From Proteiniphilum propionicum (GTDB taxonomy: Bacteria > Bacteroidota > Bacteroidia > Bacteroidales > Dysgonomonadaceae), in the NCBI RefSeq assembly GCF_022267555.1, contig NZ_CP073586.1:1364001-1428000 (forward strand): a stretch of DNA of 64,000 nucleotides, given 5' to 3'. The position numbers and the translations under genes were made by a program. The first letter of the stretch is position 1; each line of letters opens with the position of its first letter. Below, piece after piece: positions 1-64,000 of this stretch. Below the pieces are notes generated by a model, which had not been told where the DNA came from, ran no database searches, and saw only the letters and a program-made list of their open reading frames with translations.

Positions 1-2516
1 CTCCATGGAGTCTGGATATAACCTCCTGTGCTAGGAATAGATCGTCTCTGCATGAAGATATCCGATCTTTTATCCATAAAATAATCTGCTTGTAAATCTA
101 CCATCCCTTTGAATAAACTAAGTTCGAGCCCCAGATTGGTCTTTTTGACAGTCTCCCATGTTAATGAAGGATTGGCAAAATGACCTTCTGAATATCCCGG
201 CATAGGTGTCGATTTGTTGTGTCCCCAGGTATAGCCGCCTATTTCTTCGATCGTAGCAAGGTAAGCAAAACGACGGTCTTCAAGCTGATCATTACCAACC
301 AATCCATGAGAAAGCCTTAGTTTGAGTTTTGAAATTGTTTTTGAGACCGGATTCATAAAAGGCTCTTCCGATACGATCCAGCCAACAGCTATAGAGGGGA
401 AAAAACCAAAACGCTGCCCTTTTGCAAAATTTTCTGATCCATTATATCCAAAATTAAATTCTCCGATATATTTACCGCCATAGGTATATGATGCTCTCCC
501 TGCAATCCCTTGATTTCTATATGGAATTGCGGATCCATTATCATAATTCGATTGGTTATAAAGGAATAAACCTTCTACTGCATGTGATCCAAATGTCTGA
601 TTATATGTGAGACGTCCTTCCAGATAGATTCTTTTACTTCCCCATTCCGACCCGGTTTCATATCCTAGAAAATTACTTCCCGATTCTCGTAGTGCAACAA
701 TTAGGTCTCCTTCATCATTTCTCCCCGATGCGACTTGATAGTAATTGGGTTTATTAGAGCGAGTTACTGAGTTGGAAGAGTAACGGTCGAAAGAAAAAAT
801 TCCTGTGGCTTTCAATCCGGGTAAAAGAATCTTCAAGTCTTGTTCCAGAGAGAATAAGGTTTCTATTTGACTTGAGCTGCTACGCGTAAATCCGGTTTGA
901 GTTGTTTTGGCCCATGGATTGGATTGTCCCAAGTTAGGAATCTGACCCGAAGAATATTGCTTGGGATGAATAAACGGCGGAGCCACAAAAGCTTCATAAT
1001 ATAAATACTGAATACCTTGAGGGGGAGCTGTTCGTTCTTGTAAATATCCACCTATGTTAAATCTTATCAATGTGGTTGGTGTTAGATTCATATCAACATT
1101 AGAACGCACATTGTATCTTTGAACTTTGATTGAGGAGTCCCATTCCTTTCGATTATCTCTTGCCAGAATTCCTTTTTCACCATAATAAGCAGCAACAAAA
1201 GAATATCGCAATCTTTCGGATCCCCCGGAAATATCAAGAGTCGTTCTCATATTGGAAGCATGATCCTTTGATATGGCATCGATCCAATCAACATCGGGAT
1301 AAAGATCCGGATCATAGTTAGATCTGGTTTTTGCAATTTGGTTTGTATATAAGGGTAACATATCACTATCGACCCGAATATCATCCAACACTTGCATATA
1401 ATCTGCAGCCCCTATAAAATCCGGTAAGCGAACCGGAGCAGTTTGGGCAAATTCACTCTTAACAGTAATAGACGGTTTTCCAATCTTTCCTCTTTTCGTA
1501 TTAATAAGGATAACGCCATTGGCTCCTCTTACTCCATAAACAGCACTAGCTGCTGCATCTTTTAAAACAGAGAAAGACTCTATTTCTTCGATATCAATAT
1601 TATTGAGAGATCTCTCGATTCCATCAACCAAAACGAGCGGATTACGAGCCCCTTGAAAAGTGCTGATTCCACGAATCCAAAAACTTGAATTATCATAACC
1701 GGGCTCTCCTGATCGTTGCACTCCTATAATCCCCGATACTGTACCTGTAAGATTATTGCTTAAAGAGCGTGTAGTTCCAACCTTTAACTTACCTGGGGTC
1801 ACTGTTGTTATAGACCCTACAACCGATTCTTTCTTCTGATTTCCATAAGCAACTACTACCACCTCGCCTAAGCTTTCAACACTCTCTGTCATAACGACAT
1901 TGATAATTTTTCTTGCATCAACGATTTCTTCTATAGTATTAAATCCCACATAAGAGTATTCTAAAACTAAGTTTTTACCAGTTACGTTAATAACATATTT
2001 TCCGTCTAAATCTGTAATAACTCCATTTTGGGTGCCTTTGACTATTACTGTAACCCCAACCAGCGGATTTCCGCCTATATCTGTTACATTTCCTTTTATT
2101 GATATTTTAACCTGTTCGCTATCCTTTACTGTTTCAGGACTTGCCTTATGGTCTCCTTCATAGATTACGATCTGTTTGTCAATTATTTTATATGACAGTT
2201 TTGAACCGGCAAACAATTCATCCAATATCTGGGATATGCTTTTTGATTTACTTTTGATGCTGGTTTGTTTATCCAAACTAGGTTTTACACTGTTGTTGAA
2301 GATGAAAATGAATTCGCTTTTTCTTTCTACTTCATGAAGGACTTCCCTGATTGTTGTGTTTTTCATCTCCAAGGATAGCTTTGTTTCCTGCGAATAGCTG
2401 TTCCCAGCAATTGCTGTAAAAATACATGTGAATACCATCGCTAATATTAATCTCATGATTTTTAATACTCGTATTAGATTAGGATTATATTTTTCCTTTG
2501 CGTAACTTTGGTGCAT
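1..2516 (-). CDS. SusC/RagA-family TonB-dependent receptor with STN domain (3' end outside window)
   Basis: Outer-membrane TonB-dependent transporter that would import glycans or other large nutrients with a SusD partner. The frame is open from ATG at 2516 to the window edge, so the C-terminal part of the barrel is missing. A second in-frame ATG lies at 2456, but the upstream start gives the usual basic leader before the signal peptide. In order: signal peptide ending near SYSQ, an STN domain (about residues 45-115), a carboxypeptidase-regulatory-like domain, a plug with VLVDGIERSLNNID and SVLKDAAASAVYGVRGANG, then barrel. STN-bearing SusC proteins are known to signal to a FecR/ECF-sigma pair; the FecR gene lies just upstream on the same strand. 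Family assignment is firm; the substrate is unknown. Confidence 0.93.
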   Translation of the reverse strand, partial: MHQSYAKEKYNPNLIRVLKIMRLILAMVFTCIFTAIAGNSYSQETKLSLEMKNTTIREVLHEVERKSEFIFIFNNSVKPSLDKQTSIKSKSKSISQILDELFAGSKLSYKIIDKQIVIYEGDHKASPETVKDSEQVKISIKGNVTDIGGNPLVGVTVIVKGTQNGVITDLDGKYVINVTGKNLVLEYSYVGFNTIEEIVDARKIINVVMTESVESLGEVVVVAYGNQKKESVVGSITTVTPGKLKVGTTRSLSNNLTGTVSGIIGVQRSGEPGYDNSSFWIRGISTFQGARNPLVLVDGIERSLNNIDIEEIESFSVLKDAAASAVYGVRGANGVILINTKRGKIGKPSITVKSEFAQTAPVRLPDFIGAADYMQVLDDIRVDSDMLPLYTNQIAKTRSNYDPDLYPDVDWIDAISKDHASNMRTTLDISGGSERLRYSFVAAYYGEKGILARDNRKEWDSSIKVQRYNVRSNVDMNLTPTTLIRFNIGGYLQERTAPPQGIQYLYYEAFVAPPFIHPKQYSSGQIPNLGQSNPWAKTTQTGFTRSSSSQIETLFSLEQDLKILLPGLKATGIFSFDRYSSNSVTRSNKPNYYQVASGRNDEGDLIVALRESGSNFLGYETGSEWGSKRIYLEGRLTYNQTFGSHAVEGLFLYNQSNYDNGSAIPYRNQGIAGRASYTYGGKYIGEFNFGYNGSENFAKGQRFGFFPSIAVGWIVSEEPFMNPVSKTISKLKLRLSHGLVGNDQLEDRRFAYLATIEEIGGYTWGHNKSTPMPGYSEGHFANPSLTWETVKKTNLGLELSLFKGMVDLQADYFMDKRSDIFMQRRSIPSTGGYIQTPW

Positions 2517-2574
2517 AATTTATCTGTTTTTAATTATGTTTATAATTCGCGTTGTAAGTAATTAAATTCATTCG

Positions 2575-2607
2575 TCGGGTGGTAATGCTAATACCGCCCG
2601 ATTTTTT
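2575..2607 (+). terminator. Hairpin followed by T-run between susC and fecR
   Basis: A 10-bp stem (TCGGGTGGTA / TACCGCCCGA) with a 7-nt loop is followed by six T on the plus strand. It has the form of an intrinsic terminator, but no plus-strand gene lies upstream. It may instead act on the minus-strand fecR-susC transcript as an internal hairpin. Function uncertain. Confidence 0.4.
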
Positions 2608-2675
2608 AGGTTAAATTTTTCTCATAGGCATTTTTCGTTTTTTTATTTAAGACTAATTATTAAGTTATACTATAT

Positions 2676-3866
2676 TTATTCAAGGTTGAAGTATATGGTT
2701 TTACCTTCCTGTCGGTAGTGAGTAGAGGATAGGATGGCAATAGCTTGCATTACGTTGTTTACATCCGGTGACAAATAGATTTTACCTGTGCAGGTTATGT
2801 TTTTCAAATTCTCGCTATTTCCGGCATTGAAGGTTATGTTATAATATCGCCCTATTTGTTTCAAGACTTCAGTAATGGGAGCATTATCAAATCTGAAATA
2901 CCCGTCTTTCCAACTTATATATTGCGAAACATCAACCAGCTCTTTTCTGAAAGAGTTATTTGTCAAGGATACCCGTTCGTTAGGCTGTATGTATACTTCG
3001 TCTAGCTTTTCTGATTTAACACCGACGCTCCCTTCTACTAAAACCACCGATGTAGGAGAGTTAGCATAGGTGGAAACATTAAATTTTGTTCCGTACACCC
3101 TTACATCAATATCGGATGAATGGACAAGGAACGGTTTACTTTTATCCTTTGCTACCTCGATGTATATTTCTCCGTTAAGATTAATTTCTCTTGTGTTTTT
3201 ACTGAAGTCGGTCGGAAATTCCAATATCGATCCAGAGTTGAGCCATATTTTAGTACCATCGGATAATTCTATTTGTGAGCGTTTCCCGTAGGGCACTACT
3301 AATTTATTCAGAGTCTCATTTTCTGTTAACAACTCGGATACTTCGGTTTGTCCACTTTGAGCGACAAGAATATTTCCTTTTCGATTGATATGGATACTCA
3401 AATCGTTTTGGAAGGTTGTGGTCCCCGATGCTGTTACCAAGAGGATATCTTCTCCACTTTCTTCAAGTCCTATTATCAGATTGTCATCGGCAGACGAATA
3501 GTCAAATAGATTTATAGGTTTGAATATAGTAAACAGCCCAACGAGGAATATGACACATGCTGCTGCAGCATATCGCCCGAACAAGCGTACTCTCTTTTTC
3601 CTTTTTATGGCTTTGGAAGAAGTCTCTTTTATGGACGAGAGTAAACTTGCTCGGGTGATACTGTCCAGTCCGTCACCCTTCGATTGAAGTTTGCTAAAGA
3701 GGCGTATTGCTTCTCTGAACTGATTCTCTAACTCTGGATATTGGTTAATGTAATTATTCCATAATAGCTCCAGATCCTTATCTTCGGTAAATCTCCATGT
3801 GATAAAATCCTCATCATTAAGGAATTCAATATTGCTCCTGAGCTTTTTCTTGTTTGTCATAGTCAT
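2676..3866 (-). CDS. FecR-family anti-sigma factor
   Basis: 396-aa inner-membrane regulator that would hold an ECF sigma factor and release it when the SusC partner's STN domain signals ligand. Visible parts: an acidic N-terminal cytoplasmic region, basic residues (KRKKR) before one membrane segment (AAAACVIFLVGLFTIF), a FecR domain (PYGKRSQIELSDGTKIWLNS and the following 80 residues), and a C-terminal STN-like (DUF4974-type) domain with the typical APITEVLKQIGRYY stretch. It lies 160 bp upstream of the STN-type susC, the usual order. Its cognate sigma gene should lie directly upstream, but the 20-kb composite transposon occupies that position and the sigma gene is now at 24.1-24.7 kb. The coding sequence itself is intact. 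Confidence 0.93.
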   Translation of the reverse strand: MTMTNKKKLRSNIEFLNDEDFITWRFTEDKDLELLWNNYINQYPELENQFREAIRLFSKLQSKGDGLDSITRASLLSSIKETSSKAIKRKKRVRLFGRYAAAACVIFLVGLFTIFKPINLFDYSSADDNLIIGLEESGEDILLVTASGTTTFQNDLSIHINRKGNILVAQSGQTEVSELLTENETLNKLVVPYGKRSQIELSDGTKIWLNSGSILEFPTDFSKNTREINLNGEIYIEVAKDKSKPFLVHSSDIDVRVYGTKFNVSTYANSPTSVVLVEGSVGVKSEKLDEVYIQPNERVSLTNNSFRKELVDVSQYISWKDGYFRFDNAPITEVLKQIGRYYNITFNAGNSENLKNITCTGKIYLSPDVNNVMQAIAILSSTHYRQEGKTIYFNLE

Positions 3867-3975
3867 ATATAAAATGAGGATTCACCCCCTTTTATATAAA
3901 GACGATCTCACTTTCCTTTTCTTGCCAACTTTTTGTGAGAAAGTATATATTTATAGAATTTTAACAACTACTACC

Positions 3976-3983
3976 CGAGATTA
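3976..3983. repeat. Left 8-bp target-site duplication of the composite transposon
   Basis: CGAGATTA immediately precedes the outer end of the left IS66 copy and is repeated exactly at 24139-24146 after the outer end of the right copy. IS66-family elements characteristically duplicate 8 bp. Neither inner flank (AAACAATA at 5933-5940; CATTATATT ending at 22189) matches, so the duplication belongs to the whole 20-kb unit. Confidence 0.9.
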
Positions 3984-5932
3984 GTAACTACTCAGGTACC
4001 CCCTGTCATAGACAGAGAGTCCTGACTAGTCGTCAATAACTATGCTATACTCGAAACTGCGCTTTAGCAAGGGATGCAATAACCCGAAGGACCTCAAAGG
4101 GGTTCTGTCCGTTCTTGACCGCTGTTTGGATGACGGAGGCAACGGTAGCATAGTTCCCGGCTCCTTCCTCGGAGCGGAAGCACCCGCTGACTTTCAATTT
4201 GGTCTTGGCCGGTCTCAATGCCTTCTCGGAGTCATTATTCGTGGGAGGAACAGCGGGATTGGTGAGGAAGGTAAAGATATAGTCCCGGTGTTTGGTAATG
4301 CCTTTTTTGAGTTTATCAAGTTCATTATTCTCCCCGTCTTCTTTCGTGTAAACCGAAGGTCTTTCGAGCAGCTTGTCCAGTCTTTCTTCCATATCTTTCC
4401 TGACCGCTTCTCCAATGTCATTTTCATTGCGATGATGGACGGAGTCCCGCAGCAGGTCGAGCATGTCAAGGCTCCATGGATCATCCGGAAAGGCCTGCAT
4501 CGTGTAGGTAAGGTTCCGCAACAGATGGGCAATGCATATCTGGTGATCCTCCATCCCCACGTCTCCCATGAAGTAGGCCGGAAGTCGGTCAGTGACCCAT
4601 ACCATATTACCTTGCTCTTCCCCGGTAAAGTGCTTGTTGATCACATGGTGGCTTCTGCTGCTGTCAAAGGCGAGGAAGGTGGCTACGGCATTCTGGGAAG
4701 CCCAGAGCCAGTTATTTTTCCCGTTCACGTTGATTCCGGTTTCGTCCGCCCCGGTAACCTTTCCTTCTGCAACTTTCTGACGGATCATTTCGTAGGGCGT
4801 TTTGGAGAATTTCCGCATGGCCTTCAGCATGTTCGATACGGAGCCTTCACTGATGTGGAGTCCGAAGATGGTCTCGTACAGATGGGTGAGTCGCTTGAAC
4901 GGAACATTTTGGTAAGTGCTGAGGTAGGATGTCATCGCCATGATGTTGGGGCCGAAGGATACGGGAGCATTCACCTCTTCCGGAAACTGCCCCTTGCTGC
5001 AATGCCCGCAGGAGCACTTGACCTGCATCGTCATGTGGTTGACAACCGTGGCCGCAATCGGAAGCGGAATGTCCACCACCTGGCGTGTGGCGCTGACGAT
5101 CGCAGCGTCCATCTCCAGCGGCTTTCCACATTCCGGACACACGGAGACGGGGTACCACTGTTGGGTTTCCGTTACATTTTCGGATTGGAGCAGGGTGCTC
5201 CCCGAATGGCCTTTCTGCCCACCGGACTTCCTGCCGGAAGGCTTGCGCTGGGACTGTGTATGCCGGATGCCAATTGGATTCCCGGAGGGCGGGACGCTAC
5301 TGTTCGTGCTATTCTTTATGACGGGTTTCCTGCCACTCCCGAGTTCGGCAACATGGGATGCAAACTCGGCAATACGAGCCTCTTTGACTTTTATTTCACT
5401 GTCACGGACAGAAAGAATAAGATCCATCCGCGCAAGTTCCCTGTCCTTCTCCTCAAGGGTTTTGACAAGAGCCCTGTTGATCTTCGCCTGCACCAGCAGC
5501 CGCTCTGCCAGTTCTGTGGAGTCAAGCTCTTCGCAAAGGCCGAGTTCCCGAAGGATCTGCCTGCGCCGCCGGGAGAGCTTTACCCGGTCTGCCTCGACAC
5601 TCTTTCCAAGTCCTGTATTAAAGTTCTTTTTCATACCTCCACAAAGATCGGGAAAATAATGGATCTGTGCAAATTTAATGATTTGTGCACCAGCGGATTA
5701 AAGGATGTTTCCAGACATTTTGGCAAGACCTGCGCCCCTTCTTTCGGAGGGTCATTCCAAAATTTTTTGAGGGCCTGCAATGCCCTCCAAATAGCCCACA
5801 ATAAGCTGATATATAACAACTTCAATGCAGGGATAGCGGCATGAGGAAAAATTCAAAAAAATTACAACAGGATGTTGACAACCCTGCGACATTCTTCATC
5901 ATTGGTCAGGAAAAGGGAACCTGAGTAGTTAC
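3984..5932 (-). mobile_element. IS66-family insertion sequence, left copy (apparently intact)
   Basis: 1949-bp element with imperfect terminal inverted repeats (GTAACTACTCAGGTACCC at one end; GTAACTACTCAGGTTCCC read inward from the other). It has a single large transposase frame and no recognisable TnpA/TnpB accessory genes, as in IS66 subgroups that carry only the DDE transposase. The paired copy at 22190-24138 has the same length but many base differences, so the two are not products of a very recent duplication. Confidence 0.92.
4045..5634 (-). CDS. IS66-family transposase
   Basis: 529-aa DDE transposase. The N-terminal region contains a coiled coil (about residues 45-90) and a basic PSGNPIG...RKPSGRKSGGQKGH segment. 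A zinc-binding cluster follows (CPECGKPLEM and CSCGHC), then the DDE core with GADETGINVNGKNNWLW, WVTDRLPAYF and an insertion before the C-terminal NNDSEKALRPAKTKLKVSG motif. Length and motif order are typical of IS66 TnpC. This frame is uninterrupted, unlike the right-hand copy, so it is the likely source of transposase for the composite unit. Confidence 0.93.
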   Translation of the reverse strand: MKKNFNTGLGKSVEADRVKLSRRRRQILRELGLCEELDSTELAERLLVQAKINRALVKTLEEKDRELARMDLILSVRDSEIKVKEARIAEFASHVAELGSGRKPVIKNSTNSSVPPSGNPIGIRHTQSQRKPSGRKSGGQKGHSGSTLLQSENVTETQQWYPVSVCPECGKPLEMDAAIVSATRQVVDIPLPIAATVVNHMTMQVKCSCGHCSKGQFPEEVNAPVSFGPNIMAMTSYLSTYQNVPFKRLTHLYETIFGLHISEGSVSNMLKAMRKFSKTPYEMIRQKVAEGKVTGADETGINVNGKNNWLWASQNAVATFLAFDSSRSHHVINKHFTGEEQGNMVWVTDRLPAYFMGDVGMEDHQICIAHLLRNLTYTMQAFPDDPWSLDMLDLLRDSVHHRNENDIGEAVRKDMEERLDKLLERPSVYTKEDGENNELDKLKKGITKHRDYIFTFLTNPAVPPTNNDSEKALRPAKTKLKVSGCFRSEEGAGNYATVASVIQTAVKNGQNPFEVLRVIASLAKAQFRV

Positions 5933-6024
5933 AAACAATACCAATGGCTTTAAATAATTTATTTTCACAATTATCTTCAATATTTAATCACACAACCCGG
6001 TATTTGCATTATTTAACTTTTAAA

Positions 6025-6057
6025 TTGCTTGATAATGTAAACATATGCATATATTTG
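6025..6057 (+). promoter_or_regulatory. Bacteroidetes-type promoter upstream of cargo susC
   Basis: TATATTTG at 6050-6057 matches the -7 consensus TAnnTTTG. TTG at 6025-6027 is a candidate -33 element, with a slightly long 22-bp spacer. The predicted start falls near 6064, directly before the palindrome at 6065-6081. Confidence 0.55.
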
Positions 6058-6064
6058 CACTGTT

Positions 6065-6081
6065 TATATGTAGGACATATA
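6065..6081. promoter_or_regulatory. Candidate GntR operator at the susC promoter
   Basis: TATATGTAGGACATATA is a perfect 7-bp inverted repeat with a 3-bp centre, at the predicted transcription start. A related sequence lies at the gntR promoter (16302-16317), and the similarity extends upstream (TTTGCACTGTT against TTTGTATTGTT). A shared site at the structural operon and at the regulator gene suggests the GntR protein binds both; this is inference. Confidence 0.55.
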
Positions 6082-6234
6082 GTATTTCAAGATACGTACT
6101 AGCATAAACATAACCTAAAATATAAAAGTGAACATGAAGAATTTTTTGATAAACAAAAGGAAACACCATTAGTAAATTTTACCGAACAACTAAAAAATTA
6201 ATTTGACTATGTACAATGTCATATTTTATTAATC

Positions 6235-9200
6235 ATGAAAGTAAATAAATCAAGTATGAAAAAAAACAGGAGATGCGATTCTCATCTTTTGAGAATTTTT
6301 ATGGTTTTGGTCCTTACACCATACTTTGCTTCTTTGTCTGCTTTTCCGATGTTGCCAGGCAACGAAATTTTAAAAACTGAAGGTTCAAAGGAAGCAATAA
6401 GTATCAGTGGACGGATAATAGATCAAGATGGCTTTCCTCTTCCAGGTGTATCGATTATGGTAAAAGGAAAAGAGGGTGTTGGAACTATAACCGACACAGA
6501 AGGTAGGTATTCTTTAAAATGCGACGAAAACGACATTATTGTTTTCTCTTTTATTGGATATATAAGTCTGGAAAAAAGAGCTGGCGATATTGATAAAATT
6601 ACTCTCACACTTAATGAAGATGTTGAGGAATTAGATGAACTTGTGGTGGTTGCTTTTGGAAAACAAAAAAAAGAGAGCCTAGTAAGCTCAATTTCAACCG
6701 TGAATCCGGGAGAACTTGTTGTTCCCTCAAGTAACTTAACTACGGCATTTGCAGGTAGGATGGCGAGTATTATTTCATATCAGAGATCGGGTGAGCCCGG
6801 ACTTGATAATGCAGAGTTCTTTATTAGAGGTATTACAAGTTTCAGTGCAGGGGGTAAAAAGGATCCTTTGATTCTTATTGATGGTATAGAAATGAGTCCT
6901 AATGATCTTGCAAGAATCAACCCTGACGACATAGAATCATTTTCTGTAATGAAAGATGCAAGCTCTGCCGCTTTATATGGAGCACGTGGCGCGAATGGGG
7001 TAATCCTTGTGACTTCTAAGGAAGGACAGAGTGAGAAACTCTCAATTAATGTAAGGGGTGAGGTATCTTCGTCGTCGAACTCGGAGTTGGTTGAACTGGC
7101 CGATCCGATTAGTTATATGAAACTTCACAATGAAGCTGTAAGAACTCGAAATCCTATGGTTGCACTACCCTACTCTTCTAATAAAATATATAATACAGAA
7201 CTTGGAACTGATCCTATCAGGTATCCTTCAGTAGATTGGTATAACTATTTGATTAAAGATCGCACATCAAATCAGCGATTAAATTTCAACCTATCTGGAG
7301 GAGGGCGTGCTGTACAATATTATATTGCAGCTAATTATCAACATGATACTGGTATTTTTAAGGAAAATGAACAGAATAAGTTCAATAATAACATAGACAT
7401 AACTAGGTTCCAACTTCGCTCCAACATTACCATTAAACTAGCACCTAACACTAAAGCAGTAGTGAGAGCATATGGTTCATTTGATGATACTCGAGGTCCC
7501 AGACTTGGTGGTGCTTCTGCTTTCAATATGGCTCGAAATGCTACACCGGTGCGCTTCCTGCCTTTCTACCCGAAAGACGATAAGAATGAGTTTACAAATC
7601 ATATCCTATTTGGTGCGGCAGAGACTGCTTCTACCTACACCAATCCGTTTGCTGAGATAGTGAGTGGTTTCAAGGAGTCTAAAACATCTATGATGTTTTC
7701 ACAAGTTGAGATAGATCATCAGTTCACTGGGGCATTACAGGGATTTTTTGTAAGAAGTCTGTTTAATATTAAAAGAAACTCTTACTATGACCTCCAACGT
7801 TCTTACAACCCCTTTTATTATGCTCCATTAGAAACGGCAGATGGTTCATATGAACTAATTAATTTCAACCCAGATACTGGAACTGAGTATTTGAATTACA
7901 ACTTTGGTGGAAAAAGTGTTACATCTGATGTATATGGTGAATTTCGGGCTGGTTACAACACAACTATAAATGATAAGAACGACCTAAGTATTCTTCTTGT
8001 TGGTTCTTTGCGTAGTGAAACAGATACTGAAGTTACAACAATTGAGGAGTCACTACCAAAAAGAAATATTTCTACTGCAGGCAGGGTTACTTATGGCTAC
8101 GATTCACGCTACTTTTTTGAGGCAAACTTTGGATATAACGGCTCAGAAAGATTCTCAAAAAATAACCGTTTCGGTTTCTTCCCTTCTGTTGGAGCAGGAT
8201 GGATGATAACTAACGAAGAGTTTATGCAGGGTATTCAGAATCAGCTGTCTTCTCTTAAGCTCAGGGCTACTTATGGTTTAGTAGGAAACGACCAAATTGG
8301 ATACTTGAGAGACCGCTTCTTCTATCTTTCACAAGTAAACCTTAACTCAGAAGGATATACTTTTGGTACCGACAGAGGGTATACACGCCCTGGCGTTAGT
8401 ATAAATAGATATGCTAATGATATGATAACATGGGAGATTGCTCACAAATTAAACCTGGGTATTGATCTTACACTTTTAAATGATCTTGATATTATTGCAG
8501 ACTACTTCGTAGAAAGAAGAGAAAATATTTTACAAACAAGGACAGATATCCCGAGTACTATGGGATTAATACAAACTCCTCAAGCTAATGTTGGAGTGGC
8601 CGAAGGTTCAGGTTTTGAGGCTGAGGTGAAATACCAAAAAAGCTTCAATAAAGATATGTTTTTAATAGTTAATGGAAACTTCACTTACGCATCCAGTAAA
8701 TTTATTGAGTACGAGGAGCCCGATTACACCGATGCACCATGGAAGTCTCGAATAGGAAGAAAATTATCACAAGAGTATGGACTTATTGCAGAGAGACTAT
8801 TTATTGATGAAGCAGAGGTAGAAAACTCTCCAAGACAAATGTTTGGTGAATATGGAGCAGGTGATATAAAATATAAGGATATCAATAGAGATGGAGCGAT
8901 AAATGCAGATGATATGGTTCCAATTGGATATCCTACTGTTCCGGAAATTATTTATGGTACCGGATTTACTTTGGGATATAAGAATTTAGATATTTCATGT
9001 TTCTTTCAAGGTTCAACAAGATCTTCATTCTTTATTAATCCATCTGCAATAACTCCCTTTGTAAATAACGGGCAACGTGCATTATTACAAGATATTGCAA
9101 ATGACCATTGGTCAGAAAACAACCGAAATTTAAATGCTTTTTGGCCTCGACTATCGGAATATGAGATTAGTAATAATTCGCAAAGAAGTACATGGTGGCT

Positions 9201-9423
9201 GAGAGATGGAAGTTTTATGCGACTCAAATCGGCCGAAATAGGATATACGATTCCAAAAAGCACAACAAATAAATTAAATATTGACATGCTTCGATTTTAT
9301 GCCAGTGGTTCGAATCTATTTTTATGGTCGAAATTTAAAATGTGGGATCCGGAGATGGCAGGGAATGGATTAGGATATCCTCTACAAAGGGTATTTAATC
9401 TGGGAATAAATATTAATTTTTAA
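6235..9423 (+). CDS. SusC/RagA-family TonB-dependent receptor (composite transposon cargo)
   Basis: 1062-aa outer-membrane transporter expected to work with the adjacent SusD. A start at the internal ATG 6253 (MKKNRRCDSH) is also possible and gives a cleaner signal peptide. Order: signal peptide, carboxypeptidase-regulatory-like domain (ISISGRIIDQDGFPLPGVSI onward), TonB-box-like DELVVVAFGKQKKE, plug with LILIDGIEMSPNDLARINPDDIESFSVMKDASSAALYGARG, then barrel ending in an aromatic residue. No STN domain is present, so it is not expected to signal through FecR; control by the GntR protein encoded downstream fits better. It lies 55 bp upstream of susD. The substrate is inferred from neighbours to be a sialic-acid-containing or related glycan. 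Confidence 0.95.
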   Translation: MKVNKSSMKKNRRCDSHLLRIFMVLVLTPYFASLSAFPMLPGNEILKTEGSKEAISISGRIIDQDGFPLPGVSIMVKGKEGVGTITDTEGRYSLKCDENDIIVFSFIGYISLEKRAGDIDKITLTLNEDVEELDELVVVAFGKQKKESLVSSISTVNPGELVVPSSNLTTAFAGRMASIISYQRSGEPGLDNAEFFIRGITSFSAGGKKDPLILIDGIEMSPNDLARINPDDIESFSVMKDASSAALYGARGANGVILVTSKEGQSEKLSINVRGEVSSSSNSELVELADPISYMKLHNEAVRTRNPMVALPYSSNKIYNTELGTDPIRYPSVDWYNYLIKDRTSNQRLNFNLSGGGRAVQYYIAANYQHDTGIFKENEQNKFNNNIDITRFQLRSNITIKLAPNTKAVVRAYGSFDDTRGPRLGGASAFNMARNATPVRFLPFYPKDDKNEFTNHILFGAAETASTYTNPFAEIVSGFKESKTSMMFSQVEIDHQFTGALQGFFVRSLFNIKRNSYYDLQRSYNPFYYAPLETADGSYELINFNPDTGTEYLNYNFGGKSVTSDVYGEFRAGYNTTINDKNDLSILLVGSLRSETDTEVTTIEESLPKRNISTAGRVTYGYDSRYFFEANFGYNGSERFSKNNRFGFFPSVGAGWMITNEEFMQGIQNQLSSLKLRATYGLVGNDQIGYLRDRFFYLSQVNLNSEGYTFGTDRGYTRPGVSINRYANDMITWEIAHKLNLGIDLTLLNDLDIIADYFVERRENILQTRTDIPSTMGLIQTPQANVGVAEGSGFEAEVKYQKSFNKDMFLIVNGNFTYASSKFIEYEEPDYTDAPWKSRIGRKLSQEYGLIAERLFIDEAEVENSPRQMFGEYGAGDIKYKDINRDGAINADDMVPIGYPTVPEIIYGTGFTLGYKNLDISCFFQGSTRSSFFINPSAITPFVNNGQRALLQDIANDHWSENNRNLNAFWPRLSEYEISNNSQRSTWWLRDGSFMRLKSAEIGYTIPKSTTNKLNIDMLRFYASGSNLFLWSKFKMWDPEMAGNGLGYPLQRVFNLGININF

Positions 9424-9478
9424 ATATTGAGATGAAATTCTCAAATTATTGATACAACAATTATAAAGAAAAAATTAT

Positions 9479-11443
9479 ATGAAAAATTTATCAAAAATAG
9501 CATTTATACTGTCATTCATGATTACTATTATTTCATGCAATCAGTTCTTGGATGTTGTTCCTGATGATACTCCTACGCTCGATCATGCATTTGCTAACAG
9601 GGCAATGAGCGAAAGATATCTATTTACATGCTATAAACATCTACCCGACCCGACAAACCCATACCATTATCCCGCACATTTGAATACCAACGATGAATTT
9701 TATCTTATTGGTGGAGAATCAAATCAACATACACAATCGGCTCCATCTACAGAGATACGTAGAGGGAATCAAAACAGCAACAGTCCTCTAATGGATTATT
9801 GGTCTGGAAAAAATGGTGGACGAAGCATGTTTAATGCTATACGAGATTGCAATATTTTCCTCGAAAATATCAATATACCAAAAGATATTGATGAGACCGA
9901 AAGAAGCCGATGGATTGCGGAAGTGAAGTTTTTGAAAGCTTATTATCACTTCTTCCTTTTACAGCTGTACGGACCCATACCGCTGATCAAAGAAAACTTC
10001 GAGCTTTATGATTCTCCTGAAGCAATTAAAGTATATCGAGAGCCATTTGATGAGTGTATTGATTATATTGTTGAGCTTATTGATGAATCTCTCTCTGATC
10101 TACCTTTGACAATTACTAATAATATTCAGGAGGATGGACGTATTACACAACCAATTGCATTAGCTGTAAAAGCAAAAGCTCTGACATTAGCAGCAAGCCC
10201 ACTCTTCAATGGAAATAGTGATTATAGTGGATGGGTAGACAAAAGAGGCGTACAGTTAGTATCAAACTCTTATGACAATGAGAAGTGGAAGATAGCATTA
10301 GACGCGATTGAAGAGGCAATTGATGTTGCTCACAGTGCTGGTCATCAATTATATAAGTACAATAAAGATGCAGATGGACAGTTTAATATGAACGAGAGTA
10401 TCTCTATTCTTATGAACACAAGAAAAGGCATTACTGAGAAATGGAATAGTGGAGTAATTTGGTCGAGTATGGAAACGTTCGGAAATAAAAACAACATCAT
10501 TCCAACGTATGCCGCAATGGCTAATTTTCAATGGATTTTATTTCCTATTATGTATAGTCAGGATGTAGGAAAAGGTCCAACCTCATACTGCTACGCCTCT
10601 TTTGATATGGCTGAGCTCTTTTATACCAGAAATGGAATACCTATTTACGAAGATCCTTCATGGGATTATTCAAGTAGATACAACATACGCTATAGCACTA
10701 CTGAAGATAATAATGAGCACTATATTCCTGTGGGAGAAGCTACTGCAGCACTAAACTTTGATAGAGAACCGCGATTTTATGCAAGTCTTGGATTTGACAG
10801 AGGATATTTTGAATTATCTACCACTTCGAACAATTTTGGAAGTTCTTTTAGCCGTTATCTCACACTTCGAGCTGGAGAAGCTGGTAATCTCTCAAATGAG
10901 ACAGGCTATTCTGTTAAAAAACTTATTGCATTTGAAACCTCTTTAAGTCGTGGCTCTTCAAGTAATAATTATCAAGGTTACGACTATAGATTTCCATTAA
11001 TAAGACTTGCAGACCTATACTTGCTGCATAGTGAGGCTGCGAATGAATATTACGACAGCCCGAATGATGAAGTTTATGTATACATAGACAAGGTACGTGA
11101 AAATGTAGGACTACCCGGAGTAGTTAATTCATGGAGTAGCTCCTTGAACCCCAACCGACCTTTTGATAAGGTTGAGATGCGAAAAATAATTCAACAAGAG
11201 CGCATGATAGAACTTGCATTTGAGGGTCAACGATTCTGGGATATAAGAAGATGGAAACTGGGAGATGAATATTGGACACGTGCACCAAGAGGGTGGAACC
11301 AGAAAGGCAGAACTCTCGATGAGTATTACCAAGTAATTAATCTTGGTAAACCAAGAAGTTTTTCTCCAGTAGAATATCTTTGGCCGATAAGTATTTATGA
11401 TTTAAGAATTAACAATAACTTGGAACAGACTTTTGGCTGGTAG
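9479..11443 (+). CDS. RagB/SusD-family surface glycan-binding lipoprotein
   Basis: 654-aa lipoprotein with lipobox IISC (Cys near residue 20) followed by NQFLDVVPDDTPTLDHAF, the typical SusD start. The TPR-like helices include KFLKAYYHFFLLQLYGPIPLI, and the C-terminal family signature is IIQQERMIELAFEGQRFWDIRRWKLG. It should cap the SusC channel on the cell surface and bind the incoming glycan. It is slightly long for the family (usually 500-600 aa). It is co-directional with susC and followed 26 bp later by another lipoprotein gene, so the four genes from 6.2 to 13.9 kb look like one operon. Confidence 0.95.
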   Translation: MKNLSKIAFILSFMITIISCNQFLDVVPDDTPTLDHAFANRAMSERYLFTCYKHLPDPTNPYHYPAHLNTNDEFYLIGGESNQHTQSAPSTEIRRGNQNSNSPLMDYWSGKNGGRSMFNAIRDCNIFLENINIPKDIDETERSRWIAEVKFLKAYYHFFLLQLYGPIPLIKENFELYDSPEAIKVYREPFDECIDYIVELIDESLSDLPLTITNNIQEDGRITQPIALAVKAKALTLAASPLFNGNSDYSGWVDKRGVQLVSNSYDNEKWKIALDAIEEAIDVAHSAGHQLYKYNKDADGQFNMNESISILMNTRKGITEKWNSGVIWSSMETFGNKNNIIPTYAAMANFQWILFPIMYSQDVGKGPTSYCYASFDMAELFYTRNGIPIYEDPSWDYSSRYNIRYSTTEDNNEHYIPVGEATAALNFDREPRFYASLGFDRGYFELSTTSNNFGSSFSRYLTLRAGEAGNLSNETGYSVKKLIAFETSLSRGSSSNNYQGYDYRFPLIRLADLYLLHSEAANEYYDSPNDEVYVYIDKVRENVGLPGVVNSWSSSLNPNRPFDKVEMRKIIQQERMIELAFEGQRFWDIRRWKLGDEYWTRAPRGWNQKGRTLDEYYQVINLGKPRSFSPVEYLWPISIYDLRINNNLEQTFGW

Positions 11444-11469
11444 ATTTGTAACTAATAACATTTGATTTT

Positions 11470-12732
11470 ATGAAGAAAATTTTACTTATACTAACTGTCT
11501 GTTTGTTGATTGCCTGCGAACAGAACGAACAGATAAAGGTGAAACCTGCACAATTAACTGATTACAAAGTTTCGCCTATTAATGGAGGTGCTACAATTAC
11601 TTATACTCTGCCTCCAGAATCGGATATTTTATATGTTGTAGCTGAATATAAGAGAGATGGTGAGATATTTACCGAACGCTCTTCATTTTATAATAATAGC
11701 ATTACAATTGAAGGATTTAATGTAACAACTCCTATTGATGCTATTCTGTATACTGTTAATAGAGAGGAAATGAAGTCTGACCCAATCCAAATTGTCTTTG
11801 AGCCACTCGAATCACCTTTAAGCTTGGCTTTTAAAACACTTGATGTTTCAACAGGTTTTGGTGGAATTGTGGTTTCATGGGAGAATTTGAATTCTACTGA
11901 GCTTGGAGTGAGGCTTATGGTCAAAGAGAACGATGAGATTAAAAACAAAGATATGTTTTTCTCCAGCTTCGAGAAAGAAAATCATACTTTCAGAGGATTT
12001 GAAAGTGAAGAAACAACTTTTGCAGTTTCAATTGAAGATAAATGGGGAAATGTATCTGATACTATATTTTATACAACTACTCCATTTTTTGAAACAGAGG
12101 TACCTAAGCCTTTTGGGGATATGAGGCAAACAATTCCGTTTGACATTACTACACAAAATCCCACTTTTAATTGGCCAAGACTGTTTAACAACATAGTGGG
12201 AGATGATAGTTGGCTGACAACAACACCAACAGCAGCAAATCCTCAACTTTGTGCTTTCACAATAGACTTAAAACAAGTGTATAAACTGAGTCGAATGACT
12301 ATATGGCCACGTATGAGGCCTAACAACCATAATGATGTATATGCCGTAAACAATGTTCTTTCTTTTGAGATGTGGGGTACTACTGAAATAGATCCTGCAA
12401 GACTGTCTGACCGCGCGTACTGGCTTGATGAGCATCAGGATTGGAACACTTTTAATCCTGGACTTGAAATACCAGACTATACTTTTAAAGACGATTGGGT
12501 ATATCTTGGATATTATGAAGTGGAACGACTGGATTTAAAGGGTGCTACTCCAACAGATATTATGAATCGTGCACTACAAGGAGAACCATTAGATATCCCT
12601 ATTGATGTGGGACCTGTAAGATATATACGCTTTTTCCCACGCTCGACAGACAAAGGAAGTCCAACGCCTGGTGCAATTTTTCAGATAGCTGAGCTCAGTT
12701 TCTTTGGGGATAACACAGTGAATCAAGAATAA
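11470..12732 (+). CDS. DUF4959/DUF5126/DUF5000-type surface lipoprotein
   Basis: 420-aa lipoprotein (LLIACEQNE lipobox). The region after it (VKPAQLTDYKVSPINGGATITYTLP) matches the DUF4959 type; a middle Ig-like domain and a C-terminal discoidin/F5-8C-like DUF5000 domain follow (from about residue 215, ending GAIFQIAELSFFGD). Such proteins commonly follow SusD and are thought to bind glycan at the cell surface as SusE/SusF-like accessory factors. There are 26 bp to susD and 9 bp to the next gene, supporting co-transcription. Domain names rest on remembered family patterns. Confidence 0.82.
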   Translation: MKKILLILTVCLLIACEQNEQIKVKPAQLTDYKVSPINGGATITYTLPPESDILYVVAEYKRDGEIFTERSSFYNNSITIEGFNVTTPIDAILYTVNREEMKSDPIQIVFEPLESPLSLAFKTLDVSTGFGGIVVSWENLNSTELGVRLMVKENDEIKNKDMFFSSFEKENHTFRGFESEETTFAVSIEDKWGNVSDTIFYTTTPFFETEVPKPFGDMRQTIPFDITTQNPTFNWPRLFNNIVGDDSWLTTTPTAANPQLCAFTIDLKQVYKLSRMTIWPRMRPNNHNDVYAVNNVLSFEMWGTTEIDPARLSDRAYWLDEHQDWNTFNPGLEIPDYTFKDDWVYLGYYEVERLDLKGATPTDIMNRALQGEPLDIPIDVGPVRYIRFFPRSTDKGSPTPGAIFQIAELSFFGDNTVNQE

Positions 12733-12741
12733 TTTAATACA

Positions 12742-13866
12742 TTGAATAAAATGAAAAAAAATATATTAACATCCATTTTACTCATTCTCTTATTTAGTGC
12801 TTGTGACGATATGAATGATATTCATCAGGATTATCTTGATTGGGGAGAATCTGTCTACCTTGGGAAACCCGATTCATTGAATATATATTCAGGACTGGAA
12901 CGGGTAAAATTGACATGGGTAAATAACAGTGATCCTGATATAAGTGAAACTGTCATATATTGGAACATGAGGAACGACTCAATTGTTAAACCTTTTGAGA
13001 GAATTTCGAGCGCTAAACAAAAAGATTCGATAATTATTGACAACTTACCGGAAGGTGATTACAATTTTGAACTTAAAAATAGGAATAGTAAAGGGCAAGC
13101 CTCACTTGTTGCTTCTGTGAGGGGTTCATCATTGGGAGATCATTACAAGAGTGGATTGAGACCACCCTTAGTATCATCAATCAAAGTGAATGATTATAAC
13201 ACCAATACCAAATCGGCAACTGTTGAATTAAACTGGATAAATAGCAGTGGTAGTGTTGGTGTAGTAATTCGTTACAACAAATATACTTCGGGTGAACTTG
13301 TAGAACTAAATCTTGATCCAAGCCAGACCAGCATTACACTTACTGATGTTGGCAACAGGTTGTGGAATGCTTCAGACATGATCTATATGTCATCTCTCTA
13401 CGCACCCGATCAGTCAATTGACACACTCTCGTCATCCTTCTCAGAAAGCCAGATTGTAACTTATACAGCTACAATAGGATACAGACTGGATGTGAGTGCG
13501 ACTGGCGTTCCGGGAAACAAAACTGCCTACGGCATAAATTCTCCTGCAGGTAACGTAATAGACAAGCATTTTTGGCTCTCCAACAATGACACTAAAACTC
13601 TTATTTGTGACCGTTTTGGCAGTTTTGGAATGGCAACAGATTTTGCAAATTTTCAGTACTTTCTAACTTTGAAAAGTGATAATTCGTTTGATATCACCGG
13701 AGCATCGTTTACTGGTACGCCTCCTACATTATCCTACTCTATAAGCAATACTGAAATAGAGAGTAATTTTGACCCGGAGACTGGAACAATTTACATCAAC
13801 AATATGAGAGTTTTAGCTACAACTGGTGCTCTCACATACTTTGAGGAGGAGTTAATACCTAAGTAA
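12742..13866 (+). CDS. DUF4998-type lipoprotein
   Basis: 374-aa lipoprotein; the start at 12742 (MNKMKKN) could also be the ATG at 12751. The lipobox FSACDDMNDIHQ is followed by DYLDWGESVYLGKPDSL, the hallmark DUF4998 opening. Two fibronectin-like beta domains follow (RVKLTWVNNSDPDISETVIYW and TVELNWINSSGSVGVVIRY), then a C-terminal domain of unknown fold. It is the last member of the SusCD-lipoprotein run before a hairpin at 13895. Role inferred to be glycan binding or assembly of the surface complex. Confidence 0.8.
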   Translation: MNKMKKNILTSILLILLFSACDDMNDIHQDYLDWGESVYLGKPDSLNIYSGLERVKLTWVNNSDPDISETVIYWNMRNDSIVKPFERISSAKQKDSIIIDNLPEGDYNFELKNRNSKGQASLVASVRGSSLGDHYKSGLRPPLVSSIKVNDYNTNTKSATVELNWINSSGSVGVVIRYNKYTSGELVELNLDPSQTSITLTDVGNRLWNASDMIYMSSLYAPDQSIDTLSSSFSESQIVTYTATIGYRLDVSATGVPGNKTAYGINSPAGNVIDKHFWLSNNDTKTLICDRFGSFGMATDFANFQYFLTLKSDNSFDITGASFTGTPPTLSYSISNTEIESNFDPETGTIYINNMRVLATTGALTYFEEELIPK

Positions 13867-13894
13867 ATATTTAATAATAAGTAAGACTGATTAA

Positions 13895-13935
13895 AGCGGG
13901 AAGCAGGTTATATAAACGGACCTCCCCTTCCCGCT
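13895..13935 (+). terminator. GC-rich hairpin closing the SusCD-lipoprotein run
   Basis: AGCGGGAAG and CTTCCCGCT form a 9-bp stem around a 23-nt loop, between the DUF4998 gene and the predicted glycosidase gene. There is no long T-run, so it may be an RNA-stabilising or attenuating hairpin rather than a full terminator. Confidence 0.5.
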
Positions 13936-13962
13936 TGAATTATATTAAAAAAGAAATTCAAT

Positions 13963-16221
13963 ATGAAATGTAGAAGTATATACAAAATTATTGCTACGTC
14001 ATTTGTATTAATCTGTGCAATATTTGTCGTTTATGCAAATAACGATAATGATATAATAATAGAAAATGAAAGTTTTATTTTAACAATTGGGAAAAATGCT
14101 GAAGCTAAAAGTCTTTTGCTTAAGTCTTTTGGTAAAGAAGTATTGATGTCAGGAACAGGTATCAAAGCTTTTACTGTAACTCAGGAGCGCCCCTACAACA
14201 ATGAGTTGAAACTGGCATACCCAAATAAGAAAAATACATATCGAGCTGATACTGTTTTCTGGCAAGATGACAACAATCTAGTAGTAGGCTTTGAATTAGT
14301 GCCTTATCAGGCCATCATCTCTGTTGATATATCACCTCAATACATACGATTTTCTCTTAAGGATTTCATAATTGAATCAAATGCTTATCCTTCGTATATG
14401 AAAATTACTCCACCCCCAGCTACAGAAGTGTGTCTTCTTCAATTACCCATTATTAAAAGGGCTAACTTTGGAGAGTGGCTGAACGTAGTTTGGGATGATG
14501 ATGTTGCTGTAAATATTTTATCTACAGATGAGTATACACAAATTGATTCAGAAGAACAGCAGGAATATTATATTTTAAAGGCAAGTGTTGTTAAGGATAT
14601 AAAATTTTTTGACACCGGAGCAGCTCTTATTGCTTCTGCAACAAATCACTTGCTTGAGAATATAGCTCAAATAGAAGAAGATTTTAACCTTCCGAAAGGA
14701 GTAGAGAGCCGCAAGAATAAGCTCATAAATGCTTCTTATTATTGGGCGGCAGATCTTAATCCAACAACTCTTGAAAGGCACTTACAATATGCAAAGATGG
14801 GTGGTTTTAGACTTATGCTTATTTATTTTTTTAGTTTTGAGGATCAGCTTGGGTTACGTAAAATAGGGAATTATGAATATAATAAAAAGTTTTTTCCTAA
14901 TGGAAAGCAGGACCTTGAAAGCATGCTAAACAGAATTAAAGAGGAGGGTATTATTCCTGGTGTTCATTTTCTGCATTCAAATATTGGCTTATCCAGCAAA
15001 TATGTGACTCCTGTACCGGATTACAGGCTTAATATTTTAAAATCATTTAATCTTTCAAGACCTATCGGAGAGAAAGATTCAATAATATACGTAGATCAAA
15101 ACCCTGAAGGTATAACTATGGCCGAAGGATGTAGGGTACTCAAAGCAGGAACCGAGTTGATTTCTTATGAAAGCTATACGACATCGCCACCATACATGTT
15201 TTTAGGCTGTAAAAGAGGTGTGGAAAGAACTACTGTAAACAGTCTCAATATTGGTTCACCCATTGGCCTCTTGGATATTAGTGAATTTGGAGCTAATAGT
15301 GTATATATTGATCAAAGAACCAGTTTGCAGGATGAAGTGGCAGAAGAGATCGCAGACATGTACGATGCAGGCTTTGAGTTCATTTACTTTGATGGAGCAG
15401 AAGGTGTTAATCCACCGTTCAATTTCACGATTCCATTAGCGAAATACCGTGTATTTAAACGTTTAAAACCGAATCCTATATTTGCTGAAGGAGCTGCAAA
15501 AAGTCATTTTAGTTGGCACATGCTTAGTGGTGGAAATGCTTTCGATACTTTTCCACCTGAAAAGGTAAAGTATTCTATAGCTAAGTATCCGGCAGAACAA
15601 GCTCCACGCATGAGAAAAGACTTTACACGAATAAATTTCGGATGGCTCAACTATATTCTTCCCAGCAACAACACAATAGGTACTCAACCAGATATATTGG
15701 AGTATGCAACAAGTCGTGCTGCATCATGGGAGTGTCCGATTTCATTACAATCAAATTTGCAGCGTTTAGCAGATCATCCAAGAACAAAAGATAATTTGGA
15801 AGTTATCAAGCGATGGGAAAAGGTGAGAAGTGAAAACTGGCTTTCAAATGAACATATAGAGATGCTGAAAGATCTCACACAGGAACATCATTTGCTTATT
15901 AATGAAAATGGAGAATTTGAACTTGTTCCTGTATTCCAAATTAATAATATTGCTGATAATAATCGAGATGTCAGAGCATTTACGTTCAATCGTAAAGGAC
16001 ATTGGTATGTGTTATTTTGGCATATTTCGGGAGAAAGCAAACTTTTATTGGATGTGAAAAAGAGTGAGGTTAAACTATATAAAGAATTTAATGTAGTTGA
16101 GACTATAGATATGGCTCATGATCAAATTATTCTACCCGTTAGCGGTCGCAGATACCTGAAATTTGAAAATAAATCTCGGGATGAAATTGTAAAACTGTTT
16201 AAATCAGGAGTTGTAATTTAA
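13963..16221 (+). CDS. Secreted predicted TIM-barrel glycoside hydrolase of unrecognised family
   Basis: 752-aa protein with an N-terminal membrane/signal segment (IYKIIATSFVLICAIFVVYA). The first 230 residues look like a beta-rich domain. The following region resembles (beta/alpha)8 retaining alpha-glycosidases: LQYAKMGGFRLMLIYFFSF, then FFPNGKQDLESMLNRIKEEG and GVHFLH, and EFIYFDGAEGVNPPF, where the Asp of YFDG is a plausible nucleophile. The C-terminal 90 residues look like a beta-sandwich. I cannot assign a CAZy family. Its position between the surface complex and the gntR-nanA-symporter genes suggests it trims the imported or surface-bound glycan. Function is inference; the gene itself is certain. 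Confidence 0.7.
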   Translation: MKCRSIYKIIATSFVLICAIFVVYANNDNDIIIENESFILTIGKNAEAKSLLLKSFGKEVLMSGTGIKAFTVTQERPYNNELKLAYPNKKNTYRADTVFWQDDNNLVVGFELVPYQAIISVDISPQYIRFSLKDFIIESNAYPSYMKITPPPATEVCLLQLPIIKRANFGEWLNVVWDDDVAVNILSTDEYTQIDSEEQQEYYILKASVVKDIKFFDTGAALIASATNHLLENIAQIEEDFNLPKGVESRKNKLINASYYWAADLNPTTLERHLQYAKMGGFRLMLIYFFSFEDQLGLRKIGNYEYNKKFFPNGKQDLESMLNRIKEEGIIPGVHFLHSNIGLSSKYVTPVPDYRLNILKSFNLSRPIGEKDSIIYVDQNPEGITMAEGCRVLKAGTELISYESYTTSPPYMFLGCKRGVERTTVNSLNIGSPIGLLDISEFGANSVYIDQRTSLQDEVAEEIADMYDAGFEFIYFDGAEGVNPPFNFTIPLAKYRVFKRLKPNPIFAEGAAKSHFSWHMLSGGNAFDTFPPEKVKYSIAKYPAEQAPRMRKDFTRINFGWLNYILPSNNTIGTQPDILEYATSRAASWECPISLQSNLQRLADHPRTKDNLEVIKRWEKVRSENWLSNEHIEMLKDLTQEHHLLINENGEFELVPVFQINNIADNNRDVRAFTFNRKGHWYVLFWHISGESKLLLDVKKSEVKLYKEFNVVETIDMAHDQIILPVSGRRYLKFENKSRDEIVKLFKSGVVI

Positions 16222-16286
16222 TTATACAAAGCACAGTATTGACTTTCTCTAGCTTCTTATAAGTTTTAACAATATAAAAAAAATCA

Positions 16287-16317
16287 TATGTTTGTATTGT
16301 TAATATGTAGGAGATAT
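16287..16317 (+). promoter_or_regulatory. gntR promoter with candidate operator
   Basis: TATGTTTG at 16287-16294 fits the Bacteroidetes -7 element. AATATGTAGGAGATAT at 16302-16317 resembles the palindrome at 6065-6081. Alignment gives TGTTnATATGTAGGAnATAT in both places. The site suggests autoregulation. Confidence 0.55.
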
Positions 16318-16344
16318 GTAGTGTGGGACCCTAAAATAAAGGAT

Positions 16345-17073
16345 ATGAAAAGTTTAGAAATAAGTAAAGTGACAACAACTTTAGTAGATTTAGCTGAAGA
16401 AGCAATAATGGATTTTATTAAAGGTTCTGACCTCCAGCCAGGGGATAAATTCCCTTTTGATGAGAGTCAGCTTGCAGAAAAGTTGCAAGTAAGCCGTAAT
16501 GTAATCAGAGAAGCTTTAAGCAGGCTACAATCAATTGGCTTAATAGAAAGTAGGAAAAGAAATGGTATAATTATGCGAGAGCCAAGTCTTAAACATATTT
16601 TAAATCGAATAATTAATCCGAAACTATTAAGTGAAAACAAAATTACTGATCTATTAGAACTTAGGTATATATTAGAGATAGGTATAGTTCCGATCATTTT
16701 CGAAAACATTAACAAAATGGACATATCAGAATTGCGAAAGATAATACCAAATACAATAACGAGTAATGTTTATGTTAGACTTTCGGCAGATGAAGAAATA
16801 GAATTTCACTCACGTATTTATAAAGTTGCGGACAATAAAGTCATAAACGAGCTACAGCAAATTATAATACCAATTTACAAATTCATTCAAAAAAATCATT
16901 CTGAATTTGACATATACAATAAAAAAATAAGAGATGAGAAATTGTTCGCATCGCATTCTGACTTAATTGATGCCTTAGAGTCAGGAGATCAAAAAAAGTA
17001 TGAAGATGTAATCAAAAGGCATTTACTGGCCTATCATTTATATATTAAAGAACAAAGGCAAAAAAACATTTAG
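16345..17073 (+). CDS. GntR/FadR-family transcriptional regulator
   Basis: 242-aa regulator. The frame is also open to an ATG at 16288, but that codon lies inside the -7 promoter element. ATG 16345 (MKSLEISKVTTTLVDLAEEA) has a purine-rich stretch just upstream and starts at the normal distance before the winged helix. The HTH is LQPGDKFPFDESQLAEKLQVSRNVIREALSRL (residues 35-70). The C-terminal part (from about 100) is an all-helical FCD-type ligand domain. The stop is 1 bp before the aldolase start. Such regulators often sense sialic or other sugar acids; here it probably controls the cargo operon through the palindromes at 6065 and 16302. Confidence 0.88.
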   Translation: MKSLEISKVTTTLVDLAEEAIMDFIKGSDLQPGDKFPFDESQLAEKLQVSRNVIREALSRLQSIGLIESRKRNGIIMREPSLKHILNRIINPKLLSENKITDLLELRYILEIGIVPIIFENINKMDISELRKIIPNTITSNVYVRLSADEEIEFHSRIYKVADNKVINELQQIIIPIYKFIQKNHSEFDIYNKKIRDEKLFASHSDLIDALESGDQKKYEDVIKRHLLAYHLYIKEQRQKNI

Positions 17074-17074
17074 T

Positions 17075-17977
17075 ATGAGATTAACTAAGTTTGAAGGATT
17101 GATTGCTGCAGCCGTAACTCCTATGACTGCAAATGGAGAAATTAATTTGAAAGGTATAGATAACTATTCAAATTTTTTAATAAAAAGAGGAGTAAAAGGA
17201 GTTTTTGTAAACGGCACTACTGGTGAAGGATTGCTTTTAGATGTTAATGAGCGTAAAGCAATAGTTGAAAAATGGATGAAGTATTCTACTGATTTGAAAA
17301 TTTTAGTTCATGTTGGAAGTACCAGTATAAAGGTGGCTCGAGAACTGGCATCGCACGCAGAAGAACTTGGTGCTGATGCTATATCGTGTATGGGTCCATC
17401 TTATTTGCCACCACAAGGCACTAAGGAATTAGTGGAGTTTAACAAACAGGTTGCAGCGAGAGCATCTAATACCCCTTATTACTATTATCATATTCCGATA
17501 GTTTCAGGTGTTCATGTAAGCATGGTTGACTTTTTAGGTGAGGCTCACAAAGTTATACCTAATTTGAATGGCTTAAAGTATACGTCATATAACACAATGG
17601 AGGAGCAAATGTGTATTAATTTTATGAATAAAAGATTTGACATTCTACATGGGCATGATGAAAGCCTACTGTTGGGATTAACTATGGGTGAAAAAGGTGG
17701 TATTGGGACTTCATATAATGTATCATCTTCAATATTCGACAGAATTCTTGCTTTATATAAAGAAGGGGATCTATCAGGGGCAATGGAATTACAATATGAA
17801 GCAAATCAATTTATTGAGCTCTTGCTGAAATATGAGAACACAATTGTAAGTATAAAAGCAATACTTAATTTATTAGGTGTAGATTGTGGACCTTGCAGAT
17901 TACCATTAAGGAATTTGAATTCTGAAGAAATAAAGTCACTTGAAAGTGACCTAATGGAGTTCGATTGGATAAGATGA
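17075..17977 (+). CDS. nanA: N-acetylneuraminate-lyase-like aldolase (DapA/NanA family)
   Basis: 300-aa class I aldolase that would cleave a sialic acid to pyruvate and an N-acyl-hexosamine in the cytoplasm. Seen: NGTTGEG substrate loop (residues 46-52), YYYHIPIVSGV with the catalytic Tyr (about 137), and the Schiff-base Lys in GLKYTSYN (about 167). The HIP and KYTS contexts fit NanA better than dihydrodipicolinate synthase. It is nearly overlapping gntR and precedes an SSS symporter. No epimerase (nanE) or ROK kinase is in the cargo, so downstream steps must be chromosomal or the true substrate may differ from Neu5Ac. Confidence 0.85.
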   Translation: MRLTKFEGLIAAAVTPMTANGEINLKGIDNYSNFLIKRGVKGVFVNGTTGEGLLLDVNERKAIVEKWMKYSTDLKILVHVGSTSIKVARELASHAEELGADAISCMGPSYLPPQGTKELVEFNKQVAARASNTPYYYYHIPIVSGVHVSMVDFLGEAHKVIPNLNGLKYTSYNTMEEQMCINFMNKRFDILHGHDESLLLGLTMGEKGGIGTSYNVSSSIFDRILALYKEGDLSGAMELQYEANQFIELLLKYENTIVSIKAILNLLGVDCGPCRLPLRNLNSEEIKSLESDLMEFDWIR

Positions 17978-18128
17978 AAGCTTAATATTTTACATCAATA
18001 CCTGTAATGAGTAGAAATAATAGTCGCAATTTATGTCCGGATAGAAAATCTTATTAGTTGATTAAAACCCAAAATAGAATTAGATAATACATCTCTATTT
18101 GTAACAATTACGAAAAGAAAAAATAAAC

Positions 18129-19598
18129 ATGAAGCTAACATACTTTGATTGGGCAATTATAATAGGATATTTAATTCTTATGTTGTTATTAGGATTTTTT
18201 ACTTCGAAGAAAAATAAAACAGCAGAGGATTATATTTTAGGAGGAAAATCAATGAATCCTTTTATGATTGGTATATCTCTGTTTGCTACGCTCTTTAGCA
18301 CGTTAAGTTATCTTTCATATCCCGGCGAAATGATAAAATATGGTTATGTGTTTTTAGTAGGCGTATTAGCTTTTCCTGTAGCCAATTGGATGATAGGCAA
18401 GTTTCTGATTCCGAAGTTTATGAGAATGAACGTAAAAAGTGCCTATGAAATTTTGGAAATAAAATTAGGTGCTAAGAGTAGGAAGTTAGCTGTTATTTTC
18501 TTCCTGGCATTACGATTTTTATGGATGGCAACAATCATTTATGCAACGATTGAGATTGCATTTGTTCCGATTTTTAATTTAAACAGTTCTCTTGTTCCAT
18601 TAATAAGCTTTATATTATCTCTGCTCACCATAGCATATACAACAATGGGAGGTATTAAAGCAGTGGTTAAAACAGATGTAGCTCAGTCTTTTATAATGTT
18701 TTTTGGGCTAATTCTTACAATAGTTTTTATAATTAACCATTTGGGCTTGGAACAATCTATATTCAAATCATCAATTTATTCTCATTGGGAGCCTGTTGAA
18801 TATATGATCAATCCTATTAAGAGAATGACCGTAGGAAATATTCTCATTATGACTCTCGTTTGGCAGGTATGTACATCTGGGTCAGACCAAATTGCCATAC
18901 AAAGATATCTGTCAACAAAGGATGTGGAGTCTGCTAAAAAGTCATACAAGATTTCGCTTTGGGGTTCCACAATCATTCAGATATTATTAGCTGTTACAGG
19001 CTTATGTGTAATGACATTTTTTTTCTATAACCCGAACTTGATCGAAGATGGTGGAACTATGTTTGATAATGCTGACTCATTATTCCCTTTATATATAAGA
19101 ATTGGGCTTCCCTCTGGCTTAACAGGTTTGATTGCTGCAGGTATTCTATCGGCAGCTATGTCAAGTTTATCCTCTGGTCTAAATTCAAGTTCAGCAGTAA
19201 TTTCTGAGGAAATAATTAACAGAAAGGGAGAAAAGCACTCCGAAACTACGGACTTAAAATTAGTAAAAAAAACATCTTTATTTGTTGGAGTACTTGTGGC
19301 TCTATCAAGTTTATTACTGTCTTATATTACAGGTAATTTGTTTGATGTTGTACAAAAGGTTGTAAATTTAATAGTGGCACCTCTTTTTGTTCTATTCTTT
19401 CTGGCATTGTTCGTTCCTTTTTCAACTGATAAATCGACAACTATAGCTGGAATTTTATCGTTAGTAATCGCAATTTTAATTGCATTTTTTGAAATATTCG
19501 GAATATCTTCCTTATGGATTATGACACTTTCTTTAATAGGAGGTATACTAATAGGAGTAATTTTAAGTTATATCGAAAATAAAATAAATCAGTACTGA
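18129..19598 (+). CDS. Sodium:solute symporter (SSS family), probable sialic/sugar acid transporter
   Basis: 489-aa inner-membrane protein with about 13 hydrophobic segments. It starts at YFDWAIIIGYLILMLLLGFF, with GGKSMNPFMIGISLFATLFSTLSYLSYPGE and VSSLSSGLNSSSAV-like SSS motifs (SAAMSSLSSGLNSSSAVISEE). It would import the sugar released outside or in the periplasm, using sodium. It sits after nanA with a 151-bp gap. The stop codon TGA spans the edge of the following IS4-type element (T at 19596, GA from the element), so the final residues may not be the ancestral C-terminus. Confidence 0.9.
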   Translation: MKLTYFDWAIIIGYLILMLLLGFFTSKKNKTAEDYILGGKSMNPFMIGISLFATLFSTLSYLSYPGEMIKYGYVFLVGVLAFPVANWMIGKFLIPKFMRMNVKSAYEILEIKLGAKSRKLAVIFFLALRFLWMATIIYATIEIAFVPIFNLNSSLVPLISFILSLLTIAYTTMGGIKAVVKTDVAQSFIMFFGLILTIVFIINHLGLEQSIFKSSIYSHWEPVEYMINPIKRMTVGNILIMTLVWQVCTSGSDQIAIQRYLSTKDVESAKKSYKISLWGSTIIQILLAVTGLCVMTFFFYNPNLIEDGGTMFDNADSLFPLYIRIGLPSGLTGLIAAGILSAAMSSLSSGLNSSSAVISEEIINRKGEKHSETTDLKLVKKTSLFVGVLVALSSLLLSYITGNLFDVVQKVVNLIVAPLFVLFFLALFVPFSTDKSTTIAGILSLVIAILIAFFEIFGISSLWIMTLSLIGGILIGVILSYIENKINQY

Positions 19599-21021
19599 CC
19601 GACTAAAAAATAAGGCGCAAAAAAGATAGGGACTTAACCGAAGTCTCGTCCCTAAGTTGTAAATTTGGATTGTCTAAAAACTAAATTTCCAACCATGGGC
19701 AAAGATAAGTCAAAAAATTTAGTCGGTCAGCCACTGTTCAAACAAATTGTGAAAATGTTGCCAAAAGATGAATTTGATCTCTTGGTGTCGAAGTGCGGGA
19801 GCGACCGTTACTATAAAACATTTTTTTCTTGGGAACAGCTTATAGTGATGCTCTTCGGCATCTTTTCACGTTGCGATTCCATGGGGGAAGTCTGTGACGG
19901 GATGCGGGCATTGGGTGGGAAGCTGAATTACCTTGGTATGGACGTGGCTCCTGCAAAGAGCACGGCGGGCGACGCTTTGCGTGATCGTGATGAAGAACTT
20001 TTCAGGCTATATTATTTTGCCCTGATATCCTATTTTCGTCCGCTTTTATCGGTCAGCCGAAAAAAAGACGTCAGTTTCGATGAGTTTTACGCTTTCGATT
20101 CCACCACGATGACCCTTTTTTCACAAGTGATGCAAGGGGTGGGACGCAACCCCAAGGGTGAAGGCAAGAAAAAAGGAGGCATGAAAGTACACATGCTGAC
20201 CGACGTGCACACGGAGACGGCCGTTTTTGCCAAGATCAGCGAGGCAAAAATGCATGACAAGAAGTTCCTGGCACATTTAAATCCCGGAAGGGGTAGCATG
20301 TTGGTCTTTGACAAGGCATATAATTACTACCTGCAATTTGCTGAATGGACACTACAGGGCGTGAATTTTGTTTGTCGCTTGAAGGATAATGCCAAAGTGC
20401 AGGTGCAGGAGGTTTTGTTTGAAAGGACGCTCTCCAAAGAAGAGTTCGGCGTTTACAAGGTCGAACACATCCATTTGGATTACAAACAAGATAAGCAGGT
20501 AAAAACGGTTTGTTTGCGATTGGTTCATTATAAAGATGAGCAGAAACGAAAATATAAGTTCATAACCAACAATTGGTCGATAACGCCCCAAGAGGTTGCT
20601 TTGATTTACAAGTATCGCTGGACTATCGAGCTATCGTTCAAAAAATTGAAACAGAACTTTCAACTGCATTTTTTCTATTCGGATACGGAGAATGGTATAA
20701 AAACGCAGGTTTGGTGCACGTTGATCGCACATTTGTTGCTTCAAGTCATCCAGGTGGTGAATGAAAGCAAGAAAGCGTTCTCAACTATTGCAGCTTTGAT
20801 AAGGATACACCTGATAAGTCATTTGGAGTTGGCTTGGGTGGTGACCGAAGGCAGAAAGGCATACACTAAACGGGGAAAAAGACGGAACAAAAGTCCCACG
20901 GCCATACAAATGTCGTTGTTTTAAAGGGGGTAGGTTTTATGAAAACAAAAAATGAAATTATAACAATATAGATATCTGATAATTATAAAAAGGGATCGGC
21001 AAAACGCAGGTTTTGTCGGTT
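19597..21021 (+). mobile_element. IS4-type insertion sequence within the composite transposon
   Basis: An element of about 1.4 kb carrying one transposase gene. Short putative ends are GACCGAC at 19597 and GTCGGTT ending at 21021 (inverted match 6 of 7). I could not see a convincing target duplication, so the boundaries are approximate. It separates the symporter gene from the sialidase-fold gene, which were probably adjacent before. Confidence 0.7.
19695..20924 (+). CDS. IS4-family transposase (DUF4372 N-terminus)
   Basis: 409-aa DDE transposase from the ATG at 19695 (MGKDKSKN). The frame is open to 19665, but the internal start matches the family's usual N-terminus. Visible: N-terminal DUF4372-like region (FSWEQLIVMLFGIFSRCDSMGE), DDE core with YAFDSTTM, VFDKAYNYY, and a Y-R-E-K-type stretch YKYRWTIELSFKKLKQN. 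The C-terminal tail is basic. Coding sequence intact. Confidence 0.9.
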   Translation: MGKDKSKNLVGQPLFKQIVKMLPKDEFDLLVSKCGSDRYYKTFFSWEQLIVMLFGIFSRCDSMGEVCDGMRALGGKLNYLGMDVAPAKSTAGDALRDRDEELFRLYYFALISYFRPLLSVSRKKDVSFDEFYAFDSTTMTLFSQVMQGVGRNPKGEGKKKGGMKVHMLTDVHTETAVFAKISEAKMHDKKFLAHLNPGRGSMLVFDKAYNYYLQFAEWTLQGVNFVCRLKDNAKVQVQEVLFERTLSKEEFGVYKVEHIHLDYKQDKQVKTVCLRLVHYKDEQKRKYKFITNNWSITPQEVALIYKYRWTIELSFKKLKQNFQLHFFYSDTENGIKTQVWCTLIAHLLLQVIQVVNESKKAFSTIAALIRIHLISHLELAWVVTEGRKAYTKRGKRRNKSPTAIQMSLF

Positions 21022-21054
21022 AATAGTGAAAATAAATAACAAAAAAGCAAGTAT

Positions 21055-22074
21055 ATGAGAAAACAATATTTAATTGTATTAATACTCTTTTTTTCATCAA
21101 ATTTAATGGCACAAACTAATTGTGTTACAGTAAAAAAAATATGGGATAATGGTAAACATAACGCGTTCACCTCATTAATTAAGTTTAAAGATGCCTACTA
21201 CTGCTCTTTCAGAGAAGGAGAGACACATATCTTTGACTCTTCAGGAAAAGCTGAAGGAAAAGTTCGTATTTTAAAATCTATTGATGGAAAAAACTGGAAA
21301 TCAGTTGCTTATTTCGGAAAAGATAACTACGATTTAAGAGATCCTAAACTTTCAATTACTCCCGACCACAGACTCATGGTAACTATTGGCGGTTCAATTT
21401 ATGAGGGTTGGAATTTAACAGGTAGAAATCCAATGGTTGTATTTAGTGATGATGGTGAGTGCTTTTCTGACCTAATACCGGTAAAAATTCATGATGATGC
21501 CGGTAACGGTAAAGATTGGATTTGGAGAGTTACCTGGCATAAGAATATTGGTTATACAGCGATGTATTCTATGACAGCAGATAGAGAGGCATACTTAACT
21601 TTACTCTCGACCAAAGACGGTATTAACTATAAGTTTGTTTCAAAACTTGAAGTTCCAAATTTTCCAAATGAAGCTACAATACGCTTTGACTCGGATGATA
21701 AAATGTATATTATGGTAAGACGTGATATTATTGGATGCTGGGGGAAAAGCAACTATCCATATGTAAATTGGGAGTGGAAAGATATGGATATTCGTCTTGG
21801 TGGACCAGATTTTATTTTCTTGGATGATAACACAACCATTATGGGAACACGATCACATTACACATCAATACCGAAAACAGTATTGCTAACAGGAAAAGGA
21901 ACAGAAAAGTTTGAAGAAGTTTATGTATTACCCTCAGGTGGCGACAACAGCTATACAGGTTTTCAGATTGCTGAAGATGAACTATGGGTGAGTTATTACT
22001 CAACTCACGAAACCAAAAATTCATCAATTTACATTGCCAAGATGCCATTAAGTATATTTGAGTCAAAAAAATAG
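21055..22074 (+). CDS. Secreted sialidase-fold beta-propeller protein
   Basis: 339-aa protein with a signal peptide ending at LMAQ. The rest looks like a six-bladed propeller with Asp-box motifs (SIDGKNW, SDDGECFSD, STKDGINY) and scattered Arg residues (CSFREG, RDPKLSI, VRRDI, GTRSHYT) that could form an anion-binding triad. Bacterial exo-sialidases use this fold, but I do not see a canonical FRIP motif and the protein is short, so sialidase activity is inferred mainly from the nanA-like neighbour. An IS4-type insertion separates it from the rest of the operon and may supply or block its transcription. Confidence 0.68.
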   Translation: MRKQYLIVLILFFSSNLMAQTNCVTVKKIWDNGKHNAFTSLIKFKDAYYCSFREGETHIFDSSGKAEGKVRILKSIDGKNWKSVAYFGKDNYDLRDPKLSITPDHRLMVTIGGSIYEGWNLTGRNPMVVFSDDGECFSDLIPVKIHDDAGNGKDWIWRVTWHKNIGYTAMYSMTADREAYLTLLSTKDGINYKFVSKLEVPNFPNEATIRFDSDDKMYIMVRRDIIGCWGKSNYPYVNWEWKDMDIRLGGPDFIFLDDNTTIMGTRSHYTSIPKTVLLTGKGTEKFEEVYVLPSGGDNSYTGFQIAEDELWVSYYSTHETKNSSIYIAKMPLSIFESKK

Positions 22075-22189
22075 TCTTAATATGAGATCTTCTTTTCTTT
22101 CATATTTAAGTTAATTAAACTTCTGTAATTAGCAAACTTACAATGTACAACTTTTGGCAATATGCAATGTACAGGTTTAACATTATATT

Positions 22190-24138
22190 GTAACTACTCA
22201 GGTACCCCCTGTCATAGACAGAGAGTCCTGACTACTCGTCAATAACTATGCTATACTCGAAACTACGCTTTAGCAAGGGATGCAATAACCCGAAGGACCT
22301 CATAGGGGTTCTGTCCGTTCTTGACCGCTGTTTGGATGACGGAGGCAACGGTAGCATAGTTCCCGGCTCCTTCCTCGGAGCGGAAGCACCCGCTGACTTT
22401 CAATTTGGTCTTGGCCGGTCTCAATGCCTTCTCGGAGTCGTTGTTCGTGGGAGGAACAGCTGGATTGGCGAGGAAGGTAAAGATATAGTCCCGGTGTTTG
22501 GCAATGCCTTTTTTGAGTTTGTCAAGTTCGGTATTCCCCCCTTCTTCTTTCGTGTAAACCGGAGGCCTTTCGAGCAGTTTGTCCAGTCTTTCTTCCATAT
22601 CTTTCCTGACCGCTTCTCCAATGTCATTTTCATTGCGATGATGGACGGAGTCCCGCAGCAAGTCGAGCATGTCGAGGCTCCATGGATCATCCGGAAAGGC
22701 CTGCATCGTGTAGGTGAGGTTCCGCAACAGATGGGCAATACATATCTGGTGATCCTCCATCCCCACCTCTCCCATGAAGTAAGCCGGAAGCCGGTCAGTG
22801 ACCCATACCTTATTACCCCGTTCTTCCCGGGTAAAGTGCTTGTTGATGACATGATGGCTTCTGCTGCTGCCAAAGGCGAGGAAGGTGGCCACGGTATTCT
22901 GGAAAGCCCAGAGCCAGTTGTTTTTCCCGTTCACGTTGATCCCGGTCTCGTCCGCCCCGGCAACCTTTCCACCTGCAACTTTCTGACGTATCATTTCGTA
23001 GGGCGTTTTGGAGAATTTCCGCATGGCGTTCAGCATGTTCGATACAGAGCCTTCACTGATGTGGAGTCCGAAGATGGTCTCGTACAGATGGGTGAGTCGC
23101 TTGAACGGAACATTTTGGTAAGTGCTGAGGTAGGATGTCATCGCCATGATGTTGGGGCCGAAGGATACGGGAGCGTTCACCTCTTCCGGGAACTGTCCCT
23201 TGCAGCAATGCCCACAGGAGCACTTGACCTGCATCGTCATGTGGTTCACAACCGTGGCCGCAACCGGAAGCGGAATGTCCACCACCTGGCGTGTGGCGCA
23301 GACGATCGCAGAATCCATCTCCAGCGGCTTTTCACATTCTGGACACACCGGGACGGGGTACCACTGTTGGGTTTCCGTTACATTCTCGGATTGGAGCAGG
23401 GTGCTCCCCGAATGGCCTTTCTGCCCACCGGACTTCCTGCCGGAAGGCTTGCGCCGGGACTGTGTATGCCGGATGCCAATTGGATTCCCGGAGGGCGGAA
23501 CGCTGCTGTTCGTGCTGGTCTTGATGACGGGTTTCCTGCCACCCCGTGTTCGGCAACACGGGATGCAAGCTCGGCTATACGAGCCTCTTTGACTTTTATT
23601 TCACTGTCACGGACAGAAAGAATAAGATCCATCCGCGCAAGTTCCCTGTCCTTCTCCTCAAGGGTTTTGACAAGAGCCCTGTTGATCTTCGCCTGCACCA
23701 GCAGCCGCTCTGCCAGTTCTGTGGAGTCAAGCTCTTCGCAAAGGCCGAGTTCCCGAAGGATCTGCCTGCGCCGCCGGGAGAGCTTTACCCGGTCTGCCTC
23801 GACACTCTTTCCAAGTCCTGTATTAAAGTTCTTTTTCATACCTCCACAAAGGTCGAAAAAATAATGGACATGTGCAAATATAATGATTTGGGCATCAATG
23901 GATTAAAGGCTGTTCCCAGGCGTTTTGGCGAGACCTGCGCCTCTTATCCCGGAGGGTCATTCCAAAAATTTTTGGAGCCCTGCAATACCCTCCAAATATC
24001 CCTCAACAAGCTGATATATAACAATTTCAATCCATGGATAGCGGCATGAGGAAAAATTCAAAAAAAGTTACAACAGGATCTCGACAACCCTGCGACATTC
24101 TTCATCATTGGTCAGAAAAAGGGCACCTGAGTAGTTAC
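22190..24138 (-). mobile_element. IS66-family insertion sequence, right copy (defective transposase)
   Basis: 1949 bp, with the same termini as the left copy (GTAACTACTCAGGTACCC start; CACCTGAGTAGTTAC end). It is followed at 24139 by CGAGATTA, the right half of the 8-bp target duplication. Its transposase frame is broken, so movement would depend on the left copy. Confidence 0.92.
22263..23839 (-). pseudogene. IS66 transposase pseudogene
   Basis: Compared with the intact left copy, one base is missing near 23,545-23,555 (corresponding to the VAELGSGRKP region), which shifts the frame after about 90 residues. The remainder (CPECEKPLEM through SLAKA) is open in the next frame. A CAG-to-TAG change also removes the last four residues (QFRV). 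The total IS length is unchanged because another base is gained outside the gene. The product should be non-functional. Confidence 0.85.
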
Positions 24139-24702
24139 CGAGATTATAAGAAAGAAAATAAGGGGTGAAAAGTTTTCACTTTTCAATTTAGCCAATGTCT
24201 TCGACATCAGTTTGTGACACGCAGGAACGGTTATATTCATCAAATTGGATATCTCCACATAGTCGTAGCCCTGTATAAATCGAAGATAAATTATTTCGCG
24301 CTGACGATTGGTGAGAACATTCAGTATATTATTTATCTTCTTTTCTAGGCTTAGTTGCTCTTCTCTGTCTATCAACTCATCCTCTATTGTTACTTTCAAA
24401 GTAAAGGGTATGGGATTCTGAATATATTCGTTATCGAAGTCAATATATTTTTTTTGGGCTTTGTCGATGTCGAGAAGCCTGTTTTTAAGTGACCGAAATA
24501 AATAGAATTTTATATTTTGCACATTGTCCAGTATTTTGCTGTTGATACATATTTTACAAAATATATCGTGAATAGCATCCATTATCAACTGGTGATTGAA
24601 TCCGAGATTCTGTGCATAGCTATATAAATCATCGACATACTGATTGTATAGAGAATCTATATCAATTTGTATATAATTATACTTGTCGCTCTTGTTCGTC
24701 AT
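24112..24702 (-). CDS. ECF-type RNA polymerase sigma factor with transposon-derived tail
   Basis: 196-aa sigma factor from ATG 24702 (MTNKSDKYNY); an upstream ATG at 24744 is less likely. Region 2 is seen at DDLYSYAQNLGFNHQLIMDAIHDIFCKI and region 4 at LTNRQREIIYLRFIQGYDYVEISNLMNIT. It should direct transcription of a susC/fecR-type locus. The composite transposon entered its last codons: the native tail would have read ...LIISGSSC, but it now reads ...LIISVTTQVPFF using IS66 sequence. Regions 2 and 4 are intact, so activity is probably kept. Its FecR partner is now 20 kb away at 2676-3866. Confidence 0.9.
   Translation of the reverse strand: MTNKSDKYNYIQIDIDSLYNQYVDDLYSYAQNLGFNHQLIMDAIHDIFCKICINSKILDNVQNIKFYLFRSLKNRLLDIDKAQKKYIDFDNEYIQNPIPFTLKVTIEDELIDREEQLSLEKKINNILNVLTNRQREIIYLRFIQGYDYVEISNLMNITVPACHKLMSKTLAKLKSENFSPLIFFLIISVTTQVPFF
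24139..24146. repeat. Right 8-bp target-site duplication
   Basis: CGAGATTA, identical to 3976-3983. It lies inside the sigma-factor reading frame; removing one copy and the transposon restores the original stop codon. Confidence 0.9.
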
Positions 24703-25197
24703 AATGTTCAAAATTATTGCAAAGTAACGAATTAATGTAATCAATAATATGAAACCGGCAATAAATTTTCATTAAATCCGATTTTAAAGTAAAGGCGCAT
24801 GATGCTACTTTCTTTTAATCCTATGATTTTGGAATCAGCAGGTTTGGAGTTTCTAAGCACTTCGGATTTCAATATTTAAGATATTTCCGTCTTTTGAGAA
24901 ATCCTAGTTAAATAAAGGCTTTACTTTTTATATCAAATTCACCTGTTGTCAAGAACATGCATTTTAATTTAGAACAAATATCAAACTAAATTAATCTAGA
25001 TATGATGAGTATAAAATATTGGTTCAAAAGACATGGTTAAAACAAAAAAATAATTACCTTTATTGGTGGTTATCTGACAACGTAGAACAATGCAAACAAC
25101 TGTCGAAAGAACCATTACCAACTCGTTACCTGCGAAAATCAACACTTTCCTAACCGATTGATAATGAAAAGGTAAGATTATATATGCTGCTATCGAA
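24703..25197. other. AT-rich intergenic region
   Basis: About 495 bases upstream of the sigma factor gene and before the next gene. I see no convincing coding region, RNA gene or terminator. It should hold the sigma-gene promoter and perhaps a decayed 5' part of the gene at 25198. Confidence 0.4.
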
Positions 25198-26133
25198 TTG
25201 AAATACCTGACTCATGAGATCAATAACTATATCGATATTATCACTCTGTTCAATGATACTGAGCTATTACGTGAATTGTATATCACCTACTTACAACGTT
25301 TTTACGGAATAGAAGAGGAGGATTTACAGCTTATCACTTTCGATTATGACTTTTCCCAGGGTATACCAATTTTCAAGTCGATCTTTTATCTCGCCAGATT
25401 CCGCAAAATACTTTCTCACTCTGAGAGATCACTTTTTTTCAATGATAATTTCAGATATATCGATTTTTCAGCGGATCATCTTTCTGTAGAATTATCAGAA
25501 TGTTCTCTTTCTAGAGAACGTATCCGTCAGATAAATAAAATTCTGCCGTCAAAACTTCACGACAATATAAAAAAGATTTATAAAGAAGATTTTCTTGAGT
25601 ACCAGTTGAACACCTATTCATGCAAACAGCATTCCGATTTTATTCATGTGGATAATAAACTGTTACAATGGATCCAAACTTCTGAAAAAGTGCCATTCAC
25701 AAAACAATTTGTCACTTTTGTTTTGGCTACTTTGTATGAAAGTACCCATTTTATGCTCGGGGATGTCGGATGGTTTTATCCAAGTTATCGTAAACGCTAT
25801 TTTTTCGAATGGAAGAGTTTCTATCTGATTAGCCGGCGATTGGAAAAGATATTCAATTTCAGAGAATTCGTTCTATACCTCTCTAAATTAATTGCTGAAG
25901 AGAAGCAGGCTGAGCTTATTAAAATTACTGACTTTCGTACTTTTTTGAAACAATTCTTTTACACTAAAAGATATCATGAGATGGATAGAATAGCTGCTAT
26001 TTGCGAATCAATCATCCATGACGAATTTCCTGATTTGATTAACATGGTTGATGGGAAAAACAGAATCAAATCTTTTTTTTCCACTATTGTCGCAATCAAT
26101 AAATTATATGAAAATAAAAAATTTAAGGACTAA
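25198..26133 (+). CDS. Unrecognised protein with a possible HTH motif
   Basis: 311 aa, not recognised. The only start in this position is TTG at 25198; an ATG at 25184 is in another frame and soon stops, so the N-terminus may be decayed or truncated. The protein is rich in aromatic and charged residues and has no signal peptide. LSRERIRQINKILPSKL (about residues 103-119) looks like a sigma-region-4 or HTH helix pair. It stands alone between the sigma gene and the hairpin-rich stretch. No function is proposed. Confidence 0.5.
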   Translation: MKYLTHEINNYIDIITLFNDTELLRELYITYLQRFYGIEEEDLQLITFDYDFSQGIPIFKSIFYLARFRKILSHSERSLFFNDNFRYIDFSADHLSVELSECSLSRERIRQINKILPSKLHDNIKKIYKEDFLEYQLNTYSCKQHSDFIHVDNKLLQWIQTSEKVPFTKQFVTFVLATLYESTHFMLGDVGWFYPSYRKRYFFEWKSFYLISRRLEKIFNFREFVLYLSKLIAEEKQAELIKITDFRTFLKQFFYTKRYHEMDRIAAICESIIHDEFPDLINMVDGKNRIKSFFSTIVAINKLYENKKFKD

Positions 26134-26215
26134 ATCGCTCTTCAAAAAGCTAACCAAACTATAAAATAAAATTCATTTATTATACGATGTTACAGCTCGG
26201 GATTGTGATTCAAGA

Positions 26216-26245
26216 TGTCCAGTTTATTTGCATAAAAACTGGACA
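26216..26245. terminator. Inverted repeat downstream of the 25.2-26.1 kb gene
   Basis: TGTCCAGTTT and AAACTGGACA form a stem of at least 10 bp around a short A/T loop. No T-run follows. It may end or stabilise the transcript of the upstream gene. Confidence 0.45.
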
Positions 26246-26423
26246 AATATACGATAGTTTCACCTCATAATGAAGTCTGCAAATAGAAGAATACAATATA
26301 TATACAATCGATTTGTTCCGGAAGAAAAGGTTTTCACCTAAATTGACTTTAAACTGTAGGTGATTAAAAAAGAAGTGCTTTTCTCGACGTGATTATACCT
26401 GATACAACATTATCAAAAAACAA

Positions 26424-26740
26424 TATTGAATCCCCCCGGCAAAAACAGCTTCTTATATTCAAATTTATACCCAAAATCCGAATCCAACAATCAAATCTAA
26501 AACCATTTCTGTTATGGCACACCGGCTGTTTTTGCCTTACCGACAGTAGGATCCATATACCCACTTATGTTCCTCTCATCATTTCAACCCCTCCGGCAAA
26601 AACAATATTCTGGGATTTAATACCCAATATCTAATTGTTGTTCAATAGTCCGATTCTATTTTCACTTTCCAAAATCCTGTTTTTGCCTCACCTGAAGTGA
26701 AATCCATGTACCCACTTCTGTTCCTATCAACATCCCCCGA
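26424..26740. repeat. Two degenerate tandem units bounded by GGCAAAAACA / TGTTTTTGCC
   Basis: Each unit starts with CCGGCAAAAACA, contains about 80-110 bp of AT-rich DNA, then reads TGTTTTTGCC, followed in both units by ATCCAT(A/G)TACCCACTT(A/C)TG and TTCCT. Each unit could fold into a long hairpin. Similarity between units is strongest at these motifs and weak inside. Confidence 0.6.
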
Positions 26741-27486
26741 CGGTCCGTCTCGCATCTTAATCCCAATCATGATCCGGTCCATTCCCCACCGATATCCCTG
26801 GTTCCATCTTAATCACAATCATCCACCGGTCTCCCCGGTTATCAATCAGCAGTAGTGTCCATCACCATCCCGTTTCTAGATCCTTCACCCAAAGTCCAAC
26901 CGGAACAGGTTATAAGGTGTTCGTCATTCGCTCACTTAGTTCACAAAACATGTGAGCAAGGGCAAGCAAGTGGCTTGAAAAAAATCTCCACACCTCGCTC
27001 CACTTCGGGTAGTATTTTTTCGCCACCCTTGCACACAACGCAGCCACACTTCACTCTTCCGCTCCTGCACACTCGCTGCGCTTCGTTTGGTGCTCATCGT
27101 GGCGTGGCTGCTTGTTTTGTTGCACATCGTTCGCTCAATCCTCACCCGTGGCTACTCTTGCCCCCTTAAATCCCCAATAAGGTATTCGCTGACGCTCATA
27201 CATTATTTGAAAGGGGGCAACCGCCACTGATTGTGTTGCTCGCCTGCGAATCGCTCGGGCTGATCGGGGTGTCACACTTTTTGTAAATGTACCATTCCAC
27301 TTCTTCACCGGTGTTCCTTTCTAATCATGTCGCTTTGCCGTTTTCATTCCGCTCAATACGTCGCTGTCTCGCTCATACTTCGCTTCGACAGTCTCCTCCT
27401 TTCACTGCATTCATACCGCATCGCTCTCTCTGTACTGCACCGCCGCGTAACAGCAGTGCTCGCTCCGGCTCTCTTTCTGTCGGCTG

Positions 27487-27509
27487 CCGACCCTCATGCT
27501 TCGGGTCGG
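27487..27509. repeat. Hairpin CCGACCC-TCATGCTTC-GGGTCGG, copy 1
   Basis: Perfect 7-bp stem with a 9-nt loop. The same 23-bp hairpin recurs exactly at 27605-27627. A shorter-stem relative with the same loop lies at 28012-28028. Confidence 0.75.
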
Positions 27510-27604
27510 ACTGCCTTCATCTCTCGCTACGCTCTCACCGCTACGCTCACCAGCGATTACCACTGTCGCTTTTGCCGTGTGTGTTTCATTCTCTCCGTCG
27601 ATTA

Positions 27605-27627
27605 CCGACCCTCATGCTTCGGGTCGG
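27605..27627. repeat. Hairpin CCGACCC-TCATGCTTC-GGGTCGG, copy 2
   Basis: Exact second copy of the 27487-27509 hairpin, 118 bp downstream. Confidence 0.75.
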
Positions 27628-27686
27628 ATAATCTCCTGCGCTCACTGCACGCACACCGCATCGCTCTGTTACCACTCATTCCGCTG

Positions 27687-27731
27687 GCCAGGTGGTTGCT
27701 CACTCATGCTTCGTTTCGACAACCACCTGGC
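27687..27731. repeat. 12-bp perfect-stem hairpin
   Basis: GCCAGGTGGTTG pairs with CAACCACCTGGC. The 21-nt loop contains CTCATGCTTCG, the loop word shared with its neighbours. Confidence 0.75.
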
Positions 27732-28230
27732 AGGCTCCATTCGCTCAATTTGCCCTTTCTGTGTTCATTCTCGCTCACTCAGTCGTTATGCTTCGCTTAT
27801 GCTACGCTCGTCAACTCCTTCGTTCACTTCATTCACACAGCTCAGCTTTTTAATGGCAAATGCTTTGTTACGTTCGTCAGGTGTTAATATGCTGTAGCCA
27901 AATCATCAAACCTTTACCCTGTCACCTTCCTCACTCACTCAGCAATTGCCAGTTTCCGATGCCTCTGAACAAAAAGTGCGCCACCCCTGCTGGGGGCAGT
28001 AGGCGTCAGGCGCCCTCATGCTTCGGGCTCCCTCCTTCCACCACCCTCGCTCCACTCGCTGCGGCTCGCGCCTTGTCTCTCCGCAAGGAAAAAACACGTC
28101 GCTGCGCTCCGCAGTTTTTCCTTTGCTCCATTCCAGCTCAGGGCTGCATAACCTGTTCACGACATTTCAACCACCTTTCTCAAATGATGTTATGAAATAT
28201 TATAAACATTCTCATTTAATCCAAAACAGA

Positions 28231-28272
28231 CAAGAAAACACACGTCGCTTCGCTCCGTGTCCTGTTTTCTTG
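28231..28272. repeat. Hairpin CAAGAAAACA / TGTTTTCTTG
   Basis: 10-bp perfect outer stem, an inner ACACG/CGTGT stem with a CC bulge, and the loop TCGCTTCGCTC. It is the last member of the cluster before umuD. Confidence 0.75.
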
Positions 28273-28430
28273 TTTCGTTCCAGCCGCATTTTGTTTGATA
28301 ATGTTCTACTAAATCTAACTTATACTATTTGAAACAGAATAAAGAAGTAGGAAAGAATAATTAAGCTAATTCCGCCAAAACAATATACTTTTTTAATGAA
28401 AAACTTTCTTCGTGTCCAGTTGAAAAAGTC

Positions 28431-28438
28431 TACATTTG
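28431..28438 (+). promoter_or_regulatory. Putative -7 element upstream of umuD
   Basis: TACATTTG matches TAnnTTTG. It ends only 4 bp before the umuD ATG, so the transcript would start at or near the first codon. The -33 element is weak (TTTC-like around 28405). Confidence 0.4.
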
Positions 28439-28442
28439 TTTC

Positions 28443-28877
28443 ATGCAAAAGGAACTAAACGCGCAGAAAATCGGACTCATTCATCCTGAAAGCTCTGAAC
28501 AGAAATATCCCTATATCGGAGATATTCAGGCTGGGTTTCCCTCGCCGGCGGAAGATTTCTTCCACGATTACATCAGCCTGGATGAACTGCTGATCGATCA
28601 AAAGGAGTCAACATTTTTTGCCCGGGTGACCGGCAGTTCCATGAGCAACGATTTCAACGACGGTGATTTGCTCATCATCGACAAGAGCCTGGAGTGGGAG
28701 GAAAATAAAATCGCTCTCTGTTTTATCAATGGGGAATTCACACTAAAACGCATTAAAGTAAAAGATGGGAAATGTTTCCTCGTTCCTTCGAACCAGGATT
28801 TTCCCCTTATCGAGGTCAACTATGAACAGGGGGTAACCATCTGGGGCATTGTCAAATATTCAATACGCAAACATTGA
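28443..28877 (+). CDS. umuD: UmuD-like LexA-family S24 peptidase
   Basis: 144 aa. An Ala-Gly cleavage site is seen at [11 protein letters not shown] (about residue 30). The catalytic Ser is in VTGSSMSND (about 61) and the Lys in FTLKRIKV (about 98), as in UmuD and LexA. There is no DNA-binding N-terminal domain, so it is the polymerase V accessory subunit, activated by RecA-stimulated self-cleavage during the SOS response. The gene overlaps umuC by 4 bp, indicating translational coupling. Confidence 0.93.
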
Positions 28878-30130
28878 TGTACGCACTGATCGATTGCAAT
28901 AACTTTTACGCCTCCTGCGAGAGGATTTTCAACCCCTCGCTGAATGGCAAACCGATCGTTGTTCTCTCGAACAACGATGGCTGCGTTATTGCCCGATCCA
29001 ATGAAGCCAAAAGCCTGGGCATCCCGATGGGTGCTCCGGCGTTTGAATATGAATCTGTTTTTCGCAGGAATAATGTAAAAGTGTTCTCTGCTAACTTCCC
29101 TTTGTATGGAGACATGAGCCATCGGGTGATGAGCTTGCTTTCCAACTTCAGTCCTCAACAGGAGATCTATTCCATTGATGAGTGTTTTCTCAATCTCGAA
29201 GGTATTAACGTGGATCTTCAACAATATGGACTGCAGATGAAGTCTCGGGTTGAGAAAGGCACCGGTATCCCTATCAGTATCGGCATCGCGCCTACTAAAG
29301 CACTCTCCAAATTGGCCAACCGGATCGCAAAGAAATTCCCGATCGAGACTGGTGGCAGCTATGTGATCGATACCGATGAGAAAAGGATTAAAGCCCTCAA
29401 ATGGTTGAAGGTGGAGGATATCTGGGGTGTCGGTAGAAGGAATGCGAAAAAACTATATGCTATCGGTGCCAACAAAGCAATCGATTTTGTGCAACTTCCG
29501 GAATCCTGGGTGCTGAAAAATATGACGATCGTCGGATTAAATCTTCAAAAAGATTTGAAAGGAATCCCGACCATCGAGATGCTTCCCGTGGAGAAGAAAA
29601 AGAGTATCGCTACAACCCGTACCTTCGAGACTGATCTCCGCACCTTTGATGAGGTGCGGGAGCGCATTACTACTTTCACGGCCATGGGTGCCGAGAAGTT
29701 GAGGGAGCAGCGATCACTTTGCAAAAGGATCGTCGTTTTTCTCGAAACAAATCGTTTCAAAGAGCATGAAACGCAATATTACCCATCTATTCTAATAAAA
29801 TTGCCTTTCCCGACTAACTCTTCACTGGAGTTGGTGAAGTTTGCCAACATGGGTTTGAAACAGATCTACAAGAATAACGTCTATTTCAAGCGGGGTGGGA
29901 TCATGTTGACGGATTTTGTCGATGCCAATGAATTCCAGCCATCGCTCTTTTTCAATTCAGATCCAAGACACAAAAAATTAATGAAGACCATTGACGGGTT
30001 AAATCAGAAATATAACAAAGATGTGGTTCGCCTCGCCACACAAGACACACGCAAACACAAAATGCGCCAGGAGCACCTTTCCAAACATTTCACCACCGAC
30101 ATCAATGAAATTCTTACCGTAGGAAAATAA
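28874..30130 (+). CDS. umuC: UmuC-like Y-family DNA polymerase V catalytic subunit
   Basis: 418-aa translesion polymerase. Opening [20 protein letters not shown] carries the metal-binding Asp; [13 protein letters not shown] has the second acidic pair. The thumb/HhH region ([31 protein letters not shown]) and a little-finger domain complete the family layout. The C-terminus ends in a short basic stretch. It forms an SOS mutagenesis operon with umuD. Such pairs are common on mobile DNA; the cassette array and phage-like genes nearby fit this. Confidence 0.94.
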
Positions 30131-30231
30131 ATTCTAAATTGTATAGCTCCTGTCTCAAAATAAATAATTATACTTGTAGTTCAAAACATAATTTTCTTCC
30201 TGCTTTCTCAAACTATTACACTTTTAGAACC

Positions 30232-30678
30232 ATGAAATCCATCCACTCGAAATCATTATTCCTGCTTTTATTCTCTCTGATCCTTACTGGTTGTAAGACC
30301 TATTTTATTCCTGTTGTAAGTTTTACTGAACAGATGAAAGACATCGATTCCGTCGAGTTGAAAACTGTCTACACCAAAGGACCCATGGGAGATGTTGTGA
30401 GTTATGAAACATACCCTATTGATTACATAAAATGTGTCGACAAAAATAATAATCCTTTCTTGTTGAAGAATAGTCCATCTATTGAGATCCGTTTCACGGA
30501 TAAGAATAATAAACGGACATATTTTTACTTTGATCAGATTTACGTTCAGGATGCCATTGTATTTGGAGATGGTTCAAGATTTATCAATTATCAGAAACAG
30601 ATCCCGCTAAAAGAGATCCAGAAGATCGAAGTACAAGACGGTCGTAAGAAATTCAAATACGTCGATAAAATCGATTAA
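30232..30678 (+). CDS. Small lipoprotein of unknown function
   Basis: 148 aa from ATG 30232 (MKSIHSKSLFLLLFSLILTGCKTYF). The frame is open further upstream, but this start gives a textbook lipoprotein signal with lipobox LTGC. The mature part is mixed alpha/beta with a charged C-terminus (VQDGRKKFKYVDKID). It is 100 bp downstream of umuC, with no recognisable family. Confidence 0.7.
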   Translation: MKSIHSKSLFLLLFSLILTGCKTYFIPVVSFTEQMKDIDSVELKTVYTKGPMGDVVSYETYPIDYIKCVDKNNNPFLLKNSPSIEIRFTDKNNKRTYFYFDQIYVQDAIVFGDGSRFINYQKQIPLKEIQKIEVQDGRKKFKYVDKID

Positions 30679-30739
30679 ACCACATTGTAGCCTCAACTCT
30701 GATTAATTCGCTTCTCATTCCTCGATAAATGAAAACCCC

Positions 30740-30872
30740 GCAAAGGTACGGTGGCTTTTACTGTAATCTTGCAAGGTCAAGCCCTCTGGGTTTCCGATGA
30801 AATCTCCAATTCCGCTTCCGCTGAAATCGTATTTCACCGGAAAACTTTGCCGATTACAAAGCCACCCTTTGC
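30740..30872. repeat. Long imperfect inverted repeat
   Basis: The left arm starts GCAAAGG, continues GGTGGCTTT and ends GTAATC. The right arm reads GATTACAAAGCCACCCTTTGC. The central 80 bp has further partial symmetry around GAAATC/GATTTC words. Confidence 0.6.
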
Positions 30873-30935
30873 TGGTCGCTAAGTTTTCAACTTATTCCTT
30901 CCCTTATTTATCCAAATTACTGAACTAAATCCCTG

Positions 30936-30978
30936 ACTATATTTCGGCAGTAATCTCGTCATACTGCCAAAATATAGT
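30936..30978. repeat. 17-bp stem hairpin
   Basis: ACTATATTTCGGCAGTA pairs with TACTGCCAAAATATAGT (one mismatch) around the 9-nt loop ATCTCGTCA. No T-run follows, so it is not an ordinary terminator. Confidence 0.7.
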
Positions 30979-31091
30979 TATGCCAAGACCTCAAATATTT
31001 GTAACACACGCTTTATGCTGGATCCAATAGCGTCGAACAAAATAGTACCGTCGCGTCGCTACAAATCGTACTGCGTGATTGTTCCGAACAA

Positions 31092-31147
31092 TGCAAAAAT
31101 CATTAGATTTTATTAGTGCATCGTTAGAGTATTGTTAGATTTTTGCA
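31092..31147. repeat. 10-bp inverted repeat
   Basis: TGCAAAAATC and GATTTTTGCA are separated by 36 bp that contain internal ATTAGATT/TTAGAT words. Confidence 0.6.
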
Positions 31148-31403
31148 CAACTCCAACAAGGCAACACATTGCAAAACAATGCATAATAACGTATCCTTCA
31201 CTAAGTTAACTATTCATCCATTACTCATTGTATTTTTATTCCCGGAGTGCTTCGGATAGATAACTAGGTTTGGTTACATGTTTCAACCAATAGGTACCAG
31301 CTTCATATCGATACTGAATCCGAATATAAACCGTACCAAGCCCGTACCAAGTCCGAATCAACTTCGAAAAACTGGATGTTTAACATTTTAAATTCAATCT
31401 ATC

Positions 31404-32042
31404 ATGGGTACAATTAAAAAAGGTGTGTTAGGTGGATTCTCCGGCAAGGTGGGCACTGTTGTCGGTGCGTCCTGGAAAGGCATCGACTACATCCGAAGCC
31501 TTCCCGCAAGTGTGAAGAATCCTCGTACCGAGGGTCAGGTGACCCAACGGACGAAATTCACTGTGGCCCTGGATTTCCTCCGGCCAATCGTAGCCTATCT
31601 CAACGTGGGTTTCAAACCCTACACCAGCAAGCAGTCGGCCTACAACGCCGCAATGTCCTACAATGTCAGCAACGCTGTAACGGGTACGTTCCCCGACTTC
31701 GAGTTGGATTATCCCAACGCGCTGGTCTCCAAGGGTAGTCTTCTGGGTGCTGAGGATGCTACTGCAACCGCTGCTTCAGGTAGCATTTCTTTCGCCTGGA
31801 CTGATAACAGTGGGGTCAGCAACGCCTTGGGTGCCGACATGGCAATGCCGCTGGCATTCAACATCTCGAAGGGTCAGGCTGTCTTCAAGACGAATGGAGC
31901 TGAACGTTCCACCGAGGCTGACGTGCTGACGATACCGGCTAACTGGACCGGTGACGACGTTGAGGTTTATCTGGGCTTTGTCTCCAAGGATGGTTCACTG
32001 GTAGCTACCAGTGCTTACCTCGGACAAAAGACGATTGCTTAG
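31404..32042 (+). CDS. DUF6266-family protein
   Basis: 212 aa with the characteristic opening MGTIKKGVLGGFSGKVGTVVGASWKGIDY and PRTEGQVTQRTKF. There is no signal peptide. The second half (from about residue 110) looks like a beta-sandwich. The family is widespread in Bacteroidetes and its function is unknown to me. Here it heads a co-directional set with a membrane/coiled-coil protein, an endolysin and a spanin-like protein, which suggests a phage- or particle-related role (inference). A strong terminator follows, so it is probably transcribed to high level separately from the lysis-like genes. Confidence 0.8.
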   Translation: MGTIKKGVLGGFSGKVGTVVGASWKGIDYIRSLPASVKNPRTEGQVTQRTKFTVALDFLRPIVAYLNVGFKPYTSKQSAYNAAMSYNVSNAVTGTFPDFELDYPNALVSKGSLLGAEDATATAASGSISFAWTDNSGVSNALGADMAMPLAFNISKGQAVFKTNGAERSTEADVLTIPANWTGDDVEVYLGFVSKDGSLVATSAYLGQKTIA

Positions 32043-32066
32043 GTAGTCGGATGATTTTCCCTAATT

Positions 32067-32093
32067 AACCGCTCCGCATTGGAGCGGTTTTTT
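32067..32093 (+). terminator. Intrinsic terminator after the DUF6266 gene
   Basis: AACCGCTCC / GGAGCGGTT, a 9-bp stem with a 5-nt loop, running into a T-run. Confidence 0.85.
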
Positions 32094-32126
32094 ACCGATT
32101 TCAATTAATCATATCACATTAATCCG

Positions 32127-32615
32127 ATGTTTGAACTGCTCGACATACCATCTGAATGGCTCTACACCCTGGGATCTTTTGCCGGTGGCGGTGCCCTCGG
32201 GGGACTGATCTCTTCCATCATCAACCGCAGGGAAAACAGACGGATCAAGCAAAGCGAAGCTTCACAGTCCGAAGCATCGGCCAAGCGGGAGGATGCCCTG
32301 GCCGCAACCGAGATGATGGGACTCCTGGAACGCACGGTCGCCCACATGGAGAAAATGAACTCTTACAATAAGTCCAACTCAGAGGAATTGCTGAGGATGC
32401 TGAAAGAGAAAGAGAGCATTAACGAGAAATTGAAAAAGGATATCGCCCTGCTCCAGTTGCAGATCATGGAAGATCACCGACGGATTACCGGTCTCGAGAA
32501 GACGGTAGAGCGTGAGATCCGCTGGCGTAAGGATGGGGACGATCACTACTGCATGGTGGAAGATTGTCAAAACCGGGTACCACCGCGTGGTACATTCAAA
32601 CGGGTTGAGGAATAA
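32127..32615 (+). CDS. Membrane-anchored coiled-coil protein, holin-like position
   Basis: 162 aa. One N-terminal hydrophobic glycine-rich segment (LYTLGSFAGGGALGGLISSII) is followed by NRRENRR, then a long coiled coil (about residues 45-130) and a C-terminal CMVEDCQNRVPPRGTF tail. Bacteroidetes prophages carry proteins of this layout next to endolysins. Whether it is a holin is unproven, since one membrane segment is few for a classical holin. It lies 83 bp upstream of the endolysin gene. Confidence 0.6.
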   Translation: MFELLDIPSEWLYTLGSFAGGGALGGLISSIINRRENRRIKQSEASQSEASAKREDALAATEMMGLLERTVAHMEKMNSYNKSNSEELLRMLKEKESINEKLKKDIALLQLQIMEDHRRITGLEKTVEREIRWRKDGDDHYCMVEDCQNRVPPRGTFKRVEE

Positions 32616-32697
32616 CTATAATTCCAACGGTTACTCAAAACTATCAACTCCAATTTTTCTTATGCAGCAACGAATCTAAACTCAATCCCTCAACATC

Positions 32698-33285
32698 ATG
32701 AACCGGCATCTTTTCTTTCAGGAAATCAACCGTTCGCTCTTCCTTGGAAAACTGAACGACCGCCAACGGGAGGGGATCCTCCACAAGCTGGCAGCGTTCA
32801 CCAAGTTCGAGGTGACCGACGACCGGTGGCGTGCCTACATGCTGGCCACAGCTTATCACGAAACCGCCCATACCATGCAACCAATAGAAGAGTGGGGAAA
32901 AGGTCGCGGGAAATCATATGGGAGAAAGATAAAACAGAGTGGACAGATCTATACCTGGCCGGATCAGATCTATTATGGCCGCGGCGATGTCCAGCTCACC
33001 TGGTTTGAGAATTACGAACGAATGGGTGATCTGATGGGCCTGCCGCTCCTGGAACAACCTGAACTAGCGTTGGATCCCGAGATCTCTGCCCAGATCCTGG
33101 TGGAGGGGATGATCCTGGGCAAATCCAATCGGGGCGACTTCACCGGACGCTCGCTAGAAGACTATTTCAATCACCACCGCGACGATCCCTTTGGTGCCCG
33201 GCGTATCGTCAACGGACTCGATAACGCCCATACCATCGCGGGGTACCATTATAAATTCCTCGAAGCAATCCGAAAAGCATCATGA
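32698..33285 (+). CDS. GH19-like chitinase/lysozyme (endolysin)
   Basis: 195-aa muralytic enzyme expected to cut peptidoglycan glycan strands. The GH19-type core is seen at YMLATAYHETAHTMQPIEEWG (catalytic Glu near residue 55-60), YYGRGDVQLTWFENYERMG and FGARRIVNGLDNAHTIAGYH. It lacks a signal peptide, so it would need a holin or another route to reach the wall. Its stop overlaps the next gene's start (ATGA-type overlap), implying coupling to the spanin-like gene. Confidence 0.85.
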   Translation: MNRHLFFQEINRSLFLGKLNDRQREGILHKLAAFTKFEVTDDRWRAYMLATAYHETAHTMQPIEEWGKGRGKSYGRKIKQSGQIYTWPDQIYYGRGDVQLTWFENYERMGDLMGLPLLEQPELALDPEISAQILVEGMILGKSNRGDFTGRSLEDYFNHHRDDPFGARRIVNGLDNAHTIAGYHYKFLEAIRKAS

Positions 33286-33959
33286 TGAACGAACAAAAAC
33301 TTACAGCTTCACAACACACAATTGTTGTACCAAATGCTACACCAATTTCTGCACCAGTGATTGTACAAGTGATTGCACCAAATAGAACTGCACCTTTTGT
33401 CCTGTTGCTCTTAGCAACCCTGCTCTTTCTGGTCGGCTGTAAACCCAAACAAATAATCACTGAAAAAGTGGTGACAACGATCGACAGCTCAGCTGTGATC
33501 TCTTTAAAGAATGAACTTCACGCAAAGGAAATACAAATTGAAAACTTCAAAACCGATTTTAGGCGCCTAAGAGATGAGAACAGCCGCTTGTTGAGTGAAG
33601 CCTCAAGTCACACGATAAACTACGACACCGCGGCCACTGTGGATCCCAACACGGGCAAATATCCCATTGCAAGTGAAACCATCACCCAAAGCAAAAGCCA
33701 AATCGATAAAACGATCAGTAAGTTTGAGATCCTCAACCAGAAGTACAACAATCAAATTAATAAGCTTGCCCAGGAAAACCAAAACCTTGAATACACCCTT
33801 GAAGCTTTAAAAGAAGAAAACCATTCTCTTAAAGAGAAAATCACTCCAACAACCGGATTTAATTTCCGACTATTCTTTGCAGGCATGATTTTCGTTGTTG
33901 TGCTTATAGCAATTGGTTTTAAATTCAATATATTAACCCTCAAAAAACAAGCAGGATAA
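33282..33959 (+). CDS. Spanin-like membrane coiled-coil protein
   Basis: 225 aa, overlapping the endolysin stop by 4 bp. A hydrophobic segment with a Cys (FVLLLLATLLFLVGCKPK, about residues 44-61) could be a lipobox or a membrane anchor. A long coiled coil follows (about 75-195), and a second membrane segment ends the protein (FRLFFAGMIFVVVLIAIGF). Coupling to an endolysin and the coiled-coil body resemble Rz-type spanins, but two membrane segments are unusual. The role in outer-membrane disruption is inference. Confidence 0.6.
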   Translation: MMNEQKLTASQHTIVVPNATPISAPVIVQVIAPNRTAPFVLLLLATLLFLVGCKPKQIITEKVVTTIDSSAVISLKNELHAKEIQIENFKTDFRRLRDENSRLLSEASSHTINYDTAATVDPNTGKYPIASETITQSKSQIDKTISKFEILNQKYNNQINKLAQENQNLEYTLEALKEENHSLKEKITPTTGFNFRLFFAGMIFVVVLIAIGFKFNILTLKKQAG

Positions 33960-33960
33960 A

Positions 33961-34090
33961 ATAACGGATGGCGGTATGGCCAGTAAGGGAGTGCGGGCGA
34001 TTCACTATCAAGTTACACCAAAGTTTGAGGCGGGCTACTGCGCTTCGCATACCAATGAAACCCTTATTGGCTATACCGTATTAGCGGCTG
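33961..34090 (-). repeat. attC-like site B (end of the CPBP cassette)
   Basis: Read on the minus strand, R''-like GCCGCTAATA is followed by the arm CGGTATAGCCAATAAGGG. The complementary arm CCCTTACTGGCCATACCG is followed after six bases by R'-like GTTAT. The site is about 130 bp, in the range of long attC sites. The stop codon of the CPBP gene (TAA) lies in R''. The R'' AAC has become AAT, so the site is degenerate. Confidence 0.6.
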
Positions 34091-34935
34091 GCATTTATGA
34101 TAGTGATATTATTTTCATTAATTATTCGATTTCTTCTCAACAATAAACCAACAATCAAATAGAATATAGATGTTATTATCCCGGTAATTGGTGAAATCAA
34201 TATTTCTTTACCGGATGCAATTGTAATATGTCCGTCTATTATCAAGTGGTTTATCAGAGAATCTTCAATCATGTGCAAAATTACAACAGGCCATATTGAT
34301 TTAGTAATACGATAAAGTTCAACAAACATTACTGACCAACATATCATTGAAAAAACCGCAATTATGGCAAATACGGCTCTGTCAACTGGTAAAACTTGGT
34401 ACATGTCCGATCTTGGAAGAAAAAACAAGTAGTAAGGCAAATGCCAAATTCCCCATACCCCGCCAACAATAAGGTAAAGCCAAACATCTTTTGTTTTAAG
34501 TTTTAATAGTTTTGCAGCTAAATAACCTCTCCACACAGATTCTTCAAATATATTCTTAATGAAATTCACAATAAGGGTGCTTGTAAATCCCATAAGATAA
34601 GCGGTTATTCTAAAATTCGAAAAATTTATCCATCCTGATAGTTTTCCAATAGCAAGTATGGATATTGTAACAACTGGGAAAATTAACAATGAAATAATAT
34701 ACCATTTGACGTTTCCCTTAAAATTAAGTTTTAATCCAATATCTTTCCAACCGTCTCCGGCAAAGAGCCTAAGTATTATTGTTGTCAACAGGGGTAAAAT
34801 CAACCAAACTCCCATTCCTAAGGAATCGCCATCGGTTTGCTGCTCAAGGGATTTGTCAATTAATAAACCAAGCCATCCACTTGCAACTGCAACTATAATA
34901 AATATACCTATGTTTTTAATTGGTTTTTTGTTCAT
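34081..34935 (-). CDS. CPBP-family intramembrane protease, in a cassette
   Basis: 284 aa with about eight hydrophobic segments. The Abi/CPBP motifs are present: IFEESVWRGYLA (EExxxR, about residues 132-143), GGVWGIWHLPYYLF (second conserved His) and LHMIEDS (third motif). Relatives process prenylated substrates, or act in bacteriocin self-immunity or stress response. The gene fills a cassette between attC-like sites C and B, with its start 38 bp after R' of site C and its stop inside R'' of site B, as in compact integron cassettes. Confidence 0.87.
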   Translation of the reverse strand: MNKKPIKNIGIFIIVAVASGWLGLLIDKSLEQQTDGDSLGMGVWLILPLLTTIILRLFAGDGWKDIGLKLNFKGNVKWYIISLLIFPVVTISILAIGKLSGWINFSNFRITAYLMGFTSTLIVNFIKNIFEESVWRGYLAAKLLKLKTKDVWLYLIVGGVWGIWHLPYYLFFLPRSDMYQVLPVDRAVFAIIAVFSMICWSVMFVELYRITKSIWPVVILHMIEDSLINHLIIDGHITIASGKEILISPITGIITSIFYLIVGLLLRRNRIINENNITIINASR

Positions 34936-34972
34936 TAGTTTAATACGTTAATTGGTTTTTGACTCCATGCTT

Positions 34973-35102
34973 GCCGCTAACGTGTTACGTGTATGGTGTC
35001 GTTTGGCGATTGGAAGCACGAACCTTTCAAACTAACACAAATTTTATTAAATGTAACACCCTTGAATTTAGCACTATCCGCCAAATGATTTATACACTTT
35101 GT
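34973..35102 (-). repeat. attC-like site C, major part (interrupted by the group II intron)
   Basis: On the minus strand the site reads, after removing the intron, CACTAGCGGTAAC-AAA-GTGTAT, a central stem-loop with TTTGGCG / CGCCAAA, then ATACAC-GTAACAC-GTTAGCGGC. Paired L boxes (GTGTAT/ATACAC) and R boxes (TAAC/GTTA) are those of integron attC sites. The R'' remainder TACCGCTAGTG (plus strand) is at 37046-37056, beyond the intron. Confidence 0.68.
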
Positions 35103-35677
35103 GTGCGCCCTGCATGAGCAGAGCGCACCTGCTGCAAGCAACAGTAAAATTTCAAAATTACAAATAATTTTGGTTAAACAATGCTCTAAGCAGGTGTATT
35201 TTTCCAGGGGGTGCAAGTCCCTTATGCACGGGGTCGTGCCCGAAGCATTAGCAAGTCGCAAGCTGGTTGTTGGTGACGACAGCAGTGAAGGAAGCGAGAC
35301 TGCAAAATCCGGTACTGACGAACAGAAACGGTATATGAGGCATAATTGTCTTGGGTAAGCAACCACATCATTGTAACGCCCAAAAGGTAGTTTGTGGACA
35401 GATATGTAGATACCGCAGGGATTGGAGGAAGGAAAAAGCTCTTACCGGGGGAGATCTCTAAGCAGTAAAATGTAATGAGAAGTCAGCCGAGGTCATAGTA
35501 ATTACGGAAAACGAGCCGGCAAGTGATAGAAATCCAGAGAGTCGGAGGTCTCACGAACGTAATGAAGGACTGAACGTTAAGAAGTTTTTAATGCGACATG
35601 GATTTTCAGCAATGAAATAGCCTGTAGCAAGCGAAACAGGGCAAGAGAAGATGATTAAATGAGCAAACAAAAACGAA

Positions 35678-36979
35678 ATGGAATTGATCGAGCAAGTGAT
35701 TAACCGTCACAACATGATGCGTGCATTGCAACAGGTCAGGCAGAACAAAGGTTCGGCAGGAGTTGACCGGATGCCTGTAAGCGAACTATACGACCACCTG
35801 ACAAAGAACAGGGAAAGTATAGGGCAATCATTGTTAAATGGCACTTACTTGCCACAACCCATTTTGGGGGTAGAGATACCCAAGGGAAATGGGAAGACAC
35901 GTCTTTTAGGTGTGCCTACCGTGGTTGACCGAATGCTTCAACAAGCCGTAGGGCAAGTTTTAGCCAACCGGTTCGAAATGGAATTTGAGGATTACAGTTA
36001 TGGATTTCGCCCGAATAAGAATGCCCTGCAAGCGGTACTCAAAGCATTGGAGTATATAAACAATGGTTATCAGGATATAGTAGACATTGACCTGAAGAGC
36101 TTCTTTGACGAAGTAGACCACTGCATTTTGCTGCAATTGTTGTATCGCAAGGTAAAATGCCCGCTTACGCTGCGTCTTATCCGCAAATGGCTGCGAGCGC
36201 CGATTTTAATCAACGGGAAGTTAGTCAAACGCCGAAAAGGAGTACCACAGGGCAGTCCGCTGAGCCCGATTCTCTCCAATATCATGTTAGATGAATTGGA
36301 TAAAGAATTAGACAGACGTGGATTAAAGTCTGTCCGCTATGCTGACGACTTTAGCATTTATTGCAAAAGCCAATGGCATGCCCGCAAAACAGGCAACGAG
36401 ATCTTTCTCTTTCTAAAGAGTAAACTACACCTGCCTATTAATCGGGAGAAAAGTGGAATCCGTCGCCCCGTAAACTTTTCGCTATTAGGATATGGTTTTG
36501 TGCCCACTTACAAAAAGGGGGAAAAAGGCAAATACCAGCTGGTGGTAAGCGGCAAAGGATGGAAAAACCTGAAACTAAAACTCAAAGCCATCACCCGAAA
36601 AACCACACCCGCCAGTTTCGATGAGCGTATCCACAAACTGAAAGAAGTACAGCGAGGCTGGCTTCAATACTACCGCATGGCAAGTATCCAGGAAAAACTC
36701 AAAGATGTGGATGGGTGGGTGCGTAACCGGCTACGTTGCTGTATCTGGAAACAATGGAAGAAATCCGAACGAAGACGGAAAAACCTGATACGTTTGGGCG
36801 TTGACCTTGAACACGCATACAGCCACAGCCGTAGCCGAATGGGTACATGGGCGGTCGCCTGTAGCCCTATTTTGAAAACCACCATCACGGTGGAACGTCT
36901 GCAACAACGCGGTTACGAACCTATGTTTACTTATTATCAGAAAATTGCTCCATTTCTTAACGAACCGCTGTATACGTGA
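35678..36979 (+). CDS. ltrA: Group II intron reverse transcriptase/maturase
   Basis: 433 aa. The RT domain includes NKGSAGVDRMPVSEL, VDIDLKSFFDEVDH (RT3 Asp), KGVPQGSPLSPILSNIML and VRYADDFSIYCKS (YADD active site). The thumb/maturase X domain follows (LKEVQRGWLQYYRMASIQEKL and RNRLRCCIWKQWK). No HNH endonuclease domain follows, consistent with classes C and D. The protein would aid splicing and reverse-transcribe the intron at a new target. Its stop codon lies within domain V, a common compact arrangement. Confidence 0.93.
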   Translation: MELIEQVINRHNMMRALQQVRQNKGSAGVDRMPVSELYDHLTKNRESIGQSLLNGTYLPQPILGVEIPKGNGKTRLLGVPTVVDRMLQQAVGQVLANRFEMEFEDYSYGFRPNKNALQAVLKALEYINNGYQDIVDIDLKSFFDEVDHCILLQLLYRKVKCPLTLRLIRKWLRAPILINGKLVKRRKGVPQGSPLSPILSNIMLDELDKELDRRGLKSVRYADDFSIYCKSQWHARKTGNEIFLFLKSKLHLPINREKSGIRRPVNFSLLGYGFVPTYKKGEKGKYQLVVSGKGWKNLKLKLKAITRKTTPASFDERIHKLKEVQRGWLQYYRMASIQEKLKDVDGWVRNRLRCCIWKQWKKSERRRKNLIRLGVDLEHAYSHSRSRMGTWAVACSPILKTTITVERLQQRGYEPMFTYYQKIAPFLNEPLYT

Positions 36980-37045
36980 ACCGTACGTACAGTGGTGTGA
37001 GAGGCTCTCCCCGTCAGCCAAGGCTGGCGGGGCAGTCTACTCGAT
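36964..37045 (+). ncRNA. Group II intron domains V and VI
   Basis: Domain V: ACCGCTGTATACG and CGTACGTACAGTGGT pair around a TGAA loop. Domain VI: CCCCGTCAGCC pairs with GGCTGGCGGGG, followed by CAGTCTACTCGAT carrying the likely branch-point A and the 3' splice end. Confidence 0.85.
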
Positions 37046-37050
37046 TACCG

Positions 37051-38142
37051 CTAGTGTTTATTATTCCAATCAATTTTTGTAATCTCTTTGTCTTTAATTA
37101 TAATCATTGAAACTTCTCTTTCTCTACCAAGTCCATAAAAATCAAGATTCATTAAAATCACTCCATTTTCGTATTGAGTTGTAATCGGGTCATGTGTGTA
37201 TAAATCTGAATTAAAGAGTGGGTCAACAATTATTATATCCTTTTTTCTAATTTCAGATAGAAATGTCCTGTCTTGCCAATTAACCATATAGATTGTTTGC
37301 CCATTCCAATTAAAGCTTGAAAAAATCTGAACCCAATAAAAATCAAAAACAGTTTTGGGATGACCTGATTTATCAGAGTATCCAAGAGCATTTATATTTT
37401 TAGTTTTTGAGTCAAAATCTTTTAGATTAGACAGTTTTGAAGGGTCAGCAATTAATTTCAAATCAGCACTGCCCATTCCGTGTCCTAGATGCGATAAGAC
37501 TTTATAGCCTTTATCTGTTTCAATTATCGAATTTGCACAAGTGGCCTCGGTAAAATATGTATTTTCATTTGCCCTGTTATAAAAATAAACTGTTCCACCC
37601 CATTCTCCATGACAATCACAATAAGCAAGGTATTCCTTGTTCTCAAAAAGTTTTGGTTTTTTTTCAAACGGTAATTTTTGTTCAAATTTCGTCCAATTGC
37701 TTGTAGAGTCAAAGAGCCAATATTTTCCATTTGATAATCCACACAAATTATTGTTGATTAACCAGTGGTAATCAAATCGTTTTGTATTTAATTCTTTTTC
37801 AAGTTCCTCGTTTCTTGAAAAGTCTGATAGTTTATGACATACAAAAGTTCCAGGCTCAAACAGCGACACTATGTTTTCTTTGAATATTACCGAAAATGAT
37901 AATGGAAATGAATTATTTTGATTAGGGTTTTCAAATACAATTTCTTTCTCTTTAAATTCGAGCGAAGATTCAGAAAGAATTATATTAAAGTCTTCTCCTT
38001 TATGAATAACAGGTAAATTCACCTTGTAATCATCATATTCTAGTCGTTCCCTAAACTTAGTAACAAGAGTATCAAAATCGTTCGTTTGACAGAAACAATT
38101 CAAAAAAGAAAAACTCAATAATCCAATCAGTATATGTTTCAT
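37051..38142 (-). CDS. Cassette-borne secreted protein of unknown function
   Basis: 363 aa from ATG 38142 (MKHILIGLLSFSFLNCFCQ). An in-frame ATG at 38166 lies inside the R' box of attC-like site A, so it is less likely. The signal peptide is followed by a beta-rich protein with no family I recognise; it contains CDCHGEWGGTVYFYN and HLGHGMGSADLKL. The stop codon TAG is within R'' of site C, 6 bp from the intron junction. Cassette start GTTACCGCTAATG is complementary to its own R'' CACTAGCGGTAAC at 12 of 13 positions. Confidence 0.75.
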   Translation of the reverse strand: MKHILIGLLSFSFLNCFCQTNDFDTLVTKFRERLEYDDYKVNLPVIHKGEDFNIILSESSLEFKEKEIVFENPNQNNSFPLSFSVIFKENIVSLFEPGTFVCHKLSDFSRNEELEKELNTKRFDYHWLINNNLCGLSNGKYWLFDSTSNWTKFEQKLPFEKKPKLFENKEYLAYCDCHGEWGGTVYFYNRANENTYFTEATCANSIIETDKGYKVLSHLGHGMGSADLKLIADPSKLSNLKDFDSKTKNINALGYSDKSGHPKTVFDFYWVQIFSSFNWNGQTIYMVNWQDRTFLSEIRKKDIIIVDPLFNSDLYTHDPITTQYENGVILMNLDFYGLGREREVSMIIIKDKEITKIDWNNKH

Positions 38143-38168
38143 TGTATGTAGGTGTTTTCTTAACATTA

Positions 38169-38310
38169 GCGGTAACGTTGACCTGTATGCGGTCGGCCGG
38201 GGCTTTCAGACCCCATAAGATTGTGTCAAGCCGTGAGCGGGTAATAAGGAAAAACGAAGCTTGCAATATGTTGTGGAGCCCCGGCTGGCGTATACAGATT
38301 GTTATGGGGC
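38169..38310 (-). repeat. attC-like site A
   Basis: Read on the minus strand: GCCCCATAAC-AAT-CTGTAT, arm GCCGGGGCT, a large loop, arm AGCCCCGGC, then ATACAG-GTCAAC-GTTACCGC. The 142-bp site has imperfectly paired arms with extrahelical bases, like long attC/VCR sites. R'' GCCCCATAAC is the exact complement of the start of the same cassette at site D (GTTATGGGGC). Confidence 0.7.
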
Positions 38311-38314
38311 GTTA

Positions 38315-38977
38315 TTATTCGAACTCTAATCTATTCAAATTATAAATACGTTTGGTTGTTTTATTTTCGTCTGTCTCAAAAATAATTTCAATACAGTCAT
38401 TATCAATATAATGAACATTTTTTCTCCAAAACAACGATGATATTGACATGGAATAATCATTTAAAGGAAAGGGGCTTATTTCCTCAAGTTTATATGTCTT
38501 TCTTGCATTTCCTTTCTCATCATAGACAACAAAAACATTTACTCCATATCCAGTCGAATACCAATTATCAAAGGTCGCAATTGAAGAACCATCATTTGCC
38601 ACTATCGCATAAGTAGGACAAATATCATTTAATAATGTCCTTTCCCAAATTAAAACGCTATCAGTTGTTCCTTTTACCATATATAACTCCCCTTTACATG
38701 GTATTAAAACAGTATCTTGGGCAGAAATGCTCTGCATAAACTTTTTCTTTTTCCGTAAAATCTTTTTGGTTTGGGGATGGTTGTTACTCTTGTAGTAATT
38801 CCATAGGTAATATTTGTCAGAAGTCCGTTTAGGGGTAATAATTAATTTAAATTCTTTATTATCTGAATAATATGTCTTAACACTCGGATTCCCCCAAGTA
38901 TCCGCTTTTGCAATCATTGAAACTAAAAGACCAAAAAGTATCAATAAATAAATCGGATGTCTTAAAAGTCGTTTCAT
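38315..38977 (-). CDS. Cassette-borne exported protein of unknown function
   Basis: 220 aa with an N-terminal signal or anchor (YLLILFGLLVSMIAKA). The mature part is mixed beta, with a Lys-rich stretch KKILRKKKKFMQ (about residues 70-82). No family recognised. The stop is 4 bp before R'' of site A, and the upstream region carries the R' remnant of site D at about 39.04 kb, so the gene fills one cassette of about 735 bp. Confidence 0.7.
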   Translation of the reverse strand: MKRLLRHPIYLLILFGLLVSMIAKADTWGNPSVKTYYSDNKEFKLIITPKRTSDKYYLWNYYKSNNHPQTKKILRKKKKFMQSISAQDTVLIPCKGELYMVKGTTDSVLIWERTLLNDICPTYAIVANDGSSIATFDNWYSTGYGVNVFVVYDEKGNARKTYKLEEISPFPLNDYSMSISSLFWRKNVHYIDNDCIEIIFETDENKTTKRIYNLNRLEFE

Positions 38978-39029
38978 TTTATCCTATTATTTTATGTAAT
39001 CCGCTGTTTGTCAATTTGTCAGGGTTTTT

Positions 39030-39060
39030 GTAATGCCCCATAACGTGTTGTTTACGCAAT
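39030..39060 (-). repeat. attC-like site D, R' remnant
   Basis: On the minus strand, TTGCGTAA-ACAACAC-GTTATGGGGC has the same layout as R' of site C (ATACAC-GTAACAC-GTTAGCGGC). The partner L'' and R'' boxes are not found upstream, so this site seems truncated. Confidence 0.5.
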
Positions 39061-39068
39061 ATTTTTAC

Positions 39069-39204
39069 AACTTTCGTAAATACCCGAATTTATAACATTC
39101 GTAAATTGATATTGATAAATTATTAGTGCAATTTTATAGTGGATTGTATATCAATAAAATAATAACAAATAATAATTGTTGCTTTATTATCATTTACGAA
39201 AGTT
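39069..39204. repeat. 13-bp inverted repeat with a third related copy
   Basis: AACTTTCGTAAAT (39069-39081) and ATTTACGAAAGTT (39192-39204) are perfect inverted copies 110 bp apart. ATTCGTAAATT near 39107 is a partial third copy. It may be the edge of a small non-autonomous element or a binding-site cluster. Confidence 0.5.
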
Positions 39205-39270
39205 CCAATTAATCCTAATGCAGAGGTGGAAACCTACGTTTTCATCAGTACCAGGGTTATAGATGCAAAA

Positions 39271-39474
39271 CTAACAAATATTTAAATAAATAAAGAAAGA
39301 TATCGATAATATCTCTCTTAAGGTTAAATGCGAATACTTAATGCTTTTATAATATTCTTTACATTTGGGACATAATTCCATGTTGTTTATATCAAAATTA
39401 TATGCACATTTTTTACACGCAGTAATTGTATCCTCAAAGGAAAGGTATTTAATGTTGTCTTCTAGGTAGAGCAA
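39271..39474 (-). pseudogene. Possible small zinc-ribbon protein or gene fragment
   Basis: About 67 aa with two CxxC pairs (CKKCAYNFDINNMELCPKC). The frame has no ATG: it opens after a TAA near 39540 and would need a TTG start. It lies just downstream of the NERD gene on the same strand. Probably a remnant; a tiny zinc-ribbon protein with an unusual start is the alternative. Confidence 0.35.
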
Positions 39475-39551
39475 AAATGCATCCTTCTTTATTATTTCAT
39501 CATTTTTCTCTTTTACCTTATCTGTATTGTTCTCAATCGATTAATAATTCA

Positions 39552-40328
39552 TTATTTTTCTTTAGAATATCTGCATTTTGGGTAATTTGAACAACCATAA
39601 AATTTTCCGTACTTACCTTTTCTCAATATTAAATTGCCTCCGCAACTTGGACAAATCAATTGCTTTTCTTTCTGATTCCTTTCAGATATACCAGTCTTAA
39701 TCTGTTTTACTAGTTCTTTTTTTGCTTTTCTCTTATCTTTTCTGTCTTGAATATTAATTTTGTTTATCTTATTAGATATGACTTCAATCTCTCTAATCGA
39801 TAAACATGGTATCCCTTTTTGCCCAATAATAGTTTTATATAGCCGTTTGCTATAAATTACGGGGACTATGGAATTTACGTTTTTGAGTATTGCAGTACCA
39901 GCAAAAACAACAATGGAGAAATACTTTATTTTACCGTAATCCGATAGAACATTTTTAATTGCATATATATGACCCCAATTTTGTTTAATCGGATTTCTAA
40001 ATTTTGTTTTATTGCCATATATTGATTGTGTCCATTTTTCTGAATTCTCATGTCCATAAATCCAACCTGTGTAGTTCTTAGTCTCAATTACATAGATACC
40101 ATATATAGAGATGACAATGTGATCTATCTGACAGTAACCTCTATTTGTTTTGATCAAAATATCATTTAGACTATAATATTCATCCTTTGGAAGCTTATTC
40201 AATTGTCTTCTAACCTTTGCCTCGCCTTTTTTACCTTTTAATATCGGTAGATACAATTTGTAAACAAAAGGTAAGATGACAATAATTAAAAACGCTAACA
40301 ATAACAATATTTCATCGAAATTATGCAA
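39552..40328 (-). CDS. NERD-domain protein with C-terminal topoisomerase-type zinc finger
   Basis: 258 aa. An N-terminal membrane helix (ILLLLAFLIIVILPFVY) precedes a NERD nuclease-related domain with GKKGEAKVRRQL, QIDHIVISIYGIYVIETKNYTGWIYG (the D...E-x-K-type active site). A C-terminal zinc finger follows, with CPSCGGNLILRKGKYGKFYGCSNYPKC. Such proteins are predicted membrane-tethered nucleases or DNA-binding factors and are frequent in defence and accessory islands. Substrate unknown. Confidence 0.87.
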   Translation of the reverse strand: MHNFDEILLLLAFLIIVILPFVYKLYLPILKGKKGEAKVRRQLNKLPKDEYYSLNDILIKTNRGYCQIDHIVISIYGIYVIETKNYTGWIYGHENSEKWTQSIYGNKTKFRNPIKQNWGHIYAIKNVLSDYGKIKYFSIVVFAGTAILKNVNSIVPVIYSKRLYKTIIGQKGIPCLSIREIEVISNKINKINIQDRKDKRKAKKELVKQIKTGISERNQKEKQLICPSCGGNLILRKGKYGKFYGCSNYPKCRYSKEK

Positions 40329-40369
40329 GGTATTTTTTTATTATAATTATTGAGAGAACTTTATTTTGT

Positions 40370-40858
40370 TCATCTATCCAATAGCCCAGCTAAACAACGG
40401 TTTATTGCTTTTCTTATATCGTCAGCTTCTGTTTCTCCTTGTCCTTCAGCAGTACAAGAACTCATAAGTGTATGTGTTTTAGCGGAAATGAATTGGATCG
40501 TAACTTCAATTGTATAGCCACCAAGACCACCGGCGATATTTCTTTTACCGCTTTCTCCATAATTAACGATTAGGGTTTGGTCAATTAATTCTGGTTTTAT
40601 CTCAGGCAATGCTATGAACCCTTCTTTGGTCAATATCCCGATTATAACATCACTTGGATTGACACTTTTGCTTGATGAATAATACTGTCCTCCGTAAGAA
40701 GACCCCGAACTTGAAGTCAAACTATTTGTTGATGCCACATATATGTATTTATAGTTCCCAATAAACTCGTTTTTTACAATTATAGGTGGTTTTAGAATAG
40801 CGCAGCTGTTAAAACCAGCGCAAATTATCAATAAAGAAAATAATTTCATTTTTTTCAT
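40370..40858 (-). CDS. Small lipoprotein of unknown function
   Basis: 162 aa. Signal peptide LFSLLIICAGFNSCAILKPP with lipobox NSC. A Ser/Gly/Tyr-rich linker (SSSGSSYGGQYYSSSKS, about residues 50-66) is followed by an alpha/beta region ending in DDIRKAINRCLAGLL. It lies just upstream of the NERD gene with a 41-bp gap and may be co-transcribed with it. Confidence 0.72.
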   Translation of the reverse strand: MKKMKLFSLLIICAGFNSCAILKPPIIVKNEFIGNYKYIYVASTNSLTSSSGSSYGGQYYSSSKSVNPSDVIIGILTKEGFIALPEIKPELIDQTLIVNYGESGKRNIAGGLGGYTIEVTIQFISAKTHTLMSSCTAEGQGETEADDIRKAINRCLAGLLDR

Positions 40859-41065
40859 AGCATTACTTATTTAGTTGACTTATAAGTTCAAACAGTCTTC
40901 CCTATTATACATTATTAATACATTTTTAGTAAAAACAAATATAGTAACTATTTTGATTGAACGTAGAATTGAATAAAAAATTAATTTATTAATTTCTATA
41001 TTGTACAAATTCATTATATAACAGAGATTTTGTCTGAAAATGAGAAAATTACAATCTATAAAATA

Positions 41066-42466
41066 CTAAATCACCCTCCCTGAGTTAATCGTAGCATACC
41101 TCTTCTCCGGATTCAGCAGCTTCATATTGATCTCTCTCCGCTTCTTGGCTGTCAGCTTCACATAGCCGGCAGTGACATCCTTCCTTGTACTATGGCCGAC
41201 CATCTTTCTAACCACGATGGGGTTCACAAGTAATTCACTGGTGAGATGAGTGATGTAACTGTTCCGGGTATAGGAGGTCGATAGGTCCGGATCCAGTCCC
41301 AGTTCATTTGCTATCTGTTTGAGTGAAGTGTTGATCTGGTCTAAACTGAGCCTCATTGCGTTGATGATTTTTCGCTCATTGCTATCAGTGGGTTCAATGC
41401 CATTCAGAAAGGGGAAGATATATCCATCCTGGTCCTTATTCCCTTGCCGGTTGATTATTTCAATCATCGGAGGAAGTATTGGCACGTAAATAAATGTTGG
41501 TTTCGCTGTTTTTCTCAGTGTCTTTTTTCGCTGAAAGACGATTTCATTGTTCGACACATCGATGTTCTCATACCGCAATCGGCAGAGGTCACCGAAATTC
41601 AATCCGTTGCAGTAGAACATGAATACGAATATGTCGCGCGCGGTGGCCAGCGTAACATTTTCTGTCTGGTAATTCTCAATCTTCCATATCTGCTCAATCG
41701 ATAATGCGATCTCTCTCCTGCCTCCCTCCGGAATGGCATATTTACCCCTCGTCACGCCAAAGGGGTACTTCTCAGCATCAATATATGGTTTATCACCCCT
41801 GTTATTATTAACGATTGCTCTCAATGTCCTCATGTAGATTCCCATCGTGGCAGGAGAGATCTCAGTCTCGAACCAGAACTTCTCGCACTCTTCCAGGAAC
41901 CCGGTGGTGATTTCCTCAAAATTGATCGTATGTTCAATATCAAGGACATCTTTCCCGATGGTAACATGTCGCTTCTCCCTACAGAGTGCGATGAATGCAT
42001 TTTTATCAGTACGATTTTTTAGTTGTTTGAAATGCTTGAACCGCATCAACGCTTTTATGGTAGCTTTGTATACCCCTGCACTGCCCAGCCTGAATTCACT
42101 TTCCAGGTAATCGATCTTATTTTTAAAAGCTTGATTCACGGTGATCTCTTGTGTGTCAATATTCAGAAATCTTGAATTGAAGGCTGCAAGGGTGAATTGA
42201 TTATTTGATGCCAGATCATCGATAATCGGCTTGATGGTAGAGTGAAAGTATTTGTCTAACAAGGCCTTTGTCTCAGCGTGTTTTTTCAGATTACGATTTA
42301 AGAAAGCATCCCATTCCTGATCATCGTACTTTAACCCGGTAAAATAGTAAGATTGTTTACGCAGAAAAGTAACGCGCCAATAGATTGGTTGCTCATTTTT
42401 GTTCCTGCCGTTCTTTATTTTCCGAACCAGTGAAATTTTCACCCCGCTAAATGTATAGTTTATCAA
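41066..42466 (-). CDS. Tyrosine recombinase/integrase (Bacteroidetes mobile-element type)
   Basis: 466-aa integrase with an N-terminal Arm-binding part (GVKISLVRKIKNGRNKNEQPIYWRV), an SAM-like core-binding domain (about 110-215) and a C-terminal catalytic domain. Box II is SYTRNSYITHL, then KMVGHSTRKDVTAGYVKL with the nucleophile Tyr. At the usual first Arg position the sequence is YCNGLNFGDL, with Asn instead of Arg; IntDOT of CTnDOT is known also to lack this Arg. It is not an IntI-type enzyme as far as I can see. It starts about 165 bp from a partial tRNA-Lys, its probable attachment site. Confidence 0.9.
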   Translation of the reverse strand: MINYTFSGVKISLVRKIKNGRNKNEQPIYWRVTFLRKQSYYFTGLKYDDQEWDAFLNRNLKKHAETKALLDKYFHSTIKPIIDDLASNNQFTLAAFNSRFLNIDTQEITVNQAFKNKIDYLESEFRLGSAGVYKATIKALMRFKHFKQLKNRTDKNAFIALCREKRHVTIGKDVLDIEHTINFEEITTGFLEECEKFWFETEISPATMGIYMRTLRAIVNNNRGDKPYIDAEKYPFGVTRGKYAIPEGGRREIALSIEQIWKIENYQTENVTLATARDIFVFMFYCNGLNFGDLCRLRYENIDVSNNEIVFQRKKTLRKTAKPTFIYVPILPPMIEIINRQGNKDQDGYIFPFLNGIEPTDSNERKIINAMRLSLDQINTSLKQIANELGLDPDLSTSYTRNSYITHLTSELLVNPIVVRKMVGHSTRKDVTAGYVKLTAKKRREINMKLLNPEKRYATINSGRVI

Positions 42467-42629
42467 AGCATTACAAAATAAATTGGGTCATACATAGGTC
42501 ATACAAATGTAGAGAAACATCGAAAAATAACCAAATATATAGATAAAATTAACATTGGTGAAAATCATAAATAGCAGAAAAACAGATAAATAATATATAT
42601 CGGTAAGAATCGATATATTATGTTTGCGG

Positions 42630-42672
42630 CCTCTTAATCAATGGGTCGAGGGTTCGAGCCCCTCCGGGGTCA
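42630..42672 (+). other. 3' fragment of a tRNA-Lys(CTT) gene, probable att site
   Basis: CTCTTAATCA is an anticodon loop and stem with CTT. GAGGG-TTCGAGC-CCCTC is a T-arm, followed by acceptor strand CGGGGTCA. The 5' half of the tRNA is absent, and upstream bases do not pair with the anticodon stem. A tRNA 3' end beside an integrase start is the classic mark of site-specific integration. The matching full tRNA was not found in this window. Confidence 0.75.
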
Positions 42673-42682
42673 CTAAAAAATC

Positions 42683-42719
42683 AAGCACTTATCGATTCAA
42701 ATCGGTAGGTGCTTTTTTT
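42683..42719 (+). terminator. Intrinsic terminator after the tRNA fragment
   Basis: AAGCACTTATCGATT pairs imperfectly with AATCGGTAGGTGCTT around a short loop and is followed by seven or eight T. It is the likely natural terminator of the tRNA gene. Confidence 0.75.
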
Positions 42720-43059
42720 CATGTCATACATAGGTCATAATATGTCAATTCCACATCTTTGGATACTATTTCAAGGGTTCTCTGTTGGACCTATAAAGGC
42801 GTAACTCCGGTATTTTCCGAAGTTGATCCGGCGTTGTATATGCCCACTACCCTCACTGTATAGAACATTGACTGTAGATAGTGTGGCAAACAGATCTGAC
42901 TTACCGGGGATATTTGAATGTAATAGATGTTCTGTGGAACTTGTAGCTGTTTGACAATTTTGAAATAGTCAATCTGCTTATATTTGAACATTCATTATTT
43001 TATAGTGCAACAATGCTTTAAGCTGATAAATTTCTTTACATTTGCCAGAGTTGGAATCC
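42720..43059. other. Intergenic region next to the att site
   Basis: 340 bp with no convincing gene. A minus-strand frame (42791-42991) ends YTVRVVGIYNAGSTSENTG, which looks like the edge of a fibronectin-type domain, but it has no plausible beginning and is probably a remnant. Confidence 0.4.
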
Positions 43060-43165
43060 TCATATTTGATCAATGAACCCTTTTTTACGCAGGTATAGCA
43101 TCAGAATGTACTGCTGATAGAAGGCCTGCCACTGATTGTCCACTACAAGGGATTTGATGAATGTT
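43060..43165 (-). pseudogene. Possible C-terminal gene remnant
   Basis: About 34 codons on the minus strand ending DNQWQAFYQQYILMLYLRK...FIDQI before a stop at 43060. Protein-like composition but no start; it follows the acyltransferase gene directly. Family not recognised. Confidence 0.3.
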
Positions 43166-43179
43166 GACTGAAAGTATGT

Positions 43180-43968
43180 TCAAAGTGAATACATTTTTCC
43201 CTCTTCTGTTTTTGTCCACTCATCAAACCCTATTCCACTCCACGGCAGGTTCCTATCAAAATTATAGGGCCACGGATAATGTGGTCTTTTGTTTTCATTG
43301 GACCACAAATGAGTTACTTTCCCAATTCGTATCGCAGGGTTGCCTGCATGAAACTCAAAATCGGGTACATTTTTGTTTATAAGAGATTTGGCCCCTATCA
43401 GACAGTGTTTTCCGATGGTCAATCCTGGTAATATGATTGAGCCAGATGCAATTTGAGAAAAATTGTCGACAGTTGTACCAACCAGGTGATTGGAAGGAGG
43501 TAAAGGATCATTCGTGAAAACTACCATGGGATAGATGAAGACGAAACTTCCAAACATGCACTTGCTCCCTATTTGCACATGACTGTTTAAACGACAATAG
43601 TCGCCAAATTTCACATCTCCTTGCACATCGCTGAATGTCCCCACCGAACAGTGTTTCCCAAATATTGATTTTTCTCTGATGGAAACCATGTTCCCGGTGG
43701 CAAAGTATTCTCCAAACAGGCTACCCGAATAGATAATTGATCCGCTCCTGATAAGTGAATGTGCCCCGATCTGTGTTTTGGGATTTGTATAGTTGTCATC
43801 TTTGTAGTAGCGGGCATCCGGTTCACCAATAATACAATTATCCCCTATGATGGTATGATCCATAATCTCTACATGATCGTGAATAATTGCATTTCTCCCT
43901 ATCTGCACATTATATCCAATAATTGCAGATTTACTTATCGCAATGTTTCTTTTTGTCCTCATCGTCAT
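43180..43968 (-). CDS. Left-handed beta-helix (hexapeptide-repeat) acyltransferase
   Basis: 262 aa. Hexapeptide repeats run from residue 10 to about 205: SAIIGYNVQIGRNAIIHDHV, IIGDNCIIG, SVGTFSDVQGDVKFGDYCRLN, GSIILPGLTIGKHCLIGAKSLI. The loop VVFTNDPLPPSNH may carry the acyl-donor or sugar site. The C-terminal 50 residues are Trp/Pro-rich. LbH enzymes in O-antigen and similar pathways move acyl groups from ACP or CoA to amino sugars. This is the last gene of a five-gene operon that includes an ACP; the ligase stop lies 5 bp upstream. Confidence 0.85.
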   Translation of the reverse strand: MTMRTKRNIAISKSAIIGYNVQIGRNAIIHDHVEIMDHTIIGDNCIIGEPDARYYKDDNYTNPKTQIGAHSLIRSGSIIYSGSLFGEYFATGNMVSIREKSIFGKHCSVGTFSDVQGDVKFGDYCRLNSHVQIGSKCMFGSFVFIYPMVVFTNDPLPPSNHLVGTTVDNFSQIASGSIILPGLTIGKHCLIGAKSLINKNVPDFEFHAGNPAIRIGKVTHLWSNENKRPHYPWPYNFDRNLPWSGIGFDEWTKTEEGKMYSL

Positions 43969-43973
43969 TTAAT

Positions 43974-45485
43974 TTATGGAGTTTGATCCCCTTGGAAAGG
44001 ATGTGATGGATGTGACTTTTTTTTACCAATCGCATTGAGATCAAACATCAATGAAAACTCAATTATTTTTGGCATTTTATTACTGGAAAGTTTTTGATTG
44101 CACAACATCGAAATTTTATTTTTCAACTCCTCTTGATCGCAGCCTTCATTTACAACAACCTTTGCTTTTATTGCTTCCCCCAGTAATTCATCCTCAATAG
44201 CCGTTACCGTGCAGTCAATAACTTCAGGAATTGTTGTGATTACCTCTTCAATCTCTTTGGGGCTGATGCGATACCCCCCTATTTTCAGGATTCCTTTCTT
44301 GCGGTCAGTCAGAAATAAAAACCCATCTTCGTCAAAATAACCCAAATCACCTGTGTATAGCCATCCATTTTTCAACGTTTCGCTTGTGCCAACCGGATCG
44401 TTAAAATAACCTTTCATGATGTTCTCTCCTTTCACAATTATTTCGCCAACTTCTCCAACCTTAGTTGATTGACCATCTTCGTTCACGATATCCAAGGTAA
44501 CCCCGGGTATGGGATTGCCGACGGATCCGATTTTTAATTTTAGCAATGCTGGGGGTAGGTAGGTCAATCTTGCTGTTGCTTCCGTTTGCCCGTACATCAC
44601 ATAAAAGTCAATGGCAGGGAAAGCATTGACAAACTCTTCAATAAAAGCTTCATGAAGTTTTCCCCCTGCTTGAGTAACATACCGCAAATGAGCGAATCTT
44701 GTGTTTTTAAAAGTGAGTGATTTTCTCAATAACAGTTGAAAATGACTCGGAACGCCGGCAAAACCGGTTAATCGATACTTTACAAGGTTATCTATTACAG
44801 ATCCCAGTAATGCAAAATTATTATGCAACAGAATGGCTGCACCCACTTTAAGATGGGTATGTAGAATGGATAAACCATAACAATAGTAGAGTGGAAGAAC
44901 CAACAAGATGGAATCATCCGACCTCAGTTTTAAATAGGAGAGAATTGATTCCGTGTTGGCCCGAAGGTTCCTATGAGTCAGCATTACCCCTTTGGGAGCT
45001 CCCGTAGATCCGGAAGTGAACAAGATATCAGCTAATCTGTTTTCATTAAACAAACTATTTTGCGAAAGTTCCGTTCTGCTGTTTCCATTGCGCTCCTTCT
45101 GGGATTGTATGATCTCATCCAGCTTCGATTCATTGAATAATTCACTTCTGAATGTATGATTTTTCATTGATTGATCAGACGCAAACGAATATTTGCACTG
45201 GGTTAGACTTTCGATGTAACTCAGGTTTTCCTGCTCTATCGATGGATTCAATGGCACGCAAACATTTCCCGATTTGATGATAGCCAGGTAGCAGGTGATG
45301 AAAAATAGTGAGTTCTGACTGATTAAAATAATCTTGTTATCCTCGCCTAATCGATCAGAAAGATAGTCTGCCAGAGTCAAACTTCTCCAATAAAGCTCTT
45401 TGAAGGAAATTTTTTCTCCTTCATTCAAAATGAATTTTTTATCCATTTCTTTACCCTCACTGAACAGATAATCGAAAAGATTCAT
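43974..45485 (-). CDS. AMP-forming acyl/aminoacyl ligase
   Basis: 503-aa ANL-superfamily adenylating enzyme. P-loop motif ILFTSGSTGAPKGVMLTH, YGQTEATARLTYLP (A5), GWLYTGDLGYFDEDGFLFLTDRKK (A7/A8) and NAIGKKKSHPSH with the C-terminal catalytic Lys. It would activate a carboxylic or amino acid as the AMP ester and load it onto the carrier protein encoded at 48.5-48.8 kb. Between NadE-like and LbH genes on the same strand, with short gaps. Substrate cannot be read from the sequence. Confidence 0.9.
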   Translation of the reverse strand: MNLFDYLFSEGKEMDKKFILNEGEKISFKELYWRSLTLADYLSDRLGEDNKIILISQNSLFFITCYLAIIKSGNVCVPLNPSIEQENLSYIESLTQCKYSFASDQSMKNHTFRSELFNESKLDEIIQSQKERNGNSRTELSQNSLFNENRLADILFTSGSTGAPKGVMLTHRNLRANTESILSYLKLRSDDSILLVLPLYYCYGLSILHTHLKVGAAILLHNNFALLGSVIDNLVKYRLTGFAGVPSHFQLLLRKSLTFKNTRFAHLRYVTQAGGKLHEAFIEEFVNAFPAIDFYVMYGQTEATARLTYLPPALLKLKIGSVGNPIPGVTLDIVNEDGQSTKVGEVGEIIVKGENIMKGYFNDPVGTSETLKNGWLYTGDLGYFDEDGFLFLTDRKKGILKIGGYRISPKEIEEVITTIPEVIDCTVTAIEDELLGEAIKAKVVVNEGCDQEELKNKISMLCNQKLSSNKMPKIIEFSLMFDLNAIGKKKSHPSHPFQGDQTP

Positions 45486-45509
45486 TGCAATGAAAAATTG
45501 ATTATGAAT

Positions 45510-46493
45510 TCAAAAGTATATTGTCTTGGATCTTAAATATTCGGTTGTCTTTCTTTTTCTCTGCAAGTTTGCAATAATACTGCCTGCCTCTTCCTCAGTT
45601 TTGCCTACCGAATCTGCAATTTCCTTTACAGTGTAATGATTCTCCGTACCATACATAATTAAATCCAAAGTCTCGTAGGGCATTTGAAAAAAAAATTCTT
45701 CCTGCGTTTGTTCCGCGCTGTATGTGTCGGTAGTGGGAGTTCTGTCAATTACTTCCTTTGGTATACCCAGGTATTTAGCCAGTTGATACACTTGCGTTTT
45801 GTAAAGATGGGTAATTGGCATCACATCTGCACCTCCATCTCCATATTTGACAAAAAAACCTTGCTCAAATTCTTGTTTGTTGTGTGTGCCAATCACGGCA
45901 TAGTAAAGGCTCTCTGCGTAATAATAAAGCATAGACATCCTTGCACGCTGCTTAAAATTAGACGATGCAACAATTTGCAAGTAATCTTTCCTGGAGAGAA
46001 TTTTCCTCTTTACTTCACCATTTGGGGTGACTATTGTTACAGAAAAGAGAGGGGGAATATTCCTTTCAGCAGATTGGTTGATGACGATTTTCGACTTGTC
46101 AGCCAGTGGATTGAACTCTGGAATAGCGTTTGAAATAGCTCTATTGCGACGTGCATAGCAGTTAAACCCCTTTAGGGCATCAGTTATGTTTTCAACAACC
46201 GCCTCTACTCCAAATTGTATTGCCAGTCGCCTGGCCATCTGTTCGCTTTCAGAGCTTGACTCTGATTCCGGCAATATTAGCCCTAGCACATTTTCAGGAC
46301 CAAATGCCCTTACAGATAAAGCCAGTGTTGTTGATGAATCAATGCCTCCGCTAATTCCCACAACTGCACCCTTGCGATTAAATCGGTGAACCACAGTGTC
46401 ATGCAGTTTCTTTACTATAGCATTGCACGCACTCTCAATGTCTTCAATATATAAAAGATCATGAGACAATTTTTTTTTCAGCTTTTTTCCCAT
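45510..46493 (-). CDS. NadE-family ATP-dependent amide synthase
   Basis: 327 aa. The ATP-pyrophosphatase loop AVVGISGGIDSSTTLAL (about 43-59), plus GTHNKQEFEQGFFVKYGDGGADVMPI and YKTQVYQLAKYLGIPKEVIDRTPT, are those of ammonia-dependent NAD synthetase. There is no glutaminase domain. Located in a biosynthetic operon rather than beside NAD genes, so it may make an amide bond on another adenylated carboxylate; housekeeping NAD synthesis is the alternative. The C-terminal DUF-like HTH region (YTVKEIADSVGKTEEEAGSIIANLQ) is an unusual extension. Confidence 0.83.
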   Translation of the reverse strand: MGKKLKKKLSHDLLYIEDIESACNAIVKKLHDTVVHRFNRKGAVVGISGGIDSSTTLALSVRAFGPENVLGLILPESESSSESEQMARRLAIQFGVEAVVENITDALKGFNCYARRNRAISNAIPEFNPLADKSKIVINQSAERNIPPLFSVTIVTPNGEVKRKILSRKDYLQIVASSNFKQRARMSMLYYYAESLYYAVIGTHNKQEFEQGFFVKYGDGGADVMPITHLYKTQVYQLAKYLGIPKEVIDRTPTTDTYSAEQTQEEFFFQMPYETLDLIMYGTENHYTVKEIADSVGKTEEEAGSIIANLQRKRKTTEYLRSKTIYF

Positions 46494-46516
46494 TCATCTC
46501 ATTATTTATATTGATG

Positions 46517-48496
46517 TTATCTGGAATAAACAACCCTGTCCAACTTTACAAGCTCCGATTCTATTAATGTTGGAACTGATTTTTCAACAAAACAGGAATT
46601 CAAAATCTGAGTCGACAAAATAGCAGTGAATGCCATACCATCAATTTCAGTTATGTGATGCATCAATTCCATCTTATCAAGAAGTAACTTCACCCTTCCA
46701 TAGTCGAAAATGCCGATAGATTGTATCTTTTCTTTAGAAAGAAGTTCCTGTAGGTAGTCTGGCAGGTATTCTGAACGGAAAGAAGATGCAACGGGTGCTC
46801 TGTAAGGTTGCTTTTGTCTGGCAATAATTTTTTCAGGCACCCTGTTTCTCATCATCTTTTTCAAAAGATATTTCTCTTGCAACCCTTTCAGTTTGTAAGA
46901 GGGTCTCAACTTCATACAAAATTCAATTACACGGTGATCCATGAAAGGATATCGCCCATCAACAGAGTGAGCCATGGCCATGCGTTCACCTTGTGAAGAC
47001 AATAGATACCCTGAAGTGAAAATGGTTGCTTCAAGCCATTGGGCACGTGACAAAAGATCGACTCCTTTCAGTTTTGACTTCAATTTATCTGAGAGCTCAT
47101 CTACAGGGTGATAATCATTAGTCTCAGCTTTTATATCGGATGAAAAAAAACTCCTGATACGTGATGTATTGTTCCACCGCAACAAATGTGAGTAGATGGG
47201 GGAAGATGTTTCACTTAATTTGTATCCGAAAAACATCTTCAGCGCCATCTCGTTTGTATCTCCCATCTGCGACATATAGGGATAGAGACTTTTAAGCAAC
47301 AAGTATCTGTACTTCGATGTGGGTTCTTTCGACCAAAACTCTCTTATCACCGCCTCCTTGTAAATATTGTAACCCCCCAATATTTCATCAGACCCTTCCC
47401 CGGTAAATACTATTTCGATATTACTATTTTTCACTAGTTTAGAGAGTAAAAATATGGGTACGGGAGCGCTGCGTAACAGTGTGGTTTCAGCATGCCATAC
47501 CACCTCTTTAAAATTAGCAGCAATATCTTCATCGTTGCAGGCCAGTCTGTGGCGATTCGTTCTAAAGAATTCGGCTGCTATATCTTGATATGCTGACTCA
47601 TCGAATTTTGGGTTGCTAAAGCCAATGGAGAAGGTATTGAGGTCCAGATCAGGGTGAATCTTTTTTATGTAGGAAATAATCACTGAAGAATCTAATCCTC
47701 CGCTTAGATAGGCACCATATGGTTGGGCAGGCTCTGTTCTGATGGATACAGCATCGCACATCAGCTCATCAAATTGATCCATAGACTCTGCCAGGCTAAG
47801 TCCGGAGTATTCTTCCGGCAAATAAACGGGATATTCCCAATAAGATTCAATTTTCAATCCTTCACGATTTATTGTGAGGTAGTGCCCGGGAGAAAGTTCA
47901 GAAACTCCTTCAAAAATTGTATCAGGAGTTATGGTTGTCCAGAATGTTGCAATCTGTGAGAGAGACCTGCCTGAAATCTTTCGAGTAACCTGTGGATATT
48001 CAAATAGAGCTTTTATTTCAGATGCGAAAACCAATCCGCCGGGTATCAAGCTGTAGTATATCGGGCATATACCCACTCTGTCGCGGGCAAGAGTCAGCTC
48101 TTCTTTCGCTACATTCAAGATGGAAAAGGCAAATTGACCGTTGATCATATTCAGGCATTTTATCCCAAAATGTTCATACAAACGAAGAACTAGTTCAGCA
48201 TCTCCATCTGATTTGACATGACACCTCCTCTTGACCAGTATTGATTTTAATTCTGAACGATTAAACACCGATCCACTCCATACAATCCATAACGATTCCT
48301 CTTCATTTGAAAATGGCGATTCCTGTCCCTGCATAACATTTGAAGTGTTCTGCCCTTCACCCAATCCAACACAACCTGATACATATACGCCTATATGCCC
48401 TGATCCCCTGTGCTTTATCCGTGTAAGCATACGTCTTAAAACAGCCAAAGAATCAACAGTCCCACTTTTAGAAAAAAATCCAACCAATCCAGACAT
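46517..48496 (-). CDS. Asparagine-synthetase (AsnB)-like amidotransferase with Cys-to-Ser change
   Basis: About 659 aa from ATG 48496 (MSGLVGFFSKSG); an in-frame ATG three codons upstream exists, but homologues begin MCG. The N-terminal class II glutaminase fold is recognisable (ARDRVGICPIYYSL), but the nucleophile Cys2 is Ser and the usual HRGPD motif reads HRGSGH, so glutamine hydrolysis is probably lost or altered. The synthetase domain is intact: YGAYLSGGLDSSVIISYI, FTGEGSDEILGGYNIYK and GERMAMAHSVDGRYPFMDH. It may use free ammonia or another amine. Co-directional with the ACP and NadE-like genes. Confidence 0.87.
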   Translation of the reverse strand: MSGLVGFFSKSGTVDSLAVLRRMLTRIKHRGSGHIGVYVSGCVGLGEGQNTSNVMQGQESPFSNEEESLWIVWSGSVFNRSELKSILVKRRCHVKSDGDAELVLRLYEHFGIKCLNMINGQFAFSILNVAKEELTLARDRVGICPIYYSLIPGGLVFASEIKALFEYPQVTRKISGRSLSQIATFWTTITPDTIFEGVSELSPGHYLTINREGLKIESYWEYPVYLPEEYSGLSLAESMDQFDELMCDAVSIRTEPAQPYGAYLSGGLDSSVIISYIKKIHPDLDLNTFSIGFSNPKFDESAYQDIAAEFFRTNRHRLACNDEDIAANFKEVVWHAETTLLRSAPVPIFLLSKLVKNSNIEIVFTGEGSDEILGGYNIYKEAVIREFWSKEPTSKYRYLLLKSLYPYMSQMGDTNEMALKMFFGYKLSETSSPIYSHLLRWNNTSRIRSFFSSDIKAETNDYHPVDELSDKLKSKLKGVDLLSRAQWLEATIFTSGYLLSSQGERMAMAHSVDGRYPFMDHRVIEFCMKLRPSYKLKGLQEKYLLKKMMRNRVPEKIIARQKQPYRAPVASSFRSEYLPDYLQELLSKEKIQSIGIFDYGRVKLLLDKMELMHHITEIDGMAFTAILSTQILNSCFVEKSVPTLIESELVKLDRVVYSR

Positions 48497-48541
48497 TTTT
48501 CTCAATGTTAGTGAAATACCTTAACCTATACACATTGATTT

Positions 48542-48802
48542 TTATTCTTTTTGCTCCAATTTCTTGAGGACAAATGCCGATATATTGTTGATGGATTTGA
48601 AATTGTCATCCACCAGATCACTATCTTCAACCTCAATATGAAATTCATCTTTCAAAAAGTCAATTAAAAAAAGAAAACCCATAGAATCCAGTAAACCGTT
48701 CTCAAATATTAATGTATCCTCTTGAACAGTATTGCTTTGATAAAATGATTCTCTTGCTATATACTGCTTCACTGTGGTAGTAATGTCAGTTTTGTTAAAC
48801 AT
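48542..48802 (-). CDS. Acyl carrier protein
   Basis: 86-aa carrier with the phosphopantetheine Ser in NGLLDSMGFLFLIDFL (residue about 40) and the acidic helical composition of ACPs. First gene of the minus-strand operon, 37 bp before the AsnB-like gene. It would carry the acyl or aminoacyl group made by the AMP-ligase for transfer by the LbH enzyme. It lacks fatty-acid-synthesis neighbours, so it is a dedicated carrier. Confidence 0.9.
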   Translation of the reverse strand: MFNKTDITTTVKQYIARESFYQSNTVQEDTLIFENGLLDSMGFLFLIDFLKDEFHIEVEDSDLVDDNFKSINNISAFVLKKLEQKE

Positions 48803-48910
48803 CTTAATTAATATTTTGTGATTTTAATAATAAAACAGCAAATAAGCGATTAAGTTTAATATTTTAAAAGTTTAACACAATTGCTGAAGTTTAACAATGG
48901 TCTTCTGAGA

Positions 48911-49770
48911 CTACAAATTAACGTTAAATATGCTGAAATTCCTAATTTGCGGAACATCTATTTGCTGCTCAATGGTAAGCCGTGCACGGCTTACCTCTAC
49001 AGGTTCAAAGGCCTGAATACGCTTATACCCCACCGATTCACCTTCGCAAAGCGTTTTCCAACCACGTCTTGTCAGGCCTTCCACTTTGTATTTACGAATG
49101 CGTTCACCTTTGGCTATATTTTCTTGAACAATTATCTGATTAGCGAATTGGCATTTATCTAAACTGAGGTTAATTATTTTGCCAGTTCCGGCAGTTGATT
49201 TCAACGGATGTGCGGTTAATTCCTCCACACGAGCACCAAATTCTTCCAAACGCTTCACGTCGCCTTCGGCTTTGAAGTTATGAATTCCGAAAAGTGAATT
49301 CCAGCGGATACCGATGTAGATTCCGGGTTGGATGTCGTATTTACGACACGATTTCACAAAATCGCTCACGATATCGCCTTTGCCATCGCTCCATTTCAGG
49401 GCTTTCATGCTGTACGGATTTACATCGCTTTGATAAATGGCGAATCCTGTTTCGTGCGTGGCGGTAATCACAGCGAATTTGGCACCCATTGCTTTTGCAG
49501 CGCGAATCCATTGATCGGTATCTAATTCCTCCGGGTTGAATATGTTGTAATCTTCAACCGGCGCGATACGGTTGCGGTCTGATTGTATTTTTTACCGTCG
49601 AAAACGTGCAGGTCGTAATGAAAAATCACGCCCAATCCGGCTTCGTGCCATTTGAGTTGGTGTGGTGCAGGCACAGGAAAACTTTTTGAGTTTTTAGTCA
49701 GAGGTTGGGCAATGCCGTTTTGCAGTGTAAGGAAAGTGATAATTAGTAATGTGAATGATATTGTTGTCAT
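48911..49770 (-). pseudogene. Alpha-L-fucosidase (GH29) pseudogene
   Basis: The start at 49770 (MTTISFTLLIITFLTLQNG) gives a signal peptide, then HQLKWHEAGLGVIFHYDLHVFDG. A frameshift near 49,590 moves the rest to another frame (AKAMGAKFAVITATHETGFAIYQSD...GIYIGIRWNSLFGIHNFKAEG). The sequence then jumps to a C-terminal domain (DVKRLEEFGARVEELTAHPL...), missing roughly 200 residues including the catalytic-Asp region. It abuts the recF remnant, suggesting insertion there followed by decay. Confidence 0.8.
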
Positions 49771-49782
49771 TATTGGATTGAG

Positions 49783-49911
49783 GGTAATGAATTTGGCCAG
49801 ATTTTTATCTCCGATACCAACCGGGGGTCGTTCGATAAAATACTGGAACGGATCAACAACAGCCACCACATCTATTGGGTGAAAGACGGGGAGATAACAG
49901 AGTATGCTTAA
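49783..49911 (+). pseudogene. recF: 3' remnant of recF
   Basis: The last 43 codons of a RecF-like protein: GNEFGQIFISDTNRGSFDKI then LERINNSHHIYWVKDGEITEYA. The family's C-terminal Walker B-adjacent ISDT motif is visible. Everything upstream is replaced by the fucosidase pseudogene. The stop overlaps the DUF721 start, the normal recF-DUF721 arrangement in Bacteroidales, so this is the original chromosomal locus, truncated or displaced. Confidence 0.75.
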
Positions 49912-50197
49912 AAAAAACGCCCAACCCATAGCCAACATCCTTTCGGAATTCTTCGATGAAAATCCCGGATTGAAGACATCGGTGGCCGAACATCGCGCCG
50001 TCTCGGCGTGGCGGGAACTGTTGGGCGAAGGGGTTTCGCACTACACCAAAAACGTCTATTTCCGGCGAAACGTCCTGCACGTGCAGCTTACTTCATCGGT
50101 GTTGCGCGCCGAGCTGATCCTGAACAAACAGACCCTGATGGATAAACTAAACGAGCACGTCGGAATGGAAATTGTGAAGGATATTGTTTTTCGTTAA
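49904..50197 (+). CDS. DUF721 (DciA-like) protein
   Basis: 97 aa with the DUF721 pattern: VAEHRAVSAWRELLGEGVSHYTKNVYFRRNVLHVQLTSSVLRAELILNKQ. Related DciA proteins help load the replicative helicase and bind nucleic acid. The start overlaps the recF remnant stop by a few bases. The gene is intact although its usual upstream partner is truncated, so it may now lack its own promoter. Confidence 0.88.
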   Translation: MLKKNAQPIANILSEFFDENPGLKTSVAEHRAVSAWRELLGEGVSHYTKNVYFRRNVLHVQLTSSVLRAELILNKQTLMDKLNEHVGMEIVKDIVFR

Positions 50198-50213
50198 AAT
50201 TTTGCTATTTTTG
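50184..50213 (+). promoter_or_regulatory. Bacteroidetes-type promoter for the TPR regulator
   Basis: TTG at 50184-50186, a 19-bp spacer, then TATTTTTG at 50206-50213, a full match to TAnnTTTG. It overlaps the end of the DUF721 gene and lies about 30 bp before the next ATG. Confidence 0.7.
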
Positions 50214-50243
50214 CGGTAACCACATCCCTAAGCGGAAGCCGTT

Positions 50244-51902
50244 ATGTTAAAAAAAGCAGCCATATTGCTTGCCTTATTGTTGATCCTGGCTTTGTGCCGC
50301 CGTGATCACAACCGGTCAATATATGCCCGGCTACAACAATGGGATTCCTTACTGGAAGAACACCCCGAGGCCATACACGACAGTTTGCTTCAATTAAACC
50401 CTAAAGAACTCTCCCGCGCCAACCGGGCATATTACGGCTTGTTGAAAACTATTGCCGACGACAAAAGGTTTGTGCAGTTCACCTCCGATTCGCTGATAAA
50501 CGCCGTGCACCGCCATTACCACCATAACGGTAAGCGGAGCGAAAATCACATCCGTGCACTCACGTATTTATCCATTGTGCGACACCGGATGGGAGTTGCG
50601 GACAGCACTGTCTTTACTCCCTTGAAAGAGGCGGAACAGTTATATTTAAAACAAAAACGGTCCAATCCCAGCACCGGATATATGCTCTATTATCATCTGG
50701 GTGATTTATTATCGAACAACAATGATTTCAGCTCAGCCTACAACTATTTCAATAAAGCGTTGCAAACGGCAAAACAAGAAAGAGATTCAATTCACGTTTT
50801 TGACACATATCTGGCGTTGTTTTGGAATGAAATGGAGCAAGAAAATTACCAAGAAGGTAAAGTGTATTTAGATTCTGCGCAAATTTCTGCCGATGAATCG
50901 CCCGATGTTTTATATAAATTGCACAATGCTCAAGCTACTTATTTTGGTACTCAGAACATTAATGACAAAAAATTGGAATACACCAAAAAACGTTTTAATT
51001 TGATTCCTTATCTGAAAGAAACTCCTCAGTTGTTTCGCCTCTACTACTCTCTTTCCGATGCTTACACCGGTAACGGGCAAGCTGACAGTTCCATGTATTA
51101 TGCAAAACTTGCCATTGAACATATTACGGATTCTGCTTACAAACTTAACTATTTATTGTATGATAATGTTGCCGATATAGCTGAGAGGCAAAATAACCTG
51201 CGGCTGGCATTGGAGTACCGCCAAAAAGCGTTCGAGGCCTACGAGAAAAGCATCGATACCCGGCTCGATACCCAAATACAGGAATTGGAAAAGCGCTACA
51301 ACCTTGCCGAAGCAGAGAACAAAGCCCTGAAGGCGCAAAAACGGGGCAGGATATTTACAAGCGTCTCGTTATCGCTTCTTTTACTTTTGGCCGCGGTCAT
51401 ATTCGACTGGAACCGCCGTAGAAAAATAGCCCTGCTCGAAAAAAACAATGCCCGAAGCAAACTGCGATTGGCTCGGCAACAAGCGTCCGAAAACCGCCGC
51501 ATGATAAATATTGTGCTGCCTTACCTGAAGTTGCACAACAGTTTACAGCAAGAACTGCTTACTTTTTCAAACAAAATACGGGCAAAAGACAACGACACGG
51601 CCGATAAATACGAGCAAATATTAAAAGACAACCGTCAACTTTTCGATAAAACCACTCAGCAACTTTTTACTGACGAGTTGTTGGCAGAAACGCTGAAAAC
51701 CGCCAATGGGCTGGAACTATTAAATGAAACCGACCGCATACTGCTCTTTATGCTGGCCATTGGAGCCGGAAACGAGCACATTGTGGCGTTACTTAACACC
51801 ACTCCGGCCAACCTGAAATCGAAAAAATCGTACCTGAAAAAGAAAATACACGTCAATGCCTCCGCGTTTGACAACCCCGAATTTATGTTGTCGCTTTTCT
51901 GA
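50244..51902 (+). CDS. TPR-sensor membrane regulator
   Basis: 552 aa. An N-terminal hydrophobic leader (AAILLALLLILALCRRD, possible lipobox LALC) precedes about six TPR units (residues 60-345, e.g. YMLYYHLGDLLSNNNDFSSAYNYFNKAL). A membrane helix follows (FTSVSLSLLLLLAAVIF), then a coiled coil and a LuxR/HTH-like C-terminus (LNETDRILLFMLAIGAGNEHIVALLNTTPANLKSKKSYLKKK). This layout is a common Bacteroidetes membrane-bound transcription regulator type. It is directly upstream of the DUF3244/lipoprotein genes it may control; part of its 3' end is duplicated at 54.67 kb. Confidence 0.82.
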   Translation: MLKKAAILLALLLILALCRRDHNRSIYARLQQWDSLLEEHPEAIHDSLLQLNPKELSRANRAYYGLLKTIADDKRFVQFTSDSLINAVHRHYHHNGKRSENHIRALTYLSIVRHRMGVADSTVFTPLKEAEQLYLKQKRSNPSTGYMLYYHLGDLLSNNNDFSSAYNYFNKALQTAKQERDSIHVFDTYLALFWNEMEQENYQEGKVYLDSAQISADESPDVLYKLHNAQATYFGTQNINDKKLEYTKKRFNLIPYLKETPQLFRLYYSLSDAYTGNGQADSSMYYAKLAIEHITDSAYKLNYLLYDNVADIAERQNNLRLALEYRQKAFEAYEKSIDTRLDTQIQELEKRYNLAEAENKALKAQKRGRIFTSVSLSLLLLLAAVIFDWNRRRKIALLEKNNARSKLRLARQQASENRRMINIVLPYLKLHNSLQQELLTFSNKIRAKDNDTADKYEQILKDNRQLFDKTTQQLFTDELLAETLKTANGLELLNETDRILLFMLAIGAGNEHIVALLNTTPANLKSKKSYLKKKIHVNASAFDNPEFMLSLF

Positions 51903-52002
51903 CCCTGTCGTTTACCACAATAATTCCGGTAAGAATATTTTTCAAACACAACTGTATATCAACATAATACATTGTTTTCAGGGTAAGAATCGCACCGGAC
52001 TA

Positions 52003-52033
52003 TTGCTCCCCCTCCTTAATTGCCGTTACTTTG
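52003..52033 (+). promoter_or_regulatory. Probable promoter of DUF3244 gene, copy 1
   Basis: TTG (52003-52005), 20 bp, TTACTTTG (52026-52033; one mismatch to TAnnTTTG). The same promoter is present at 54806-54836 in copy 2. Confidence 0.5.
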
Positions 52034-52070
52034 TACCCGAAAATAAAACAACAAAAAACCACATCCATTA

Positions 52071-52448
52071 ATGAAAACTAAATTATTGACGGTTGCAGCC
52101 CTGCTATGCTGCATATTATGCGCACAATCGTTTACATCCGTTTCAAATATGGAAATAAACAAGGCAAAAGAAAAAATTAAGTTAGAAAAGCACGATTCTT
52201 CAACTCGCTCCGCCACAAGCACATTAGTTGAGGCTTATGCCGATGATTATATAGTATCCGTCTCGGTAGAGAACTACACGGGCGATATTTATGTACAGGT
52301 ATATGGTGCCGGCGGGGCCGCACAAACCGTTTTTTCGTGTTACAACAACAGAACGGATATGCTCGATATATCTTCGCTTCCCGCCGGAACTTATACTGTA
52401 AGCATTACGCTTAACAATACAACTTACACCGGAACTTTTGTGAAATAA
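52071..52448 (+). CDS. DUF3244 secreted protein, copy 1
   Basis: 125 aa. Signal peptide MKTKLLTVAALLCCILCAQSF, then a beta-sandwich-like domain (VSVSVENYTGDIYVQVYG ... SLPAGTYTVSITLNNTTYTGTFVK) typical of DUF3244. Function unknown. It follows the TPR regulator and precedes a large lipoprotein in both duplicate copies. Identical at protein level to 54874-55251. Confidence 0.85.
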   Translation: MKTKLLTVAALLCCILCAQSFTSVSNMEINKAKEKIKLEKHDSSTRSATSTLVEAYADDYIVSVSVENYTGDIYVQVYGAGGAAQTVFSCYNNRTDMLDISSLPAGTYTVSITLNNTTYTGTFVK

Positions 52449-52551
52449 GACACACCGGGCGGCGGTTACTTTTGCGGCAACCGCCGCCTTATCCCCGAAA
52501 CAAAACCCCCAAGGGACAAACAATCTTGCATAATTATAAATTCAACAAAAA

Positions 52552-64000: not shown

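Follow-up and report, generated by a model that had tools for sequence, protein, structure and literature searches.

A SusC/SusD-type polysaccharide-utilisation locus (PUL) of Proteiniphilum propionicum is enclosed by two IS66-family elements, and the footprint left by these elements suggests that the whole block probably entered its present site in one insertion, as an IS66-type composite transposon of the ISBst12 group. The locus was analysed in a stretch of 64,000 nucleotides (the window; G000:C1:1364001-1428000) from a single-contig genome of 3,906,720 bases.

Boundaries and footprint of the unit

The first-pass annotation had described two directly oriented IS66 copies of 1949 bp each, and these were borne out to the base. 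The copies, named A and B, enclose 16,257 bp of DNA and form with it a unit of 20,155 bp (Table 1). The same 8-bp sequence, CGAGATTA, was found immediately outside both ends, and the outermost ends are the only place in the unit with a shared 8-bp duplication. The inner 8-mers differ, with AAACAATA after A versus ATTATATT before B. The outer pair and the inner mismatch had been reported before, with the sequence before B given as CATTATATT, which is one letter too long. The probability that a random pair of 8-mers matches was 3.1e-5 with flank sequence and 3.6e-5 with cargo sequence. The former value makes a chance match of the outer 8-mers very unlikely, and this explanation was rejected (about 3e-5 per pair). 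Copies of one IS family are thus present on both sides of unrelated cargo, and a target duplication of the length made by the family is restricted to the outermost ends, which is the arrangement of a composite transposon.

Table 1. Features of the unit and of its target site, in window coordinates
Feature	Position	Strand	Remarks
FecR anti-sigma gene at target	2676..3866	-	followed by a different susC/susD pair
Left target duplication	3976..3983		8 bp, CGAGATTA
IS66 copy A, ISBst12-type	3984..5932	-	transposase gene 4045-5634 (minus), 529 aa, open
Cargo	5933..22189	+	16,257 bp, G+C 35.6%
susC-type TonB-dependent transporter	6235..9423	+	TIGR04056 above cut-off
susD-type surface lipoprotein	9479..11443	+	PF07980
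DUF4959/DUF5126/DUF5000 protein, probable lipoprotein	11470..12732	+	
DUF4998 protein, probable lipoprotein	12742..13866	+	
752-aa protein, guessed exported glycosidase	13963..16221	+	conserved family, no database family match
GntR/FCD regulator	16288..17073	+	best NCBIfam model NanR, below cut-off
NanA-like aldolase, DHDPS family	17075..17977	+	nearest solved structures are N-acetylneuraminate lyases
Sodium:solute symporter	18129..19598	+	last two codons and stop inside IS4 insert
IS4-family element	19590-21028 (19581..21037 with duplications)		1439 bp; transposase 19665-20924
339-aa sialidase-like protein	21055..22074	+	Asp-box-like repeats by eye, no family match
IS66 copy B	22190..24138	-	94.7% identical to A; transposase frame split in assembly
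Right target duplication	24139..24146		8 bp, CGAGATTA
ECF sigma-factor gene at target	24112..24744	-	last residues now from IS end

The two IS66 copies belong to different lineages

The transposase of A matched the IS66 transposase model NF033517 with 247.8 bits (cut-off 180) as well as PF03050, and the transposase fragment of B also matched PF03050. One long transposase-matching frame among the domain-scanned frames in 1949 bp, about 300 bp beyond this frame and 8-bp duplications place the elements in the ISBst12 group. Members of the ISBst12 group are not known to carry tnpA or tnpB. A and B differ in 104 of 1950 aligned columns.

A search of this genome with A yielded seven matches, of which four are full-length and three partial. 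Two of the full-length copies are solitary (1294243-1296193 and 2002390-2004340), and each is bounded by its own exact 8-bp duplication (TATTTTTT and ATAAAGTT), so that the 8-bp duplications ascribed to IS66 in the first-pass annotation can be seen in the same genome. Both are 99.9% identical to B, from which each differs at two positions, all of them single-base homopolymer lengths. Copy B has no 8-bp duplication of its own, although its lineage does make them. Since the B-type solitary copies have their own duplications, the lack of individual duplications at the unit is informative.

In all three B-type copies the transposase frame is split, and each copy has a one-base homopolymer difference of its own. 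The split frames reflect either sequencing error in repeats or real decay. Judged from its open frame, A could supply transposase today, while B apparently cannot if the split frame is real.

A and B are separated by 102 substitution sites, which were used to type the copies. B itself and both solitary copies were B-type at 102/102 sites. Full-length A-type copies are also present in G102 (genus g3), with 8 differences, and in G130 (genus g11), with 10 differences (99.5% identity); both were A-type at 98/102 sites, and at the same four sites A alone departs. G009 (genus g1), whose assembly is flagged as 8% contaminated, has an A-type stretch of 1434 bp with 99.7% identity. Inside the two copies of the window no mosaic structure or crossover is visible, informative sites being absent from about 113 bp at the start and 14 bp at the end of the 1949 bp. 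Because both copies are unmixed members of their lineages, homologous recombination between IS copies as the builder of the unit was largely rejected, except within these uninformative ends. Matching 8-bp flanks were absent from both full-length A-type copies outside this genome (2/2, G102 and G130), so that, in this lineage, the lack of a duplication is not confined to composites.

In the family, A matched 12 of 101 genomes, this one included. Order-wide, 2 of 393 genomes matched, namely this genome and one with a 62-base match. Copy B, used as query in eight family genomes, matched four of them, and the sole full-length match was the A-type copy of G130. The numbers of matches per genome are lower bounds in the family and order searches with A, cargo and IS4 (2 or 3 candidates scored per genome), and likewise in the sigma-gene search (5 candidates per genome) and in one cargo search (7). 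A had no match among plasmids. For 7968 cargo bases only two plasmid records were obtained, with matches of 101 and 89 bases, and viral contigs gave no match to one inner junction or to the IS end.

The surroundings of the related copies were also inspected. In G102, the A-type IS66, with unmatched flanking 8-mers, is on a 5.6-kb contig (L122, G102:C5; 134-2082 and 4697-5614). A C10-family peptidase gene and a MobA/VirD2-type relaxase lie beside it, and the contig represents one possible carrier. In G130 (L121), the A-type IS66 at 8893-10841, with unmatched flanks, lies about 370 bp ahead of a susC. This susC (11215-17920 region, with susD) is 52% identical to that of the cargo and is interrupted in turn by a further insertion (frame 14142-15659). 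Elsewhere in the P. propionicum genome, a stretch that includes an IS66 remnant (L073, 6822-13001; G000:C1:2590821-2597000) is 99.97% identical over at least 6180 bp to a contig, C42, in G012, which is a different species of the same genus. From this identity, the stretch looks like a recently shared element.

The unit lies between a sigma-factor gene and its FecR neighbour

The "sigma-gene tail" noted beside the insertion turned out to be a real ECF sigma-factor gene, of which only the last residues have been replaced. When the flanks were joined with one CGAGATTA, the sigma frame ended four codons past the duplication and 94 bp before the FecR start. The susC and susD behind FecR (L069) are 36% and 29% identical to those of the cargo. 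In G041 (L143), susC-susD is preceded by a sigma gene and a FecR gene that are direct neighbours; in G014 (L144), about 2 kb lie between the two genes. The sigma gene, the FecR gene and both IS66 transposase genes are all on the minus strand; the insertion therefore puts 20 kb between the sigma gene and FecR with its susC, and the latter two may now lie behind a promoter of A.

An empty site and a second location of the unit had been set as tests, and neither was found. The joined-flank pattern, with up to 3 mismatches, occurred in 0 of 39 genus genomes, the occupied genome of the window included, and among the few candidates scored in this genome the cargo appeared only once. DNA relatives of the sigma gene were found in 21 of 101 genomes, this one included, and the best one elsewhere was 68% identical over 321 bases. 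With one genome per species and no close sigma-gene relative in the 100 other genomes, the empty-site search has low power, and we regard both outcomes as uninformative rather than contrary.

To the right of the unit, a tyrosine recombinase and a group II intron reverse transcriptase are encoded (window 41066-42466 and 35678-36979). This region is possibly another mobile element.

Gene content of the cargo

In the cargo, susC and susD are adjacent, as in a PUL, and no conjugation or mobilisation gene was recognised among its ORFs. The susCD pair, lipoproteins, gntR, nanA-like gene and symporter listed in the first-pass annotation are all present. The IS4-family element, a third IS, was not in that list, and its names glycosidase and sialidase were not supported. 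The aldolase matched solved N-acetylneuraminate lyases at 1e-64, but its scores against the NCBIfam models for this enzyme, 179.3 bits (cut-off 281) and 153.9 bits (cut-off 382), are below the cut-offs. Given its nearest solved relatives, it may act as an N-acetylneuraminate lyase. No downstream amino-sugar enzyme was recognised in the cargo. For the 752-aa and 339-aa proteins, labelled "glycosidase" and "sialidase" in the first pass, no Pfam or NCBIfam family was obtained at E 0.001, and PDB sequences gave nothing usable; at E 5 in Pfam, the 752-aa protein had two chance-level matches only. The 752-aa protein nevertheless belongs to a conserved family. An alignment of 23 sequences, this one included, showed many invariant residues, and relatives were found at 19 loci (Bacteroidota; MAGs of Clostridia, Kiritimatiellae and Acidobacteriaceae; others). 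Taken together, the cargo genes would import and probably break down a sialic-acid-like sugar.

A related gene set was found in G045 (genus g8, L145), where eight of the nine cargo PUL genes lie together and the 752-aa gene is absent. At the protein level, identities were 67% for the regulator, 71% for the aldolase, 76% for the symporter and 72% for the sialidase-like protein; they were 53% for susC, 44% for susD, and 29% and 29% for the two lipoproteins. As G045 shares these eight genes, the cargo represents a recurring locus type. The G045 locus also contains an extra 317-aa gene that is missing from the cargo. Together with the scores of the aldolase and the lack of a recognised downstream amino-sugar enzyme, this speaks against the earlier description of a "complete sugar-acid utilisation locus". 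In the 15 kb of the G045 locus, no IS66 or IS4 transposase match was found, and the symporter and sialidase-like genes are uninterrupted by IS4, indicating that the IS4 insert separated these two genes in the cargo.

Among the matches scored in family genomes, neither the susC-lipoprotein block nor the regulator-symporter block had a long-stretch relative above about 72%. The 339-aa protein was at most 47% identical to anything elsewhere in 393 order genomes, a draw to which G045 (72%) evidently did not belong. Third-codon-position G+C was 0.25-0.34 for the nine cargo PUL genes. Because 12 other window genes span 0.22-0.55, these low values are no proof of foreign origin.

A separate IS4 insertion and traffic between genera

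The IS4 insert is bounded on each side by its own 9-bp duplication, AAAATAAAT, and is the only copy found in this genome (all 40 candidates scored). It is letter-identical over 1439 bp to at least three G130 copies, all of which have 9-bp duplications of their own. The identical IS4, together with the 99.5% A-type IS66 in G130, indicates that DNA passed between these genera recently, either directly or via a common pool. Cargo segments 6235-13866 and 16222-19598 had no high-identity match in G130, which therefore seems an unlikely donor of the locus itself. These comparisons point to a recent crossing between genera by some of the DNA of the unit, which is evident for the IS elements and which the cargo may have shared.

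Most likely history and its alternatives

We propose that two different ISBst12-type elements, A and B, flanked the locus at an earlier address, and that transposase used the outer ends, left in A and right in B. The whole block would then have been inserted once between the sigma-factor and FecR genes, and the duplicated CGAGATTA would be the footprint of this act. The IS4-family element entered the cargo in a separate event, as its own 9-bp duplication shows. A single transposition of the whole unit had been proposed in the first-pass annotation and is the best-supported reading, to which the duplications of the solitary copies and the unmixed types of both IS copies add support. It is also in line with the adjacent sigma and FecR genes of G041, with the sigma frame restored by joining the flanks and with the G045 locus that has no IS66 match. 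Against it stand the empty site, second location and donor that were not found, the two A-type copies elsewhere without matching flanks, and the gap of about 2 kb between the sigma and FecR genes of G014. It is from the outer footprint that movement as a unit is deduced.

An outer duplication with an inner mismatch is equally predicted if a lone IS66 made the CGAGATTA duplication between the sigma and FecR genes and a circle of the cargo with one IS66 joined it later, through homologous recombination or a transposase-guided insertion adjacent to the IS already in place. The latter route is known for translocatable units of the IS6/IS26 family. Homologous recombination would be expected to leave mosaics, but A and B are unmixed, so a single crossover would have to be confined to the outermost 113 bp or so on one side or 14 bp on the other; for the guided route, no such report was found in the IS66 literature consulted. 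We consider this two-step history unlikely. Far less probable still is a native locus flanked by two independent IS66 insertions, the match of the outer 8-mers then being a coincidence. The genome does have several IS66 copies and other susC loci, so two neighbouring copies are nothing unusual as such. However, the chance match would be about 3e-5, the expected copies of AAACAATA to the left of A and of ATTATATT to the right of B are absent, and the sigma gene and FecR would need to have been separated beforehand by a foreign PUL. Independent insertion of A and B was rejected, since the flanks contradict it. We give just as little credence to an assembly artefact, that is, a false join through IS66 repeats, for example one that placed a cargo segment inside a genuine lone IS66. 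Taken by itself, the match of the outer 8-mers is compatible with such a join, as a lone IS would carry the same pair, and the private one-base homopolymer differences in all three B-type copies resemble residual long-read repeat errors. Nevertheless, given the 5% difference between the unmixed copies A and B, an assembler switch would need to fall in the short uninformative ends, and the single-contig genome showed no other address of the cargo among the candidates scored.

Insertion of the complete composite transposon may have been the end of a longer path. It is possible, although we lean against it, that the unit recently arrived from another genus: an unsampled PUL donor of the same family, packaging by ISBst12-type elements, a carrier since lost and a final jump into the chromosome, within the sigma/FecR pair of another PUL. 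The proposal that the locus moves without conjugative genes holds only within a cell; between cells another carrier would still be needed. Copy-and-paste transposition has been ascribed to an ISBst12 member in the account of ISDge4 (PMC12898284). If this holds here, the lone copy of the unit means that the donor molecule was not kept.

Comparison with known systems

ISDge4, an ISBst12-group element of Deinococcus geothermalis, has, as described in PMC12898284, one transposase gene and an 8-bp duplication as here. The IS ends read GTAACTACTCAGGT here versus GTGACTACTCAGCA and GTAACTGCTCAGCA in that description, agreeing by eye in 11 of 14 letters each. ISDge4 was caught moving as a lone IS, whereas here two different members bracket a 16 kb cargo (PMC12898284). 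Tn6097 of Paracoccus, a 17.8-kb composite, likewise combines an IS pair with a metabolic block and an outer-end duplication, according to its description in PMC3281130. It differs in its IS1634-family ends, its 6-bp duplications and the experimental capture of its transposition, and it carries arginine deiminase and drug-resistance modules (PMC3281130). A 270-kb segment of an Agrobacterium At plasmid is also enclosed by two directly oriented IS66 copies in the account of PMC6778807. Each of these has its own 8-bp duplication, which is the opposite signature to that of the unit here, and the authors favour loss of the segment by homologous recombination (PMC6778807). The tIS66 elements, for example ISPa75, show that the IS66 family carries non-transposition genes, as here, but ISPa75 as presented in PMC12888890 has one passenger inside a single three-gene IS66, unlike the composite described here. 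Among gut mobile elements, 47 SusC/SusD loci were reported in a survey that also counted composite transposons (PMC6907783). Those PULs are on mobile DNA as here, but that survey, as far as consulted, ties none to an IS66 composite with a shared duplication (PMC6907783). Among the open-licence papers listed, none linked a PUL to an IS66 composite.

Significance

In Bacteroidota, PUL exchange is usually credited to conjugative elements. The mechanism proposed here is an ordinary, known one, and its new elements are the cargo and the IS66 group. The mark of a simple jump bounded by IS copies is seen on a whole SusC/SusD locus, and one IS element of this unit has letter-identical copies in another genus. 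An IS66-type pair has here the footprint of a composite, versus the role of recombination substrate given to such a pair in the At plasmid account (PMC6778807). The exact junction sequences provide markers for tracking such loci in communities. If the arrival from another genus is true, composite transposition would be a conjugation-independent last step in the spread of glycan-use loci within the family.
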